From the NCBI GenBank assembly GCA_001600635.1, contig BCKL01000008.1, forward strand, positions 653,770-717,769: a stretch of DNA of 64,000 bases. Direction: 5' to 3'. Numbering within the stretch: position 1 is the first letter of the stretch; each line of letters opens with the position of its first letter. Positions 1 through 64,000 of the stretch are shown here, one piece after another. The stretch comes from Leucosporidium creatinivorum. Taxonomy: Eukaryota > Basidiomycota > Microbotryomycetes > Leucosporidiales > Leucosporidiaceae. Both the position numbers and the translations under genes were made by a program. The notes below the pieces were generated by a model. It was not told where the DNA came from, made no database searches, and worked only from the letters and a program-made list of their open reading frames with translations.

Positions 1-294
1 GTCGAGCCAGAGATGCGCGACTCGAGGATGGAAGCGACCTCCGAAGCGGCTGTTGATGTACAGGTAGAGGTCAGCTCTAGCGGGGGTTGCAGGGTAGTCA
101 AAAGGTGCATACCGGGCTTGGCGGTAGCGTAGGCCCTGGAGCCAGCGGTAGCGGGGCGCTGAGCGAGTGAAGGGTTGGGGGGTCTCGTCAGCTCTCTTGG
201 GCTCCTTGTGGGCTGTCTACAGCTCTCCTGCTGTAACGAGCTGTAGGAAACTCACGACGGCCGCACGGGCGGACAGAACAGCGCGGGAGAACAT
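1..294 (-). CDS. ATP1: ATP synthase F1 subunit alpha, mitochondrial (5' end only)
   Basis: Alpha subunit of the mitochondrial F1Fo ATP synthase, which with beta forms the catalytic hexamer in the matrix. Only the first three exons are in the window. Exon 1 (294-256) encodes MFSRAVLSARAAV. Exon 2 (158-113) continues a basic, Ala/Ser/Arg-rich presequence ending RAYATAKP. Exon 3 (from 49 off the left edge) encodes ASEVASILESRISGS, which matches the start of mature alpha subunits (x-EVSSILEERIxG). Introns 255-159 and 112-50 have GTGAGT and GTATGC donors and CTGAC branch sites. The ATG at 294 is chosen because it begins the presequence; an in-frame upstream ATG at 447 would add an unlikely Pro/Ser-rich stretch. 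Identity is firm for the part seen; the catalytic domain lies outside. Confidence 0.9.
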
Positions 295-1508
295 GCTCGT
301 GAAAGGGTGAGAGAAGGGGGGAGGAGGAGAGGGAGAGGGAGAGAAGCGTGAAGGCTTTCTCAAGCAAGTCGGAAGCCTCCGGGTGGGCCAGTCGAAACCG
401 CTCGCGTCTCTTGCCCTCACCTCTACATGTACCATACTATAGCTCAACTATTTATACTCTTACAAATCTACCGCTCTGCACTGCAGCAAGACCCACTTCT
501 TAGCGCAGCGCCGAATCGAGCGCCGAAGGGCCAGTGTTGTGTGCGAGACTCGGGCGACTAAAGTGACATGTCACCTGAGCTGGTCATAGGGGAGCCGAGG
601 GGCTACTTGAGAAGTCCAGAAACTGTCTCGGGCCCATTGCAGCTCTCTACGGACACTTGTACGGCGGCGCCGACCAGCATGCCTTCGCAAGGGAGCGCAG
701 CTGCCAGATCTCGTACAACTGGCTTGTAGTCGCTCGGCAAGTGTAGCAGGGATAGTTATGGACAGCTCACGAGCTTTACCGGAGCCGCCTTACCACTAAT
801 GGGTCTGCGAGAGCCGACAGAGCGACTTCGGCGATGTCACCCAGCTTGCGACAAAGCTGGAAGGCCGGGAGTAGCTCGAGACAGCACACGAGAGCAGTGG
901 GAGAATAAACAAATGCTGTGTGTCAGAATCAGAATGCCCGCGACGCTCGAAGTACTCTGCTCGCTGGTCCCTAGGCTCCAGCGTCCCTCGGCGACAGCAG
1001 CGGAGGCGAGTTAAGCGCCGACACGGAGGGTTTTGAGCTATTGCGAGCCCAGTAAAAAGGCTGAACGTGGTCCTCCCGCGCCGTTCGAGCTGGCCGGTGC
1101 TCAATTGTAGCACATTAGGCCCGTCTTGGCCTTCAACGCGTCTCGGCGCGAGTTGGTATATGGCGACTTACAGTCTTTGGGACTGCTCGCAAGGACCATG
1201 CGTTCGCGATGAGAGCGTAAGCTATGCTGCTCGATCGTATAGCGCCCTGGACCGAAGCCGAGCGCCTCAGAAAGCATACATTTTCGGCTCCCGTCTAGCT
1301 CGGGCTGCTCCGCCGAGGCATTGGCCGGAGCCAGTGAGCGAGCAGAGGGCTACAATTGAGTACAACCGAAGCTCTTGTGCCGAAAGAAGCGACGCGAAAG
1401 ACTTGCAGACGAAGCGATAGCGCACAAAGGAGAAGGTCAACCGCGCCATTCGCCTCTCTCCTTCCCGCACTTCATCCCGCTTCGTCGTCTCGCCTCCGAC
1501 AGCGCTCT
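295..1508. promoter_or_regulatory. Divergent intergenic region, ATP1 / helicase
   Basis: About 1.2 kb between the divergent starts of ATP1 and the zinc-finger helicase. I see no coding sequence with family resemblance. The ATP1-proximal part (300-350) is a GA-rich tract on the plus strand. The region carries several copies of the short motif CGCCGA/TCGGCG (around 510-530, 825-835, 985-995) and CTGTAG. It presumably holds both promoters. Confidence 0.5.
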
Positions 1509-4500
1509 ATGGTCCGGGACCTACGCACCTACCCGTGTAGGGAGCTCATTCGCACCTCCTTCTGCGAGGCGGGCCTCTCCTGCGCTTACAACCACTCGAT
1601 ACCGCACTGCGAGCCCTGCCAGCGGTACTTCGAGTCGAGCCAGAATCTAGATGCACATACCGCTGGACAGGCTCATCGAAAACAGGTCGCTCGTGTAGCC
1701 CTGCGCCAGGTGCCGGCCAACTCGACTCAATGCGCCTGCGGGACGATTGTGCAGGCCAACGACCAGGTCCAACATCTTCAATCTTCGCGCCATAAGCGAT
1801 TTGTGCGTAGTAGTCGCTACAAGGCGGCTCAGGCCTACGGCGAGGCGCCCAAGAACGGCGTCGACGTCCTCCCTTCGGCGATCGACTTTGGACATGTCGA
1901 GTTCTCGACGCTCACTTCGCCAGCCTCGGGACCGGAGACCTGCATCACCATCAAAGCAGGCTCCTCCCCCTGCTTCCTGACGGGCGCTGCGTTCCATTCC
2001 GCTCGGTCCAAGAGAAGGTCAGTCCTCGGCGTTTCCTTCTCGCTCGTTCGCTCGCTGACCCTTTCCTCCTTCCACAGCTTCGCCATCACCCCCATCGACC
2101 ACCACATCTACATCCGACCCGACTCTACTCTCCCCGTCTGGCTCGAATTCCATCCCCGTCAAACCCTCGGCTCCTTCTCCGACTTTATCACCTTCTCCCT
2201 CCTCATCGACACTCCAGAAGGCCAACGCACCTTCTCCATCCAACGCACCATCTCCGCTAAAGTCGGCGTACAAGCCGACATTGACGCCCTCGGACCAAAG
2301 ACGCCTTATGTTCATGTGCCCAAGTCGGCGGCGAGGCCGAGGGCGAGGGAGCGGAATACGATTCGAGGACCGCAGATCAAGGATGGGCCGAGGATACCGT
2401 GGGTCAAGAAGCTGCCGCAGTATAAGGTTCCTGCCATTGTGCGAGACGCGCTACACGGCTATGACGTCAAGCAGCAGGTGAGTCGGCGCCGAGGATCGCC
2501 TTCGCCGAGCTCCGCTGATCCTCCCTCCGAATTTGCAGATTCGACGAGCAAACGAGCACCTCATCCCCATCAAGCTATCGTACGGCGACTATGCCGATTG
2601 GTGGTCGAAGCTGCTCTACATTGAGCAAGTTCAGGAGGAGTGAGTTGAGCTGAGCGTGCGAGATGTCAAAGTCCGAAGCTAACCTCTTGCGCTGCGCAGA
2701 GTCGACGTCCGACGCTACGACCTCGAGTCCGTCAGACTCGAACGTCATAACCAGTCTCTCTACTAGTGAGCCTTCGTCCGCCTTTCGTCTCGCCGTCTCG
2801 GGCTGACCTTGCCTCTCTTCGTAGCCTCACCGTTCCAGGGCTCGCCGAGGGTCGGCCATCCGTGATGAAGGGCGACAGCATCAAGGTGCAGAGAGCTGGC
2901 GGCGGAAAGGCAGATCAATGGTTCGAGGGCATCGTCTACGTCGTGCGGGAGAGGGAGGTTGGCCTTCGCTTCGCTCCTCGGTTCGGCTCGTCGTGGTCGG
3001 CGTGCGCTTCTCCCTCTCTTCCGCTATCGACCACCGCTGACTCCTTCATACCAAAACAGGACTACCACCTACGACGTCCAATTCACCGTCCCTCGCATTC
3101 CCGCTCGGCGAATGCAGCAAGCCCTCGCAGCCCCTCTCCCGCGCGAGGAGCTGCTCTTCTCGACTACCAAGTCTTATCCGCCCATGACTAGTCCGAGGTT
3201 CGACCCCTTCATCAATGAGGCAATCCTCCGCAACTCGCAGCAGACGCTGGCCGTCGACTGCATCCTCAACCGCACGGCTGGACCGAACTGCTTTATAGTC
3301 AACGGGCCGCCCGGCACTGGCAAGACCGTTACCATCATCGTGAGCGCCCTGCACACGTCTCTTGTAATGTGAGAGCTGACCCCGCGCCCTTCACGACCGA
3401 CAGGAAGCCTGCCGCCAGCTCCTCAAGTACCGGAACGCGACCCTGCTCCTCGCCGCCCCTTCCAACTCAGCCTGCGACCTCCTCGCCCTCAAGCTCATCG
3501 AAGGAGGTCTTCAACTACACGAGCTCTTCCGCCTGATGGCCACCTCCCGCAACCCGGACACCGTCTCGCACAAGCTCCGGCCATTCTGTCATCTCGAGGA
3601 GGGCTCGTTCGCCGTGCCGCCGATCCAGAAACTTAAGGGGTACAGGGTCGTCGTGACGACTTGTATCTCGGCTAGTATACTAGAGGGAGTTGGGCTCGGG
3701 AGGGGGACGTTCTCGCACATCTTCATCGACGAGGCGGGTCAAGCTCTGGAGCCCGAGGGTGAGTGGTGACTTCGGCGAAGAAGAAATGAGACACTGATCA
3801 TTCTCATCCTCCAGCCCTCCTTCCCATCGCTTTGGCCGACGAGAAGACAAGCGTGATCCTCGCTGGAGACCCCAAGCAACTCGGTCCCGTACGTCTAGCT
3901 TCCCTCTGCGCGCCTCGACCGAGCTGACCTCTTCTTTCAAAGATCACCCGCTCTCCGGTCGCCTCCGCCTTCAACTACCACACCTCCCTCCTCGAACGAC
4001 TTATGTCCATCCCTGCCTACTCCTCCACCCAGTCCCGCGGCATCCTCTACGTCAAGCTCCTCGACAACTACCGCTCTCATCCTCACAGCCTCACCTACCC
4101 GAACGCTGAGTTCTACCAGAACGAGCTGGTCGTCAAGGCGCCCATCACGACTACTCGTCGTCTGGAGAACTGGGCTGGATGGCCGACGAAGGGCTTTCCC
4201 ATCCTCTTCCACGCCGTGCAGGGGAGGGACGAGCGCGAGGGAACGAGTCCATCTTTCTTCAACGTCACGGAGATCTCGCAAGTCAAGCAATACGTGACGC
4301 CGTTGCGCAACTCAAGGAAGCTCACCGACAACGATATCGGTATCATCTCGCCGTACGCGGCCCAAGTTCGGTCGCTGAGGAAGCAGATCGACGCCGAGGG
4401 CGAGTTTTGGCTGATCTCTCAGCCTCGAGCTTGAAGCTGACCATCAGTGACGCGCCACAGGTATCATGGTCGGCTCTACCGAGCAATTCCAAGGTCAAGA

Positions 4501-4833
4501 GCGCAGGTGAGCCTTTCTCTTCCTTCTGCCGCTCGCTCGACTCGGCGCTGACATATTACCTTCCTCTCTCGCCGCAGCGTCATCATCATCTCCACCGTCC
4601 GCTCCAACAAGGGGTACCTCGAGGTCGATAAGCGATTCTCACTCGGCTTCCTTTCCAACCCCAAGCGGTTCAACGTCGCCATCACGAGGGCTCAAGCCGG
4701 TCTCATCATCGTCGGCGACGAGATTTTGCCCCGCGCTGCTCTCCCTCTTTGGTCTGCAAGGCGCGCTGGTACTGAGCCAAGAGATTCCATACAAAACAAG
4801 AAGAGACCTAACAGAAGCCTAGCGCCGTCCTAG
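1509..4833 (+). CDS. SF1 RNA helicase of the MOV10/SDE3 (Upf1-like) family with N-terminal zinc fingers
   Basis: RNA helicase related to MOV10, SDE3 and Armitage, a family linked to RNA silencing and mRNP remodelling. The ATG at 1509 opens directly into a CCCH finger (C-x8-C-x5-C-x3-H, residues 10-29), followed by two C2H2-like fingers (CEPC...H-x5-H and CAC...H-x5-H). The helicase core is clear after splicing: the [11 protein letters not shown] beta-barrel region, Walker A GPPGTGKT near 3307-3330, Walker [12 protein letters not shown] near 3726, GDPKQLGP near 3868, LLDNYRSHP near 4058, and motifs [14 protein letters not shown] and [13 protein letters not shown] near 4465-4695. At least seven short introns interrupt it. 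After VGDEIL the product ends quickly (stop 4833) without the usual C-terminal W-x-x-F-L-x-Y block, 59 bp from the convergent permease stop, so either the tail is lost or a last intron was missed. An in-frame ATG at 1356 is possible but precedes no recognisable domain. Confidence 0.85.
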
Positions 4834-4892
4834 TTCTCTTCGACCGCCACGCTTCAAGTGAATCTAACCAGGAAACGGTTGAAGATCGCCGC

Positions 4893-7749
4893 CTAGAACA
4901 GCGCAGAGAAGACCTTGTGCACAATAGTGCCGACCTTGCCACGGTGTTCGATTGCGGCGTAGTCGATGTACTCGGTGAACTGCAGACGGGTGGGTCAGCA
5001 AAGGCTGCAAAGGCCTGCGCCGAGCAAGGCCTGCACTCACCTCAGGGTCGTTGACGTAGGAGGTGACGTCCATCGAAGTAGGCGTCTCCCATCGAGTCTT
5101 CTTGATGAGCTTCCATCCGATGTAGAGGACGACGTAGAAAGCGGGGGCGAAGCTGCGAAGGGTGGAGGGTCAGCGCCGAGCACGAGTTTCGCGCTGAAAT
5201 TTACTGACTATGCAAAGATAAATGAAGGTGTATCCCACGACCCAGCTAAGAACACCGCTGTAATAGAGAGAGAGAGAGACTCAGCTCAGAGCCTCGGTAA
5301 TGCCCAAAGCTCCAGCGTAGGCTTCGGCGGATGCTTCGGCGGGCGACTTACTGTAACCCTGGACGAGGAGAACAAAGGTGCTGCATCCGAGGGCGTACTG
5401 CGCAGCATAGGGCTGCACGCGCGAGCGGCAGTGGAGAGTGTCGCGCGAGATGCCTTGAGCCTTGAGTCCCTTGTCCCAGCGGATGTACTAATCGCCGAAG
5501 GGGAGTCAGCTTGGACCTCCAACCGCTGTCCTCCTCCTTGCGACTCACAGTGATGCTCATGACGATCCAGTTGACGATCTGGCAAGATCCCACTAGACCA
5601 GTAAGGTAGGTAATAACGACTTGCGCCGAGCTGGAGACCTGGCAGTAGGAGAGGAGCGTGATGGCGAGGCAGGTGAGGACAGAGACGTAAGGGACTCCGT
5701 TCCTGTGGTGCGAGAGAAAGAAACGAAGTGCAGCTGATTAGCTCGAGTCTTCGATGTGTGCGCCAAGCATCATCGGCTCACCTGTTGCGCTTGGACATGA
5801 TCTTGGGCGCCTGACCGTCACGACCCATCTGAGCGAGCGAGCGAGAAGCACAGAAGAGGAAAGCGTTTCCAGCCGAGAAGACAGATGAGAGGATGAGTCC
5901 GTTGACGATGTGAGGGAGGACGGGAATAGTCATCCTGCGAGTGCAAAGGCAAAGCAGCGCCGAGGTCAGCTCCCGCTTCGAAAGGGCGGGACTCAAAAAG
6001 GATGTGCGCACCTCTGCATGGCGATAACATAGGGGGAGCGAGCTCCTCCAGGAGCACCAGCAGCTTGAGCGCCGAGAAGGTTGCTGGCGAGCGAAGGCAG
6101 GTCAGCGCCGAACCAACTGGGACTTGCTCGGCAGCCTCACCGGTCGTTGTACGGAACAAGGATGCCGATGCAGAGCGCCGATCCGATGAAGAAGGCGACA
6201 AGACGGTAGATGGTGGCGTTGAAGGCCTTGGGCATGACCTTGCGAGGGTTACGAGCCTCTCCGGCGACCATGGAGAGGTAGTCGGGTCCGGCGACGGTGA
6301 AGCAGGCGTTGATGATGCAGGCGAGGAAGCCCTCAAACAAGTTGGTGGAATGTCCGTGCTCGGGGTAAGGTCCGGTCACTTGAGAAGGGAAGGAAGTTGA
6401 TGCGAAGAAGGAGATCGGGAGAGTGATGGGAGATGTAGTTGAGTGGGAGAGTGGAGGGGGTAAAGTCAGTACATGTAAGTAGTCAAGGGCAACCGTGGAT
6501 AGGCTTACTGGCTCCGGGATTGCGCCTGGAGGGGGAAAGAGCGCGAGGAAGCCGGCGCCGAGGTCAGCGAGTACTCCGAAGACGCTGTAAGATACCAGGG
6601 AGCTCCGTACCAGAAGCGGAATCCAAATTTATCCTTAAGCGGATTTCCTCCGAGCATCGTGATAAAGGTCATAACGATTAAACCGGTGACTGCGGAGGCG
6701 GCGAAGTCAGCTCCGAGCTCTCGGAGTGATCTGCGCGGCGCTGGAGCCGTTTAGCGAGCTGATGACACGAGGATGGACACTTACTAAGCAAGACCTTGCC
6801 CATGGCGAAGCCAAACTCGGCGTTACCGAAGAACTTGAGGAGAATGGGTCAGCTCGGCGCGCTGTAGATTCGCCGAAGCCCAACTCACTCGAGCGTCCCA
6901 GAGGTTGAGGAAGGCGTAGGCAACGATGACCGCAGTGATGGTGATGGCGGGGTTAATGTTGGCAGCGTCGTTCCAGAAGCCGAGCACGAGACCAAAGGCG
7001 ACGACCTCGAAGATGACCAAAGCGACCTGAGAGAGGAAGAAGTTCCATCCTGCAGAGCGAGGCGTTAACTACAGGTGTATCGAAGGCGGAGACGCTACTC
7101 ACCAACAGCGAATCCTGCAGCGTCGTCGACGTAGCGAGAAGCGTAGCGGGCGCTGTGAGTAGACCAAATCAGCGAAAGCTCGACGCCGAGCACGAGCAGA
7201 AGTGACGAACAAGGCAGTATCGGTGGGCCACTGTGAAGCGGCGAGGCGAGTCAGTTACAGGTCTGACACAAGCTTTCCATGGTGGCCCAAGCGACTGACC
7301 TGAGTAACGAGTTCCTTTTGCCCCTCGGCGACACACCAAATCACCGAAGTCCACCAAGCGTAGCCTAGCAGGAGGTTAAGTGGGCCACCTGCGGTGAGTC
7401 CTGCTCCCATGTACACGAAGAGCGCGGTCCCTGCAGCGTCGGAACAATGAGTGAGGGTCAGCTCAATGCTCGGCGCTCACGCCCTTCGTCCGTCCCTCCT
7501 GAAACACTGCCTCAGCACTCACCAACAGTCCCTGCGTGTAGAGAATTGTCAGTACAGCTCCAGCGATGCTTGAGCGATGTACTCACCGCCAATTGCGATC
7601 AAATTCACATGGTAGCTCTCCAATTTCCGGTGGGAGCTCGAAGTTGAAGCAAAGCGGTTCTCGTCCGAGGAGAGGATGGAGGCCGAGTACAGCTTTGCCT
7701 CGGTGGCAGGCTGCTCGAGATCTTTCTTGTCGCTGGCAGAGTCGGACAT
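4893..7749 (-). CDS. Amino-acid permease (yeast AAT/Gap1 family)
   Basis: Plasma-membrane amino-acid/proton symporter of the APC superfamily. Spliced exons give an acidic hydrophilic N-terminus, then the TM1 motif IAIGGTVGTALFVYMG, the TM2-3 block GPLNLLLGYAWW, GWNFFLSQVALVIFEVV, a mid-protein GGNPLKDKFGFRFW, then AGPDYLSMVAGEARNPRK, FSAGNAFLFCASRSLAQM and NGVPYVSVL, all in the family order for twelve membrane segments. The start is the ATG at 7749 before SDSASDKKDL; the stop is at 4893. There are more than a dozen introns, unusually dense for the window, including a 9-nt microexon at 7523-7531. It converges on the helicase gene with only 59 bp between stops. The substrate cannot be read from sequence. 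Family call is firm; exact exon ends are inferred from splice consensus and homology. Confidence 0.9.
7523..7531 (-). other. 9-nt microexon in the permease gene
   Basis: The nine bases GGACTGTTG are bounded by CGCAG upstream and GTGAGT downstream on the minus strand. Joined to the preceding exon (ending ATT GGC G) and the next exon (starting GG ACC GCG), they restore the TM1 signature I-G-G-T-V-G-T. Without this exon the conserved Gly-rich loop that contacts substrate in APC transporters would lose three residues (its T, V and one G). Confidence 0.75.
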
Positions 7750-8676
7750 GGCGAGGAGGGGGCGGGGAGGATGAAGTAGGAAGGCAAGAGAGGGGAGACG
7801 AGCGACGCTCGATGTGGTCGACGGGAGGGACCGTCTCGATAAGGCCCCCGCTTGGAGACACACCGGAGAAAGCCCAGGCTGGCGTCGATCGAGTCAGGTG
7901 GAGGTCCTGACGAGGAAGGCGGCGGACTTCGCGAGGCAGGAGTCGATCCTTCGGCGAAGAGCTGCAGATCTGTGTGTTGAAGTCTGGTTAGCTCGGAAAA
8001 CGCTCTCACATCCTTAGCTCACCTACAGAACTCGCCCTTGAAAAGTAGACGCGGCTACGCGCTCACCCGGAGCTACAAGCCCAGCCCCTTCCTCCCCGCT
8101 CTTGATTGCGCTCGACAAGCCTGATGCGCTGGATAAGGCAGCGCAGCGCGGAGAAATCGGCACTTGCTGTGGTATCTGGAGCCCTGCGTGTTGCGCTACA
8201 TCGCGCTAAGCTTGCAGGCGGGGAGAAAGAAGGGCGAGACGAGCTCCGAGTGTCTCAGTTGCTCTGGCGCGAATGGGCGGAGCCTCGAGAGTGATAGCAA
8301 GACGATTGCTGCCCCAGCAGTCCAGCACTATGCACGTGAGAGGCAGAGCCAAAGTGGAGGTAACGAGCGCGTGAAGGCGGCGAGCATTGGACGGGAGAAG
8401 GAAGAGAGTCGACTCGTCAGAAACGACTTGGCCCCGCTGCAACTGGAGGCCTACAGAAATAGAGCTCGGAAATAGCTGAGAAGGGTGCAACTGCATCTAA
8501 CATGTAACATGCACTCATGACATCGACTCTCGCGCCTGCTCGTCCTTGCTCCTCTGTCCCTCAGCTCGGCGAAGGCGACTGTCCCCTCGTCGTAGCTTTC
8601 GCCGAGCTCTCAACTCAGCTCAGCTCCATCGAAGTGACGGTAAACACAGCAAGATTGCACCTCCCACTCAATCCGC
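7750..8676. promoter_or_regulatory. Permease upstream region
   Basis: About 0.9 kb between the permease start and the 3' end of the PQ-loop gene, both on the minus strand. No convincing gene. Short open frames here lack family resemblance and splice logic. The region should contain the permease promoter and the PQ-loop gene's 3' UTR. Confidence 0.4.
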
Positions 8677-10009
8677 TCAATGCTGCTCCTCACTTCGAGC
8701 AGCTCCCAACAGCGACCCAGCCCCCGCTACTCCCTCCTGTTCCCTCAAGCCTGACCTCTCCTGTAGGTCCTGCTTTGTTTTCTCGCGGTAGGCGTAGGTC
8801 TGGAAGCAAAGAGCGACGTCGACCTGTTGTTGCGAGGCCGTTAGCTCAGTCCCTCGACAAAACGTTCGGCGGAACTCACCGAGAGCTGGAAGAGGGCGCA
8901 AGCTTTGAAGGCGACCGAGTTGCCGTCCGTTGCGAAGAAGTAGATAGTCTTGATCGCGTCCTGTGGGCGAGCAGCAAAGTGTTAGCAGACAAGTCCGAGA
9001 TAATGCCGAGACGAGGGCTCGCAGCGGCGGGCTCCCTGGGGTGTAGTAGAACTCACTCCTCCTACCCAGCCTGCCAAGACGGAATGCCTGAAGCCGGCTG
9101 TGCTTTTGCGCTGAAAGTTGACCAGCAGCTGAGGGATTGGGAGCTGTGGAAGGGAACGGTCAGCCTGCGCTCACCGACTTCGTCTACCGCTCAGGTCTCG
9201 ACGAGACGATGGCTACCGACCCACAGTAGCTTCCAGTCCTAGTGCAAGGAAGCCGAGGATTGTGACGTAGGTCTCGAATGAGTGTAGGAGGAGGTAGAGG
9301 CCGCAATGAAGGGCGACGAGCAGGGCGACGAACTCGATGTAGCTCCCGAACGAGCTGCAAGAAGGAGGTCAGAAGTGAAGAAGGGGAAGAAGGGTAGAAT
9401 AGGACTCACTCCCACTGCCAAAGGTTGCCCGGTCGACTACTCTTCGTCGGCTCCTTGCGATATGATGGTCCACCGCCGGTTGTCAAGCCTTCGGTCTCTT
9501 GTAGCGAGCGAGGGTCGATTCCGTCTGGTCCCATGGGGCGATACAGCAGGCAGACGTAGAGGAGAGCGAACTGGCCGAATATCATGAGGACTACGAGGCA
9601 GGAAGATGTCAGCCGAGCTTCGGGGGAGAGCTTCGGCGACCGAGAAGCTCTTTCCTGAAGAAAGCAGCTCACCGGACTGAACGAGAACTGCACGGGACGC
9701 TTAATCAGCTTTCTACAGCTCAAAGCAGGCTTCCGACCCCCCAAGTTTCGGTGCTCACGAGCGATTTCGAACCGCGCGCCGAGCCAATATACGACTCGGG
9801 TCACATTCGCCACGATGAGGACACCGCAGACGTCGATTGAGAAGCCTCGAGAGTCATGTTTCCTCACCTACAGCGCTCGTCAGGTCAGCACCGCTCAGAA
9901 GCGCCGAACGGCCCGAGACTCGACTCACAATGTTGACATATTGATCTCCATACGCGAGCGGCGGGCCCACTGCCATTCCAATCGCCGCAAGAGTCTGTAG
10001 GAAGCCCAT
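8677..10009 (-). CDS. PQ-loop repeat membrane protein (SLC66A2 / yeast Any1-Cfs1 type)
   Basis: Multi-pass membrane protein of the PQ-loop family. Yeast Any1 and mammalian SLC66A2 are tied to phospholipid asymmetry and endosome-Golgi traffic. Spliced exons give MAVGPPLAYGDQ, then the first PQ-loop helix pair FSIDVCGVLIVANVTRVVYW and LGARFEIAxLVQSVLMIFGQ. A loop with LYRPMGPDG and LWQWENSFGSYIEFV follows, then FETYVTILGFLALGLEATV, a second PQ-like loop FRHSVLAGWVGGDAIKTIYF, and KACALFQLSVDVALCFQTYA. These match the family order closely. The start ATG at 10009 (MGFLQTLAAIG) sits just before the first membrane helix. The C-terminal tail after YAYREKTKQ is hydrophilic and less certain. It is divergent from CYC3. 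Confidence 0.8.
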
Positions 10010-10401
10010 GCCAGCGAGATGCTGCAGGAAGCTGGCTAGAAGCGGGGGTCGAGCGACGCGGTCGAGCCTGGCGCGACGACTTGGGCGTGTAGGGCGACTT
10101 GGAGAGTAGGTGCAGGTCGTCCGAAAGTAGCTGGAGGCGCTGGGTGGGTTGGGATGCTGTAGCGGAATATCTGTCGAGCAAGAGTTGTCAGAGGACGTAA
10201 CGAGGAGGCCGAAGCGCTCCGAGTTACACCAGAGCAGACAGGGAAGCAGTGAGATGTAGCAGAGTACTTACGGATGCGACTTGCTCTGTTACAGAGTCGA
10301 GTCGGTGATGTCAGGGTCAGCGCGAGAACGAAACCAAGGTTTTGAGAGACTTCGCATCTTTCGCTCCGCTCAATTCCTCGCCTCTTCACTTCGACTACGA
10401 G
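10010..10401. promoter_or_regulatory. Divergent promoter, PQ-loop gene / CYC3
   Basis: The 392 bp between the divergent ATGs of the PQ-loop gene and CYC3. No coding sequence is supported. A CGGATGC-type stretch and CTGTAG copies lie near 10140-10280. This spacer must carry both promoters. Confidence 0.45.
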
Positions 10402-11521
10402 ATGGGACAAGCTGCTTCGACTCCGGCATCAGCTGCACCTCAACAGCCTCCTGCAGGCTGCCCCATGCACGTCGAGACTCCGCCACCATTGCCTCCGACC
10501 GCTGGAAGCTGCCCAGTCGACCATTCGAGCATGAAGGGAGGCCGACCAGTAGCGCCCAAAGGGGAGCTCAATCCGGTCAACAACATGCCAGAACTTGCTC
10601 AAGCTCCTTCGCCTGGTCAGAAGATGTTCCTGCCACTGGAGCGCACCATCTCCTCGATCCCTCGCGCTTCGTCGACCTCCGGCGCTGGAGCATCGGCTTG
10701 CCCCGTCGCCCACACTTCGCCCAACGCTACAGAAGGCTCAGCAGCACCACCAGCAGCCAAAAAGGAGGATCAGTGGGAGTACCCTAGTCCTCAGCAGTTT
10801 TACAACGCGCTCGTTCGCAAGGGTTGGGAGACGCCCGAGGAGAGCGTCGAGATGATGGTGAACATTCACAATTGGATCAACGAGGAGGCTTGGACGCAGG
10901 TCAGGAAGTGGGAGGAGAAGCACGATGGGTAAGCAGTCCTTTATAGCCGTGTAAATCGTTTCCGCTGACCTCGGTCTTGCCTCGTCGCAGCGGAGATCGC
11001 TCCATGCTCGCCAGCTTCGCCGGACGACCACAAGACATCTCTCCCAAGGCTCGCTATCACATGTGGATGGGCAAGTTCTTCCCCAATACCTACGCGTAAG
11101 TTCAATTGGTCACGTCCTCCCTGCTCGGCGCTGACCGCTCAACCTCGCCACAGCTCCATTAAGCCCTTCGACCGCCACGACTGGGTCATCCACCGTCCTT
11201 CTCCCGTTTCCTCCGACAAGTCCTACACAGCGCCCTCCCCCAGCCAGGCTTTCACTTCCCACCGCTGTTCGTCCTCTCGCTCTTCCCTCACTCGCTTCTT
11301 CGCTGACCCCTTCTCCAACAGACGTCATCGACTACTATTCCCTCCCCGACGACGCCGAAGGCAACCCCGTTTTCAGTCTCGACGTCCGACCAGCGGTCGA
11401 CGACTTTGCTGCTGTGCGCGAGCGAGTTGGCGAGTGGTGGAAGCTCAAGAAGGAGAGCTTTGGAGGAGCTGGAGGATATGATCAGCTGCCGCCGGGCGTC
11501 AGGGTACAGGAGGAGAAGTAG
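10402..11521 (+). CDS. CYC3: Cytochrome c heme lyase (holocytochrome c synthase)
   Basis: Attaches heme covalently to apocytochrome c in the mitochondrial intermembrane space. The N-terminal third carries three Cys-Pro heme-regulatory-like motifs, CPMHVETPP, CPVDHS and CPVAHT, in a Pro/Ala-rich region. The conserved core follows: EYPSPQQFYNALVRKGWETP, MVNIHNWINEEAWTQV, WEEKH, LASFAGRPQDISPKARYHMW, IKPFDRHDWVIHR, RYVIDYYSLPD and SLDVRPAVDDFAAVRERV. Four exons are joined by introns of normal size. The last intron uses a GTTCGT donor near 11268 and joins HR to YVIDYY. The ATG at 10402 starts MGQAAST; an upstream in-frame ATG at 10342 has no conserved content. The family call is firm. Confidence 0.93.
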
Positions 11522-12441
11522 AAGAGTGCTTCGCGATATATACACACCTCTTAATACTCACCTTGAGCGCGAGTAGGTTGCGCGAGCTGCTTCGGCGCCG
11601 ATCTTGCTGCGCGACGAGATGCAGGTGACTAGCGAACTACCCCGCTCGCCTGACACTACGATACATCTTCCTTTACGCCTCGTGAACCCCGTCTCACTTT
11701 CTCGGTTCAAGGAAGGGCGGGGCGGGACTTGTCGACTCGTCCTGGGCTCGGCCCTCACGAGCAGCGGATTCAAAATCGACGACGATCCTACAGCTACAGA
11801 ATGCCCAGCGAATCGGAAAAAACCAGCCGCGATTCGAACGTACTGCTACAGCGGCGAGCGTGAGCTTCCAGATTTGCCTGCAGTTCTTGCGAAGGGTCCT
11901 GGTCGGCGCTCGGCGCTCCGCCGAGCTCTTCGAGTTCGAAATCACCGGCTGTAGCTGGCTGTAGGCGATTCAACGAGGAAGGTCGGCTCGGTCGGCGGGA
12001 GCGAGTGCGCTTGCTATTTTGTAGTACATCCCTAACAAGGCAAGATTAATCTTAATTGGAACCCCGGCCGGGCCTGGAGCTGGTGCTCTTTCTCCTCGCA
12101 GAAAGCGCCTCGAAGGGATGGGCGCGTTTCGAGGAGCTTGTTGGTGTTGACCCTTGGGCTCTTTCCTTCGCCTTTGCTGTCCCCTGCTCCTCAGCACCAG
12201 CAGCTGCTCAGCAATCGCGCTCGGAGAAGGCTCGCTCGCCCTCTCCCCCCACACGGTCGCCTCATCTTGCACTTCACAGGAAGTCGGTCACCATCTGGCT
12301 CTCCGTAGTGAGGGCTTCTACCGCTCTCTCCCAGCAGCACAGGCAGCTCAAAGGCTCTCCTCCTTCGCAGAACATTTCGCCGTTCGCCTCACTCCTTCCC
12401 TTCGCCTCCCCTCACTTTCTTCTTCGCCGGGGAACCTCGTC
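11522..12441. promoter_or_regulatory. Intergenic region upstream of the DUF6534-like gene
   Basis: About 0.9 kb with no supported gene. It contains the CYC3 3' UTR, several TCGGCG copies (11594, 11905-11925) and an AT-richer patch around 12010-12060 that could hold promoter elements for the next gene. Confidence 0.4.
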
Positions 12442-14295
12442 ATGGGCACTTTTGATTCCTATGTCGGCGCTTACCTGCTGGCAACTCTCTTCAACATCTT
12501 CCTGACGGGGATTACTTGGTCGCAGATGGTCGAGTACTGGCGATGGTGAGTCGAAAGTTCGGGGATTGAGGAGGAGGGCGACGAGTGGATCGCCGAAGAC
12601 GAACCTCGCTCCCTTCAAGCGAGACGTAGAGAAGTGAGCAATTGCTTACCACACACTTCACTTCCCTACATGTCCCACAGCACCCAGAACGAGCACTGGG
12701 TCTACACCGTCGCCGTCTACTCGATCCTCCTCTTCGGCTTCGTTCATTCGGCCACCTGCGTTGCCACCGTCTACACCATGGTCGTCGACAACTTTGGGGA
12801 TGTCGCTCAGATGGCTCACTGCCCTTGGTCCTTCGCTATAGACCCCGTTCTCACGTGAGCGGCATAGCAGAGCAGTGTTCGGAGCTCGGCGCTGACCTTG
12901 GCCTCACTTCGGCTCTGGCTCATCGCAGGGCTCTGATCGCCTTCGTCGCCCAAACCTTCTTTGCATTCCGGGTCTACATCCTCTCCAATCGCCAACTCCT
13001 CCTTCCCGGCTTCATCCTCTTCCTCACTTTCCTCCAACTTGGTGAGCTCGCTCTGCTGCCTCGCCGAATCTCGAGTGTAACTGATATCTGCCGATATGAC
13101 AGCATTCGGAGCTTACTGTACTGCTTTCGCTTACTTGCATCCGCTGTGGACTGAGATCATCACGATCAAATGGGTAAGTTCGGCGCTCGGCGTGAGCAGA
13201 AACTCTCCGGCGACCAAGACTGACTCGGTTCTGCAGGCTGTTGCTCTCTGGCTGTTCCTCATGGCGTTCGGCGACATCGTCATCACCAGCGCCATCAGTA
13301 AGCCCCACGGGTTCCGGTTGGTCAGTCGGCCGAGATTGGATCGAAAGCTGACCCAGTCACCCTGCAGTCTACTACCTCAATAAGGCTCCCACGGACTTCA
13401 CTGTCACCAACAGTATCATCGACAAGCTCATCAAGCACATTGTGGCCAACAACGCATTGGTGAGCCTCTCTCGGCAATGACTCCAGATTTTCAGAATCGC
13501 CATTCTGACTACTCACCTTTGCTACAGACCGCTATCGCTGCTGCCGCCTCTTCGATCATGTTTGTAGCCGCGCCAGGAGTGTACCACGTGATAGCCGGGC
13601 TGGTCATAGCTAGGTTAGTTCAATCAGGACAAGAGCTCGGCCTTGCTTTCTCCTCCTCCTTTCTTCCCATGTCCACCGTCACTGGCCCCAGCGGCCAACT
13701 CGCTCGACAATATGCTGACTCTGACTTCTCCGCAGGCTCTACATTGTCTCCTTCCTTGGCTCTCGTAGGTCACAGTCGACGGCAACCATTGCCGAGCTCT
13801 GGCTGACACTGTCCTGCTCAACAGTGAATAGTCGTGCCCGCCTCTCCGAGAACCTCAACGCCACTCGTGCCAACGGTCGAGCTTACGCATCAGGTCTCGA
13901 CTCGGGCATGGGACCCTCCTCGCCCATCGCTGGAACGCCGAGGGCGACCATGCGCGAAAGCAAAGGGAGGAGGCCGCCTATTTCCCGGTCTCAGAGTACG
14001 AGATCCAATTTCAAAAACCATGGACAAGACTCACTGCCGATCCAAGTCACCATTGACTCGAGTACGGAGCAGTACATTGAGGAGGATCGAGAGACATGGG
14101 ACTCGGACAAGCATGCGCCGAGCCATCGACGAGAGGCGCCGACTACCCTCACGCCCAACAACTCACCACCGTTTCGTGTCATGTCACTCGCTGTACCCGA
14201 GAACCTCCTCCAGCCAGTAAGTGCAGCTTCTGCCTCCGCTGAAGCGCCGAGCTGATCCTCGGTCTTTCTCTCAGCCTCCAAGTCGAATAGCTTAA
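12442..14295 (+). CDS. Seven-helix membrane protein, DUF6534-like
   Basis: Integral membrane protein of a family common in basidiomycetes and of unknown function. The ATG at 12442 gives MGTFDSYVGAYLLATLFNIF, the family's usual opening. Further helices are HWVYTVAVYSILLFGFVHSA, ALIAFVAQTFFAFRVYILSN, LLPGFILFLTFLQLAFGAYC, AVALWLFLMAFGDIVITSAI, a block with IIDKLIKHIVANNALTAIAA and a last helix GVYHVIAGLVIARLYIVSFL. The membrane part is followed by a Ser/Arg-rich cytosolic tail with SRSQSTRSNFKN. The last small exon (14275-14295) gives PPSRIA. About nine short introns. The tail resembles a phosphorylation target, but no function can be assigned. Confidence 0.8.
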
Positions 14296-14593
14296 GCAGG
14301 GAGAAGGAGAGCCGCAGGAATGAATTTTCTCTTCATGTAACCCCCCCTGCTTGTAACACCATCGCATCTCGTCCCTCACACGGCCGAGCAAGCGAATGAA
14401 CGCCGAGAGGGGCTTTGAGCTCAGCTGATATGCTACAGCGGCGTGTGAGCAGGCATGGTATGCTGTACGAGGTGCGAGTGAGCTACTCAGTCGACTCTGC
14501 ACCAGGGTGAGAACCAACGAGAACAGCGAAGCTGGACGCGCTGACCCAGCTGACCCTTCTTCTCCTCCAACTTCTTCGTCTCCGCCTCTCGAC

Positions 14594-16365
14594 ATGCTCG
14601 TACGGATCAGCCTCGCAATCGTCTTAGGACTGTCTGCTGCTCAGGCTGCTACTGTACCGAGCCAGCTCTTCGACGCGTCCGTCTATTCCAAGCTCAGCGC
14701 AACAGCAGCTCTCCCTCCCGGCGCCTGGCCCCAATACACCGCTAGTAACGGGTCATGGAACACCTTCAGTAGCTCAGACTGGACGACTGCATTCCTCCCT
14801 GCAACCTTCTACGCCCTTAATCACCGACATACGGTGCTCTGCCCCGCTGCGACGCCTTCCTCGGCCAACGGCAGCGATGTCGACTGGTTAGCTCACGCTC
14901 GTGAATGGTCTGCGGCGATCTTGAATCCCTCGCTCGCGCTGGAGGAAGCCTGGGTGCACGACGTCGGCTTCTCCAGCTGGGTCGCGAGGGAGGAGCTCGC
15001 TTTGGGCCAGAATGAGACGGCACAGGCGACTCTGCTACAAGAGGCAGGATACCTAGCTAGTCGCTTTTCGCGCGTAGTCGGATGTACGAAGAGCTGGGAT
15101 CGTGGAGAGGGCGAGTTCGAGGTCGTGAGTTCGGTCTCGGCGCCGACTCGGCGGTGCTCATCGCTGACCTTCGCTCGCTCGTAGATCATCGACAAGTGAG
15201 CCCAGAGCTTTCACGAGGAGATCTGAGGAATTGAATTCTCTCTCCTAGCATGATGAACTTGCAGCTGCTGGTCCAAGCCGCCGAGATCTCGGGCAACGAG
15301 ACCTACCTCGAGATGGCCACTTCCCACGCCAACAAGACTCTCGCCCATCATGTCCGCGAAGATGGCTCTTCCTTCCATGTTATCGACTACTCGCCGAGCA
15401 CGGGCGAGGTGCAGTGGTCGGGGACTGCTCAGGGTGAGCTCATTCACGACTTCGGCGATTCCGAGCTGACTCTCGAAGTCGAACAGGCTACTCAAACTCT
15501 TCGACTTGGTCGAGGGGTCAAGCATGGGGAGTCAACGGTTTCGCCCTCATGTACAACGCTACGAAGGACCCTGTGTACCTCGATACGTCCCGTCGGATGG
15601 CGAGCTACTTCCTCGACCACCTACCTCACCTCGGCGTCTCTTATTGGTGCGTCTTCTCGACTCTCCATTGGCGTAGAAGCTTATTTACAACCTCTCGCAG
15701 GGACTTTGACGCTCCGCTACCCACCACCCTCGACACCTCGGCCTCCCTCATCGTCTCCTCGGCGCTCCTCCTACTCTCGTCGCTGGAAAACTCGCTGTTG
15801 AACTCGACGGGAGCTCAACTTTGGTCAGATGCAGCCGTTGCACTGTTGAGCAATGTCGTCGAGCAGGGCGTGGTTGGATGGGAGGGAGCGTCGCTCGTAG
15901 GGAACGGCACGGTGAACAATCGAGCTGACCCGTGAGTCCGCTTTCCTCATCGCGGATGTCTCTTCGAGCAGCGTACTCAACCGAATCGTTTTTGTAAAGG
16001 CCCAACAATAACACTGGTATCATCTATGGTGCGCTCAAACCCTCAGCAGCTCATCCTTGCTCATTCTCGCCTCGCGCCAAGCTGACCTTCTATCATCTCC
16101 CTTCCCCATCTCTCGTTCTCGCGCCACAGGCGACTACTACTTCGTCGAGGCAGGCAATCAGCTCCTCTCGTTCGGCCTCGCTAACTGCACCGATGGCAGC
16201 CCGGCCGTGGGCTCCTCGCTCGCCAGCTCGGCTTCCAATTCGAGCGCCTCGAGCGGGTTGGCAACCTCCAGCAATGGTGCCAGCAGTCCGAGCAGCACCA
16301 CTACACCCTCTTCGGGCGCCTCGCGTACGCTGGTGCTCTCTTCTCTCATTGGAATCTCTCGCTGA
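14594..16365 (+). CDS. Secreted glycoside hydrolase, family GH88-like (unsaturated glucuronyl hydrolase)
   Basis: Probable extracellular enzyme removing unsaturated uronic acids from lyase-cleaved polysaccharides. A signal peptide MLVRISLAIVLGLSAAQA opens at 14594. Family landmarks: WPQYTASNGSW, SDWTTAFLPATFYALN, the catalytic-loop motif VHDVGFSSW (the Asp aligns with a catalytic Asp of UGL enzymes), IIDNMMNLQLLVQAAE, DGSSFHVIDY, and after splicing TWSRGQAWGVNGFALMYN and GDYYFVEA. The C-terminus is a Ser/Thr/Gly-rich stretch ending in a short hydrophobic segment, which suggests a GPI anchor or wall linker. The 3' end is uncertain: an alternative last intron (about 16330-16385) would change the final residues and move the stop to about 16441. 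Confidence 0.82.
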
Positions 16366-16548
16366 CTCGACTCGGCGCTCGCAGAACTTCGGCCGCCATC
16401 GCTCGTTCGCTGGCTCTCAAAGAGTCGTAGCTCTCGGATAGACGTGTAATGCGTAGATGTGTAAGGTAGATTGCTTGATTCGATAGAGGACGGGGATATT
16501 CAAGAGCTAGAGAACAAGAACACGAGAGGAAGAGCGAGGCGAGTAGGA
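16366..16548. other. Convergent 3' spacer
   Basis: Spacer of 183 bp between the convergent hydrolase and transporter stops. No gene seen; presumably overlapping 3' UTRs. Confidence 0.4.
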
Positions 16549-19500
16549 CTAATTACTGATTATGCTAGAGGGTTCAGGGGCGAGGCGAGACGGGAGACTA
16601 GTGGATGCGGAAGGAGTGGAGGAGGCCGACGAAGCAGAGACACTGTCAAGGAATAGGTCAGCGAGCGCCGAGAAGCTGAGAAGCCGCGATCCAAGCTTAC
16701 GGCGATGGCGATAAATCCGGCAGCGTAATTCAACGGCCAAGGGTGCGCCGAGGGACCGTCCGCGATGGATGCTGCCCACATAGTTCCTCCGATAATTGGT
16801 CCTGTAGTCGAGAGCGAGGAAGAGAAGATCAGCGCGAGCTCGGCGATGAAGGAGCGACGCCGTACCGATGAAGCGAGCGAGGCTGACGGCGGACTGAGCG
16901 AGGCCATTCGCCAAAGGAACAAGATGCGGCGGCGTCATCGCGTTGATGAGGACCTGTCGGCAGAAGGTCAGCTGGACGTCTCGAGCGACGAAGCGAAACG
17001 AGGCAGCAACGACGTACCATCACCGCGGTATAGCAGCATGTAGACGCGAGGTAGCGAATCGCCGAGATGGTGACCATCCCGAAAGTAACGAGGTAGGAGT
17101 TTCCGCTCTCTTGTAGGAGCCCTCGAAGCTCGGGGAACCTGTCGAAAGAGAGTAGCGTGAGCGCCGAGCCTCGAGAAGCAGCAGGAAGAAAAAAATTACA
17201 GCAAGTACACCGGCATGTACAAAGTCAGACCAAGTCGGAACCTGCGAGGAGAGCGTCAGCTGTTGTCCGCTGGAGGAGGGGAGGGGAGGGCGTACATGGC
17301 GAGGTGGGAGAGCGAACCGCCAGGAGGTCCCACCGACGGATAGAACTTGAACTGCCAGATCCCTTGGAAGACGAACATGACCGACACCAGGAAGGCGTAG
17401 TTGGCTGCCTTGAGGCCCAAGCCACCACTCGCCGCAGGAGTGACCAAGAATGAGAGGAAGACCTGATCGCAGGTGCATCCATGGAGGGCGAGGAGGGCGT
17501 ACTGGACGATCATGCCGAGGGGGAGTTGTCGGATGAGCGATTCCTCTGGCTTCTCCGCTGTGGAGCGGTTGTCGGGCGTCGTCACGTCGTGCTCGACGAC
17601 CGAGGCAGGGCGTCCAGATTCGGGGATGGCGGCCATCGAGGGGTTGAACGCCGAGTCGTTGCTCAGCGCTTGCGAGTGTTGGACCTGAGCGTGTGCAGAA
17701 GCGAGAGACTCGTCGTCCAGTCCAGTGTTGGCGAAGATGCTAACCCCGCCGCGCATCGAAGACGAGGCGACGGAGCCTCGGCGCAGGCGACCGGTACCGG
17801 CGTACGAGGCGACGCGCTCCCTCGCCGGGGACAGCACGGCGCGATCTTGACTTGGCGAACGACTCCTCGAGTGGCCTCCTGGGACTTGTAGCGCGGGCGA
17901 AACGTGGCCCGAGCCTCCCTCCTGCCTGCGAGCGTGAGCTCGTAGATCCTCGATGGACGGCGGCGCGCTTCCATAGCCAAAAAAGTCGGGTTCACCATCG
18001 TGGTTGTTGGGCGACTCGTCGCCTCCATGGCGGGAGCCTCCGATCCGCGACTCCTCGTCCTCGAAGACCGACTCCTCGTAGTCGACCTGGCTGTAGTCGT
18101 CGGCTTCTCGAGTAGCGTTGGCGACCCAGAGGTCCGAGATGGAGAAGACCGCTTGCTCGTTGGCCATGAGAAGTCGTTGGGCGAAGGAGAAGTCTCCTCG
18201 GTCGAGGTCGTAGTCGGGAGCGTAGGCGTTCGAAGTTCCCACGCTCATCGACCTGTAGCCCGACCGACTGGCGAAGCGACGGCTAGGGATACGCATGCCA
18301 CCTGCCTCGCTCGGCTGGCGACTCGTGCTGTAGCCGTACGCTGAGCCTGCGAACCTCGAGGGTCGTCGATGGCCGAGCGGGCTGCGCTCGTCGGGAGGTG
18401 GTGTGGGGAGGGGCGAGAGGGCTGAAGGAGGAGGAGGAACGGCGCCATGGGAGGTGTGGAGCGGAACGGTGCCAGTGGAGTCGGAGGTGGGGAGACGAAC
18501 GCCCGAGTCGCGGCGAACGAGAGCGACGAGTTTGGTGACGAGGGAGCGGAGGAGGGAGCCAAAGCTGCGAGTGGCGCGCTGGACGTCCTTCTCTGATGGC
18601 AGCTGAATGGAGCCGGTTCGAGGACCGCCGTCGGGGTTGAGGAAGAGGGAGAGGAGGGCGCCGCTGGTGGTGATGGAGCCGGCGATGAGGCAGGGGAGGA
18701 GGTAAGGGTACTCGGTGAAGAGGACCGAGTCACCGAACCAGCGAGGATGGTTCTTGACCTGTGCGTGGAGATAGGTAAGCTTCGTCTGGAAGCAGAAGGA
18801 CAGGTTCGACCAACGGGGTTCTCGGCGAGTCCACCGATAATCGAGCCGACGATACCTCCGAGACCCCACGCCAGCCCCATGTAGGTGAAGGCGCGAGACT
18901 CGTTGGTCGGATCGGTGATGCCTTGTACAGCCGATCGAGCAACTCCGACGGCGCCTGCGAGAGACAAGGTCAGCTTTGAGAACTCGGCTCCTGCTGGACA
19001 GCACTCACCATTGAAAAGTCCCATGGCGAATCGGATCGTGATCGCAGTTGGGAGGTTCTTGCTCGTTCCGAAAGCCATCACACTCAATCCATTGCCGAGC
19101 AGCGAGGCGAAGAGGACGGCTCGGCGTCCATGCTTCTCGGCGACCGAGACCCACAGCAGCGACGTGAGGAATTGCGAGAGGAAGAAGACGGATCTGGGGA
19201 GTGATGGAAGTAAGCGGAGAGTATAGCACGCTGCAAAGAGCAGACTTACGAGACCACGCCGGTCCAGAATCCGACGAGCGCTTCTCCTCCGCCATCTGGT
19301 CCAGTACCAACGCCAAAGTCCTCAATCATGCTGTATTGCAAAGAATTAGTGCTTGAGCTTCGGAAGCCGAACCAACTTCAGACTCACAAGTAAAGGAAGG
19401 GCGAGGAGAGCGACGCCGAGAGGAACTCGCCGAAGAGAGCCACGCAGCTGTAGGGACCACGGGAGTCAGTATCGTCGAGCTCAGAGCGAAGTCGACGGTC

Positions 19501-20147
19501 GGTACTCACAGCACGATGATAGGAATGGTCGGCAAGGGTGTAGCTTCGACGATGGGCTCCTCCTCGTCATCCAGGCCGCCGGGCGACCTCCTTCCGCCCA
19601 ACTGCGACTCCTCGCCGGGCGAAAGCAGCAGCGGATTCCTCAACGGCGGTTGTCGTCCACCGAAGGCACTGGCGCCGCCGAAGCTCTTCCTCCCCTGCGC
19701 TCGCGAGACGGAGCGCGTCCACTTGAGCGATGGCCCTCGTGGTCGGCCACTGGGCTGTCCTCCTGCAAGATCTTCGTCCTCCTCGTCGCTGTCCATGGCA
19801 TTCGAGTCGCCCGACTGCGAGACTCGGCGAAAGGGAGGAGGAGGCATCGAGATGCGATTCGGCGCCTCGCTCCTCGAGCCTGCTGCTGCTGGCGGTGGGA
19901 TTACGCTGCTTTCCTCCTCGTTGCTCCTCGATAGGATCCCACCGAGTAGTCCAGCACCTCTGCCGCCGCTCTTGGAAGCCGTACGTTTCTTGAAGGACAT
20001 GGGCGACGACGCGTTCTGCAGGATGCCAACGGGCGGGGATTGCGAGAGCTGATTTGGTGAGGGGGAGCTGCTCAGCTGTGTAGGTGTGGAAGGCGAAAGA
20101 GGATCAAAGTCGGCCGTCACCTGCTTGGGCGCCACGGGAGACGACAT
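16549..20147 (-). CDS. Major facilitator superfamily transporter with very long central loop
   Basis: DHA1-type MFS transporter resembling fungal YCR023C-like and plant ZIF-like proteins. The start at 20147 gives a cytosolic N-terminal tail of about 200 residues, rich in Ser, Pro and acidic patches (DSDEEDED). The first six helices include ALFGEFLSASLSSPFLYFMI, VGFWTGVVSSVFFLSQFLTS, the MFS motif A region WVSVAEKHGRRAVLFASLLG, AITIRFAMGLFNGAVGVARS and FTYMGLAWGLGGIVGSIIGG. After YLLPCLIAGSITTSGALLSL comes a loop of roughly 330 residues, Ser/Arg/acidic rich, and then the second bundle: QYALLALHGCTCDQVFLSFL, NYAFLVSVMFVFQGIWQF, SYLVTFGMVTISAIRYL, LVPLANGLAQSAVSLARFIG and PIIGGTMWAASI. Substrate unknown. 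Confidence 0.85.
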
Positions 20148-20660
20148 GCCGATGCGAGCGATACTCCCTTGAGCGGACGATGGCTGACGGGCGAACGCTG
20201 TAGAGAGGTGGTTGGGTATGATCTCCTGTACGTTCTGATCCTGCTCCCGTGGTCGAACTGAGGGCGAAAAGCCAAGGGTCGTGTGATTCGTAGGAGGGCA
20301 AGGGAGACTTGGCTCAGCTGAGTCGCTCGCTTCGCAGGCCGTTCAGACTGCCGAGGAATGCTGCTCCAAATTGCTACTTGCAATTGCTACTACTTGTCAT
20401 GCTACTCGGTAAATGTCCATTCAATGCTGCCCAGTGTCCTTTTTCTGTCCTAGTCCCATCACATCCCCCACCGAAGCCTCCTTCCCGCTCAGATCCCGAA
20501 TGTCCGTTTCTCCCAACGCCAGAAGCCAACAATGCACAACGAAAACACATCACGCCGAGAGGTATCTATACAAAGAACGAAGAGAGAAGTCTACAGATGA
20601 TCGAGGGGGAAGGGGAGGGAGCCGAGGTGTTCGGCCTCGGCGATGGCTGCTCGGCTCGGC
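20148..20660. promoter_or_regulatory. Transporter upstream region
   Basis: The 513 bp between the transporter start and the 3' end of the transcription-factor gene, both minus. No gene supported. An AT-richer section near 20370-20420 may be promoter. Confidence 0.4.
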
Positions 20661-23530
20661 TCAGGCGTATGCCCTCGACCAGCTGGCCATGTTGAACTCG
20701 GTGAGGGGAGAGACGAGTGTCGCGGTGGTCGAGAGCCAGGGCTTGAGGAGAGGGGCGAGCTGGCGGTCCTCACGCTTGTTGTACGAGTCGAACGACCCCG
20801 AGTTGCTCTGCGAAGGAGCGCTAGGGGCGTAGTCGCCGAGGTTGGAGGATTGGTAGTAGCTGTCGGTGTATGATTCGGCGTAGGGGAGTGGGGAGAGGTA
20901 CTGCTCTGCGCGGAGGTAGTTCTGTGGACACGATGGGTCAGCGTATGCGAGAGAGGCGGAACGATGGACGACTCACGCTGGCCGAGCCCTGAGGCAGGAA
21001 GAAGGGAGTGTCGACCACCGAGCCGTGGTCGAAGCCGGAAGCAGAGGAAGAGGAAGGGCTGTTGATGTTTCCGAGACCGAAGAAGGAGCCGGCGGGCGCC
21101 GTGAAACCGCTCGGCCTCTTCCTCTCCTCCTGCTCGGCGAGCTGCTGAAGGATCACTCCGCCGCGGAGGAAGACTCGGCGAAGGGAAGTGGGCCAGGTAG
21201 TCGTCTGAGCTGCCGAGCTTAGGGAAGAGAGACGAGCGCGAGTGTCGTCAATCGGCGAAGAGAGGTTGGAGCCTGTATGGAGAAGGAGGTCAGCCGACTG
21301 ACTTGACGCAGAGAGAACGAGTGCGGACTGACCAAGCATGTCGATGGAGAGACTGATAGCTGAGCTCCAACAAGCGAGAGAGCTGTACATGCTCGCTACG
21401 GGAGCGCGAGTGGCGGCCGAGTCGATGATGGAGAGGAGCAGCGCTGCGAAGGCAGAGCGAGGTCAGCAAGTCGGCTCCGTAGACCTGAGGATAATGCTTG
21501 ACTCACTAGCATGCTTCGTGCAGGTATCCTTCCACCACTCTGCTCCCTGCTCCCCTGGAAGCTGCTCCGCTCCTGCGATCCCTCGAGCGAGCATGACATG
21601 GGCGAACGACTTGAGCAGGCTCGGGAACGAGTCGTTGAAGCCTCCCGACGATGCCCTCGACGACACAGGCGAGTTGTTCGAGTACGGCTCTGTGCTCGAC
21701 TGGGTATCGAGGGCCCCGAGCTCTTCGTGCAGCGCCAACAGCTCGATGGAAGAGGGGCGCCGCGAGCCGCTGCCAGTCGTCGCCTTCGAGATCTTGCTGA
21801 GGAGGAGGCAGACCGAGTGGAGGGCGATGACCGGCTTCATGGATGATGAACTGGTGGAGGCGGCGAAGGAGAAGTCAAACTCGCCAGTGTTGGGCGAGTA
21901 GGCTTCGTCTGGCAAGTCGGAGGGGAAGCGGCAGGAGATGGTACCGGGGTCGAGAGGGTGGTAGGGCTTGCTGAGGAAGGCGCGAGCGAGTCTGCATGAA
22001 TGACGCGGTCAGATCACTCTGCCAAGGGGCTGAAATACTCGGCAACTTACGTATCCAGCGAGAAGAGCGCCCAAAAGACCCTCCTTCGGTCCTCAGCTTC
22101 GAGGGGGGTGAAGCGTGCGCTGAGCTCGTCAGGATCTCGTGGCTGTAGAGCACCGTGTCAGACTGTCTCCTATGCCACTCAAGCAGAGCTTAGACTCACC
22201 AGCTCGAGCTCCCAAACCCCGGCGATGGCGGCCATGTTGAACGTGAGGGTCGCCTCGAGGTGCTTTCCTCCGTCCCAGCTGGCCCAGAACATGTTGAGAA
22301 GTACGACGGCGCGCAGACCCTCGAGTGACGGGTTCTTGGCAAAGCCTGTGAGAAGCGCGTGGTCAGCGATCGAAAGCACCGCGCCCTTCTCGGCGGCTCC
22401 GTAACGCACCTCCCGAGCAAAGAGCCTGCAACGCTCCATCAATCCATGACCTCACCAACAATCCCTTCCCATCGCCCACCGGCATCGAGCTCGCCGCCGC
22501 TTCTTCCTCGCTCATCGCCATCAAGCCGTTTCCGCAAACGCCGAGATACGTCGCCAACCACCTTCCATCATTGGTAGCTCCATTCTTCCAGAACGCCTCG
22601 CATTGCGCTTCGAAGCTGGGACGATGGAGAACGTGTAGGAGAGGGTTGACGCGCTGGAAGAAGCTCGAGATGGCGGCGGTCGCTTGTCGGTGGGTGGGCA
22701 TGAGCTGCATGAGGCGTTGGAGGTCTTCTGGCGTCGGACGGGCGAGGAGGGAGGTCGGTTCGGCGAGATGTGCTACTGGTTCTGCTGCTAGTCTTGCGTC
22801 TGCCTCCAGTAACTGCAAGTGAGAGGATTCGGCGATTCCGCTCGAGGTCAGCTCATGGGCTCTTTAGCAGCTCGAGGGAGACAGCTCACCTTTGTGACGA
22901 GGGCGGGAAAGTCGATGGCGGTAGATTGATGTTGACCGGTGCTGAGCGAGCCCACGAGAAGCCGGCTGGCTACCTCCGCATCCTGGTTAACGAAGCGAAC
23001 CAGCGGACAAGGTCGAGGGGAAGCGCCGGCGAGGGAGGAGGGAGCAGAAGCGGCTCGAAGGGGTTGCTTGGGACTGTGCAGTGGTCGAGGGCTTTCCGAG
23101 GATTGCGAGGTGGACCGAAGCTTGAGGATCTTGGATTCGAGCAAGTCGAGCTTCGCCTTGAGCTGAACCGAGGGGATCTCCGAAGGGTCGTCGCTGCAGT
23201 GTATGAGGGTTAGCTGGGCTAAAGTAGGTGATGATTAGTATTCACGTACAAGTTGAGCAGGTTCTGGAAGCTGCACGACAACTCGTCGCCCTGTCGAGTC
23301 AGATGAAAGGGTCAGCATCTGGGCGCATTGTTGCTAGGGAATGGACTCACCCGAGCTACGCAAGCTACACAGGCAGGGAAGGTGAGGCTACAGGCCACCT
23401 TGCGCTCCCTACAGCTGGCGCAAGAGACGGCTCCTCGTCCAGGCTTCCTTGCTGATGAGGCTGCTGGACGCTTCTTGGACTTGCCAGCCGACGAGGCGCG
23501 AAAGGGCTTGAAGTCACCATCCTCCGACAT
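20661..23530 (-). CDS. Zn2Cys6 fungal transcription factor
   Basis: Binuclear zinc-cluster regulator. From the ATG at 23530 a basic, Lys/Ser-rich N-terminus leads to CASCRERKVACSLTFPACVA with a fifth Cys just after; the sixth comes from the next exon (RGDELSC). The spliced pattern is C-x2-C-x6-C-x6-C-x2-C-x8-C. Then come a linker heptad-like KAKLDLLESKILKLR and the fungal-specific regulatory domain: TAAISSFFQRVNPLLHVLHR, FWKNGATNDGRWLATYLGVC, LEGLRAVVLLNMFWASW and TFNMAAIAGVWEL. The gene ends at 20661 after EFNMASWSRAYA. Several short introns. The target pathway is unknown; adjacency to the MFS gene is not by itself evidence that it regulates it. Confidence 0.85.
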
Positions 23531-24434
23531 GCCCGGGGAGAGCAGGGGCGTCTGTAGTTGGGTAGCTTTGACCGAGAGCGAGTAGAGCGAGAACGAGAGG
23601 GAGGTCAAGGAGGAAAGCCTTCGCTCGGTTTGCTCTGGCTTCCGCGTGCTTTTCGTTTCTCCACGACAATGATCTGCATGTGGGGAGAACACCGCTCGGG
23701 CGATGGAGGAGCACCTGCTGTACGTGAGGAGCCACTCCTACTCTTTGCAGCTTCCCCTGCACCTCTACAGACCTGCTCCCCTGCACCTGTACGCCTACAG
23801 CTGCCTTGTTCAAGAGCCCTGGGCGCTTCTTGATCCTCCCGAAATGGCCGAGCGGTGCAGCGCTTGCCCACCGAGCCAAGCTCAGCTTTCCCCGACTGTC
23901 AAGGCGGCGGGGAGCTTGCATACGCTCGTTCGTTTTCTGTACTGCATCATCATCATCATGGACCTTACACCTCTCCCACCCGCGTCGGCCGAACACGAAC
24001 CGGCAGCTCGAAAGGAGGAGCCGTCCTTCGGTCTTCGGCGATAGCTTTAGCAGACGCTGCAGGGGCTCGTGAGGGTCTTCGAGTGGAGATGGCCGTCTGC
24101 TACATACCTACAGCTCCTCTGTAGTCCTCGCCAACAGCTCCAGTGCCGTCCTGCACCCTTCACACCCTCCGAAGCCCGCGCCGAGCAGCTGATCCTACCT
24201 TCCTACGCGTCGCAGCTCGAATCTCCGGCTTGCTCATGAGAAGCCGAATTTGAGCTGGAGCCTCCCCTTCGACGAGAAGCGTGCCCAATTCAAGCCGTAA
24301 TCTCGACCGAGGCCAGTGGCGCTGATGAAGGTGCTCGCTAGCGGCCAGGCGCTTCCTTGACCCTGCGTGCTGTGTACAAAATGCTTCAACAACAAGGAAA
24401 CTGCTACTATGTACGCCGAGCTTCCGCAGATCCC
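23531..24434. promoter_or_regulatory. Transcription-factor upstream region
   Basis: About 0.9 kb with no supported gene. It contains repeated CTACAG/CTGTAG hexamers (23764-23800 and 24098-24125) and TCGGCG copies. It should hold the transcription-factor promoter and the 3' UTR of the RNase III-like gene. Confidence 0.4.
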
Positions 24435-25500
24435 TTACGAGGATCCAGCCCCCTGCTCAGCTACTCCCGCCGAATCGCTCCCCGCCTGGCCTTCCCCCTC
24501 CTCCAAATGCTGCCGTACATAAGCCGCCACGGCCGCCCAGCGAGCTTCGGCCTGCTTCGTTCCTCGTCCCTCGGCGAGTGCGATGCCGTTGTAGAGCATG
24601 GTCGAGTGACTGCCGTTTCGTTGCGAGAAGATGTCGGTCCAGGTGAGGCGGTCGTCGGTGCGGGTGCCGAGGGCCAGGGTGGAAGGGCCGGGGGTGACAT
24701 CTGCGAGCTCGGAGAAGGAGTCAGCGGGTTTCTTCAGGCAGATGTGAGGCTCAGGAGCGCTCGACCGAAGCTGACCTTCCTCCGGGTCGCTAGGCGGAGT
24801 CTTCCTCTTGCGCGAGTGTCGAGCCTCCAAGTTCCGCAGCGCTATCGTCTTGAGCTCCTCGGCAGCAGCGGCGAGTCCAGGGAAGACGGCGGTAGAGAAG
24901 ACCCCATCCAACCACGCCAGCCATTCTTGAGGTTCGGCTTCCATCATGAGGGCGCCCAAGTACGCTTCGAAGACGTCGGCGAGGATGTCCTGTTGCTGGT
25001 GAAAGGGTAGACGATGACTGCCTGGTGCAAAGTTGGTCGGAGCACAGCGAATTCGAGGGGAGAAGCCGTAAGCCCAAGCGAGGTAGGCGAGGGTGTCGTT
25101 GCGAACGAGCTTCTCCTTGAGTTGCTGTAACAGAGCACAGAGGTCAGCGAAAAGATCCCAAGTCAAGCTAGGTCATTACCGAGCTCACCGAAAGGCAGCC
25201 CGAGCTGAGAGAAGGATACCTCTGTGCCAACGCCCTGCTTGCGTGCTGGGAAAGTCCTCCATCTCCTACAAATTCCTCCCGCTGATAGCTCTGAGCTTCT
25301 CGTTCGTAGTAGTCGGCTGCCAAGGTGCTGCTGTTGCCGTTTGAGAGCGGGAAGAAGCTCGAGTGGGTAAAGATGCGCTGGCGAAGAGTGGGGGAGCGGA
25401 TTGAAGGGAGCGGAGGTAGGGCTGTAGGCTGTAGTGGTAGACCAGGTGCTCTCCAAGCGGATGGTGGTGGATCGAGAACGATCCCTGATGAGAGGGCCAT
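24435..25500 (-). CDS. RNase III domain plus dsRNA-binding domain protein
   Basis: One RNase III domain and a C-terminal double-stranded-RNA-binding domain. Exon 1 gives LRQRIFTHSSFF and the signature REEFVGDGGLSQHASRALAQ; later exons give LVRNDTLAYLAWAYGF, then QQDILADVFEAYLGALMMEA and a dsRBD-like stretch ending AEARWAAVAAYVRQHLEE. Aligned to bacterial RNase III, the metal ligands E41, D45, D114 and E117 appear kept, while the first signature Glu (E38) is Gln. It could be a processing endonuclease of the Rnt1/Pac1 kind or a mitochondrial ribosomal protein of the mL44 (MRPL3) kind; the short length, about 320 residues, suits either. Start uncertain: the ATG at 25500 is chosen, with an in-frame ATG at 25572 adding a basic segment. 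Confidence 0.75.
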
Positions 25501-25965
25501 CTCCGACGCGTGACGAGAGCTCAAGGAGGAGGGAGCGAGGTCGCGACTCCTCTGTTTCCGCTTCCCCCCCAATTTACGCTCTTCATATCACTACAGCCAT
25601 GGCGCAGAACGAATTCGCCGATCCTCACGAGCTGCAAAGTTAAGAGCTCCCAAGATAAGCAAGCAGCGAAACGCTTCCGTACGCGGATGGCGAGGAGCAG
25701 CTCGTGCCGAACCATCGCCGAAGTCCTGCTCGAGCAAGTTGCGCTCGCTTGCTGGGGCTGTAGGACTGATGTGCAGCTCGCTCAGATGTACAAACGAGTA
25801 GATGGATCGACAGTTTGGCATTAAACATTTCCATACAGCTTCAAAGGAGTGTCTGCAAGAAACAACGAAAAGAGTGGGAAGGAAAGGGATGCTACGACGG
25901 TGAAAGGCGAACTTCTACTCCAGGGCTTCATCCTTGTCTTTGTACAGTGGTAGCGGTCGAGGCGT
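25501..25965. promoter_or_regulatory. RNase III-like gene upstream region
   Basis: The 465 bp between the RNase III-like gene start and the 3' end of the ferritin-like gene, both minus. No gene seen. Confidence 0.35.
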
Positions 25966-27287
25966 TTAGTAAGGGACCTCGGTGGCGGCGAAGGGGACCT
26001 CGACGATGGCGGGTCCGGCGACGACGATGTCGTCGGAGAGGGTAGCGTTCTTGCTGGCGAGGATGACGTCTGTAAGGTAGCAAAAGTGAGCTCGAGTAGG
26101 GTGCAGAGAGAAGGGAGATGCGTACACTGCTGTCCGTACATGCCCTCGGGAACCATGACCGAGCCGTCAGATCCAACGGCGACGGCAGTCTGTCCGGTGG
26201 CCATGAGGAAGCTGTAGGGCGGTAGAGACAGTCAGCGGTGCTCCGAGAGTTGTAGTGTAGATGGTGAGACTCACAGAGCGAACTTTCCGGAGACGTCGCC
26301 GTCGTAGGAGAGGGTGGTCTTGCCGTCGGCGAGCGCCGAAGCCTTCAGGACGGGGAAGGCCTTGACGGGGAGGGTGGGGTTGGATGCTGGGCAGCTGGTG
26401 ATGAATTGTGCGGCAAGCGAGTAAACCTCGTTAAGCCCGAGGTTGGTATCGAAGGCCTGGAGACGGGGAGCCGAGGTCAGCTTCGGCGAGGACGAGAAGA
26501 TGATACTAGAACTTGCTTGGGGAAAAGAGTCCCCGTTCTGTGCGGCTCCACGGATCCACGCGGAGTGGCGAGCCTGTAGTAAGGACGGCCAACGAGTCAG
26601 CTTGGTGATCGAAAACCTGCGCCGAGAGCGGCTTACCTCGACCGAGAGGACATCGGCGGCGTAAGTGAGGTAGGCTGGGCTAGTAATTAAAGCTGCGGCA
26701 CCAGCGTACGCGGACACTCCAACTCCCTCGAGCTGCTGGGCCACAGCGATGAAGGATTCCGGCGAGTTGTCAGGAAAGGCGTACGAGCAAGCCTGGGTTG
26801 CGTTGGCTCCAGCGGCCTCCAGGGCTCCCGTGAGGAACTTGACGTGCGCAGATTCGTGGGACGAGATCTCGCTGACCCTGTAGCGAACCCACTCGGGGAA
26901 GGATGCCGACTCGAAAGCGGCAGCGGAATACTTGGCGAGTCCTTGCTTGTAGAAGGCGGCCTCGAGGTGCTCAAGGGTGAGGGCGACTGCAGTAGGTAAA
27001 CAGAGTGGTCAGCTTCATGTGAGGCTGCAGATGGGGACGAGAAAGGCAGCGGTAGCCAGGCAGCGGAGAGAGGAGACGGGCCGGGAGCGAGCGCCGAAGG
27101 AGGAGGGGATGGCTGCCTGAGAGGTGGAAGGCGCATAGAATAGCGACTTACAGTTGAGGACGGTAGCGTCGATGTTAGGCCTGGAGGAGGCGGGGCCAGG
27201 AGCAGCCGTGCTGTTCTCACGCTTGGCGAGAGGAGCGGCGACGGCGAGGGAGGCGGTAGCGAGGGTGGCGAGGATTCCGGTGCGCAT
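25966..27287 (-). CDS. Secreted ferritin-like domain protein (Rds1 / Ferritin_2 type)
   Basis: Secreted protein of the fungal Rds1-type ferritin-like family, often stress- or starvation-induced; its biochemical role is unsettled. The signal peptide MRTGILATLATASLAVAAPL is followed by a KR site. The four-helix core shows LTLEHLEAAFYKQGLAKYS, VSEISSHESAHVKFLTGALE, FIAVAQQLEGVGVSAYAGAA and YLTYAADVLSVEARHSAWIR, placing the Glu and His residues typical of the fold. C-terminal beta-rich domain: GKTTLSYDGDVSGKFALF and ATGQTAVAVGSDGSVMVPEG, ending VPFAATEVPY at 25966. Five or so short introns. Confidence 0.85.
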
Positions 27288-28340
27288 GTTGTGAAGGGCT
27301 CGAGGTGGTAGTGAGGTGTAGGAAAGAGAGAGTCGAACTTGAGAATCCCCGCCTCTTGTACAAGATCGACCCCTCCGTCATCGCCGTCGAACGACGGTTG
27401 CAGTCGACTCGAACGGGGTATGGTACGAGTCCTCGATGGGGATGCCGTGGGGCCCAGACGACAAGCACAGAGCCGATGCAGCGGATTGGAGTTGCAGGAT
27501 CGTCTCGGCGTCACCGCCTAAATGAAAAGATCGGCGCCGGCGATGGCTCGACGAAGCCGATGCTCGTTCTGACTGGCTCGAGAGACAGCAGCGCCCCGTG
27601 GCATAAGTCCAGATCATAACGCAGCGCTTGCCGAGCTCCTTGGTGACCAACACCGAGCAGAAAAGAGACGACGAAGGATGGTTCGAGCTGCATTCGGCCA
27701 AGATTCGGCGAAACTCTGCAGACGACCGCGTGAGCCGATGCGCTTCGTGGTAAGGGCAAAAATGCTCACCTGGACCATCCATCCAACTCAAGTCTCAGCG
27801 GAATCTGACCCGGAAAGCCCAACTGAGCCATCGAACGAGCTCTGGCAGCGCCTGGGCGCTCAAGCGCTCAAGCCCCGCCTGCTCCTTTGGGCCGACTCGG
27901 CGCCGAGGTGCGCCTGGGGCAGCAAGAGGCATGTTTTGTATTAGTCCGTTTTGATGTCATAGGTGCTCGGCGCAAGCAGCTCGTCATCCTGCAAGAAGAG
28001 CGGCAAGCGGAAGCCGAGCGTGGGCCTCCTTGCCTGACCCAGCGCCGAGGCGAGGAGCAGCAGCCGGTAGACACCCAGAAGCAGCAAAGAAAGCTGTAGG
28101 ATTGTAGGACTGCAATGGCGAGTCGAGTCTGAGACGAAGATGTAGCAAGAGATCTAGCTGCCTAAGTTCGAGCGAGGACAACACTCTCCTTCTGACCAAG
28201 TCCTTCGCATCGCTTCGGTCTCATCTCTGTGAGCTTTTGAATCCAATTATAAGCTACAGAAGCACTCCTCTCACGTTCGGTAACCCTACAGCGCTGCCAG
28301 CTCGAGTATCGGCCGCTGAGGACCAACGCGCCCCATCAAC
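27288..28340. promoter_or_regulatory. Divergent intergenic region, ferritin-like gene / VPS5
   Basis: About 1.05 kb between divergent ATGs. No supported gene. TCGGCG/CGCCGA copies at 27531-27545, 27890-27905 and 27965-27975, and CTACAG copies close to the VPS5 start (28255, 28287). Confidence 0.4.
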
Positions 28341-31300
28341 ATGGCCGGCTTTCGCGATGAAGACGAGGACTTTGCGGACCTACTGCCACCGCCTACGATG
28401 ACTAGCTCGAGCTACGCTTTCACCTCGGAGAACGACGTAGAGGACATGGCAGCCGACCCTTGGGGCGACACGACGTCGAGCGGTAGCGCCCTCTACGAGC
28501 CTTCGCCCTTCACCAGCACCTACGAGCCTCAGTCGCCCGAGCAGCAGTCAGCTTTACCACCAGCTACCCCTTCTTCCTACGACGAACCGCGAGGCTTCAC
28601 TCGCGAAAGCGCGCCAGAGCCAGAGACGCCCGCCTACTCGAGGACGGCGTCGACATCCTACAACTACGACAGCTACCAGGAAGAGCCCACATCTCCCATC
28701 GCACCTACATCACCCTTCCAGGCTCCCTACTCGCCTCCTGCCGCCGCCGAGCAGACGCCGTTTGGCTCGCCGCCCGTTTCGCCGTCACGCACCTCCAACT
28801 CGGCCTACTCGCCGACCTCGTCAACGAAGCAGTTCGGCAAGCCAGATCTCTCGGCTCTACTAGGCGAGGAGAAGCCTATCCTACCCAAGTTTGCCAGACG
28901 CGAGGCGCCCGAGGGAGTCGCCGGACCGCTGGGCAGCAAGATCGCAGTGCTCCCAGTGAGCTCGATTGGGAAGAAGCCTGTCGGAGGAGCATTAGCGACG
29001 CTATTAGGTTTAGAGGTGGACCAGGCGGAGGCCAAGAAGGAGAAGGAGAGACAAGAGGCGGCGAGGAGGGCCAAGGAGCAGGCTGCGAAGGTCGCTCCTC
29101 CGCCAGTCCCAGCAGTCAAAGAGGAGCCGAAGGAGGAGGTCCTAGAGGGTTTGAAGGAAGTGCCTCCACCACCAGCAAGCGCAGAAGAGCCCACTCCCCC
29201 GCTCACCGAATCGACACCTCTCGCCGAACCCACCGCCGACACTTCCACCACCGATGCTCCCGCATCGGAACCCCTTCCTCCTACACCTACCATCACCGAA
29301 GCCATCCCTCCACCAGTCCTCGTCGCTCTCTCCACCCCTCTTCCGCCATCGCCCTCCGTTTCTCCACCACCACCAGCCGACTCGAGCGCGCTCGCTCCTC
29401 GACCGCCCGCCCTCTCCCGCACCTCATCAACAGCGGGCTCAATGCTCTCCGTCGACTCCTCGCAAGGTAACGGCGTCTACGACAACATCGTCAGCCCGAT
29501 GGAAGCAGAAGGAGCCAGCGAGGCATGGCCTGGGGAGGAGGGCAAGGGCTCGGTCGAAGGGCTCGAGCAGAAGCTTGAGGCGCTCAAGGTCGACACCTCA
29601 TCGACTGGAGATGACGAGAAGGCCTCCATGAATACGTCCGAGCCCACGCCTACCGAGTCAAGCGGCGAGCAACTCCCTTCCTCCGAGACGGCCACCCTCA
29701 CTCCCACTCCCTCGACTCCACCACCAGCGCCAGCAACTTCCCTCCCTCCCCCCATCGAGACTGGTCCCGACCTCTTCGCGCAATACACGTACACGGAAGC
29801 GCCGTCGCCAGCAACCAGTAGCGCTCGACCTTCCTTCTCCGAGGGACCCGTCTCGCCCACAACGGCACGCGGTTTCCGAAGCTACAACGGTAGCACCGAC
29901 GAGGGCGTGTTTGGCGCTACAGACGACGCCGACAGCTTGCGAGGGACCTACAGCCGGAGCGTAGTGGTTAGTGAGGGAGGCGAGGACGTCTCGGAGCCGA
30001 TGGATGCGGAGAGGGCGGGCATCACTTCGCCACCGCTACCACCGCTTCCCACGATGGGCTCGCCTTCGGTCGGCACCTCGCCCAGGAGCACAGAGATTGG
30101 AGGTTCGCTTGGCCCGACCTTCATCATCTCGGTCGGCGATCCGCAGAAGATTGGAAGCAGCCTCAACGTGGCGGCTCAGCACACCGTCTACACCGTTCGC
30201 ACGAGGGTGAGTCTTTGAGCACTATCGCGCTCGTCGGCTTCGAGCTGACCCTCTACACTCGCTCGCAGACCACCTCGAAGGCCTTCCGCAAGAACGACTT
30301 CTCGGTCCTCCGTCGCTTTAGCCACTTCCTCTGGCTCTTCGACGCTCTCACTCTCAACAACCCAGGAGTCATCGTCCCCGGCATGCCCGAGAAGAACGCG
30401 CTTGGTGCGTATCGACCTCTCGCGCTGCTACTCGCCTCGCTGACCCTCGCCCTCAATCTGCAGGTCGCTTCGGAGCCGATTTCGTCGAGAACCGTCGCTC
30501 GGGTCTGCAAGCGGCGCTCATGAAGATCGTATCGCATCCCATGCTCGTTGGCGACCCTGACTTGCGCCTCTTCCTCGAGAGCGACACCTTCTCCATTGAC
30601 GTGAGCCTGTTTCCCCCGGTTATGACCAGCCGCTCAGGCTAACGGCTCCCAATCTCACAGATCAAGCAACGCAAGCTCGACACTGGAGCAGAGAGCAAGG
30701 GTCTTTTCGCGTCGCTCAGCGGCGCGATCAGTGGTCCTTCCTTCGTCGAGTTCGACGAGGTGCGCTTTCGCTGTCTCTCACATCCTTCTCGACCCTCGCT
30801 GACCATTTTGCTCTCACTCGCAGTACTTCGACACCCGCCGCCACATCCTCGACACCTTCGAAACTCAACTCCGCTCTCTCCTCACCTCCCTCTCCTCCGC
30901 CTCGAAAGTCCGCCACTCACTCCAATCCTCCATCTCCGAACTGCAGTCCGCCTTCCTCGGATTGGCGCAATGCGACCTCTCCCCGACTCTGCGCAAGGTC
31001 TTGGAGGACGCTGCCAGGCTACAGGAGAAGTTGAGGAGATTGAGCGAGGAGCAGAGCGCGAGTGAGGAGATGATTGGAGGATTGAACTCGGTCGCTGAGG
31101 GATACGCGAGGCTGTGCGCTAGTGCTCGGGTACGTTTCCTCGCCTTGTCTTAGCCCTCAAGAGCTCGAGCTGACCTTCCTCTTCCTCTCCCAACAGCTCG
31201 TCTTCGGCGCTCGCATTAAAGCCTACCACGTCTGGCAGTCAGCCGAGTCATCGCTGAGGAAGACCAAGACGGCTCACGAGAAGGCCAAGAAGTCGGGCAG

Positions 31301-31979
31301 GACCCACTCGGAGCTGCTGGGCCTGTCTGTGTCGGAGATTGCCGAGGTGAGTTTCAGCCGTCTTCCTTCTCGCTGAATCGTCCCCTCTCCTCCCCTCCTC
31401 CTTCGCATCGTACCGTGTTCCGTCCTCCCCCTTTTCTTCTCCTTGCGCATCCCCCACCCCTTTCATGCAGTTAAGGCGGGGGACACCAGGCTCGAGAGCG
31501 TCGTCTCATTGACCCTGCTTCTTTCCCCTGCTGCCCCCGCCCCTGCTTCCCCCCTTCCTCGCTCCCTCCCTCGCTCCCTCCTCCTCCTCGCATATTCCAA
31601 CCGAGCAGAACGGCAGCTTACGACTTACTTTTGGCAACCAGGCCGAACGGAGAATGCTCGACGCCAAGCAGGACTTTGAGGACGTGAGCAAGTTGACCAA
31701 GGCCGAGATGGCGAGGTTCGACAAGGAGAAGGTGGAGGACTTTAAGAAGGCTATCGAAGATTATGCGGATGGTCTGGCGACGAGGCAGAGGGAGGTGAGT
31801 TGGGTCTTGATGGGCGCGTTCTCCTCACCGAGTCGAACGGAGGAAGCTGACTGGTGTCGTTGTCGACATAGGTCGTCGCTGCATGGCAAGTCTACCACGA
31901 CATGCTCGTCAACGTCGTCGCTGCCAACACTCAGCCATCACCGACTTCTCTCCCATCGCCGACCACCGCCGAGGAGTAG
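28341..31979 (+). CDS. VPS5: Retromer sorting nexin Vps5 (SNX1/2-like, PX-BAR)
   Basis: Membrane-bending subunit of the endosomal retromer. A first exon of about 1.87 kb encodes a long disordered N-terminus rich in Pro, Ser, Thr and Glu. The PX domain then starts with FIISVGDPQKIG, continues HTVYTVRTRTTSKAF, and includes RRFSHFLWLFDAL, NNPGVIVPGMPEKNALG (the phosphoinositide loop) and FVENRRSGLQAALMKI. The BAR domain covers FDEYFDTRRHILDTFETQLR, LGLAQCDLSPTLRKVLEDAA, RIKAYHVWQSAESSLRKT and the terminal DGLATRQREVVAAWQVYHDM. It ends at 31979. Introns are 50-110 nt except one of 295 nt (31347-31641). The family call is strong. Confidence 0.93.
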
Positions 31980-32370
31980 CAGATTAAAGCCGAGCCTGGT
32001 CGTCTTTCGTAATTGCATACCTCGTCAATAGCAGTCATTTCCTTGTCCTTCTTCGCGCACAGGTCTATCTTCACACTTTTGAGCGAGAGCCGCGAGCCGT
32101 TGGAGAGAAGATGAAGCCTTCCTTTGTCTTGAGGCTTTGTCGGCTCAGAAAGGGTGACGCTCGGACCGCTTCTTCCTCGCCTTTCGGCAGCTTGGCGAGG
32201 TCGAGCTCATCACATTGGGGGAAGGCCGAAGAAGCTCTTTTGTGGTCGAGAGGCCATCGTGTCGTGGCTTGGCGAGCGTGAGGGCTACAAGAGCGCTTCT
32301 TCGCCTTCTCCTCTATTTCCTCTGCCTCGTTGACTTTCCCTATCTCCAAGCACTCCACCCGTTTATCAGC
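31980..32370. promoter_or_regulatory. Upstream region of the SnoaL-like gene
   Basis: The 391 bp between the VPS5 stop and the next ATG. No gene supported; contains a 3' UTR and a promoter. Confidence 0.35.
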
Positions 32371-32975
32371 ATGCCCATCACCCACGAGTCCATCACTGCG
32401 GCCTTCGCTCCCCTCTCCACCGAGAACCACATGGCCTTCTTTGCCACTTCAGTCTCGCCCGACGTCGTCTGACAGTACGGTGCACCCGGAGCTACCCACC
32501 CGCTCGCGGGCCGCTACCAAGGAATGCCAGCTTTCGTCGCTGGGACTTTCAGCAAGCTCGGCGGCTGTTTTGCCCGTGGGTCTCTCTCCTTTCGTGATCG
32601 CCGAAGCTCAGCGGCGTTCATTGCTGGTCAGCTGCCTCTACCTCGACCAACTCGCTGACCTACTCTCACTATTGCCATATCTACATAGCACCCCTCAAGA
32701 TGACCCTCACTTCCGTCCTGGTCGACAGCAGCAAGAACACCGCCATCGTCGAGCTCCGCACCGTCGGCGAGGCTAAGTCGGGCGCCTCCATCGACACCAC
32801 AGCCGTCTGGATCGTGAAGGCCGACGAGCAGGATGTCTTCACTGAGATCACGAGCTATGTGGACTCGGCTTTCCTTGTGGAGTCAGTTGCATCGGGGTTC
32901 GGCGCGTGCGACTGGAGCTGACCGAGTTTTGTTCGGCGCAGGCTGCTGGAGAGCAACAAGCAGTACATGGCTTGA
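32371..32975 (+). CDS. SnoaL-like (NTF2-fold) small protein with one in-frame TGA
   Basis: Small NTF2-fold protein of the SnoaL-like type, common in fungi and of unknown role. Exon 1 starts at 32371 and reads MPITHESITAAFAP through SPDVV, then meets TGA at 32470-32472. The same frame continues with family-like sequence GATHPLAGRYQGMPAFVAGT and FSKLGGCFA. Two normal introns join this to PPLKMTLTSVLVDSSKNTAI and VFTEITSYVDSAFLVE, and a last exon LLESNKQYMA ends at 32975. In relatives a Trp usually follows the DVV position, so TGA replaces an expected TGG. No intron of workable length removes it. This may be a recent pseudogene, an assembly error or readthrough; the gene is otherwise intact. Confidence 0.65.
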
Positions 32976-33253
32976 GTGAGGTTTGTAGACGGGCGGTGAA
33001 GGGGTCAGTAGTAATTTATCGAGGCGTTCCGCAGTGTCTTGATGCAGAGGCGAAGGCTCGACCCGTCGCTTGCTCCAGGACCTCGGCGATGCTGGTGAGC
33101 AGACTGTAGGGGCTCCTGAGGGCTCGGTATTGATACCAAAGCGATCCTGCGAGGCTGTTGGGTGATGTAGGTCGATGTAGGAGGTCGACAAGAAGCGCGA
33201 GAACCTCGAAACGCCTCTTTCTCCCTCCCTCGCCCTCCAAGCCTCAGAACGAT

Positions 33254-33741
33254 ATGATCGCACCTATTCAGGGAATGTTGAAGAAGCATGTTCGTCTTTC
33301 CGCATCTCTCTAGCCCCTCCCAGTCCCGAGCTACGCCCAACGAGCTCCAGCGCCGCCGAAACGAGTGTTAGAACGAGCAGGAGAGCTGACCGTCGGCGCT
33401 CGCCCTTTGCTTCCCTCTGCCACAGTTGCTCACCCACCTGAGCATCGGAATCGGAGGAGGACTCATCTCCGGCTACGCGTGGTGGTGCGCTACAGCTTCA
33501 TCCTGACGAGGATTGAAGGCGACTCGACCCGGCAGGCGCAGGACGCTGATTCGTTGTCCTTTTCCCTCGACTACGCTGGTGTTGATGCGCTACAGGTACA
33601 CCTTCCACACTCCCAAGATCGCCATTCGTGACGCTTGGTACGTTCCCTCTGATCTTCGGGGCCGAGGGAGAAAGAGCGGAGCTGACTGGCGAGTGTTGTT
33701 GGCGTAGGTACCTCGAGCACCAGGGCGACAAGTCCAACTAA
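33254..33741 (+). CDS. Cytochrome c oxidase subunit VIIa (Cox9/Cox7a-like), copy 1
   Basis: Single-pass accessory subunit of mitochondrial complex IV. Four exons join to a 56-residue product: MIAPIQGMLKKH, LLTHLSIGIGGGLISGYAWW (membrane segment), YTFHTPKIAIRDAW, then YLEHQGDKSN. Introns have GTTCGT, GTGCGC and GTACGT donors, CTGAC branch sites and AG acceptors, and each joins in frame through a split codon or a clean boundary. The opening APIxGMLKK and the RDAWY position match fungal Cox9. The C-terminus is shorter and less charged than in standard Cox9, which makes it the diverged member of a tandem pair with the next gene 209 bp downstream. Confidence 0.82.
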
Positions 33742-33950
33742 GCGCGTCGACGTGCTGTCGTGCAGGGAATACGATATCGGGGCGGTAGCAGTTCAGTGAA
33801 ATGGGAGAAGGAGGACAACCCAGGGACTCGGCGATTTGTTCGGCGCTCGGAGAGAGGGCGAAGGGCTTCGAGGGACTTCTGGCGCGCCGCCAGCGAGAGC
33901 TTTCTCCTCCTGCTTCCGACGTCTACAGCTCACCCAACACATCCTACACC

Positions 33951-34447
33951 ATGCCACCAATCCCTCCCATCAAGGGCATGCTCCTCAGGAGCGTGAGTAC
34001 CATCCCCCTTCCCCTGCTCGGGCCGCTCGCTCTCTTCGCTCGGAACGACGACTAACGCTCAGCGCGCTTGAATCGCAACGTACAGGCGCTCACCCACATC
34101 ACCATCGGCCTCTCCTCGGGCATCGTCGCTGGCTGCTACTTCTGGTAAGCTACAGTCTTTCGAGAGGGAGAGATCGGGTGCGCCGAGAAGGCAGGGGAAG
34201 GTGCAGGGCGTCGTGATTTCTGAAGACGCAGAGGTAGGGATGGAAGCTGACTTTTGATTTGCTCGTCTACACGAAGGTACGGCATCCGCGGTAATGAGGG
34301 TGAGGTCTCCTTCTCTCCTTCGCCCGCCGAGCTCGGCGCGCCTTTGGCAAAGGACCAACGAGCTAACGCGTCTTCTCGACAACAGTTCGCGTGCGCGATG
34401 AGTACTACGCCAAGCTGCAGAGGGAGAGGGATGGCGTACAGGCTTGA
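33951..34447 (+). CDS. COX9: Cytochrome c oxidase subunit VIIa (Cox9/Cox7a), copy 2
   Basis: Second Cox9-type subunit of complex IV, 58 residues after splicing: MPPIPPIKGMLLRS, ALTHITIGLSSGIVAGCYFW (membrane segment), YGIR, VRVRDEYYAKLQRERDGVQA. It has the same four-exon plan as copy 1, with introns at matching positions (after residue 14, inside the codon for the Trp after the membrane segment). The C-terminal RDEYYAKLxRER is the classic Cox9 matrix-side helix end. Stop at 34445-34447. It runs in the same direction as copy 1 and converges on PRP4. Confidence 0.85.
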
Positions 34448-34706
34448 GAAAAGGGAGGAGGAAGAGCTGGGACTTGAGACTCGGGGCGAGAGTTCGGCGA
34501 GGCCGGCGAGGAACGATTGCAAGCAGCGTCGTTCGCAGGACTTGAGCAGGGACAAAGGAGAGCTCGCGAGCGACGTACTCGCCTGCTTTATCTCGCTACT
34601 CGACTCTGCTCTTGCTCTCGACACTAGCGACATTGCGAACGACTTGTTCATTTCGAGTCTTCGCTTTTCCCTCCGACGGCCTACTCCGCACGTCCCCTCG
34701 CTGCTC

Positions 34707-36746
34707 CTACTCGAGGTCCACGTCGGGGTGAGACCACAGCTTGAACGTCCGGCTGTACTCTGCACTCGCGATGAAGCGGGCGTCTGTGCAAAAGCGAAGA
34801 GGAGGGTCAGCTCGGCTCGGTTCGGCGCAGGCTCATCTCCTCGACCGAAGGAGGGAGCAACAGAAGCGAGAGAAACAGCAACTCACCACTAGACACATCC
34901 ACGCTCATGACCTTGCCACTCTGATCGCTCGTCATGCTCTTGACCTGCTGCCAATCGTCCGCCGACCACACCTTGACCATCCCATCATACCCTCCACTAA
35001 CAAGGAACGATCCCGACACCGGGTATTCGGGTTTCTCCTCCCCCTCAGCACCATCGAGCGCCATATCATGCGATTTATCGGCCTCGGCCTTGATGTCGGC
35101 GAAGACGTCGAGGGAGGCAAAGCCGCGAGGGAGGGCTGTAGAGGGGTAGGAGGAGGTGGAGGAAGGAGGAGCTTGGAAGAATTTGAGGTCCGAGATGGCG
35201 GACTTGTGCGCGGGGATCGTGTAGATTGATTTGAGGGAACGGAGGTCCCAGATTCGGATCGTGTCGTCGTTGGAGCCGGTGGCGATTTGGTGGCTGTTTG
35301 AGCGTCGTTGGAGGGAAGGAGTAGGGGGTGAGAGTGGGAGAGGAAGGTCAGCGCGAAGGAGATGAAGAGGGAAGAGCGAGAAGCGCACCCGTTCGGCGAA
35401 AAGTCGATGGCGAGAATGTCCTTAACGTGCCCGTCGAGGACCATGCAAGTCTTGCCAGACCTCAAGTCCCACACTCGACCAATCGCATCCAGTCCACTTT
35501 GAACGTCAAGAGCGTCAGTATATTCTCCCTCAAAGCTCGGCCTTCAAGCAACTCACCCCGTGCAAACCAGACTTCCATCCCCCTGGAACGCGATGCTATA
35601 CACCTCCTTACTATGCCCCTCCTGCAGCAGCAGCTCTTCTCCTCCTCGTTCGACGTCCCAGAGACGCCAAGTGCCGTCGTAGGAGGCGGAACCGAGGTAA
35701 CGGCCCGAAGGGTGGAAGCCGATGCGGCAGACTCGGGCGGAGTGGCCGGTGAGGGTTTGGAGGGGTGCGTCGCTGTTAGACAGAGGTGTTAATAATGGTG
35801 GGAAGAGAGGGAAGAAGGACGTAGACTGACCCGTCGAGTCCCCAAAGCTTGATGTCGTTGTCGGCGCCCGAGGTGGCAAAGTTGGTGGCGGTGCGCGACT
35901 GGGAGAGGGTCGCTTGTGGGTGCCATGCGACTCCTCCTATCCGCTCCTTGTGGGCTGTTGAATGGGAGGCGAGTCAGCTCGTTCAGCTGCAGCGAGCGGG
36001 ACGAAGCGAGAGCTCACCCTTGATCGTCTTGATCTCCTTGCAAGCGGGGACGCTCCACAACTTGGCGCTGCCGGTCCAGGAAGAGGTGAGGAGCATGGAG
36101 GAATCAGGCGAGAAGCGGAGGGAGGAGAGGGCTCGGGTGTCGCCGATCTGGGAGCCGAGGTTCGTAAAGGACTTGAGGTTGTTGAAGACGGCTCGGCGGA
36201 CGTCGATGAGGCGGCCGAGGGGGATGGTGGTTTCGGATCGTTGACGAGCTACACGCTTGCGTGCCCTGTACGCGCGAAGGAGGTCAGCCAGGTTGAATGA
36301 GCGATACGAGGGGGAGAGGCGCACCTAGGTAGCGAGAACTCGGCGATGTCCTTCCTAGCAGCCTTGAGATCCAATGTCCCCTCGGTGTAGAACTCTTCCT
36401 CCTTGTCCTCATCGCCATCCTCACTCCCACTACTGCTCTCCGCCTCCTCATCGCTCCCAACCTGCATCTTGGCATCCTTCTCCCTCTGCCGCTGCTGGCT
36501 CCACAAGTACCGCAATCGGTCCCTGCGATCCTCTGGCCGTTCTCCGAACAAGGTGATGGGCTCCCCTTGCTCGCGCAGGCGCAAGCGGACGTCGGCATCC
36601 TTGGTAGGGACCGCGATGCGCCGGGCGGATTGCTTGCGATCCAGCTCGGCCAACAGGCGCGCCGTCTCGGGATGCGAGGCTGACTCTTCAATGTCCATCT
36701 CCCTGTGCTCCAGGTCGGCGAAATCGATGCCTCCTTCGGTCGCCAT
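34707..36746 (-). CDS. PRP4: U4/U6 snRNP WD40 protein Prp4
   Basis: Spliceosome protein of the U4/U6 di-snRNP, partner of Prp3. From the ATG at 36746: the N-terminus includes [20 protein letters not shown], the SFM (splicing factor motif) of Prp4, then an acidic Glu/Asp/Ser stretch and [19 protein letters not shown]. Seven WD repeats follow with GH/WD landmarks: [118 protein letters not shown] and [17 protein letters not shown], ending [12 protein letters not shown] at 34707. Several short introns. It fits in an intron-rich genome and is a firm call. Confidence 0.93.
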
Positions 36747-37080
36747 GGTGGGCTGACTTGGCTGCTGTGAGGCGACGAGAAGGTGGGAGGGGAGGGCGAG
36801 CTTGAAAGAGCTGTAGGAGGTCGGCGAGAGATCTCTGTAGCAGGGCTTGAAAGCTGTAGAACAATACGCTGTCGAAGTAGCTTGGGACGAGCAAAGATGA
36901 GGCGGGAGGGAGACCTGTGAACTTGGGCGCGCTGCTCGTTGCCCTCCTCCTCATCACTCGTCGCTTCTCAGCTCTCGTCTCGCCCGCCCGCTCGTACCAG
37001 CTTACAGGAGGCTCGCTTCGCTTCTACTACAGGCGCTTCTGACCGCTTCAACAAGCTAGAGCGACCGCTTCTTCACCACC
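36747..37080. promoter_or_regulatory. Divergent promoter, PRP4 / p24 gene
   Basis: The 334 bp between divergent starts. CTGTAG occurs three times on the PRP4 side (36811, 36834, 36853) and CTACAG near 37026. No gene. Confidence 0.45.
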
Positions 37081-37967
37081 ATGTTGCGGCTACCCTTGGT
37101 CGTCGCGTTCCTCTCTCTCTTGCACCTCTCCTCGGCGCTCTACTTTTACCTCGACGCGGGCGAGAACCGCTGCTTCCTTGAGGAGCTGCCTAAAGACACT
37201 ATCGTCGTCGGTGAGTCCTGCAGCTTTACAGCTCTGCGCGAGGGCCAAGGGACGTGTCGAGAGCAGGAGGACTGAGCTGACGCCTAACTGTGCGTCAATA
37301 GGTCACTACAAGGCCGAGGAATGGCAAGAGTCGACCAAGAATTACATCGTCAATGATCAACTAGGCATCCAAATCGTCGTACAGGTCCGTTTACAGCTCG
37401 CTCCGGCCGCTTCGCTTTCCTTGCGAACGCGTGACTGATCCTCCTCCCATCTCGGCTTTTCACTGCAACAGGAAGTCGACAGCGGTGACAAGGTGGTCAA
37501 CACGCGCGGTCTCCCTCAAGGCAAATTCACCTTCACCTCCCACGAAGCCGGAGACCACACCATCTGCCTCCGCTCCAACTACACCGGCGGATGGTTCTCC
37601 ACCCCACAAGTGCGCATGCACCTCGACATCGCCGTTGGAGAAGCCAAGGTGGACGAGGAGGGCGAGCGGGAGCATGTCAAGGACCTGGCGGGCAAGGTCA
37701 AAGACTTGAACTCGCGGTTGGCGGATATCAGGAGGGAGCAGGTGTTCCAGAGGGAGAGGGAGGCAGAGTTCAGGAGCCTGAGCGAGACGACCAACTCGAG
37801 GGCTGTGTGGTGGAGTATCATGCAGCTCGTCACTCTCATCTGCACCTGCACTTGGCAGCTCAGGCATCTCCGAATGTTCTTCGAGTCCAAGAAGCTGTAC
37901 GTTTCTGAGCTTCGGTCGAGCTTGCTCGAGTTTCTTACTGACTTGTCTGCCCCCTCGCAGTCGATAG
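37081..37967 (+). CDS. p24 family ER-Golgi cargo receptor (alpha class, Erp/TMED9-like)
   Basis: Type I membrane protein of COPI/COPII vesicles. Signal peptide MLRLPLVVAFLSLLHLSSA, then the p24-alpha opening LYFYLDAGENRCFLEELPKD. The GOLD domain includes QIVVQEVDSGDKVVNTRG, KFTFTSHEAGDHTICLRSNY and VRMHLDIAVGE. A coiled coil (KVKDLNSRLADIRREQVFQR) precedes the membrane helix WWSIMQLVTLICTCTWQLRH. The tail LRMFFESKKLR carries the Phe-Phe and dibasic signals typical of p24 sorting; the last exon supplies only the final Arg. Three introns. Confidence 0.9.
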
Positions 37968-38368
37968 CTGGGTGTCAGCTGTAGGGCGTGTAGAAAGACG
38001 AGACGACGAAAGTCGGCGCGGAATGGAACCCCGGTCTCAGTCGAGTCCGTGTCGATTGGAGGATGCGAAGCTCGCTCAGTACGATACAGCTACTCAGCGA
38101 TGCGACTATGATCGTCTCGCGAGACGCAGGAACCGCTTCCACTCGGCAGGATGACCTGACCGAAAGATTGAAAACTCGGCGAGTCGCTCTTCGCTTCCGC
38201 TGACGAGGTACAGCCAGTACCCAGCTCGAATGCACTTCCAAGCACTGACTAACGGACCGGAGAACTACCACCAAGTTGCTTAGCCCGCTGTTCACCCTTA
38301 TGAACCCAAAACCTAGGACCGAGCCCTCTCTCATCCCCACTCCTTCCGTCCGCTCGCGAGACAATTCA
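37968..38368. other. Convergent 3' spacer, p24 / cysteine-rich copy A
   Basis: About 400 bp of noncoding sequence between convergent stops. No gene, repeat or hairpin terminator seen. Confidence 0.4.
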
Positions 38369-40074
38369 CTAGAGTACAGTACCAGGCTCGTCTCCGACAT
38401 TCCCAACAATCGTTGGATTGGCAGCGCACGGCGTGTTGGTGCCCTTGACTGATGATAGCGACCGCCGAGGCGGAGGTTCAGTCAAAGCCATGAGCAACAA
38501 ATGAGTGTGGACATACCGTAGCAGTCGATGTCACGGTATACAATCAGCTCACATACTGCGTTCGAGTCTGTCGGAGACCAAGAACGTCAGTCAAAGGTGT
38601 CAATAAGATGAGGGGTCGGCGAGAAATCTCAGCTCACCGAGCGGAATGTCGGCGCAAGTCTTCTGATCGATGTCCAACAGATTGACCGCCCCGGGGGACC
38701 CCTGTGATTCTACAAAGCCAGGGTTCTCGGGGAGCTCGGAACAGTAACAGAGCCCATCACGGGGTGTGTAAATCGCGTTGAGGCTGTCTGCTCGGCGGAG
38801 AGGAATCCGGAGTCAATGCAGCAAGACGATGCGGTCGTGAAGAGTTCGATAAACTTACATCCCTGGTTATAGCAGAGCCTTATGCAGTCCCTCTCGAACG
38901 CTGCTTCCTTGGGGATCACGGCCGTCGACTCGGGGAATCTGAAGTTCGAGTACGCGTTGAGGAGGCGGTAGTAAGGCTTTGACTCGCTGCGGCAGGTGTT
39001 CTTGTAGGAGTAGAAGCCATCTATGCAAGTGACGGAGGAGGAGGTGCAGCTGAGGGCGAAAGCAGGGCAGTCGGTGCAGGTCAGGCCGGCTGGGTCGATC
39101 CAGGTAGGGGAGGGGCACTCTGTGTAGCATTTGCGCTTGTAGAGTTTGAAGCCAGGGGTACTGTGAAAGAGTTAGCCGTCAGCTACTGCTACTTCTCGGA
39201 GTACAGAGGCCCGAGAGCCCGAGGCAGAGCTCGGCGATCGTCTTGCGCGCGCGGAACACGGCGCTCACCAACTCAAAGGTCGGGTGGCGTCGCACTTGGA
39301 AGCGTTAGGATCATACTCGGAGCACGAGGTGCAGGCGCGAGCTCCGGCTGCGAGTAAGGAGGACGAGGTTAGCTCGGCGCCGAGAAGTCGACTAGCGAAC
39401 AGCCACTCACTCGTCGCTCCAAAAGTTCCAGCTGGGCATGAAGGCTTGCACTGTGAGCCATTCAGGAAGAAGGGCGAACGGCAAGCGGTAGCAGCGGTGG
39501 GAGTGCAGGTCGTGCTGCCGATGAAGTGGATCGAACAGGCGGAGCAGACGTGGTCTGCGAAGGGGCGGGCTCAGTCAGATGCTGGGTCCGTATGAGGCTC
39601 AGATACACTCACCCTTGCCGTAGAAGCCGCTTGGGCAGGCCGAGACGCAACGTTTGGTCGCTTTGTCGAGGAACTTGGTTGAGCTGCTCGGCGATGCGAA
39701 GAGTCAGCCTTCCGCCGCAGTTGCGCGAGCCGAGTAGAGACGTTTGACGCACCACGTGAGTGCACCAGCACTGTTGCATGTTGCGGCGTCCTTGAAGGTG
39801 GAGGTGCAGGGCACGCACTTGGTCTCTGAGGCGGGAGAAGGTGAGCGAGGGTTCTGCATTCGCTCAGAGCTACAGCGCGCCAAAAGACGTACTCAAGAGA
39901 TATTGACCCTTAACACAGGTTGCAGCGACTGCGATTGAGGTAAATGAGTTGCGAGCGCGTCGAGCGAGAAGTCAAGAAGCGGGAGAGCTCACCTGCTCGC
40001 TCGTCCAGGGAGGTGGGGACGGCCTGAGTAGACGTAGCCAAGAGTAGAGCAGAGGCGAGTAGAGAGTATAGCAT
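38369..40074 (-). CDS. Secreted cysteine-rich protein, family copy A
   Basis: Extracellular or wall protein of unknown function; the family occurs five times in this window. Signal peptide MLYSLLASALLLATSTQAVP, then furin-like/EGF-receptor-type Cys repeats: CVKGQYLL, CTSTFKDAATCNSAGALTW, FLDKATKRCVSACPSGFYGK, CSACSIHFIGSTTC, TACRSPFFLNGSQCKPSCPA, GTFG, CPSPTWIDPAGLTCTDCPAF, ALSCTSSSVTCIDGFYSYKN. The C-terminal part has CIRLC...GLCYCSEL, a spacing like WSC carbohydrate-binding modules, then CELIVYRDIDCYG. The last exon (stop 38369) encodes VKGTNTPCAANP and a short tail. About ten exons, each roughly one Cys block. Its promoter and 5' exons are nearly identical to those of copy C. Confidence 0.75.
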
Positions 40075-40375
40075 TGCTTGTGAGCTGCCGAGTTGAAGAT
40101 AAGAGAACAAAGAGAGAAGCAGCACGAGACTTTGAGCTGAAGGAGCGGGAGCCGGAGCGCAGAGGGGAAGCGAGGAGAGGCCAGGCCGCTCTCGCTCAAT
40201 CGACTCGACCGAGTTACAATCGGGGCGGGAGATGTCTCGCCAAGCAAGTAGGGAGGACCTTGACTTCGTAACCCCCTCCATGGCTCCTCCAGCGCTGCTT
40301 TCGGCCTAAGGCAAGCCATGCAGACCAGCTTCAAACTTTCCGCCGAGCTCCGAGACGACGGGAGTGCCGCATCGT
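39420..40375. repeat. Duplicated block, unit 1 (copy A 5' half plus promoter)
   Basis: This segment and 53660-54611 are near-identical in exons, introns and upstream flank, in the same orientation. The similarity includes intron sequence and about 300 bp upstream of the ATG, then stops near 40376/54612. Beyond 39420/53660, toward the 3' ends of the genes, it falls to ordinary paralog level. Confidence 0.8.
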
Positions 40376-41043
40376 CAAGCTCCCATCGAAGGAGGCTACA
40401 GCGGCTCTTGTACGAACTCTGAACTTTTCGCGTACAATCCTGAACGGCCAGCGCGCACCCATCGACATTGTAGCGAGAGTCACAGCAGGCGCTTGCCGTC
40501 GCCGCGTAGCTGCAGCGACGGCCAAGGTGGGCTGAAGCACCTCTGAGAGTACTGAGCAATGCACCGAGCTCACCCCGCTCCCTGAAAAGTCATGATCTCG
40601 CTTTGCGCCCAAAGAGTGGCTACGCAGGAGGTGCGAAGCTCGCGCCGAGCCGTGAATTGAACCCAGCGACCTCTCATGCACGGCACGGTGAACCCCTCGC
40701 CGAGGCCAGCCAGGAGGACTAGCATTCGCCTGCACTGCTGCAGCTCCTACGATCACGGAGTTGCAAGGGCGCTAGCGTCTACAAACGCGCGTTCAGCACC
40801 GAGCCTCCGACATCGCCGAGCGGCTCCCTGGCTTCGATGAGCAGGTAGTCCAAGTCTCGCCGTTCGCCTAGTCTCCACGCGCATCGGACGAGTCGGCTTG
40901 GTGTTTTTGAAGCATGATGATAGCATCCTGGGCGACCACCACGCCCCCGCATGCTGCTCGGCATGCGTTGCCCCGTCCTCCGTGCACCACACCACAAATT
41001 CCAGTCGAGAAAACACACAAACAGCTCCAATCAAGTCCACCGT
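40376..41043. other. Intergenic region, cysteine-rich copy A / RPS15
   Basis: About 670 bp without a supported gene. It contains the far upstream part of copy A and the RPS15 3' UTR. A B-box-like patch near 40640-40690 was examined and rejected as a tRNA. Confidence 0.35.
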
Positions 41044-41765
41044 TTACTTGAGGGGGATCTGTGTAGAGCGGAGGTGTGGTCAGCGAGGGATGAGAGGAGA
41101 GTTCGGCGAACGAGGCGCACGAAACGGGAGGAGTGGGTGGCTCCGATTCCGGGACGTCCGTGGCGAACGGGCTTGTAGCTGATGGAGAACTCGGCGAGGT
41201 AGTATCCGGTCATCTCGGGCTTGATCTCGACGGCGTCTGATGGGAGCGAATGCGGTCAGCGACCAAGTCTCCGCCGAGCGCCGAGGTCTCGTAGACGACA
41301 GCGAGAAGTTGCAGCACAACTCACTGAAGACCTTTCCGTTGTAGATTCCGATGACGGAGCCAATCATCTCGGGGACGATGATCATGTCACGGAGGTGGGT
41401 CTTGACGCACTCGGGCTTCTCACCGGGAGCGGCCTCCTTCTTGGCGGTGCGGAGCTTCTTCATGAGGGCCATAGGCTTGCGCTTGAGCCCACGCTGGAAG
41501 CGTCGGCGAGCACGAGCGTGGACCAGCTCGGTGAAGGCAGCCGAGTCGAGGTCGAGGAGCTGCGAGAGCTGTGGGTGGGTGGGAACGCGTGGATCGGCGA
41601 GGCGGCGAGGTGGAGTAGGGGAGGAAGACGGAGCGCAAGGTCAGCCCAGTGGTCCGACGTAGAGAGGTACATGGCAACGAGCGAACGCACCTCGACACCA
41701 CGGTAGGTGAACTTCTTGAAGGTGCGGGCACGGCGGTTCGCGGCGGCGATCTCGTCGGCGTTCAT
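41044..41765 (-). CDS. RPS15: 40S ribosomal protein S15 (uS19)
   Basis: Small-subunit ribosomal protein at the head near the decoding region. Exons give [120 protein letters not shown] and the terminal SRFIPLK, the last four residues from a separate exon. Stop 41044. The start at 41765 ([12 protein letters not shown]) lacks a longer N-terminus but agrees with several fungal S15 proteins; an upstream noncoding exon is possible. Four introns. Confidence 0.95.
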
Positions 41766-43137
41766 AATGGGCCTGTGGTGTGTAAGATGATAGCAGAGGG
41801 CGAAAGGAGGATGGTAGGGAGAGGGAAGAGGGTCAGCGCCCGCTTCTAGTGCGAACTGGGCACGCGTTGCGAGTGGTCCAATTTGGGCAGCATGCACCCC
41901 TGCAGAACGAGCAGCATTTCCTCCTGTACATCGTCCTGTGCAACCTCTTCCCGCTGCTGTCTGCTGGAGCCCTACAGAGGCAGAGGTTCCCCCTCCCGCT
42001 GAGTCTCCTCCCTCCGCTCGAGCAGCACCTCCCCCTGCTCAGCACAGAGGCCTTGGTTCCCCCTTGCTGCACCAGTCCATCACGGGTACATTCGTTGCCC
42101 CTGCGCCCGCTGCTGCTCCCGCCCCTGTAGCCCTCCCAGCGCTGCCCAGCGAGAGGGCACAGTTTTTCGTCGATTCCTCGAGTTCAAGCGGACGGCAGAG
42201 GGCGGGAGTGGTGAGAGTCGTGTAGGAGGGTGGCGGGGTGTATGTAGGTGCACAGGCATGCGAACCAACCGAGTTGAAGACTGACAGTTGGGCGAGGACA
42301 CGGTCAAAGGTGGAATCCCAGCCTCCGCGACTTGCTCTGGCAGCGCAGTCCCGTTTGGGAGCCCCAAAAAGTTGACCCGAACGGGGGTGACCTGCTCCGG
42401 CAAAGGTTGGTCCTGTAGTGAAGTCAAGTGGAGAGTGGGTGAGCGAAGAGAAGCTCTGAGCAGTTTCGGACACCTCTGTACTATCGTGCGCTAGCAGAGC
42501 TCCGTTAGCACTCAGCGAACGAGCGAAAGCCATCGCCGAGCTCTGCGAAACGCTCAAACCGAGATGGCGATGCACAATCTAGCGCTTCGTCCATGCATGG
42601 TCTCTTAGGACATATACTCCGCCTCCCTGGAGCCAAGGGTAGGCCTTGCCTGCTGAGCAGCAGCACCGTCTCCAAGCTATCGCCGAAGGGCTGACTCGGC
42701 GCAGGTCCGATGGGTGATAAAGAAAGATTGAGGTGTTGGTGACCATTCGGGCTCGAATGTGAACGCTGTAATAACCTCCTACTCACCCCCGGCGCCGGTC
42801 AGAGGAGCGAGAGAGCGTCGCGACAGACGAATTCGGCGCCAGCTCGGCTTTGAGGGGTCACTGCAGTATCGGAGCAGCTTGAGGTACATTTGAGCAACCT
42901 TGCTTTCCCTTTGAGCAGCTCTTCCAACCTGTTGAACCACATTTCTCGCTCCTCCAATTTGTTTCCTGACCTCGCTCTTAAGGGTTAGTACGGAGCATTG
43001 CTCGCCCTTTGCCTCTCTCCCTTCTCCTGCTCGCTCGTCTCTTGCTTCGGCTCTCGTACAGCTGTACAGGAGGAAAGTACAAGTCGACTGCTACCCCTCA
43101 ACCACCTACAGCAACCCTCACTCGAAGCCCTACTAGG
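41766..43137. promoter_or_regulatory. Divergent intergenic region, RPS15 / F-box gene
   Basis: About 1.37 kb between divergent starts. No gene with family resemblance. A Cys-containing open frame on the minus strand near 41840-42070 has no homology I recognise and no splice logic. Pyrimidine-rich tracts (42000-42040, 42100-42130) and TCGGCG copies (around 42280-42300, 42675-42700) are present. It includes the RPS15 promoter and, near 43050-43137, the F-box leader. Confidence 0.4.
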
Positions 43138-44316
43138 ATGGACAACCCGCTCGAAGCTGGCTCCCCTCCTCTCGCTCAGCCCGACGAAGCTCCCCGTCAG
43201 CTCCCCACGCTCCCCACCGAGATCCTGCAGCGTATCATTCAACTAGCGCTACCTCGAATCTCCTTCACCACCTTCCGAGAGCGCTACGACGTCCTCCTCA
43301 AATGCTGCCGCGTTAACAAGCTCTGGGCGGCGCTCGCGCAGGTGGAGCTATACCGCCATGTCAGCCTCACGGAGAAGCGCGCAGCGATCGCTTTCGGTCA
43401 AGGCAAGCGTCCCCCTTCGCTCAAGTCGCTCCGTCTCCTCGTCGACGACGACGAAGCGCAGGCCGCCGAGGTGCCGACGCCGCATGTGCGAACCTTGCTG
43501 GAAGCAACCTCGAGACTCGAAATGCTACAAGTTGTTGCTGCTAGGGACTGCGTGGGTCCGCCCCGTGTGCACCTCGAGGCGCTCTCGGCAGCTCTCGACA
43601 AAGGTGCGCCGAGACCGCTCGATCTGGGTGGTGTCCGCTGACACGCTACAATTGCAGGTCTCAAAGATCTTACAATCGACTACTGTCCTTTCATCTCGAC
43701 GCCCGACGACACTCGACTCGTCGGCAAGACCCTTCGTCGCCTTACTCTCTCCTTCCAAACCTCGGCCACGATCGCCTCGCTCCTCCTCTTGGCGCAGCTA
43801 CCACATCTCAACACTCTTCTTCTCGTTCATTCCAACCCGCCAGAGCCCGGGGCCGAAACGAGGGCCCTCGAGCACGCTCTCCTCGCTCATACCGCTCGGC
43901 TCACGTCGTTCGCCCTTGCCTTCAATTCGAACGACAGTCACTACACGCTGCGGGATGGCGTTTGGACGAGCTTCAAGACACTGGGCACACTTATGCTGGA
44001 CTGCAATGCCCCTATGGCTACCATCCTTCCTCTCTTGTCCAAGGCGCCTCTAGCTCACCTCCGCCTCCGCCTTCCATGGGACCTGCTAGCCGCCGTCAAC
44101 GTGCTTTCGGGCATCTACGAGGCACTTTCGACTACCCCCGAGACCCGGGGATCCCTGCGACGTCTCGCGGTCCCAGCCTTCGACGGCGACGAAGGCGCGG
44201 CGCGAGAATCCCTAGCCGACCTCTGCTCAAAACGGGACATTGAGTTGGTGGAAAGGCCCAGCTTTGAGCATGACCACGCTGTTCAGTCTCTTGAGGACGC
44301 TCTCGAAGATTGGTGA
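43138..44316 (+). CDS. F-box protein, LRR-like
   Basis: Probable substrate adaptor of an SCF ubiquitin ligase. After an acidic start (MDNPLEAGSPP) comes the F-box: QLPTLPTEILQRIIQLALPR, then CCRVNKLWAALAQVELYRHV. The remaining sequence has Leu-rich repeat-like periodicity: LKSLRLLVDD, SRLEMLQVVAA, GLKDLTIDYCPF, LPHLNTLLLV, FKTLGTLMLDC, APLAHLRLRL, SLRRLAVPAF. One intron is clear at about 43601-43659, joining DKG to LKDL. A GTGAGT at the stop may start a 3' intron, but it does not alter the stop (Trp then TGA either way). A frameshifted copy of its first quarter lies at 60769-61022. Confidence 0.8.
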
Positions 44317-44602
44317 GTGGCTCCTACTTGCCACTTCGCGCCTCGTTTGCTGACGGTTCGCTCGCTCGCTCGCAGGTGAAGCCGAGTAGCAGCAGGCCAG
44401 GCGGTGCTTGAAATGTCTAGCAGCGCGAGCGGAACAATGGAACAGAGCTTAGCTGTACTCTCTCGACTGTCTACGCGAGCCGAGCGCAGCGGATGAGTAA
44501 CTTGAGAGCGAGAGCCTCGAGAAGGCTCGAGGCTTGCTCGCGCACCCTTGCGGTCATAATCCATGCCATGAGCCATACAGTACACCCACTGGCGAGACAA
44601 AG

Positions 44603-46327
44603 CTACGTGCTCTGCACGCCGGGATCGGCAGCGCACGGCGTGTTGGTTCCGTCGACTGTCGGGAGCGAACGTCGAGGCCTCGGGTCAGCTCTGCGAGAGG
44701 ACGGCGACAGAGAGAGTGTACAAACCGTAGCAGACCTCATCACGGTAGACCACACGCTCACATACTCCATACAGGTCTGCAGAAGAGGGTATTTCGTCAG
44801 CAAACGTCCCCGACTTGACCGCGAAGCCATCGCCGAGCACTCACTCAATCGCTCATCAGTGCAGGGCGTCCTCTCGTGGCCGAGCACACCTGTCCAGAAG
44901 CTCGCAATGAACATAGCGGTAATGCCAGCTACCTTCCTCGAGCCGCTGAAGTCGAGGTCGTTCGAACAGGTGCAGAAGGGAGGGTCGGGCCGGAAGTCCA
45001 TGTTGAACTCGACGAAATCGTCTGTTGTGCGAGCGAGAGGGTGAGCGGTCGAGCTGCAAGAGAAGGGAGACTTTAGTACTCGCCTGAATGCGTGGCGCAA
45101 AAGTCGACACACTCCCTCTCCGTCTTGGCTTGGGCTGTCGAAAAGTCAAAAGTGGTTGCAGCCGAAGAAGCGACGCCCGGGATGCGGTAGTAGGCCTTTG
45201 ACTGGCTGGCACAAGTGTTCATGGAGGGGACGTATGGCGCCTCGCATGTGAGGACCTCGGTAGCGGTGCAGGTGAGGACGTGGGCGGGACAGTCGAGGCA
45301 GACCTTGCCCGTCGGGTCGGTGAAGGTGGCGGCGGGGCAGGAGCCGAGGCATTTGCCTTTGTACAGCTTGGTGCGGTAGACGCTGTGAATTAGAAGATGG
45401 TTAGCTTAGGGTAGCGAACAAGCCGTTGGAGCGTGCACGGTTCCCGAGGAAGTGCGAGAGCTCGGCGATAATTTGCCAGCTGTTGGGAGCGGACTTACCA
45501 GCTAAGAGCTTCGGTAGAGGTACAAGTCGAAGCATGAAGATCGAGCTTGGAGCAAGGCGTGCAGGCTCGGGGTCCAGCTGTGAGGCTTTCGAAGGTCAGC
45601 TCAGAGCCTCATTCTCGCCGAAAAGCCCGACACTCACTTTCCGCCCCAAACGTCCCAGCAGGACAAGCAGTAACGCACTTCCCCTCCGTTAAGAAGCGAG
45701 GTGAACGACAGCCAGTAGCGCCGATAGCCGTGCAGGTCGAGCTGCCGAGCCATCGACCAGCGCAGGGGGAGCAGACGTTGCCTGTCGAGGAGATGTCAGA
45801 GTTAGCTTGGGGCATTATGTGAGGGTCAGAGGAAACTCACTCCTCCCGTAGAAACCATCGGGGCACACGGCGACGCATTGGTGGGTCGTCTTGTCCAGAA
45901 ACTTGGTCGAGCTGCTCGGCGAAGAGGGAAGATCAGCTCCTGCTGCCCAGTCTCAAGGCGGGAAGCGTCGCTGGCTTACCACGAGGTAGCTCCAGCACTA
46001 TTACACGCTGTGGCATCGTCGAAAGTCGAAGTGCATGGCACACATTTGCTTTCTGCTCGGCGCAAAGATGAGGGAGGTCAGCTCGGCTTTGTGCAGACCT
46101 ACGAGGGCTCGGCAGGTCGAGAAAAATCCTACTCAGGAAGTATTGACCAGGAGGGCAGGTCCTGGGTACACCGACTGGTGTAGCAGAGGTCAGCAACGGC
46201 GAACGGCAGCTAGGGGAAGGAGGCGGGCACAGAGAGGCTCACTCTCTCGCTCTGCGATCTCGGCGGCGGCGGGAAGAGCTCGGGCGCTAGCGGTGAGGAG
46301 TAGGACAGCGGCGAGAAAACGGAGCAT
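44603..46327 (-). CDS. Secreted cysteine-rich protein, family copy B
   Basis: Paralog of copy A. Signal peptide MLRFLAAVLLLTASARALPA; Cys repeats FLDKTTHQCVAVCPDGFYGR, CSPCAGRWLGSSTC, GCRSPRFLTEGKCVTACPAG, TFGAE, CTPCSKLDLHASTCTSTEAL, KLYKGKCLGSCPAATFTDPT, KVCLDCPAHVLTCTATEVLT and CASQSKAYYRIPG. The WSC-like part is KTERECVDFCATHSG followed by PPFCTCSND; then VCERVVYRDEVCYG. The last exon encodes VDGTNTPCAADPGVQST with stop at 44603. It converges on the F-box gene and lies downstream of RPN7. It has the same number and order of Cys blocks as copy A but is well diverged. Confidence 0.75.
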
Positions 46328-46728
46328 GATCGTCGAGCAGCACGTAGAGGAAAGCGAGGGAGAGCGAAAGAGCAATGCGAGAATAGAAAGAGGGAACCGG
46401 ACAAAGACTCGAAGCGGTCAGGAGGGGGAAGAGGGTTCCGAGAGCGAAAAGATCGGCACAGTGGCACTTAGTGCTACTTTGAGCCTGCGCCCATTACTGA
46501 CACCCCCTGCCATCGTCAAATGACCGCAGTGGGCGGACGATCATCGCCGAACCCCTTCCTCGGCGAAGGTGAACCCTCGCGCAGGTGTCCACTCGACGAG
46601 GCGCAATCTCGACAAAAACCTGTATTTTCGCCCAACCTCCACCTCCGCTCTCTCTCATCTCTCCCGTCTCGCGCCCTCTCCCCGAAGATACAGCGCAACC
46701 GTCATTCCATCTGATCCCCCCTGCTCAA
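46328..46728. promoter_or_regulatory. Copy B upstream region
   Basis: The 401 bp between copy B's start and the RPN7 stop, both minus. No gene. Two TCGGCG/CGCCGA copies at about 46546-46564. Confidence 0.4.
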
Positions 46729-48605
46729 TCAACCGACAACCCTACTCAACCTCTGCACGCTAGTCAACACGACATCCCCCTGCTTGATGACGGCGCCGTA
46801 GCGCGCATTCTTGGCGTCTGGTCGGTTGGTCGTGACGATGCCGGCGACGCGGTCGATGGAGGCGTTCAGCCGACCGAGGGCTATGAGGCGAGAGAGGTCG
46901 CTGTTGGTGTGTGAAGAGTAGGGGGAGGGGGAAGGGGAGGGGAGGGGAGGGAAGGAGGCGGTGGTGCGGGGTGGTGAGGCGCAGGGGCAAAGGCAGGGGA
47001 GGAATGGCGAGGGCGAGGGCGAGGGCGAGTGTGAGGCCGAAATATCGAGGGGCGAGGTGGGAGGGAAGAAGGCAGAAAGAGAAGTCAGCAAGTTCCTCTT
47101 GCCTCAGGCAAGCAAGCCGCCAGCAACTCACCCATCCAACCACCCCACACTAACTCCGAACGCCTCGCTCAGACTCTTGAGCGTGACCGACGAGTAGCTC
47201 TCCAACAGCTGAGCGTAGGCCTTGATCCGCATCTCGCGGACGTAGTAGCGCGTGTGCTGTGAGAGGAGGCGCGAGGGGAGGAGGTGCAGGGTTTCCACTT
47301 CGGCTGCGAGGCGGGTGAGGCGGGAGGGGAGAGGGAGACGAGGAGAGATGGGATGGGATGGATGTTAGTGAGGGTGCGGGAGAGGAGGAGGACGGGCAAG
47401 ACGGACCGAGTGCAAGGAAGAAGGCCTTGTAGTCGCACTTCCATAGCGAGGAGGCGAGGTTTTGCAGCGAGGGGACGGTGGGGAGGAGGGCGATGACTTC
47501 GGGGGCGTCGATGATCTGTGTGGTGTGAAGACGAGCAAGGGATCAGCGACGACTCGGCGGCGCAGAGAAGACGGGCGCCGAACTCAGCGCCGAGAGGGGA
47601 GAGTCTACGCACCTTCTTCTTCAATTCCTTCCTCTCCAATGTCAAAGTCCCAGCCACCACCACCAATTTGACAAATTCGTCGTAATCAATCAACTCGGTC
47701 GCCGTGAAAGTGGAGAGGGTGTCGAGGAGGAGTTGCGCGCCGGTCTGGAAGTTGCGTATCGAGAGGAGGTACAAGCCCTCGTACGCTTTGAGGCGGTTCC
47801 GGCGGTCCCAGTCGCCTCCGGATTCGATGAGACTAGGGGGAGAGAGAGAGAGGGAGGGAGGTTAGCTCGGTCCTAGAGTCCTCGCCCGCCGAGCAGGCAA
47901 GATAGCACAGAGGGCAAAAGGTCAGGCTCACATCTTTGCCTGGTCGATGCCTTCCTGGATGACCTTGTGATCGCCGTGGAACAGGCCGATGCGAATCATG
48001 GCCAGTCGGAGGTCGATCTTGGATCCCAGGCCGGCGGTCTTCTCCAGCGCTTCCGTGTGAGCGGCGAGGGCTGCGTCCTGTGTAGCAGAGTAGATTCGAA
48101 ATGATGCAGAATGGCGATGGAGAGCAGGTAGGCGAGGGATTGTTGATTAGCGAACGACCTCCAGCTTACGCGTCCAACGACGACGGACCTTCTCTCCAAT
48201 CCTAGCCAAATACAGCGCCTTGGCCTTTAACGCATCGCTAATCTCGGTCTCTCCCAAATTGGTCTTGGCGTCCTCGAGATCAGCGTCGAGTTTGGTGAGG
48301 TGGGTTTTGTTGGTCGCTTGGAGCTTGGAGAGCAGGTGGTTGGAGTCGTCGGAGGAGAGGAGCGAGGAGGAGATGAGGTGGGAGAGGTAGGGCGCCATTT
48401 CTGTGGTATCTCAGAGTCAGCTAGAGCCCTACAGAAGCTGCAGCAAGGGGGACTGACCATCCTCCTCGATGCCCTTGAGCAGGTCAGCTCGAGCGTCAGC
48501 GTGTGAGGATGAGGATGAGAGGGTCGGCTGGGACAAGGTGAACGAGTGTTGAGCGAGTACGAGGTTGGGAATAGGAGCTACTACATCATCATTAGGAGTC
48601 GCCAT
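46729..48605 (-). CDS. RPN7: 26S proteasome lid subunit Rpn7 (PSMD6)
   Basis: PCI-domain subunit of the 19S regulatory lid. From the ATG at 48605: [160 protein letters not shown] and [20 protein letters not shown]. The PCI winged helix follows as [20 protein letters not shown] and [20 protein letters not shown]. Ends at 46729. An intron at 46901-47131 is purine-rich on the plus strand, so the transcript is pyrimidine-rich there. It is head-to-head with RPN6. Confidence 0.93.
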
Positions 48606-48730
48606 TCTGTGTTGTTAGTGCCGATTTAGTTTGGAGAAGCGAGAAGTAAGAGGGAGAGAGAGCTCCAAGCTTGGACTCTTACCACGTCTCCTTCTCGTTA
48701 CAAATTGACTCGGCTACAGAACAACACAGC
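48606..48730. promoter_or_regulatory. Bidirectional promoter shared by RPN7 and RPN6
   Basis: Only 125 bp separate the two ATGs. Both genes have the same leader, ACAACACAG, one base before ATG: on the minus strand before RPN7 (48607-48615) and on the plus strand before RPN6 (48721-48729). The two form a perfect inverted repeat at the ends of the spacer. I see no GGTGGCAAA Rpn4/PACE element in the spacer. Confidence 0.7.
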
Positions 48731-51700
48731 ATGTCAGACAGTACAGCACCCAAGCGCACAGAGCAACAATTACAGACTATCCTCTCCCAGCCAGCAGGTC
48801 CGTCCACCACCTCACTGACGCGTCCCTTCTTTTGGAGCTCAGCTCACCTCGGTCCTACTCCGCTACAGGCCCCAAGGACGACCAGCTGCTCAAGGAGAAG
48901 GAGACTGCCATCCATGAGCTCGCGGGGCTGTACCGCGATAAGCAAGATGCGACGGCTTTGGCTCAACTCGTCAACGACTCGAGGCCTGTGATGGAGCACC
49001 TGGCAAAGGCAAAGACGGCCAAGCTGAGTACGTACTACCTTACTCACCATATTACAGCCCTGCTCGGCTTGTCTGTAGCTCTTTAGACGACACCGCTGAC
49101 GCCGCCCGATGCCTTTCGACAGTTCGCACCCTCCTCGACAACTTCTCGGCCATCCCCAATGCCTCCAAGCTGCAGATCCAAGTAACAAAGGACAACATCG
49201 ATTGGGCCAAGCAGGAGAAGCGCATCTTCCTCAAACAATCGCTCGAGACTCGGTTGATTGCTCTGTGCGTTCCGCTGCCCTCTCTCCCTCCACTCAGCCT
49301 CATCCGCTGAGCTTCTTCTATGTTCGACGCCGCAAACAGCTACATCGACAACTCGCACTTCAAGGATGCCCTCGCCCTCATCAACTCGCTTCTGAGGGAA
49401 CTCAAGAAGCTGGACGACAAGATGGTCTTGACCGAGGTTCACCTGCTGGAGAGTCGGGTGCACTATGCCCTGAGTAACCTACCGAAGGCTAAGGTGTGTA
49501 GTCTGTTCTGGTCTCTGTAGGGGCTGAGGTGCTGGACGAGGGAGACGGAGATGAGGTCCTCAGGTTCGGCGATCGCTGACTTGGCTTCCTCTCCTCTCCT
49601 GCCCGTCCTTCTTCTCCGCCTCCTACCCCTTCCCCCTTCCCTCTTTCCCATTCTCCCACCCTGCCTCCCTCACCGCCCCACCCCCCCTGCCTCCATCACT
49701 CTCCCTCATCTCCCTAACTCCTCACCTCGTCCTCCCCTCCGGCTCGCCGCCCACCTCTCCCTCCTCCTTTTCACCCACCCACCCAATTCGCCTCTCCCAC
49801 TCCCGTCGCTCGCTCCCAAACTCAAAACTCACAGGCCGCCCTCACCTCGGCCCGCACCTCGGCAAACTCAATCTACTGCCCTCCCCTCCTGCAAGCGCAG
49901 TTGGACATGCAGAGTGGTGTCCTACATGCCGAGGAGGGGGATTATAAGACTGGGTGAGTTGGTTTGATGAACTGGAGGGGTCGCTGGGGCTGGGTTGGGA
50001 GGGCGACGAGTGGGAGGCGAGGCCGAGAGCGATCAGGGTTGTGGGCTGGCGATGCAGGGAGGAGATGAGGAGGGCGAGACGAAGCGTAGGCTGGAGGGAG
50101 GGAGGTAGGATGCCAGGCGACCGAGAGCCGGGACTTGGGCGCTGAAGACCGAGGGGTTCTCGGCCGAGGTTCATGATTCTTGGGGTTCGGGATGCCTTCG
50201 CGGCTCTGTTGCTCGGTCGCTATGTATCGACGAGGAGATATTCGAGGAGGGGTTTGCGAGAGGAGTGGACTGGGCAGCTCGCTGAGGTTCGAAAGAGCTT
50301 CGGCGGGCGTTCATCTCCTCCCCTCTTCGTTCCTCTCGCGCGCTGCAGGCTCGTGAGGGGCAGCAGACGGCTCGCAGTCATCGGCGCTCAGCTTCGACTC
50401 GGTAGAGTTGAGGATACCGCTCCTGAAATGGTTGTACGTGCGTCCCACTCGGGCCGCTCGGTGGAGCGTTGGCAACGAGCTCGGCAGGCGGCGTGAGAGA
50501 CGCTTTGATCGGTTCGCTGATGCCTCAAAGGCGTCGGCGGGCGCTTATCAAACGCTCGAACCACGTCGTTCTCCTTCTCACTCGAAGCTTGGCGACAGCT
50601 CAAAGGCTGCGTTAGGTTCAGCTTTCGCCCGAGGGCATCCGACGACAACTGAGCTGGCTGCTGGAGATCAGGAGATCACTGGCGGCGGCTCTTGTTCTTG
50701 GCGTCACGCTTGTCCTTCGCTCTGTGGCTCCACGCGCGAAGTATTGAGCTCGCGTGAGCGGGACCGACCTCTGAGCATGAAGTTCTAGCCGAGACCAAGC
50801 AGGTCTCGGCGGGCGCTTCTGGAGTTCCGGGTCCATCACCTCGCGCTTGGTCTTCCATCGTCGGACCACTGCTTCCATGCTTGAGTCTTGCCGACTGGCG
50901 AGCTGGCCGAGGCCCATCGCTTGAGCGCCGCCGAGGAATAGTAGCACCTTCGGCGGTCGCTGATTGAGAGTAGGTATCCGTCGGCTTACCTGTGCCGTCG
51001 GCTTCGTTGATGGACCGGCGTGAGTTGGCAGCAGGCGACGGCGAGATGGACGCAGCGCCGAGGACTCGAGAGAGCCTCTGGCGGGCACTCTCCCTCGTCT
51101 CGTCCCACTTCTCCGCCCCTCTCGTCGACCAAGTGCGCGAGTAGCTTCGGCTCTCACCCGTCTCGCCATCAATAGCTTCTCTCCCTCGACCCAGAGCTCG
51201 AATAATCGCTGACCTCCGCATCTCGCCCTCCACAGATACTCCTACTTCTTCGAGGCGCTCGAAGGCCTGTCCTCGCAGGACGACCCCAAGGCGACTCCGG
51301 CACTCAAGTACATGCTGCTGTGCAAGGTCATGCTCAACCTAGTGCGTTCCGCTCTTCCACTCGCTCGTTGACCTCCGCTGACGGTCGCTTCCTTCTCATC
51401 TCGCCCACCCCTCTTGCTCCACTCTTCTCGCCCTCGCCTCTCGTATCCACATCTTCCTCGTGCACAGCCCGAGGACGTCGCTTCCATCATCTCGGGCAAG
51501 CTGGCGCAGCGCTACGCTGGCCCCGAAGTCGAGGCGATGAAGGCCGTGGCCAAGGCGCACGAGGATCGCAGTCTGAGTGACTTTGAGAGGCTATTGAAGG
51601 AGCACAAGAAGGGTGAGTTTTAGCCGAGGTCAGAGCTCATGACGAATCGGACGCTGACCCCGCTTGCTCCACTCGAACAGAGCTCTCCGACGACCCGATC

Positions 51701-52291
51701 GTGCGCAACCACCTTTCGGCCCTGTACGACACGCTACTGGAGCAGAACCTTGTCCGCATCATCGAGCCCTTCAGACGCGTCGAGATTGCCCACATTGCCG
51801 AGCTCGTCAAGCAGCCCGTGAGGGAGGTGGAGAGCAAGTGAGTTTGGTTCTTACTTTTCGCCGGTCGCTCGAGACGTTTCGGCAGTTGATGTGGAGCTGG
51901 AGATGCTCGACGCGAGAAGAAACGAGGTGAGATGCTGACCGCCTTGCTTCCTCCCGCCAGGCTCTCGCAGATGATCCTCGACAAGGTCTTCCACGGTGTG
52001 CTCGATCAGGGAGCAGGATGCTTGATTGTGTATGACGAGCCGGAGGAGGATGTACGTTGCTCGTCTCTTCGTCTCGCTTCTATTCGTTCGGCGCTGACCT
52101 TCCTCCATCTCCCTCTTCCCGCTCCCCTTCTCCCTTTCTCATCGCACGCCCGCTCATCTCCACCTTCAATCTTGACTTTCATCTCGTCCCTCCAATACGA
52201 GCAGAAGACCTACGACGCCTCCCTCCAGACCATTGGCCATGTGAGCCAGATCGTCGACCAGCTCTTCCAGAGGACGAGGGCAATCGTCTGA
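48731..52291 (+). CDS. RPN6: 26S proteasome lid subunit Rpn6 (PSMD11)
   Basis: PCI-domain lid subunit that braces the lid against the 20S core. The ATG at 48731 begins [14 protein letters not shown]. Then: [160 protein letters not shown] and [83 protein letters not shown], ending [12 protein letters not shown] at 52291. Introns include one of 341 nt (49494-49834) and one of 1282 nt (49954-51235). Confidence 0.93.
49954..51235 (+). other. Outsized 1282-nt intron in RPN6
   Basis: Donor GTGAGT after AAG ACT GG, acceptor CACAG before ATAC. The join gives [12 protein letters not shown], matching Rpn6, so the intron is real. It is more than ten times the usual intron length here. I see no conserved coding frame on either strand. 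Phrases with GGCGGGCG recur near 50298, 50536 and 50805, and a related GGCGGGCA at 51074. Confidence 0.75.
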
Positions 52292-52607
52292 GCTGCTGCT
52301 GTAGAGCGTTTGAGCCCGCTGAGCCTAGGAAGGCAAGCGAGGAACGTGATGAAACGATGAACAGTCGTTATGTACAGCTTCGTGGTCGCAGGGGAGCGAA
52401 AGGTCTTCTCGGCGAAGAGATCTCGCGTGTGAACGGGCTGGAGGGGATCGCGCTCTGCAGGCATAAAGGGACCTGATACATTTCTTTGAGCTTGAGGAAG
52501 CCTTCCCCCTGTCACTTTTGCGCGCTAATCAAACTAAACTTCAAGCTGAGAACCGAACCCGGAGCACTTCATTGCTTCCACCTTGCCCTCCTTTCCGCCA
52601 TCTGACG
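52292..52607. other. Convergent 3' spacer, RPN6 / copy C
   Basis: The 316 bp between convergent stops. No gene or obvious structure seen. Confidence 0.4.
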
Positions 52608-54318
52608 TCATTGATACCCCACAGCACACGGAGTATTGGTGCCCTTGACTATTGGGAGCGAACGCCGAGACCGAGATTCAGTTTCGGCGACGATGAAAGG
52701 AAGCGGGGACGCACCGTAGCAGGTCTCATTGCGGTAGACCACAAGCTCGCAATCAAGGTTGCCCGACGATCCTGCGCGATACCGATATGATTAGTCAAGC
52801 TTCTTGACAAGGGCACAGAAGGGGCAAAAGCAACTTGCCGACCACCCTGAGCTGAAGATCGGAACACGTCATGCCGGACGTGGTGCTGAAGACAGAGATG
52901 AAGCTAAAGGCCGCATAGACGTATCGAGGGAGTTCGGGGGAGGGGGCGTCGTAACAGCCACAGTAAGTACTCCCGTCTGAGCTCTGGAAGATCACTCTCA
53001 TATCATCTGTTCGGCGATTCGGAGAGGCAGTAGATGCGGTCAGCTCTCCTGTACAAAGTCTTGCAGCTGGTGACCTGCAGGTGGAAGTACTCACCTCCCT
53101 GGATGGCGCAGAAGTTGACGCATTGCCTCTCGGTCTTTGCCTTGTAACTGACGGAGAGGGAATTATCGTCTCCGTCCTGCGTGAGAAAGCCAGGAACACG
53201 GTAGTAGGGCTTGGACTCGGCGGCGCAAGTGTTGTTCGATGGGAAGTAACCGTCCTCGCAGGTCAGGACGGAGGAGGAGGTGCAGCTGAGGGCGCGAGGA
53301 GGGCAGTCGGCGCAGGTCTTGCCAGCTGCATCGACCCCGGTGAGGGAGGGGCAATCCTTGTAGCATTTGCCCTTGTACAACTTGAATCCATCGGTGCTGT
53401 ATGAGAGCGAGCCGTCAGCTATAGCTCCTCTACAGAGCACAGGGTGTGGAGGAGCGGCGAGGAAAGTTGGGCGATAATCTGGGGAGCCAGAGAGATGCGG
53501 CTTACCAGCTCAAAGCTTGCGTAGAGTTGCACTTGGAAGCGTTAGGGTCCACCTTGGAGCACGAGGTGCAGGCGCGAGCTCCAGCTGGAGTCAAGGAGGA
53601 CGAGGTCAGCTCGTCGTTTCAACCTCGGCAAGCGCCGGCGGTCGCCCACTCACTCATTGCTCCGAAGGTTCCAGCTGGGCATGAGGGCTTGCATTGGGCT
53701 CCATTCAGGAAGAAGGGCGAACGGCAAGCGGTAGCAGCGGTGGGAGTGCAGGTCGTGCTGCCGATGAAGTGGACCGAACAGGCGGAGCAGACATGGTCTG
53801 CGAAGGGGCGGGCTCAGTCAGATGTTGGACTCGTCTGAGGCTCAGATACACTCACCTTTGCCGTAGAAGCCGCTTGGGCAGGCCGAGACGCAACGTTTGG
53901 TCGCCTTGTCGAGGAACTTGGTCGAGCTGCTCGGCGATGAGAAGAGTTAGCCTTCTACCGCAGTTGCGCGAGCCGATTAGGGGCGTTTGACGCACCACGT
54001 GAGCGAACCAGCACTGTTGCATGTTGCGGCGTCTTTGAAGGTAGAGGTACAGGGCACACACTTGGTCTCTGAGGCGGGAGAACGGTGAGCTAGGGTTCTG
54101 GGCTCGCTCAAAGCTACAGCGCGCCAAAAGACGTGCTCAAGAGATATTGACCCTTAGCACAAGTCGCAGCGACTGTGAATGAGGTAGGTCAGCGTCGAAT
54201 GCGTCGAGTGAGAAGTCAAGAAGCGGGAGAGCTCACCTGCTCGCTCGTCCAGGGAGGTGGGGACGGCCTGAGTAGACGTAGCCAAGAGTAGAGCAGAGGC
54301 GAGTAGAGAGTATAGCAT
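52608..54318 (-). CDS. Secreted cysteine-rich protein, family copy C
   Basis: Closest relative of copy A. Signal peptide MLYSLLASALLLATSTQAVP is identical to A. Cys repeats follow in the same order: FLDKATKRCVSACPSGFYGK, CSACSVHFIGSTTC, CRSPFFLNGAQCKPSCPAGT, DGFKLYKGKCYKDCPSLTGV, KTCADCPPRALSCTSSSVLT, CEDGYFPSNNTCAAESKPYY. The WSC-like part is KTERQCVNFCAIQGGEYFHL and GSTYCGCYDAPSPE; then DCELVVYRNETCYG. Last exon VKGTNTPCAVGYQ, stop 52608. 5' exons and introns are near-identical to A, while the 3' exons are only paralogous. Confidence 0.75.
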
Positions 54319-54611
54319 TGCTTGTGAGCTGCCGAGTTGAAGATAAGAGAACAAAGAGAGAAGCAGCACGAGACTTTGAGCTGAAGGAGCGGGAGCGCCA
54401 GAGGGGAAGCGAGGAGAGGCCAGGCCGCTCTCGCTCAATCGACCGAGTTACAATTGGGGCGGGAGATGTGTCGCCAAGCAAGTAGGGAGGACCTTGACTT
54501 CGTAAACCCCTCCCATGGCTCCTCCAGCGCTGCTTTCGGCTCAAGGCAAGCCTCGCAGACCAGCTTCAAACTTTCCGCCGAGCTCCGAAGCGACGGGAGT
54601 GCCGGATCGTC
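53660..54611. repeat. Duplicated block, unit 2 (copy C 5' half plus promoter)
   Basis: Partner of 39420-40375, same orientation. Includes identical signal-peptide exon, near-identical introns and the upstream flank with its GAACAAAGAGAGAAGCAGCA stretch. Scattered substitutions and small indels separate the units. Confidence 0.8.
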
Positions 54612-55109
54612 GACGTGCAGCAAAGGAGGAAGCAGCTATTATTGAACAGCACAAGAGAGCCATATCCAACGTCCAACCCGCTGTAGGCTCCCACCTTGCC
54701 GTTCTCGCTCTCCGTTGAGCTCCAGCGCCCCTCCCCGCCATCGCCGGGCCCGAGCAGTGGTAGTTTGTCTTCGCGGAAGGCGAGCCGAAGACATAGGCCG
54801 CTCATCAGGACGACCGACTGCACTCTTACTCCATAACACTCTCGCACTAGCATCAGCTGGTCTCGACAGGAAAGCAGCTCCACTCTTCGGCGATCCTGTG
54901 CTCAAGACCGAAAGCTCACACTTCTCTTCCTCTACATTAGGTGAGCCCAGCAAGACAGCACCAGAGTACTCAAATTTCAAACAAAGCTTTGATGGACCTA
55001 ACCCAGCCTGAACGCGCCTTGAAACCCGAAAATCGACCCCTCCCACCTCGCGCTCTGCTTCGCCCTCGGCTCGTCTAAGCAACAGACTGACGCCCGCCTT
55101 GATCTGAAT
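54612..55109. other. Intergenic region, copies C / D
   Basis: About 500 bp between the end of the duplicated block and the stop of copy D. No gene supported; CTGTAG and TCGGCG copies present (54682, 54888). Confidence 0.35.
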
Positions 55110-56801
55110 CACGAGATAGGAGCTACCTTCTCAGTAGCGCAAAGTGTGTTGGTGTTTTGCACTGTTGCAGCCGAGGGGCAGGACTCCGGTAAGCCTCTTC
55201 AGAAACTCGGCGAAGGCGAGAAAGACGAACCGAAGCATTTCTCCCCGCGGTAGACCACGACCTCGCAGACACCGGTAGGATCTGCAGGAGAAGCTTCAGT
55301 GTCAGCAACGGCAGAGACACCTTCCCGAGAGTCTGGCAGACTCACTGAGGAGGGGGTTGCTGCAAGTGTCGTTGTCCGCTCGGTCTCGAGCGATGAGACT
55401 GACAACACCGGGAGCTGCAGTGGTGTTGTACTCAAAGCGACCGGCGCACGTGCAGCGCTCGGGAGTGAGGCGGAAGGTAGTGAAGTAGTCGGGGTCGGCT
55501 GGAGAGCAGGCGCCGAGCGATGGTGAGTCCACGATCGAGCGCGAGGGGGAGTCACCAGGCTACTCACTACCCTGTGTAGCGCAAAAAGCAAGACACTGCC
55601 TCTCAGTCTTTGCCTCGGTGGTCGAGTAGTCGACGTAGTACTGCTTGTCGCCAGAGAAAGCGGCGCCGGGGAGACGGAAGTAGGGCTTGGATTCGACGGT
55701 GCACGCGTTGCCCAGGGGGTAGAAGCCTGTAGCACATGTGAGGACCTTGGTAGAGGTGCATGTGAGGGCGTTGGTGGGGCAGGCGAGGCAGGCGTTGGCT
55801 GTCGAATCGGCGAAGGTAGCAGAGGGGCACCGCCTGAGGCATCTGCCCTTGTACAGCTTGGTCTCGGCATCACTGTCAAGAAGAGCCACGGTCAGTACCG
55901 CTCTCCAACGTTGCCGCCGAGGAGGGAGAGAAAAAGCTCGGCGAAGACTCCTCAGCGAGAGAAGACTTACCAGCTCAGAGCCGCAGTAGAGGTGCAAGTG
56001 GTAGCATGTAGGACCACCTCTGAGCAAGGCTTGCAGGCGCGCGATCCGGCTGCGGGAGAGAGTTGGCGGTGAGCTCGGCTTAAGCTCGGCGACGAAAGGG
56101 CATCTCTGGCTCACTCTGGAGGGCATAAGTTCCCGCGGGGCAGGCGCTAGCACACTTCCCGCCAGTGAGGTAAAGAGGGGAGCGACATCCAGTAGGACCG
56201 GTAGCACTGCATGTCGAGCTGCCATAATAAGCAGTGGAGCAAGTCTTGCAAACGTGATCTGCGCGAGAGAGAGAGAGAGAGAGAGAGTAAGCAATGGTTG
56301 AGTTTTTTCCAACTGCAGGAAGATCTACCCTTTCCATAAGACCCATCGGCGCATACAGCGACGCAGCGCTTCGCCGCCTTGTCGAGGAAGTTCGTCGAGC
56401 TGCTCGGCGATGAAGGAGAATCAGCTCTTCTCTCGCTATGTGTGGAAGGACGAGTCGGCGACGTACCAGGAGAGGGCACCATCTTTGTTACACGTCGCCG
56501 CATCGTCAAAAGTCGACGTGCAAGTTGCGCACCTGCTGTCTAACGAGCGGAAGGCGAGGGGGGTCAGCTCGGCGCTTGCAAGCTGCTGCTACTCTCCGAG
56601 TGATTGCAGAACCTACTCAAGAAGTATTGACCAGTGGGACAGGTCCTAGGTACTCCGACTGAGGTAGCAGAAGTCAGTACAGTGGACGACGAGGGACGGG
56701 GAAGCCAGAAACTCACTCGCTCGCTCGTCGAGGGAGGCGGCAGGGAGAGCTTGAGTGGAGACGGCGAAGAGAAGAGCTGAGGCGAACAGAGTGTACAGCA
56801 T
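55110..56801 (-). CDS. Secreted cysteine-rich protein, family copy D
   Basis: Paralog of A-C. Signal peptide MLYTLFASALLFAVSTQALP; Cys repeats FLDKAAKRCVAVCADGSYGK, TGCRSPLYLTGGKCASACPA, KLYKGRCLRRCPSATFADST, NACLACPTNALTCTSTKVLT, CATGFYPLGNACTVESKPYF. WSC-like part KTERQCLAFCATQGSE, then PERCTCAGRFEY; then GVCEVVVYRGEKCF. Last exon VQNTNTLCATEKVAPIS, stop 55110; the TNT-x-CA core is kept. One intron (around 56260-56290) holds a (GA)n run. The gene structure follows the family plan. Confidence 0.72.
56265..56287. repeat. (GA)n microsatellite
   Basis: About eleven GA dinucleotides in a row inside an intron of copy D. A similar shorter run is in a permease intron near 5265-5280. Confidence 0.9.
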
Positions 56802-57596
56802 CCTTGCAAGAAGCTGAAGATGCGTGAGAGAAGAGAAAGAGCAGCAGAGCGAGCGATTTGATTGTTGAGCGGGAGGGGGAAAGAGGGGAAGCAAGAGGCA
56901 AGGTGGAGGGGCCTGGCCAAGCTCGCTCGGCCGGCGAGGGCAGCGGGAGTGACTGACACTGTCTCGTCAAGTAGCTCGTATATGTATTCCCTTTTCTAGC
57001 ATCTTCTCCTGCTCTTTTGAGCTTGAAGAGAATCGGGAGCAGAGTCACGAGCAATCCCGAACCCTCGTCCAGCAGCACGGGAATGCCATGTCGACGAGTG
57101 GGGCTCAGCAGCCTACAGATCCCCCTTGGTCCATCTGGTCATTTGACCTTAGCCTCCTACGATTGTAGAGAACGCACCGGGGGTACGGTTGGCGAGCTCC
57201 AGCTCAGATCCTGCCATCGCCGAAGCGTCGGCGTCCGACTCCGCCAGGAGGTGTTGGAGCACCTGCAGGGCGCTTGGAGCCACACGAGGGCGAGTGTAGA
57301 CGTCTGATCGTACATCGAAAGCTGCTCGAGCCGAGAACAGTCAGCAGCATTCGATGGCGGTACGAAACCTTCGCCGAGCGAAAGGTGAGCTCGCTCTCAT
57401 TCGTCTGGTGGCGCGGTAACGCGAGCCGCTCCGAGGCGTTTCCAAGAAGAAGCCGAGTCTCGGACCCAGGTATCCCATGAGCTCGGTCGACGCAGCCTTC
57501 GCGGGTCTCGTTCGAAGCTCTCAGTCTCATCTCTCGAAGGACAGCAACGAGATTTTGATGGTAGGTGGGTTGGCAACAGCGATTAACCGGAACAGA
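56802..57596. other. Intergenic region, copy D / RPP2
   Basis: About 0.8 kb between the start of copy D and the RPP2 stop, both minus. No gene supported. TCGGCG/CGCCGA copies at about 57219-57235 and 57372. Confidence 0.35.
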
Positions 57597-58115
57597 TTAA
57601 TCGAAGAGTCCGAAGCTGTAGTGGGGGTGAGAGGGAGACGAGGTCAGCTCGGTGCTCATCGAAATCGGTTCCTCCGTCAACACGTCGTCCGCTGCACTCC
57701 TCCAAGCAGCACGGTCCCCGAGCTGAATCATCGACTCACCCCATGTCGTCGTCGGACTCCTCCTTCTCCTCCTCCTTGGGCTTCTCGGCCTCGGCGGCGG
57801 CAGCGGGGGCGGCTCCTCCGGCAGCGGCGGCGGAGGGGGCAGCGGCTCCTCCCGAGGGGACGGAAGCGAGCTTGGCGGATCCCTCCGCGATGAGCTCGTT
57901 GATGTCCTTGCCCGAGAGCTCGGAGATCAACTTCTCGAGGCGCTCGGCATCGGGGGTGATGCTGCGAGAGGGCGAAGGGTCAGCATGCAACTCGAGCAGA
58001 AGAGTAGGACCACAGTAACGCACTCGACGGTGGCGAGGAGCTCGGTGACATCAGCAGCCGAGGGGGAGGCGTTTCCACCGGAGACGAGGAGGAGGTAGGC
58101 GGCGACGTGCTTCAT
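57597..58115 (-). CDS. RPP2: 60S acidic ribosomal protein P2
   Basis: Stalk protein of the large subunit that recruits translation factors. Three exons: [20 protein letters not shown] ending TELLATV, then [39 protein letters not shown] with an Ala/Gly-rich hinge and a Glu/Lys-rich acidic stretch to ESDDDMG, and a last tiny exon FGLFD. The terminal SDDDMGFGLFD is the diagnostic P-protein tail, here split by an intron between GG and C of its Gly codon. Stop 57597; about 110 residues. Confidence 0.95.
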
Positions 58116-59100
58116 CTGTAGCGTTGGAGGCAATTCGAGCAGCGGCGGATGGAGGTGCAAAAGTTGATGGCGGATGAATTGATAGAGATGATGTAGGTGA
58201 TGATAGAGGTGAAGGAGCGGCAGTGCAGTGAGGTGAAGGAAAGAGTCAGCACGCGTCCCTCATTCCCAGCAGTTTCTGATGTCGAGCATAATTTCCCCCC
58301 GCCTGCGTATACACCTCAGCAACCCGCTCCTGCTACCTGCAACCCATCCTCATCCCACCTCGTCTTTGCAACTGCTCCTGCTTTCCTCCTCGTCTCCGTC
58401 TTCTCCCTCTCTTCTGCAGCCGAGTACACGCCTCGAGCGGTCGTCCAGTCGATAGGTGGAAAGCAATGTACCGTTGATCTGTCGAAGGACTTTGAGCAAA
58501 AGCGGAAGAACGATGCAGAAGAGGCCAGAGGACTAGGCGAGGACTTGCAGAGGGCTCGAATTTTTGTTCGACGCCCGGTCGAGGTCAGCCCGTCGAGCTT
58601 GCTCCCGCTCCGTGCAGGTTGTTGTTCAGCTTGTTAGGTCAGGGCGAGTCGGAACGCTCGAGATTGAGGGTTCAATTTGCCTGAAGCGACCCGCTGTACC
58701 ACAACACCCTCCCTGAGCTCTCTTCACAGCTTCGGCGTTGCTTCGCTTGGTGGTATCGCTCGGTTGTAGCAGGCGACTCGCGCGAAGGTCCAGCGCGACA
58801 TCGGTCTTCAGCAAGTACAGCATCGTATGCCTCGTCGACAGTAGAGCACAGCATCGAGCGACCTCCCGTGAGCGGCGGGGCGCTTCGCTCGAACAGCCCA
58901 CTTCGAGGAGGCCTGTCAACGAGCTTAAAAGCATGTTCAACAGATCACTCATCGCCAGGAGGAACAGTGCATCGGTCGCATTTGACTTGTACATTAACAA
59001 TACTGACAATCCAGCTGCCTTCCTCACCCTGCCCTTTGCCGAGCCCAGTCGCAGCGTCCCAGTGACCTGGTTTGGTCGAGCTTGGTACAATCGAGGTTCG
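58116..59100. other. Intergenic region, RPP2 / copy E
   Basis: Close to 1 kb. A plus-strand frame at 58197-58637 and a minus-strand frame running beyond copy E to 58626 are open but show no family resemblance and are probably chance. The RPP2 promoter lies at the left. Confidence 0.35.
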
Positions 59101-60281
59101 TCACTTCTGAGGGCAGTAACCGCCTGTGCTCTCCACTGTAGATAGCGAGGAGAGGGACAAAGGTCAGTTTCCGTCCTTGCGCCGAGCGCCGAGATGCTTT
59201 CTTCATTACTCGTTGACGCCAGGTGACCCTCAGACTCACAGTGGCACCCCTCTCTATCGTAGTAGACCTGCATGGAGTCGCCTCTGTTCCACCCACCAAC
59301 TTCACATCGCTCGATTCGGTGGGTGACCTCGTGAACGTCTCCTTCGCTCGTCTTGGGGTAAGTGACCGAGTTGTCGGCGCAGGAGCAGATCGGGTTGTAG
59401 TATCCTCCGAATTGAGCGAGCTTGAGCTTGGAGGTGGGCACGTCTGTCAGCGAAGGGGATCGATGAGCTATCGCCGAGGGCAGAAGCGGGAGCTGAAGGG
59501 GCACGTACTGGCTACGCACCAGCGCAGGCAGCGCTCGTCGGAGGAAACGGTTCTGGTAGAAGCCAGAGGCTCGCCGACGAAGGTTTTGGTGCGCCGAATG
59601 GTCTTGCAGTAGGAAGGGTTGACGCAGGCTCCGTTCTTGAGGGTCTTGGTCGCGCTGCGTGGCGTTGAAAGCAGATAATATCAGTCAGCTCTTTCTTTAT
59701 GGCCCAAAGCCTGGCGGAGCAACAGAACCGGGGGACACCAGCGGCAACAAAGGGCAGGGAACTCATCGCCGAAGAGTCGCTTCCGTGAGCAGCGCCGAAT
59801 AGAGCACTCACCAACTTGTAGCACCTTTAGCATCGCAGGTGAGAGCGTCAGGGTCGGCGCACGGAGTACATTTGTCGGCTGGAGACGGTGGAAAGCCGTC
59901 AGCAAACGGCGCCGAGCAGTGTCGAGATCAAGAACTCACTCTTGGGGTCGACGAAGCTCCTCTCGGCGCACTTGGGCTTGCAAAGACCTCCTACAAGGTT
60001 GAGGTTGAGGTTACTGTCTGCGAGAATATAGGGAGGTGGATCAGCGGATGAAGACGGGAGTGGTTCGCCGAGCAGGGTTGCAGTACTCACCAGCCGAGGA
60101 GATCCAAATCGGGCAACGCCAGCTCCAAAATCGCTGCTTAGAGGTAATCGGATCAGCTAGCGACGAGAGGATTGGGCAGACGGCGCTTACGATGGCGTTT
60201 GAGCAGCTCGGGAGTGTCGGAGGCAGGCAAAGCCGAGACTATGGAAACGAGACCAGCGAGAAGGGCGAGGTTGGGAATCAT
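59101..60281 (-). CDS. Secreted cysteine-rich protein, short divergent family copy E
   Basis: The shortest family member. Signal peptide MIPNLALLAGLVSIVSALPA, then fewer Cys blocks: GLCKPKCAERSFVDPK, ADKCTPCADPDALTCDAKGA, TKTLKNGACVNPSYCKTIRR. WSC-like part SSDERCLRWCVAS and FGGYYNPICSCADN, then MQVYYDREGCH. The last exon LESTGGYCPQK ends at 59101, joined by a normal intron (GTGAGT, CTGACC, CTACAG). The order Cys repeats, CxxWC...CxC, VYYDxxxC, short Cys exon matches copies A-D although sequence identity is low. The exon model is less certain than for A-D. Confidence 0.62.
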
Positions 60282-60768
60282 GCTGACGAGAGTTGGTAGC
60301 TGATATGGATCGGAGGAGATGTGGAAGAAAGAGAGGGAGAAAGGTGGAGGGGAAGGCCGAGGGGGATGAGCGGGAAGCGAAGCTCAAGTTGTACGGCCTC
60401 GGCTCGGGTCCGTAATGTAGGCGGCTCTACTCTGAGAACACTTCATCTGCACTCCTTTCCTGAAGCCGATCTTGCTTGCGGACCATCTTGAGCGAGCCCA
60501 AGCTCCAGGTCGATCAGACGACCGCCGAGAACTTGCAGCTGGACGCCCTCAGCCTTCGCTCCCATGCATCCATCGCTTCGAAGCTCAAGACCAGGCAGAG
60601 TGACCGTCTTGCGCGCTTCCCGCTGTAATCTCGCCCAAGATCCGTCGAAGGCCCCCTCATTGTCAGAGCTCGGAGGAGCTCGAAGGACTGCCTATTTGGG
60701 AAGGGGTCGGGTCGAAGCGGTACAGAACACCCTCGAAAGCTGTTGCAATACATGGGGGGTCTTGCGGT
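60282..60768. other. Intergenic region upstream of copy E
   Basis: About 490 bp with no supported gene; probable promoter of copy E. Confidence 0.35.
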
Positions 60769-61022
60769 TTAGAGAGATGGAGATGCAGGCCAACTCGTGC
60801 AGCATTCGCGCACCTCGAAGCAGTTCGACGAGATCGCCGAGTTCAACTTGACGCGAGAGAGGGCAAGCAGGAGGGTGTAGCGCTCTGCGAAGGTGGTGAA
60901 GGAGAGTCGAGGGAGAGCCAGCCGTACGATGTGCTGCAGAATCTCGGTGGGGAGCGCAGGGAGCTGGCGGGGAGCTTCGGCGGGTTGGGCAGCGGGAGGA
61001 GAGCCAGCTTCGACTTGTCCAT
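60769..61022 (-). pseudogene. Truncated, frameshifted F-box gene fragment
   Basis: From the minus-strand ATG at 61022, the DNA matches the start of the F-box gene at 43138, including its leader: both have a CTACxAGG run into ATGGACAA. A net 4-base loss just after ATGGACAA shifts the frame. The homologous frame then reads RQLPALPTEILQHIVRLALP and RLSFTTFAERYTLLLALSRV, against RQLPTLPTEILQRIIQLALP and RISFTTFRERYDVLLKCCRV in the intact gene. Similarity ends after about 64 residues; the LRR-like part is missing. The original frame from the ATG gives only a short unrelated peptide. Confidence 0.75.
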
Positions 61023-63281
<2,259 letters not shown>

Positions 63282-63787
63282 GCTTGGGCTCGAGTTGTGT
63301 TCGTAGCTTGAGGCGCCTCGTGCAAGTCAAGCAGGGTGTTTGAGAAGGACCTATATATCCGTCCGCTACGACGTGAGAGCTGAGAACAGGCTAGGAAGCT
63401 GTAGGGCGTCTCGAGAGCTCGGCTTGTCGAGAGCTCTGCTTTGAGAGCTAAGAACTTCCTGAGAACCGAGAGCTGCTCGGCGATGGACTCAGACTCGTAT
63501 AGCAGCGGCCCCAGAGGCTCGATCGAGCTACTACTGCACCCTGTGTGAAGCTGAAGCTAGCGAGGCACCGGCAACCACCTCTGCGACTGCAGCTCGTCAG
63601 CGCAAGGCCGCCCTTGACCCAGCTCGGGCGCCGAACAACTGACTCGGGCGGCCAACGAGGCAATTCGAACGTCTTCGCTCGCTCTGCGCAGGCTCTCGAG
63701 GGCTGCCTTGGCTGTAAACGAGTATGTATATATGTGCGCAAAACAACTACGACATTAATAGTACGACTCGCTACAAGAGTCCTCTGC
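63282..63787. other. Convergent 3' spacer at right end
   Basis: About 0.5 kb between the RPL10 stop and the stop of the last partial gene. Contains CTGTAG and short AT-rich patches (63349-63358, 63722-63735). No gene. Confidence 0.35.
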
Positions 63788-64000
63788 CTATTCCTCCGCT
63801 CCCGCTCCTCTCCCGAACGCCTGACTCTCCCAAAACTCGACCTCACTAGCAAAACTCAAGACACCTCCGTATTCCCTTTCTACTCCAGGCTGATGGCTCG
63901 GGGTTCCGCTGCCTCCCTCGGCGTTGGCTCCGACTCGGCGAGTGGCGCCGCTCGAAGCGCCGACGCCATCGTCGTGATGCGAAGTAGCGGTCGTAGAAGC
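63788..64000 (-). CDS. Unidentified protein, 3' end only
   Basis: A minus-strand frame stays open from the right edge to a stop at 63788, about 70 codons with no intron consensus needed. It is Gly/Ala/Ser-rich and low-complexity (TATSHHDDGVGAS, NAEGGSGTPSHQ), then less biased: LSFASEVEFWESQAFGRG. No family is recognised. The open length and the lack of a plus-strand alternative suggest a real C-terminus, but the evidence is weak. Confidence 0.4.
   Translation of the reverse strand, partial: ASTTATSHHDDGVGASSGATRRVGANAEGGSGTPSHQPGVEREYGGVLSFASEVEFWESQAFGRGAGAEE

Follow-up and report, generated by a model that had tools for sequence, protein, structure and literature searches.

A scattered family of predicted secreted cysteine-rich genes with a common nine-cysteine C-terminal domain in Leucosporidium creatinivorum

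The window analysed here, a 64,000-nucleotide stretch of Leucosporidium creatinivorum DNA (contig BCKL01000008.1), contains five related cysteine-rich genes on the minus strand, designated copies A to E. Copies A (40074–38369), B (46327–44603), C (54318–52608) and D (56801–55109) were hand-spliced into predicted models of 10 exons each, encoding 355, 357, 350 and 351 residues, respectively, with 32 cysteines in every protein. Copy E (60281–59101) was modelled in the same way as 7 exons encoding 219 residues and 16 cysteines. The stop of A and the start of E coincide exactly with 38369 and 60281, the two ends of the interval named in an earlier sequence-only reading. All five frames remain open across their 7–10 exons and begin with a signal-peptide-like segment, judged by hydropathy and by eye. 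The cysteine blocks, a CxC motif and a VYR/YYD-x3-C motif are found in all the spliced models, and a separate last exon carries a cysteine within the motif TNTPCA (A–C), TNTLCA (D) or GGYCPQK (E). A to E are confirmed as real open genes under the predicted splicing, and the description given by that reading, that of five secreted, cysteine-rich minus-strand genes with a separate cysteine-bearing last exon, holds. With signal-peptide-like starts, many conserved cysteines and several paralogues, they belong to the broad kind of secreted cysteine-rich multigene family.

Copies A–D share nine introns whose predicted phase is identical at every junction, and each of exons 3–6 has the same length in all four copies (73, 71, 144 and 79 nucleotides, respectively). 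GC-AG borders were needed in 3 of the 42 introns (intron 7 of B, introns 2 and 8 of C) in the predicted splicing. The proteins diverge as the sequence-only reading had proposed: A–D are 47–70% identical to one another and E is 21–25% identical to A–D. E aligns with the last half of A–D (hhalign E = 0.0013, probability 18%) and is a shortened relative that retains the last repeat region and the C-terminal domain. Hydropathy analysis of A–E revealed no strong hydrophobic segment beyond the signal peptide and lends no support to a surface anchor or to the adhesin role suggested earlier; in B, a stretch of moderate hydrophobicity (mean 1.40) begins at residue 295.

Several conserved genes lie between the copies. 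RPS15 (uS19; 41080–42038, minus strand; Pfam S19, one exon piece tested, extent by eye) and an F-box-like gene (43138–44316, plus strand; Pfam F-box-like) separate A from B. Two proteasome lid genes, RPN7 (46729–48577, minus strand; Pfam RPN7, two pieces tested, extent by eye) and RPN6 (48709–52291, plus strand; Pfam RPN6_N, N-terminal piece tested, end by eye), separate B from C, and part of RPP2 (60S acidic protein; 57736–58050, minus strand; identified by Pfam) lies between D and E. The claim that the copies are separated by conserved genes thus stands for these intervals and fails for C and D, which adjoin: D is directly upstream of C at a distance of 790 bp, and the one open frame tested between them, at 54639–55130, had no Pfam match. 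A 5′ fragment of the F-box-like gene recurs inverted at 61152–60829, beside E. The best 27 of 104 matches to the F-box family occupy 22 places, all on contig C8, and the gene in the window belongs to a large family scattered along this contig.

The cysteine-rich family itself extends well beyond the window. It comprises 22 loci, at least 20 of them distinct, on contigs C8, C9, C17 and C38; 4 of the 22 are known from the end of the C-terminal domain only. The count is given as 22 or 20 because two pairs of loci have identical scores (C9:867 kb with C38:214 kb, and C8:972 kb with C8:1023 kb), and each pair may be one gene. A relative on contig C17, designated F, is full length (370 residues) and likewise has 32 cysteines, a number maintained in A–D and F. 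The distribution of the family over four contigs and the similar scattering of the F-box family on C8 give no support to the view that these five genes form a special array held in position by essential neighbours; interleaving with conserved genes looks ordinary for this genome. A link to the mating-type locus was rejected, as the two STE3 matches sit on contig C25, outside the family contigs. A subtelomeric link was also considered, and TTAGGG repeats were not found by a pattern search that passes over simple repeats. The last bases of C17 are degenerate TTAGGG-like repeats, the end of C8 is a G run, and the ends of C9 and C38 are without repeats.

The last ∼130 residues form a nine-cysteine domain (C…CxxxC…CxC…C…C…C…C) common to A–E and members elsewhere; in A, it accounts for 9 of the 32 cysteines, the other 23 lying ahead of it. 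Ten C-terminal domains from the 22 loci were aligned, each with exactly nine cysteines, and eight cysteine columns are invariant and one is nearly so. When A–D were compared by hhalign with E plus the off-window gene G, none of 60 cysteine-preserving shuffles reached the observed score, and the same result (0/60 in each) was obtained for A–D against F and against F2, H and I. The C-terminal parts of A–E and of the off-window members compared are homologous. The comparison of F with F2, H and I was weak (E 0.077), so the domain may fall into two subfamilies. No convincing Pfam match was obtained for it in single-sequence scans, and a sequence search of the PDB yielded nothing (best E 0.41, a putative lipoprotein; for D alone, best E 0.72). 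PAN/apple (PF14295) was rejected, as it matches one of the ten domains (E 0.018) and none of the other nine.

The proposal that the C-terminal part is WSC-like was not borne out. The domain resembles WSC (PF01822) in a CxxxC then CxC spacing and a C…VY end. The Pfam model listed no match at E up to 10 in the five full proteins or the ten C-terminal domains, a scan in which HMMER filters discard most matches above 0.1, and the same model matched three times elsewhere in this genome, at two loci. Those three pieces, one of them cut short, were the only material for a WSC profile of this genome. Its score against A–D was reached by 4/60 cysteine-kept and 2/60 full shuffles and that against F2, H and I by 47/60 shuffles; E plus G gave a probability of 0.8% and F of 0.2% (without shuffles), as against 99% for the positive control. 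AGxxYGxEC and CGG each occur in two of the three pieces, the third reading CGVQYHGEC and being cut before CGG, whereas A–E have no CGG, AGxxY or GxEC. Elsewhere in the family, GPEC occurs in G and AGTAY in I, with the remainder of the WSC motif absent in both. With no Pfam match, profile similarity hardly above shuffles and the motifs missing, the WSC reading was set aside.

The N-terminal two-thirds consist of repeated short cysteine-rich units, like R-spondin, Furin-like_2 and GF_recep_IV. Pfam Furin-like_2 gave E values of 3.4e-4 (B), 3.7e-4 (C), 0.017 (D) and 0.13 (A) and no match for E, the best score of 21.2 bits falling below the cut-off of 28. An A–D profile found R-spondin in the PDB weakly (E 0.045), and all 11 listed matches were of the R-spondin, furin-like or growth-factor-receptor kind. 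Structure prediction of exon 7 from the four aligned copies reached a pLDDT of 42. In sequence, the front part weakly resembles furin-like/R-spondin repeats, with scores under the cut-offs. Unlike the family described here, those proteins are animal and the shared C-terminal domain was not seen in them.

Copies A and C are mosaics, a feature newly noticed here. A high-identity tract runs on the A side from 39432 to 40376 (minus strand); it begins ∼300 bp ahead of the start codon and reaches exon 5. Between 40330 and 39433, each of the nine 100-column steps has an identity of 0.89–1.00. The BLAST alignment (86.6% over 1430 columns) covers 53199–54611 (minus strand) on the C side, ends inside exon 7, and extends on the A side to 38966. 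Identity is ∼83–100% in the upstream DNA and throughout exons 1–5 and introns 1–4. Intron identity is 0.83–0.91 for introns 1–4, 0.61 for introns 5–6 and 0.41–0.63 for introns 7–9, against a background of 0.36–0.65 for all nine introns of B/D, A/B and C/D; introns 7–9 are close to background, and so is the C-terminal domain. The change point at 4-fold sites was reached by 2/5000 permutations for A/C and by 1391/5000 for B/D. The break is graded, with identities of 0.63–0.83 past exon 5 into exon 7, where the best change point lies, and the last-exon region climbs again to 0.76. The 4-fold results of other pairs are mixed: the C-part is lower in C/D (cut 140, p = 0.007) and higher in B/D (cut 226, p = 0.04). 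A tree of the C-part joins A and C weakly (80/78; long branches meeting), and the two may have an old whole-gene relation. The pattern fits ectopic gene conversion or partial duplication.

Across the six pairs of A–D, protein identity is 55–86% in the N-part versus 31–40% in the C-part. dN is below dS in 12/12 pair-by-half comparisons, with dN above dS in 3/24 sliding windows of A/C. Since the frames are open, the 32 cysteines are maintained in A–D and F, and dN is below dS throughout the pair-by-half comparisons, the A–E proteins look constrained. dS exceeds 1 in 10/12 pair-halves and hence positive selection cannot be claimed.

Taken as a whole, these genes probably belong to a larger family of soluble, secreted, disulfide-rich proteins that was duplicated, scattered and subject to 5′ exchange. 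Each member would contain a signal peptide, furin-like/growth-factor-receptor-type repeats in varying number and the C-terminal nine-cysteine domain. The copies may have arisen by intrachromosomal duplication and become dispersed between unrelated genes, as seems to have happened to the F-box family too. Paralogues would swap their 5′ two-thirds, the promoter together with the repeat stalk, through ectopic gene conversion or partial duplication, and the C-terminal domain would diverge faster than the 5′ part. Outside the cell, the stalk could space or hold out a C-terminal domain that binds a putative protein or glycan ligand. We infer that A–E may function as soluble secreted binding proteins.

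Lineage-specific, effector-like proteins directed at a host or competitor and diversified by an arms race are a possible but doubtful alternative. The genes are secreted, cysteine-rich and multigene with a faster-diverging C-terminal domain, and a parallel by description, not by sequence, is provided by a report on Microbotryum lychnidis-dioicae (PMC4469406), the sole useful find in the literature on relatives (among the papers listed for the short motif, none was relevant). There, a cysteine-rich family of nine, 7/9 predicted to be secreted, includes MVLG_05513, 05514, 05515, 05533, 05534 and 05538; six of the nine lie in one genomic cluster, which is presumably interleaved with other genes because the locus numbers are partly non-consecutive. 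Against this account, saturation of dS leaves no test of the expected positive selection. Ordinary birth and death of a gene family, leaving a cluster of duplication relics without common function, some decaying, seems distinctly unlikely: the scattered F-box family, the truncated F-box fragment beside E, the shortening of E and the three GC-AG donors, which could be mutations, would agree with it, but the open frames of A–E, the cysteine number and the dN/dS comparisons oppose it. WSC-type carbohydrate-binding surface proteins or adhesins held by essential neighbours are very improbable, for the CxxxC…CxC…C…VY order with near-WSC spacing, the secretion signal and the common strand of 5/5 copies (a chance of 1 in 16) are set against the WSC negatives, the lack of a strong hydrophobic C-terminus and the family loci elsewhere.

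For the preferred reading of a scattered, soluble secreted family, A and C, which are separated by 12.5 kb and five intervening genes, offer a concrete test pair for 5′ exchange between dispersed paralogues. One genome has yielded a secreted family of ∼20 genes; single-sequence scans assigned their common C-terminal domain to no Pfam family, and its clear cysteine signature can be searched for in related yeasts. A bolder and unlikely extension is that the domain represents an undescribed module for extracellular binding and that the family is combinatorial, a conversion-spread promoter and stalk being combined with a binding domain that diversifies independently. If that were true, expression control and binding specificity would be shuffled separately.

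Minus-strand reading and splicing of exons by hand gave open models for five cysteine-rich genes, A (40074–38369), B (46327–44603), C (54318–52608), D (56801–55109), and E (60281–59101), as the sequence-only reading had proposed; the limits of the array are exact, 38369 being the stop of A and 60281 the start of E. The probability that five of five copies share one strand is 1 in 16. In these models A, B, C, and D each contain ten exons with equal intron phases and identical lengths of exons 3–6, and encode predicted proteins of 355, 357, 350, and 351 residues, each with 32 cysteines. E has seven exons and encodes 219 residues with 16 cysteines. GC-AG borders occur in 3 of the 42 predicted introns, namely B intron 7 (45083–45022) and C introns 2 (54136–54069) and 8 (52838–52772); the donor is otherwise good and three paralogues carry GT at the same site. 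The introns are short and dense, and CGCCGA/TCGGCG is present in 25 of the 42 (31 matches in 3105 bp), with 12 occurrences in 4911 bp of A–E exon. The related CTCGGCG/CGCCGAG is distributed over the entire window (135 occurrences vs 25.8 expected from dinucleotides), where GCTCGGCG occurs 57 times vs 7.9 expected on the same basis.

The window occupies 653770–717769 of contig C8 in a 27.7-Mb genome (63 contigs, ∼59% GC), whose matches to STE3-type pheromone receptors, together with the short and dense introns, would fit a basidiomycete yeast. This genome was searched with D, E, the C-terminal parts, and F, a relative on contig C17 with the full architecture and likewise 32 cysteines; two further members were recognized by eye, F2 and a gene located on C17 near 383 kb. 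The C-terminal domain was recognized at 22 loci, a lower bound as regards the searches: 11 on contig C8 (A–E, the relative G near 630 kb, and 897, 916, 972, 984, and 1023 kb), four on C17, three on C9, and four on C38. Four loci are known from the domain end only, three by matches to the last 28–30 residues (C8 897, 916, and 984 kb; E 3.6e-5 to 3e-6) and the C17 383 kb locus by eye. Scores are equal within two pairs, C8 972 kb/1023 kb and C9 867 kb/C38 214 kb, whose members lie in opposite orientation; these could be recent duplications or assembly duplicates, and the count is therefore given as at least 20 distinct loci. By eye, other members carry the cysteine repeat in longer runs; two relatives, on C9 and C8 (L026 and L030), have long runs of the DADAATCTSTAATS-type repeat and apparently end in the same C-terminal domain.

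The proteins consist of an N-terminal part, holding 23 of the 32 cysteines, and the C-terminal domain (the last ∼130 residues). The N-terminal part has weak, sub-threshold Pfam matches to furin-like and growth-factor-receptor repeats and a weak match to R-spondins. In an alignment of ten of the 22 loci, each C-terminal domain has nine cysteines in the order C, CxxxC, CxC, C, C, C, C, with eight columns invariant and one nearly so (displaced in E). When the A–D profile was compared with E+G, with F, and with the further relatives F2+H+I, none of 60 cysteine-preserving shuffles scored as well in any test, and the first comparison bears out homology of this domain across A–E; F against F2+H+I matched weakly (E 0.077, unshuffled score). 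Pfam scanning of the ten domains gave no listed family that matches more than one, and the PDB yielded no convincing relative. The WSC-like character suggested earlier is not supported by these results and the shuffle scores: three WSC pieces of the genome matched A–D at a level reached by 4 of 60 cysteine-kept and 2 of 60 full shuffles, and 47 of 60 shuffles did as well for F2+H+I. Unshuffled probabilities for E+G and F were 0.8% and 0.2%, against 99% for the WSC-WSC control. The likeness in spacing may reflect a similar disulfide layout.

The proposal of a surface or adhesin set fared no better. Past the putative signal peptides (19-residue hydropathy means of 1.45–1.84), the highest mean reaches 0.89–1.17 in four of the proteins (A, C, D, and E); B has a higher value, 1.40, in a stretch that starts at residue 295 within the C-terminal domain. 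The last 15 residues of A–E contain no hydrophobic tail. These predicted features argue for soluble secreted proteins rather than GPI- or membrane-bound adhesins, less firmly for B. Overall, the best explanation is probably that A–E belong to a larger family of soluble secreted disulfide-rich proteins.

Across the six A–D pairs, protein identity is 55–86% before the SKPYYR motif and 31–40% after it, and dN/dS by simple counting is roughly 0.2–0.35 and 0.3–0.7, respectively; these figures are rough and carry no claim of positive selection, since dS exceeds 1 in 10 of 12 pair-halves. In A/C, dN exceeds dS in 3 of 24 sliding windows. A and C align by BLAST at 86.6% over 1430 columns, which begin ∼300 bp ahead of the start codons and run into exon 7. 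Their identity is 0.89–1.00 in nine 100-column steps (40330 to 39433), 0.63–0.83 in the next five, and 0.39–0.59 thereafter, except 0.76 at the last exon. Selection on the protein alone is insufficient for this fall because the introns fall likewise (0.83–0.91 in introns 1–4, 0.61 in 5–6, and 0.41–0.63 in 7–9); B/D, A/B, and C/D introns are 0.36–0.65 identical. Among fourfold sites, A and C disagree at 15 of the 110 that precede SKPYYR and at 11 of the 23 that follow it (Fisher p 0.0006), and a change point in exon 7 was equalled in 2 of 5000 permutations (1391 of 5000 for B/D). Ectopic gene conversion or a partial 5′ duplication would explain the mosaic. Against a simple picture stand the graded rather than sharp A/C boundary, a C-part tree that weakly joins A and C (80/78), and mixed fourfold results in other pairs: C/D runs in the opposite direction at one of two cuts (p 0.007), and B/D runs in the same direction at the second cut (p 0.04).

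The gene order is A, RPS15, an F-box-like gene, B, RPN7, RPN6, C, D, RPP2, and E. Pfam matches confirm the neighbours, so the copies are indeed interspersed with unrelated conserved genes, except that C adjoins D. The F-box-like gene (43138–44316) belongs to a large family, of whose 104 genome matches the best 27, in 22 places, all lie on C8 at ∼193 to 715 kb; these places include the window gene itself and an inverted, truncated 5′ fragment beside E (60829–61152). Since this family shows the same scattering along one contig, the pattern is not peculiar to A–E. In this window, the stretch whose neighbouring genes were inspected, unrelated genes lie between copies; the interleaving is real, yet it would need no special explanation by essential neighbours that hold the set in place. 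Microbotryum lychnidis-dioicae is reported to have a six-gene cysteine-rich cluster with non-consecutive locus numbers (PMC4469406), a possible parallel to A–E.

Because the predicted proteins are probably secreted and join a putatively rigid disulfide stalk to a terminal domain that diverges faster, they would be suited to extracellular binding. An effector-like role seems rather unlikely on this evidence; more broadly, these features suggest that the family may act outside the cell, where a host, a competitor, a mating partner, and the organism's own wall are all conceivable binding targets.
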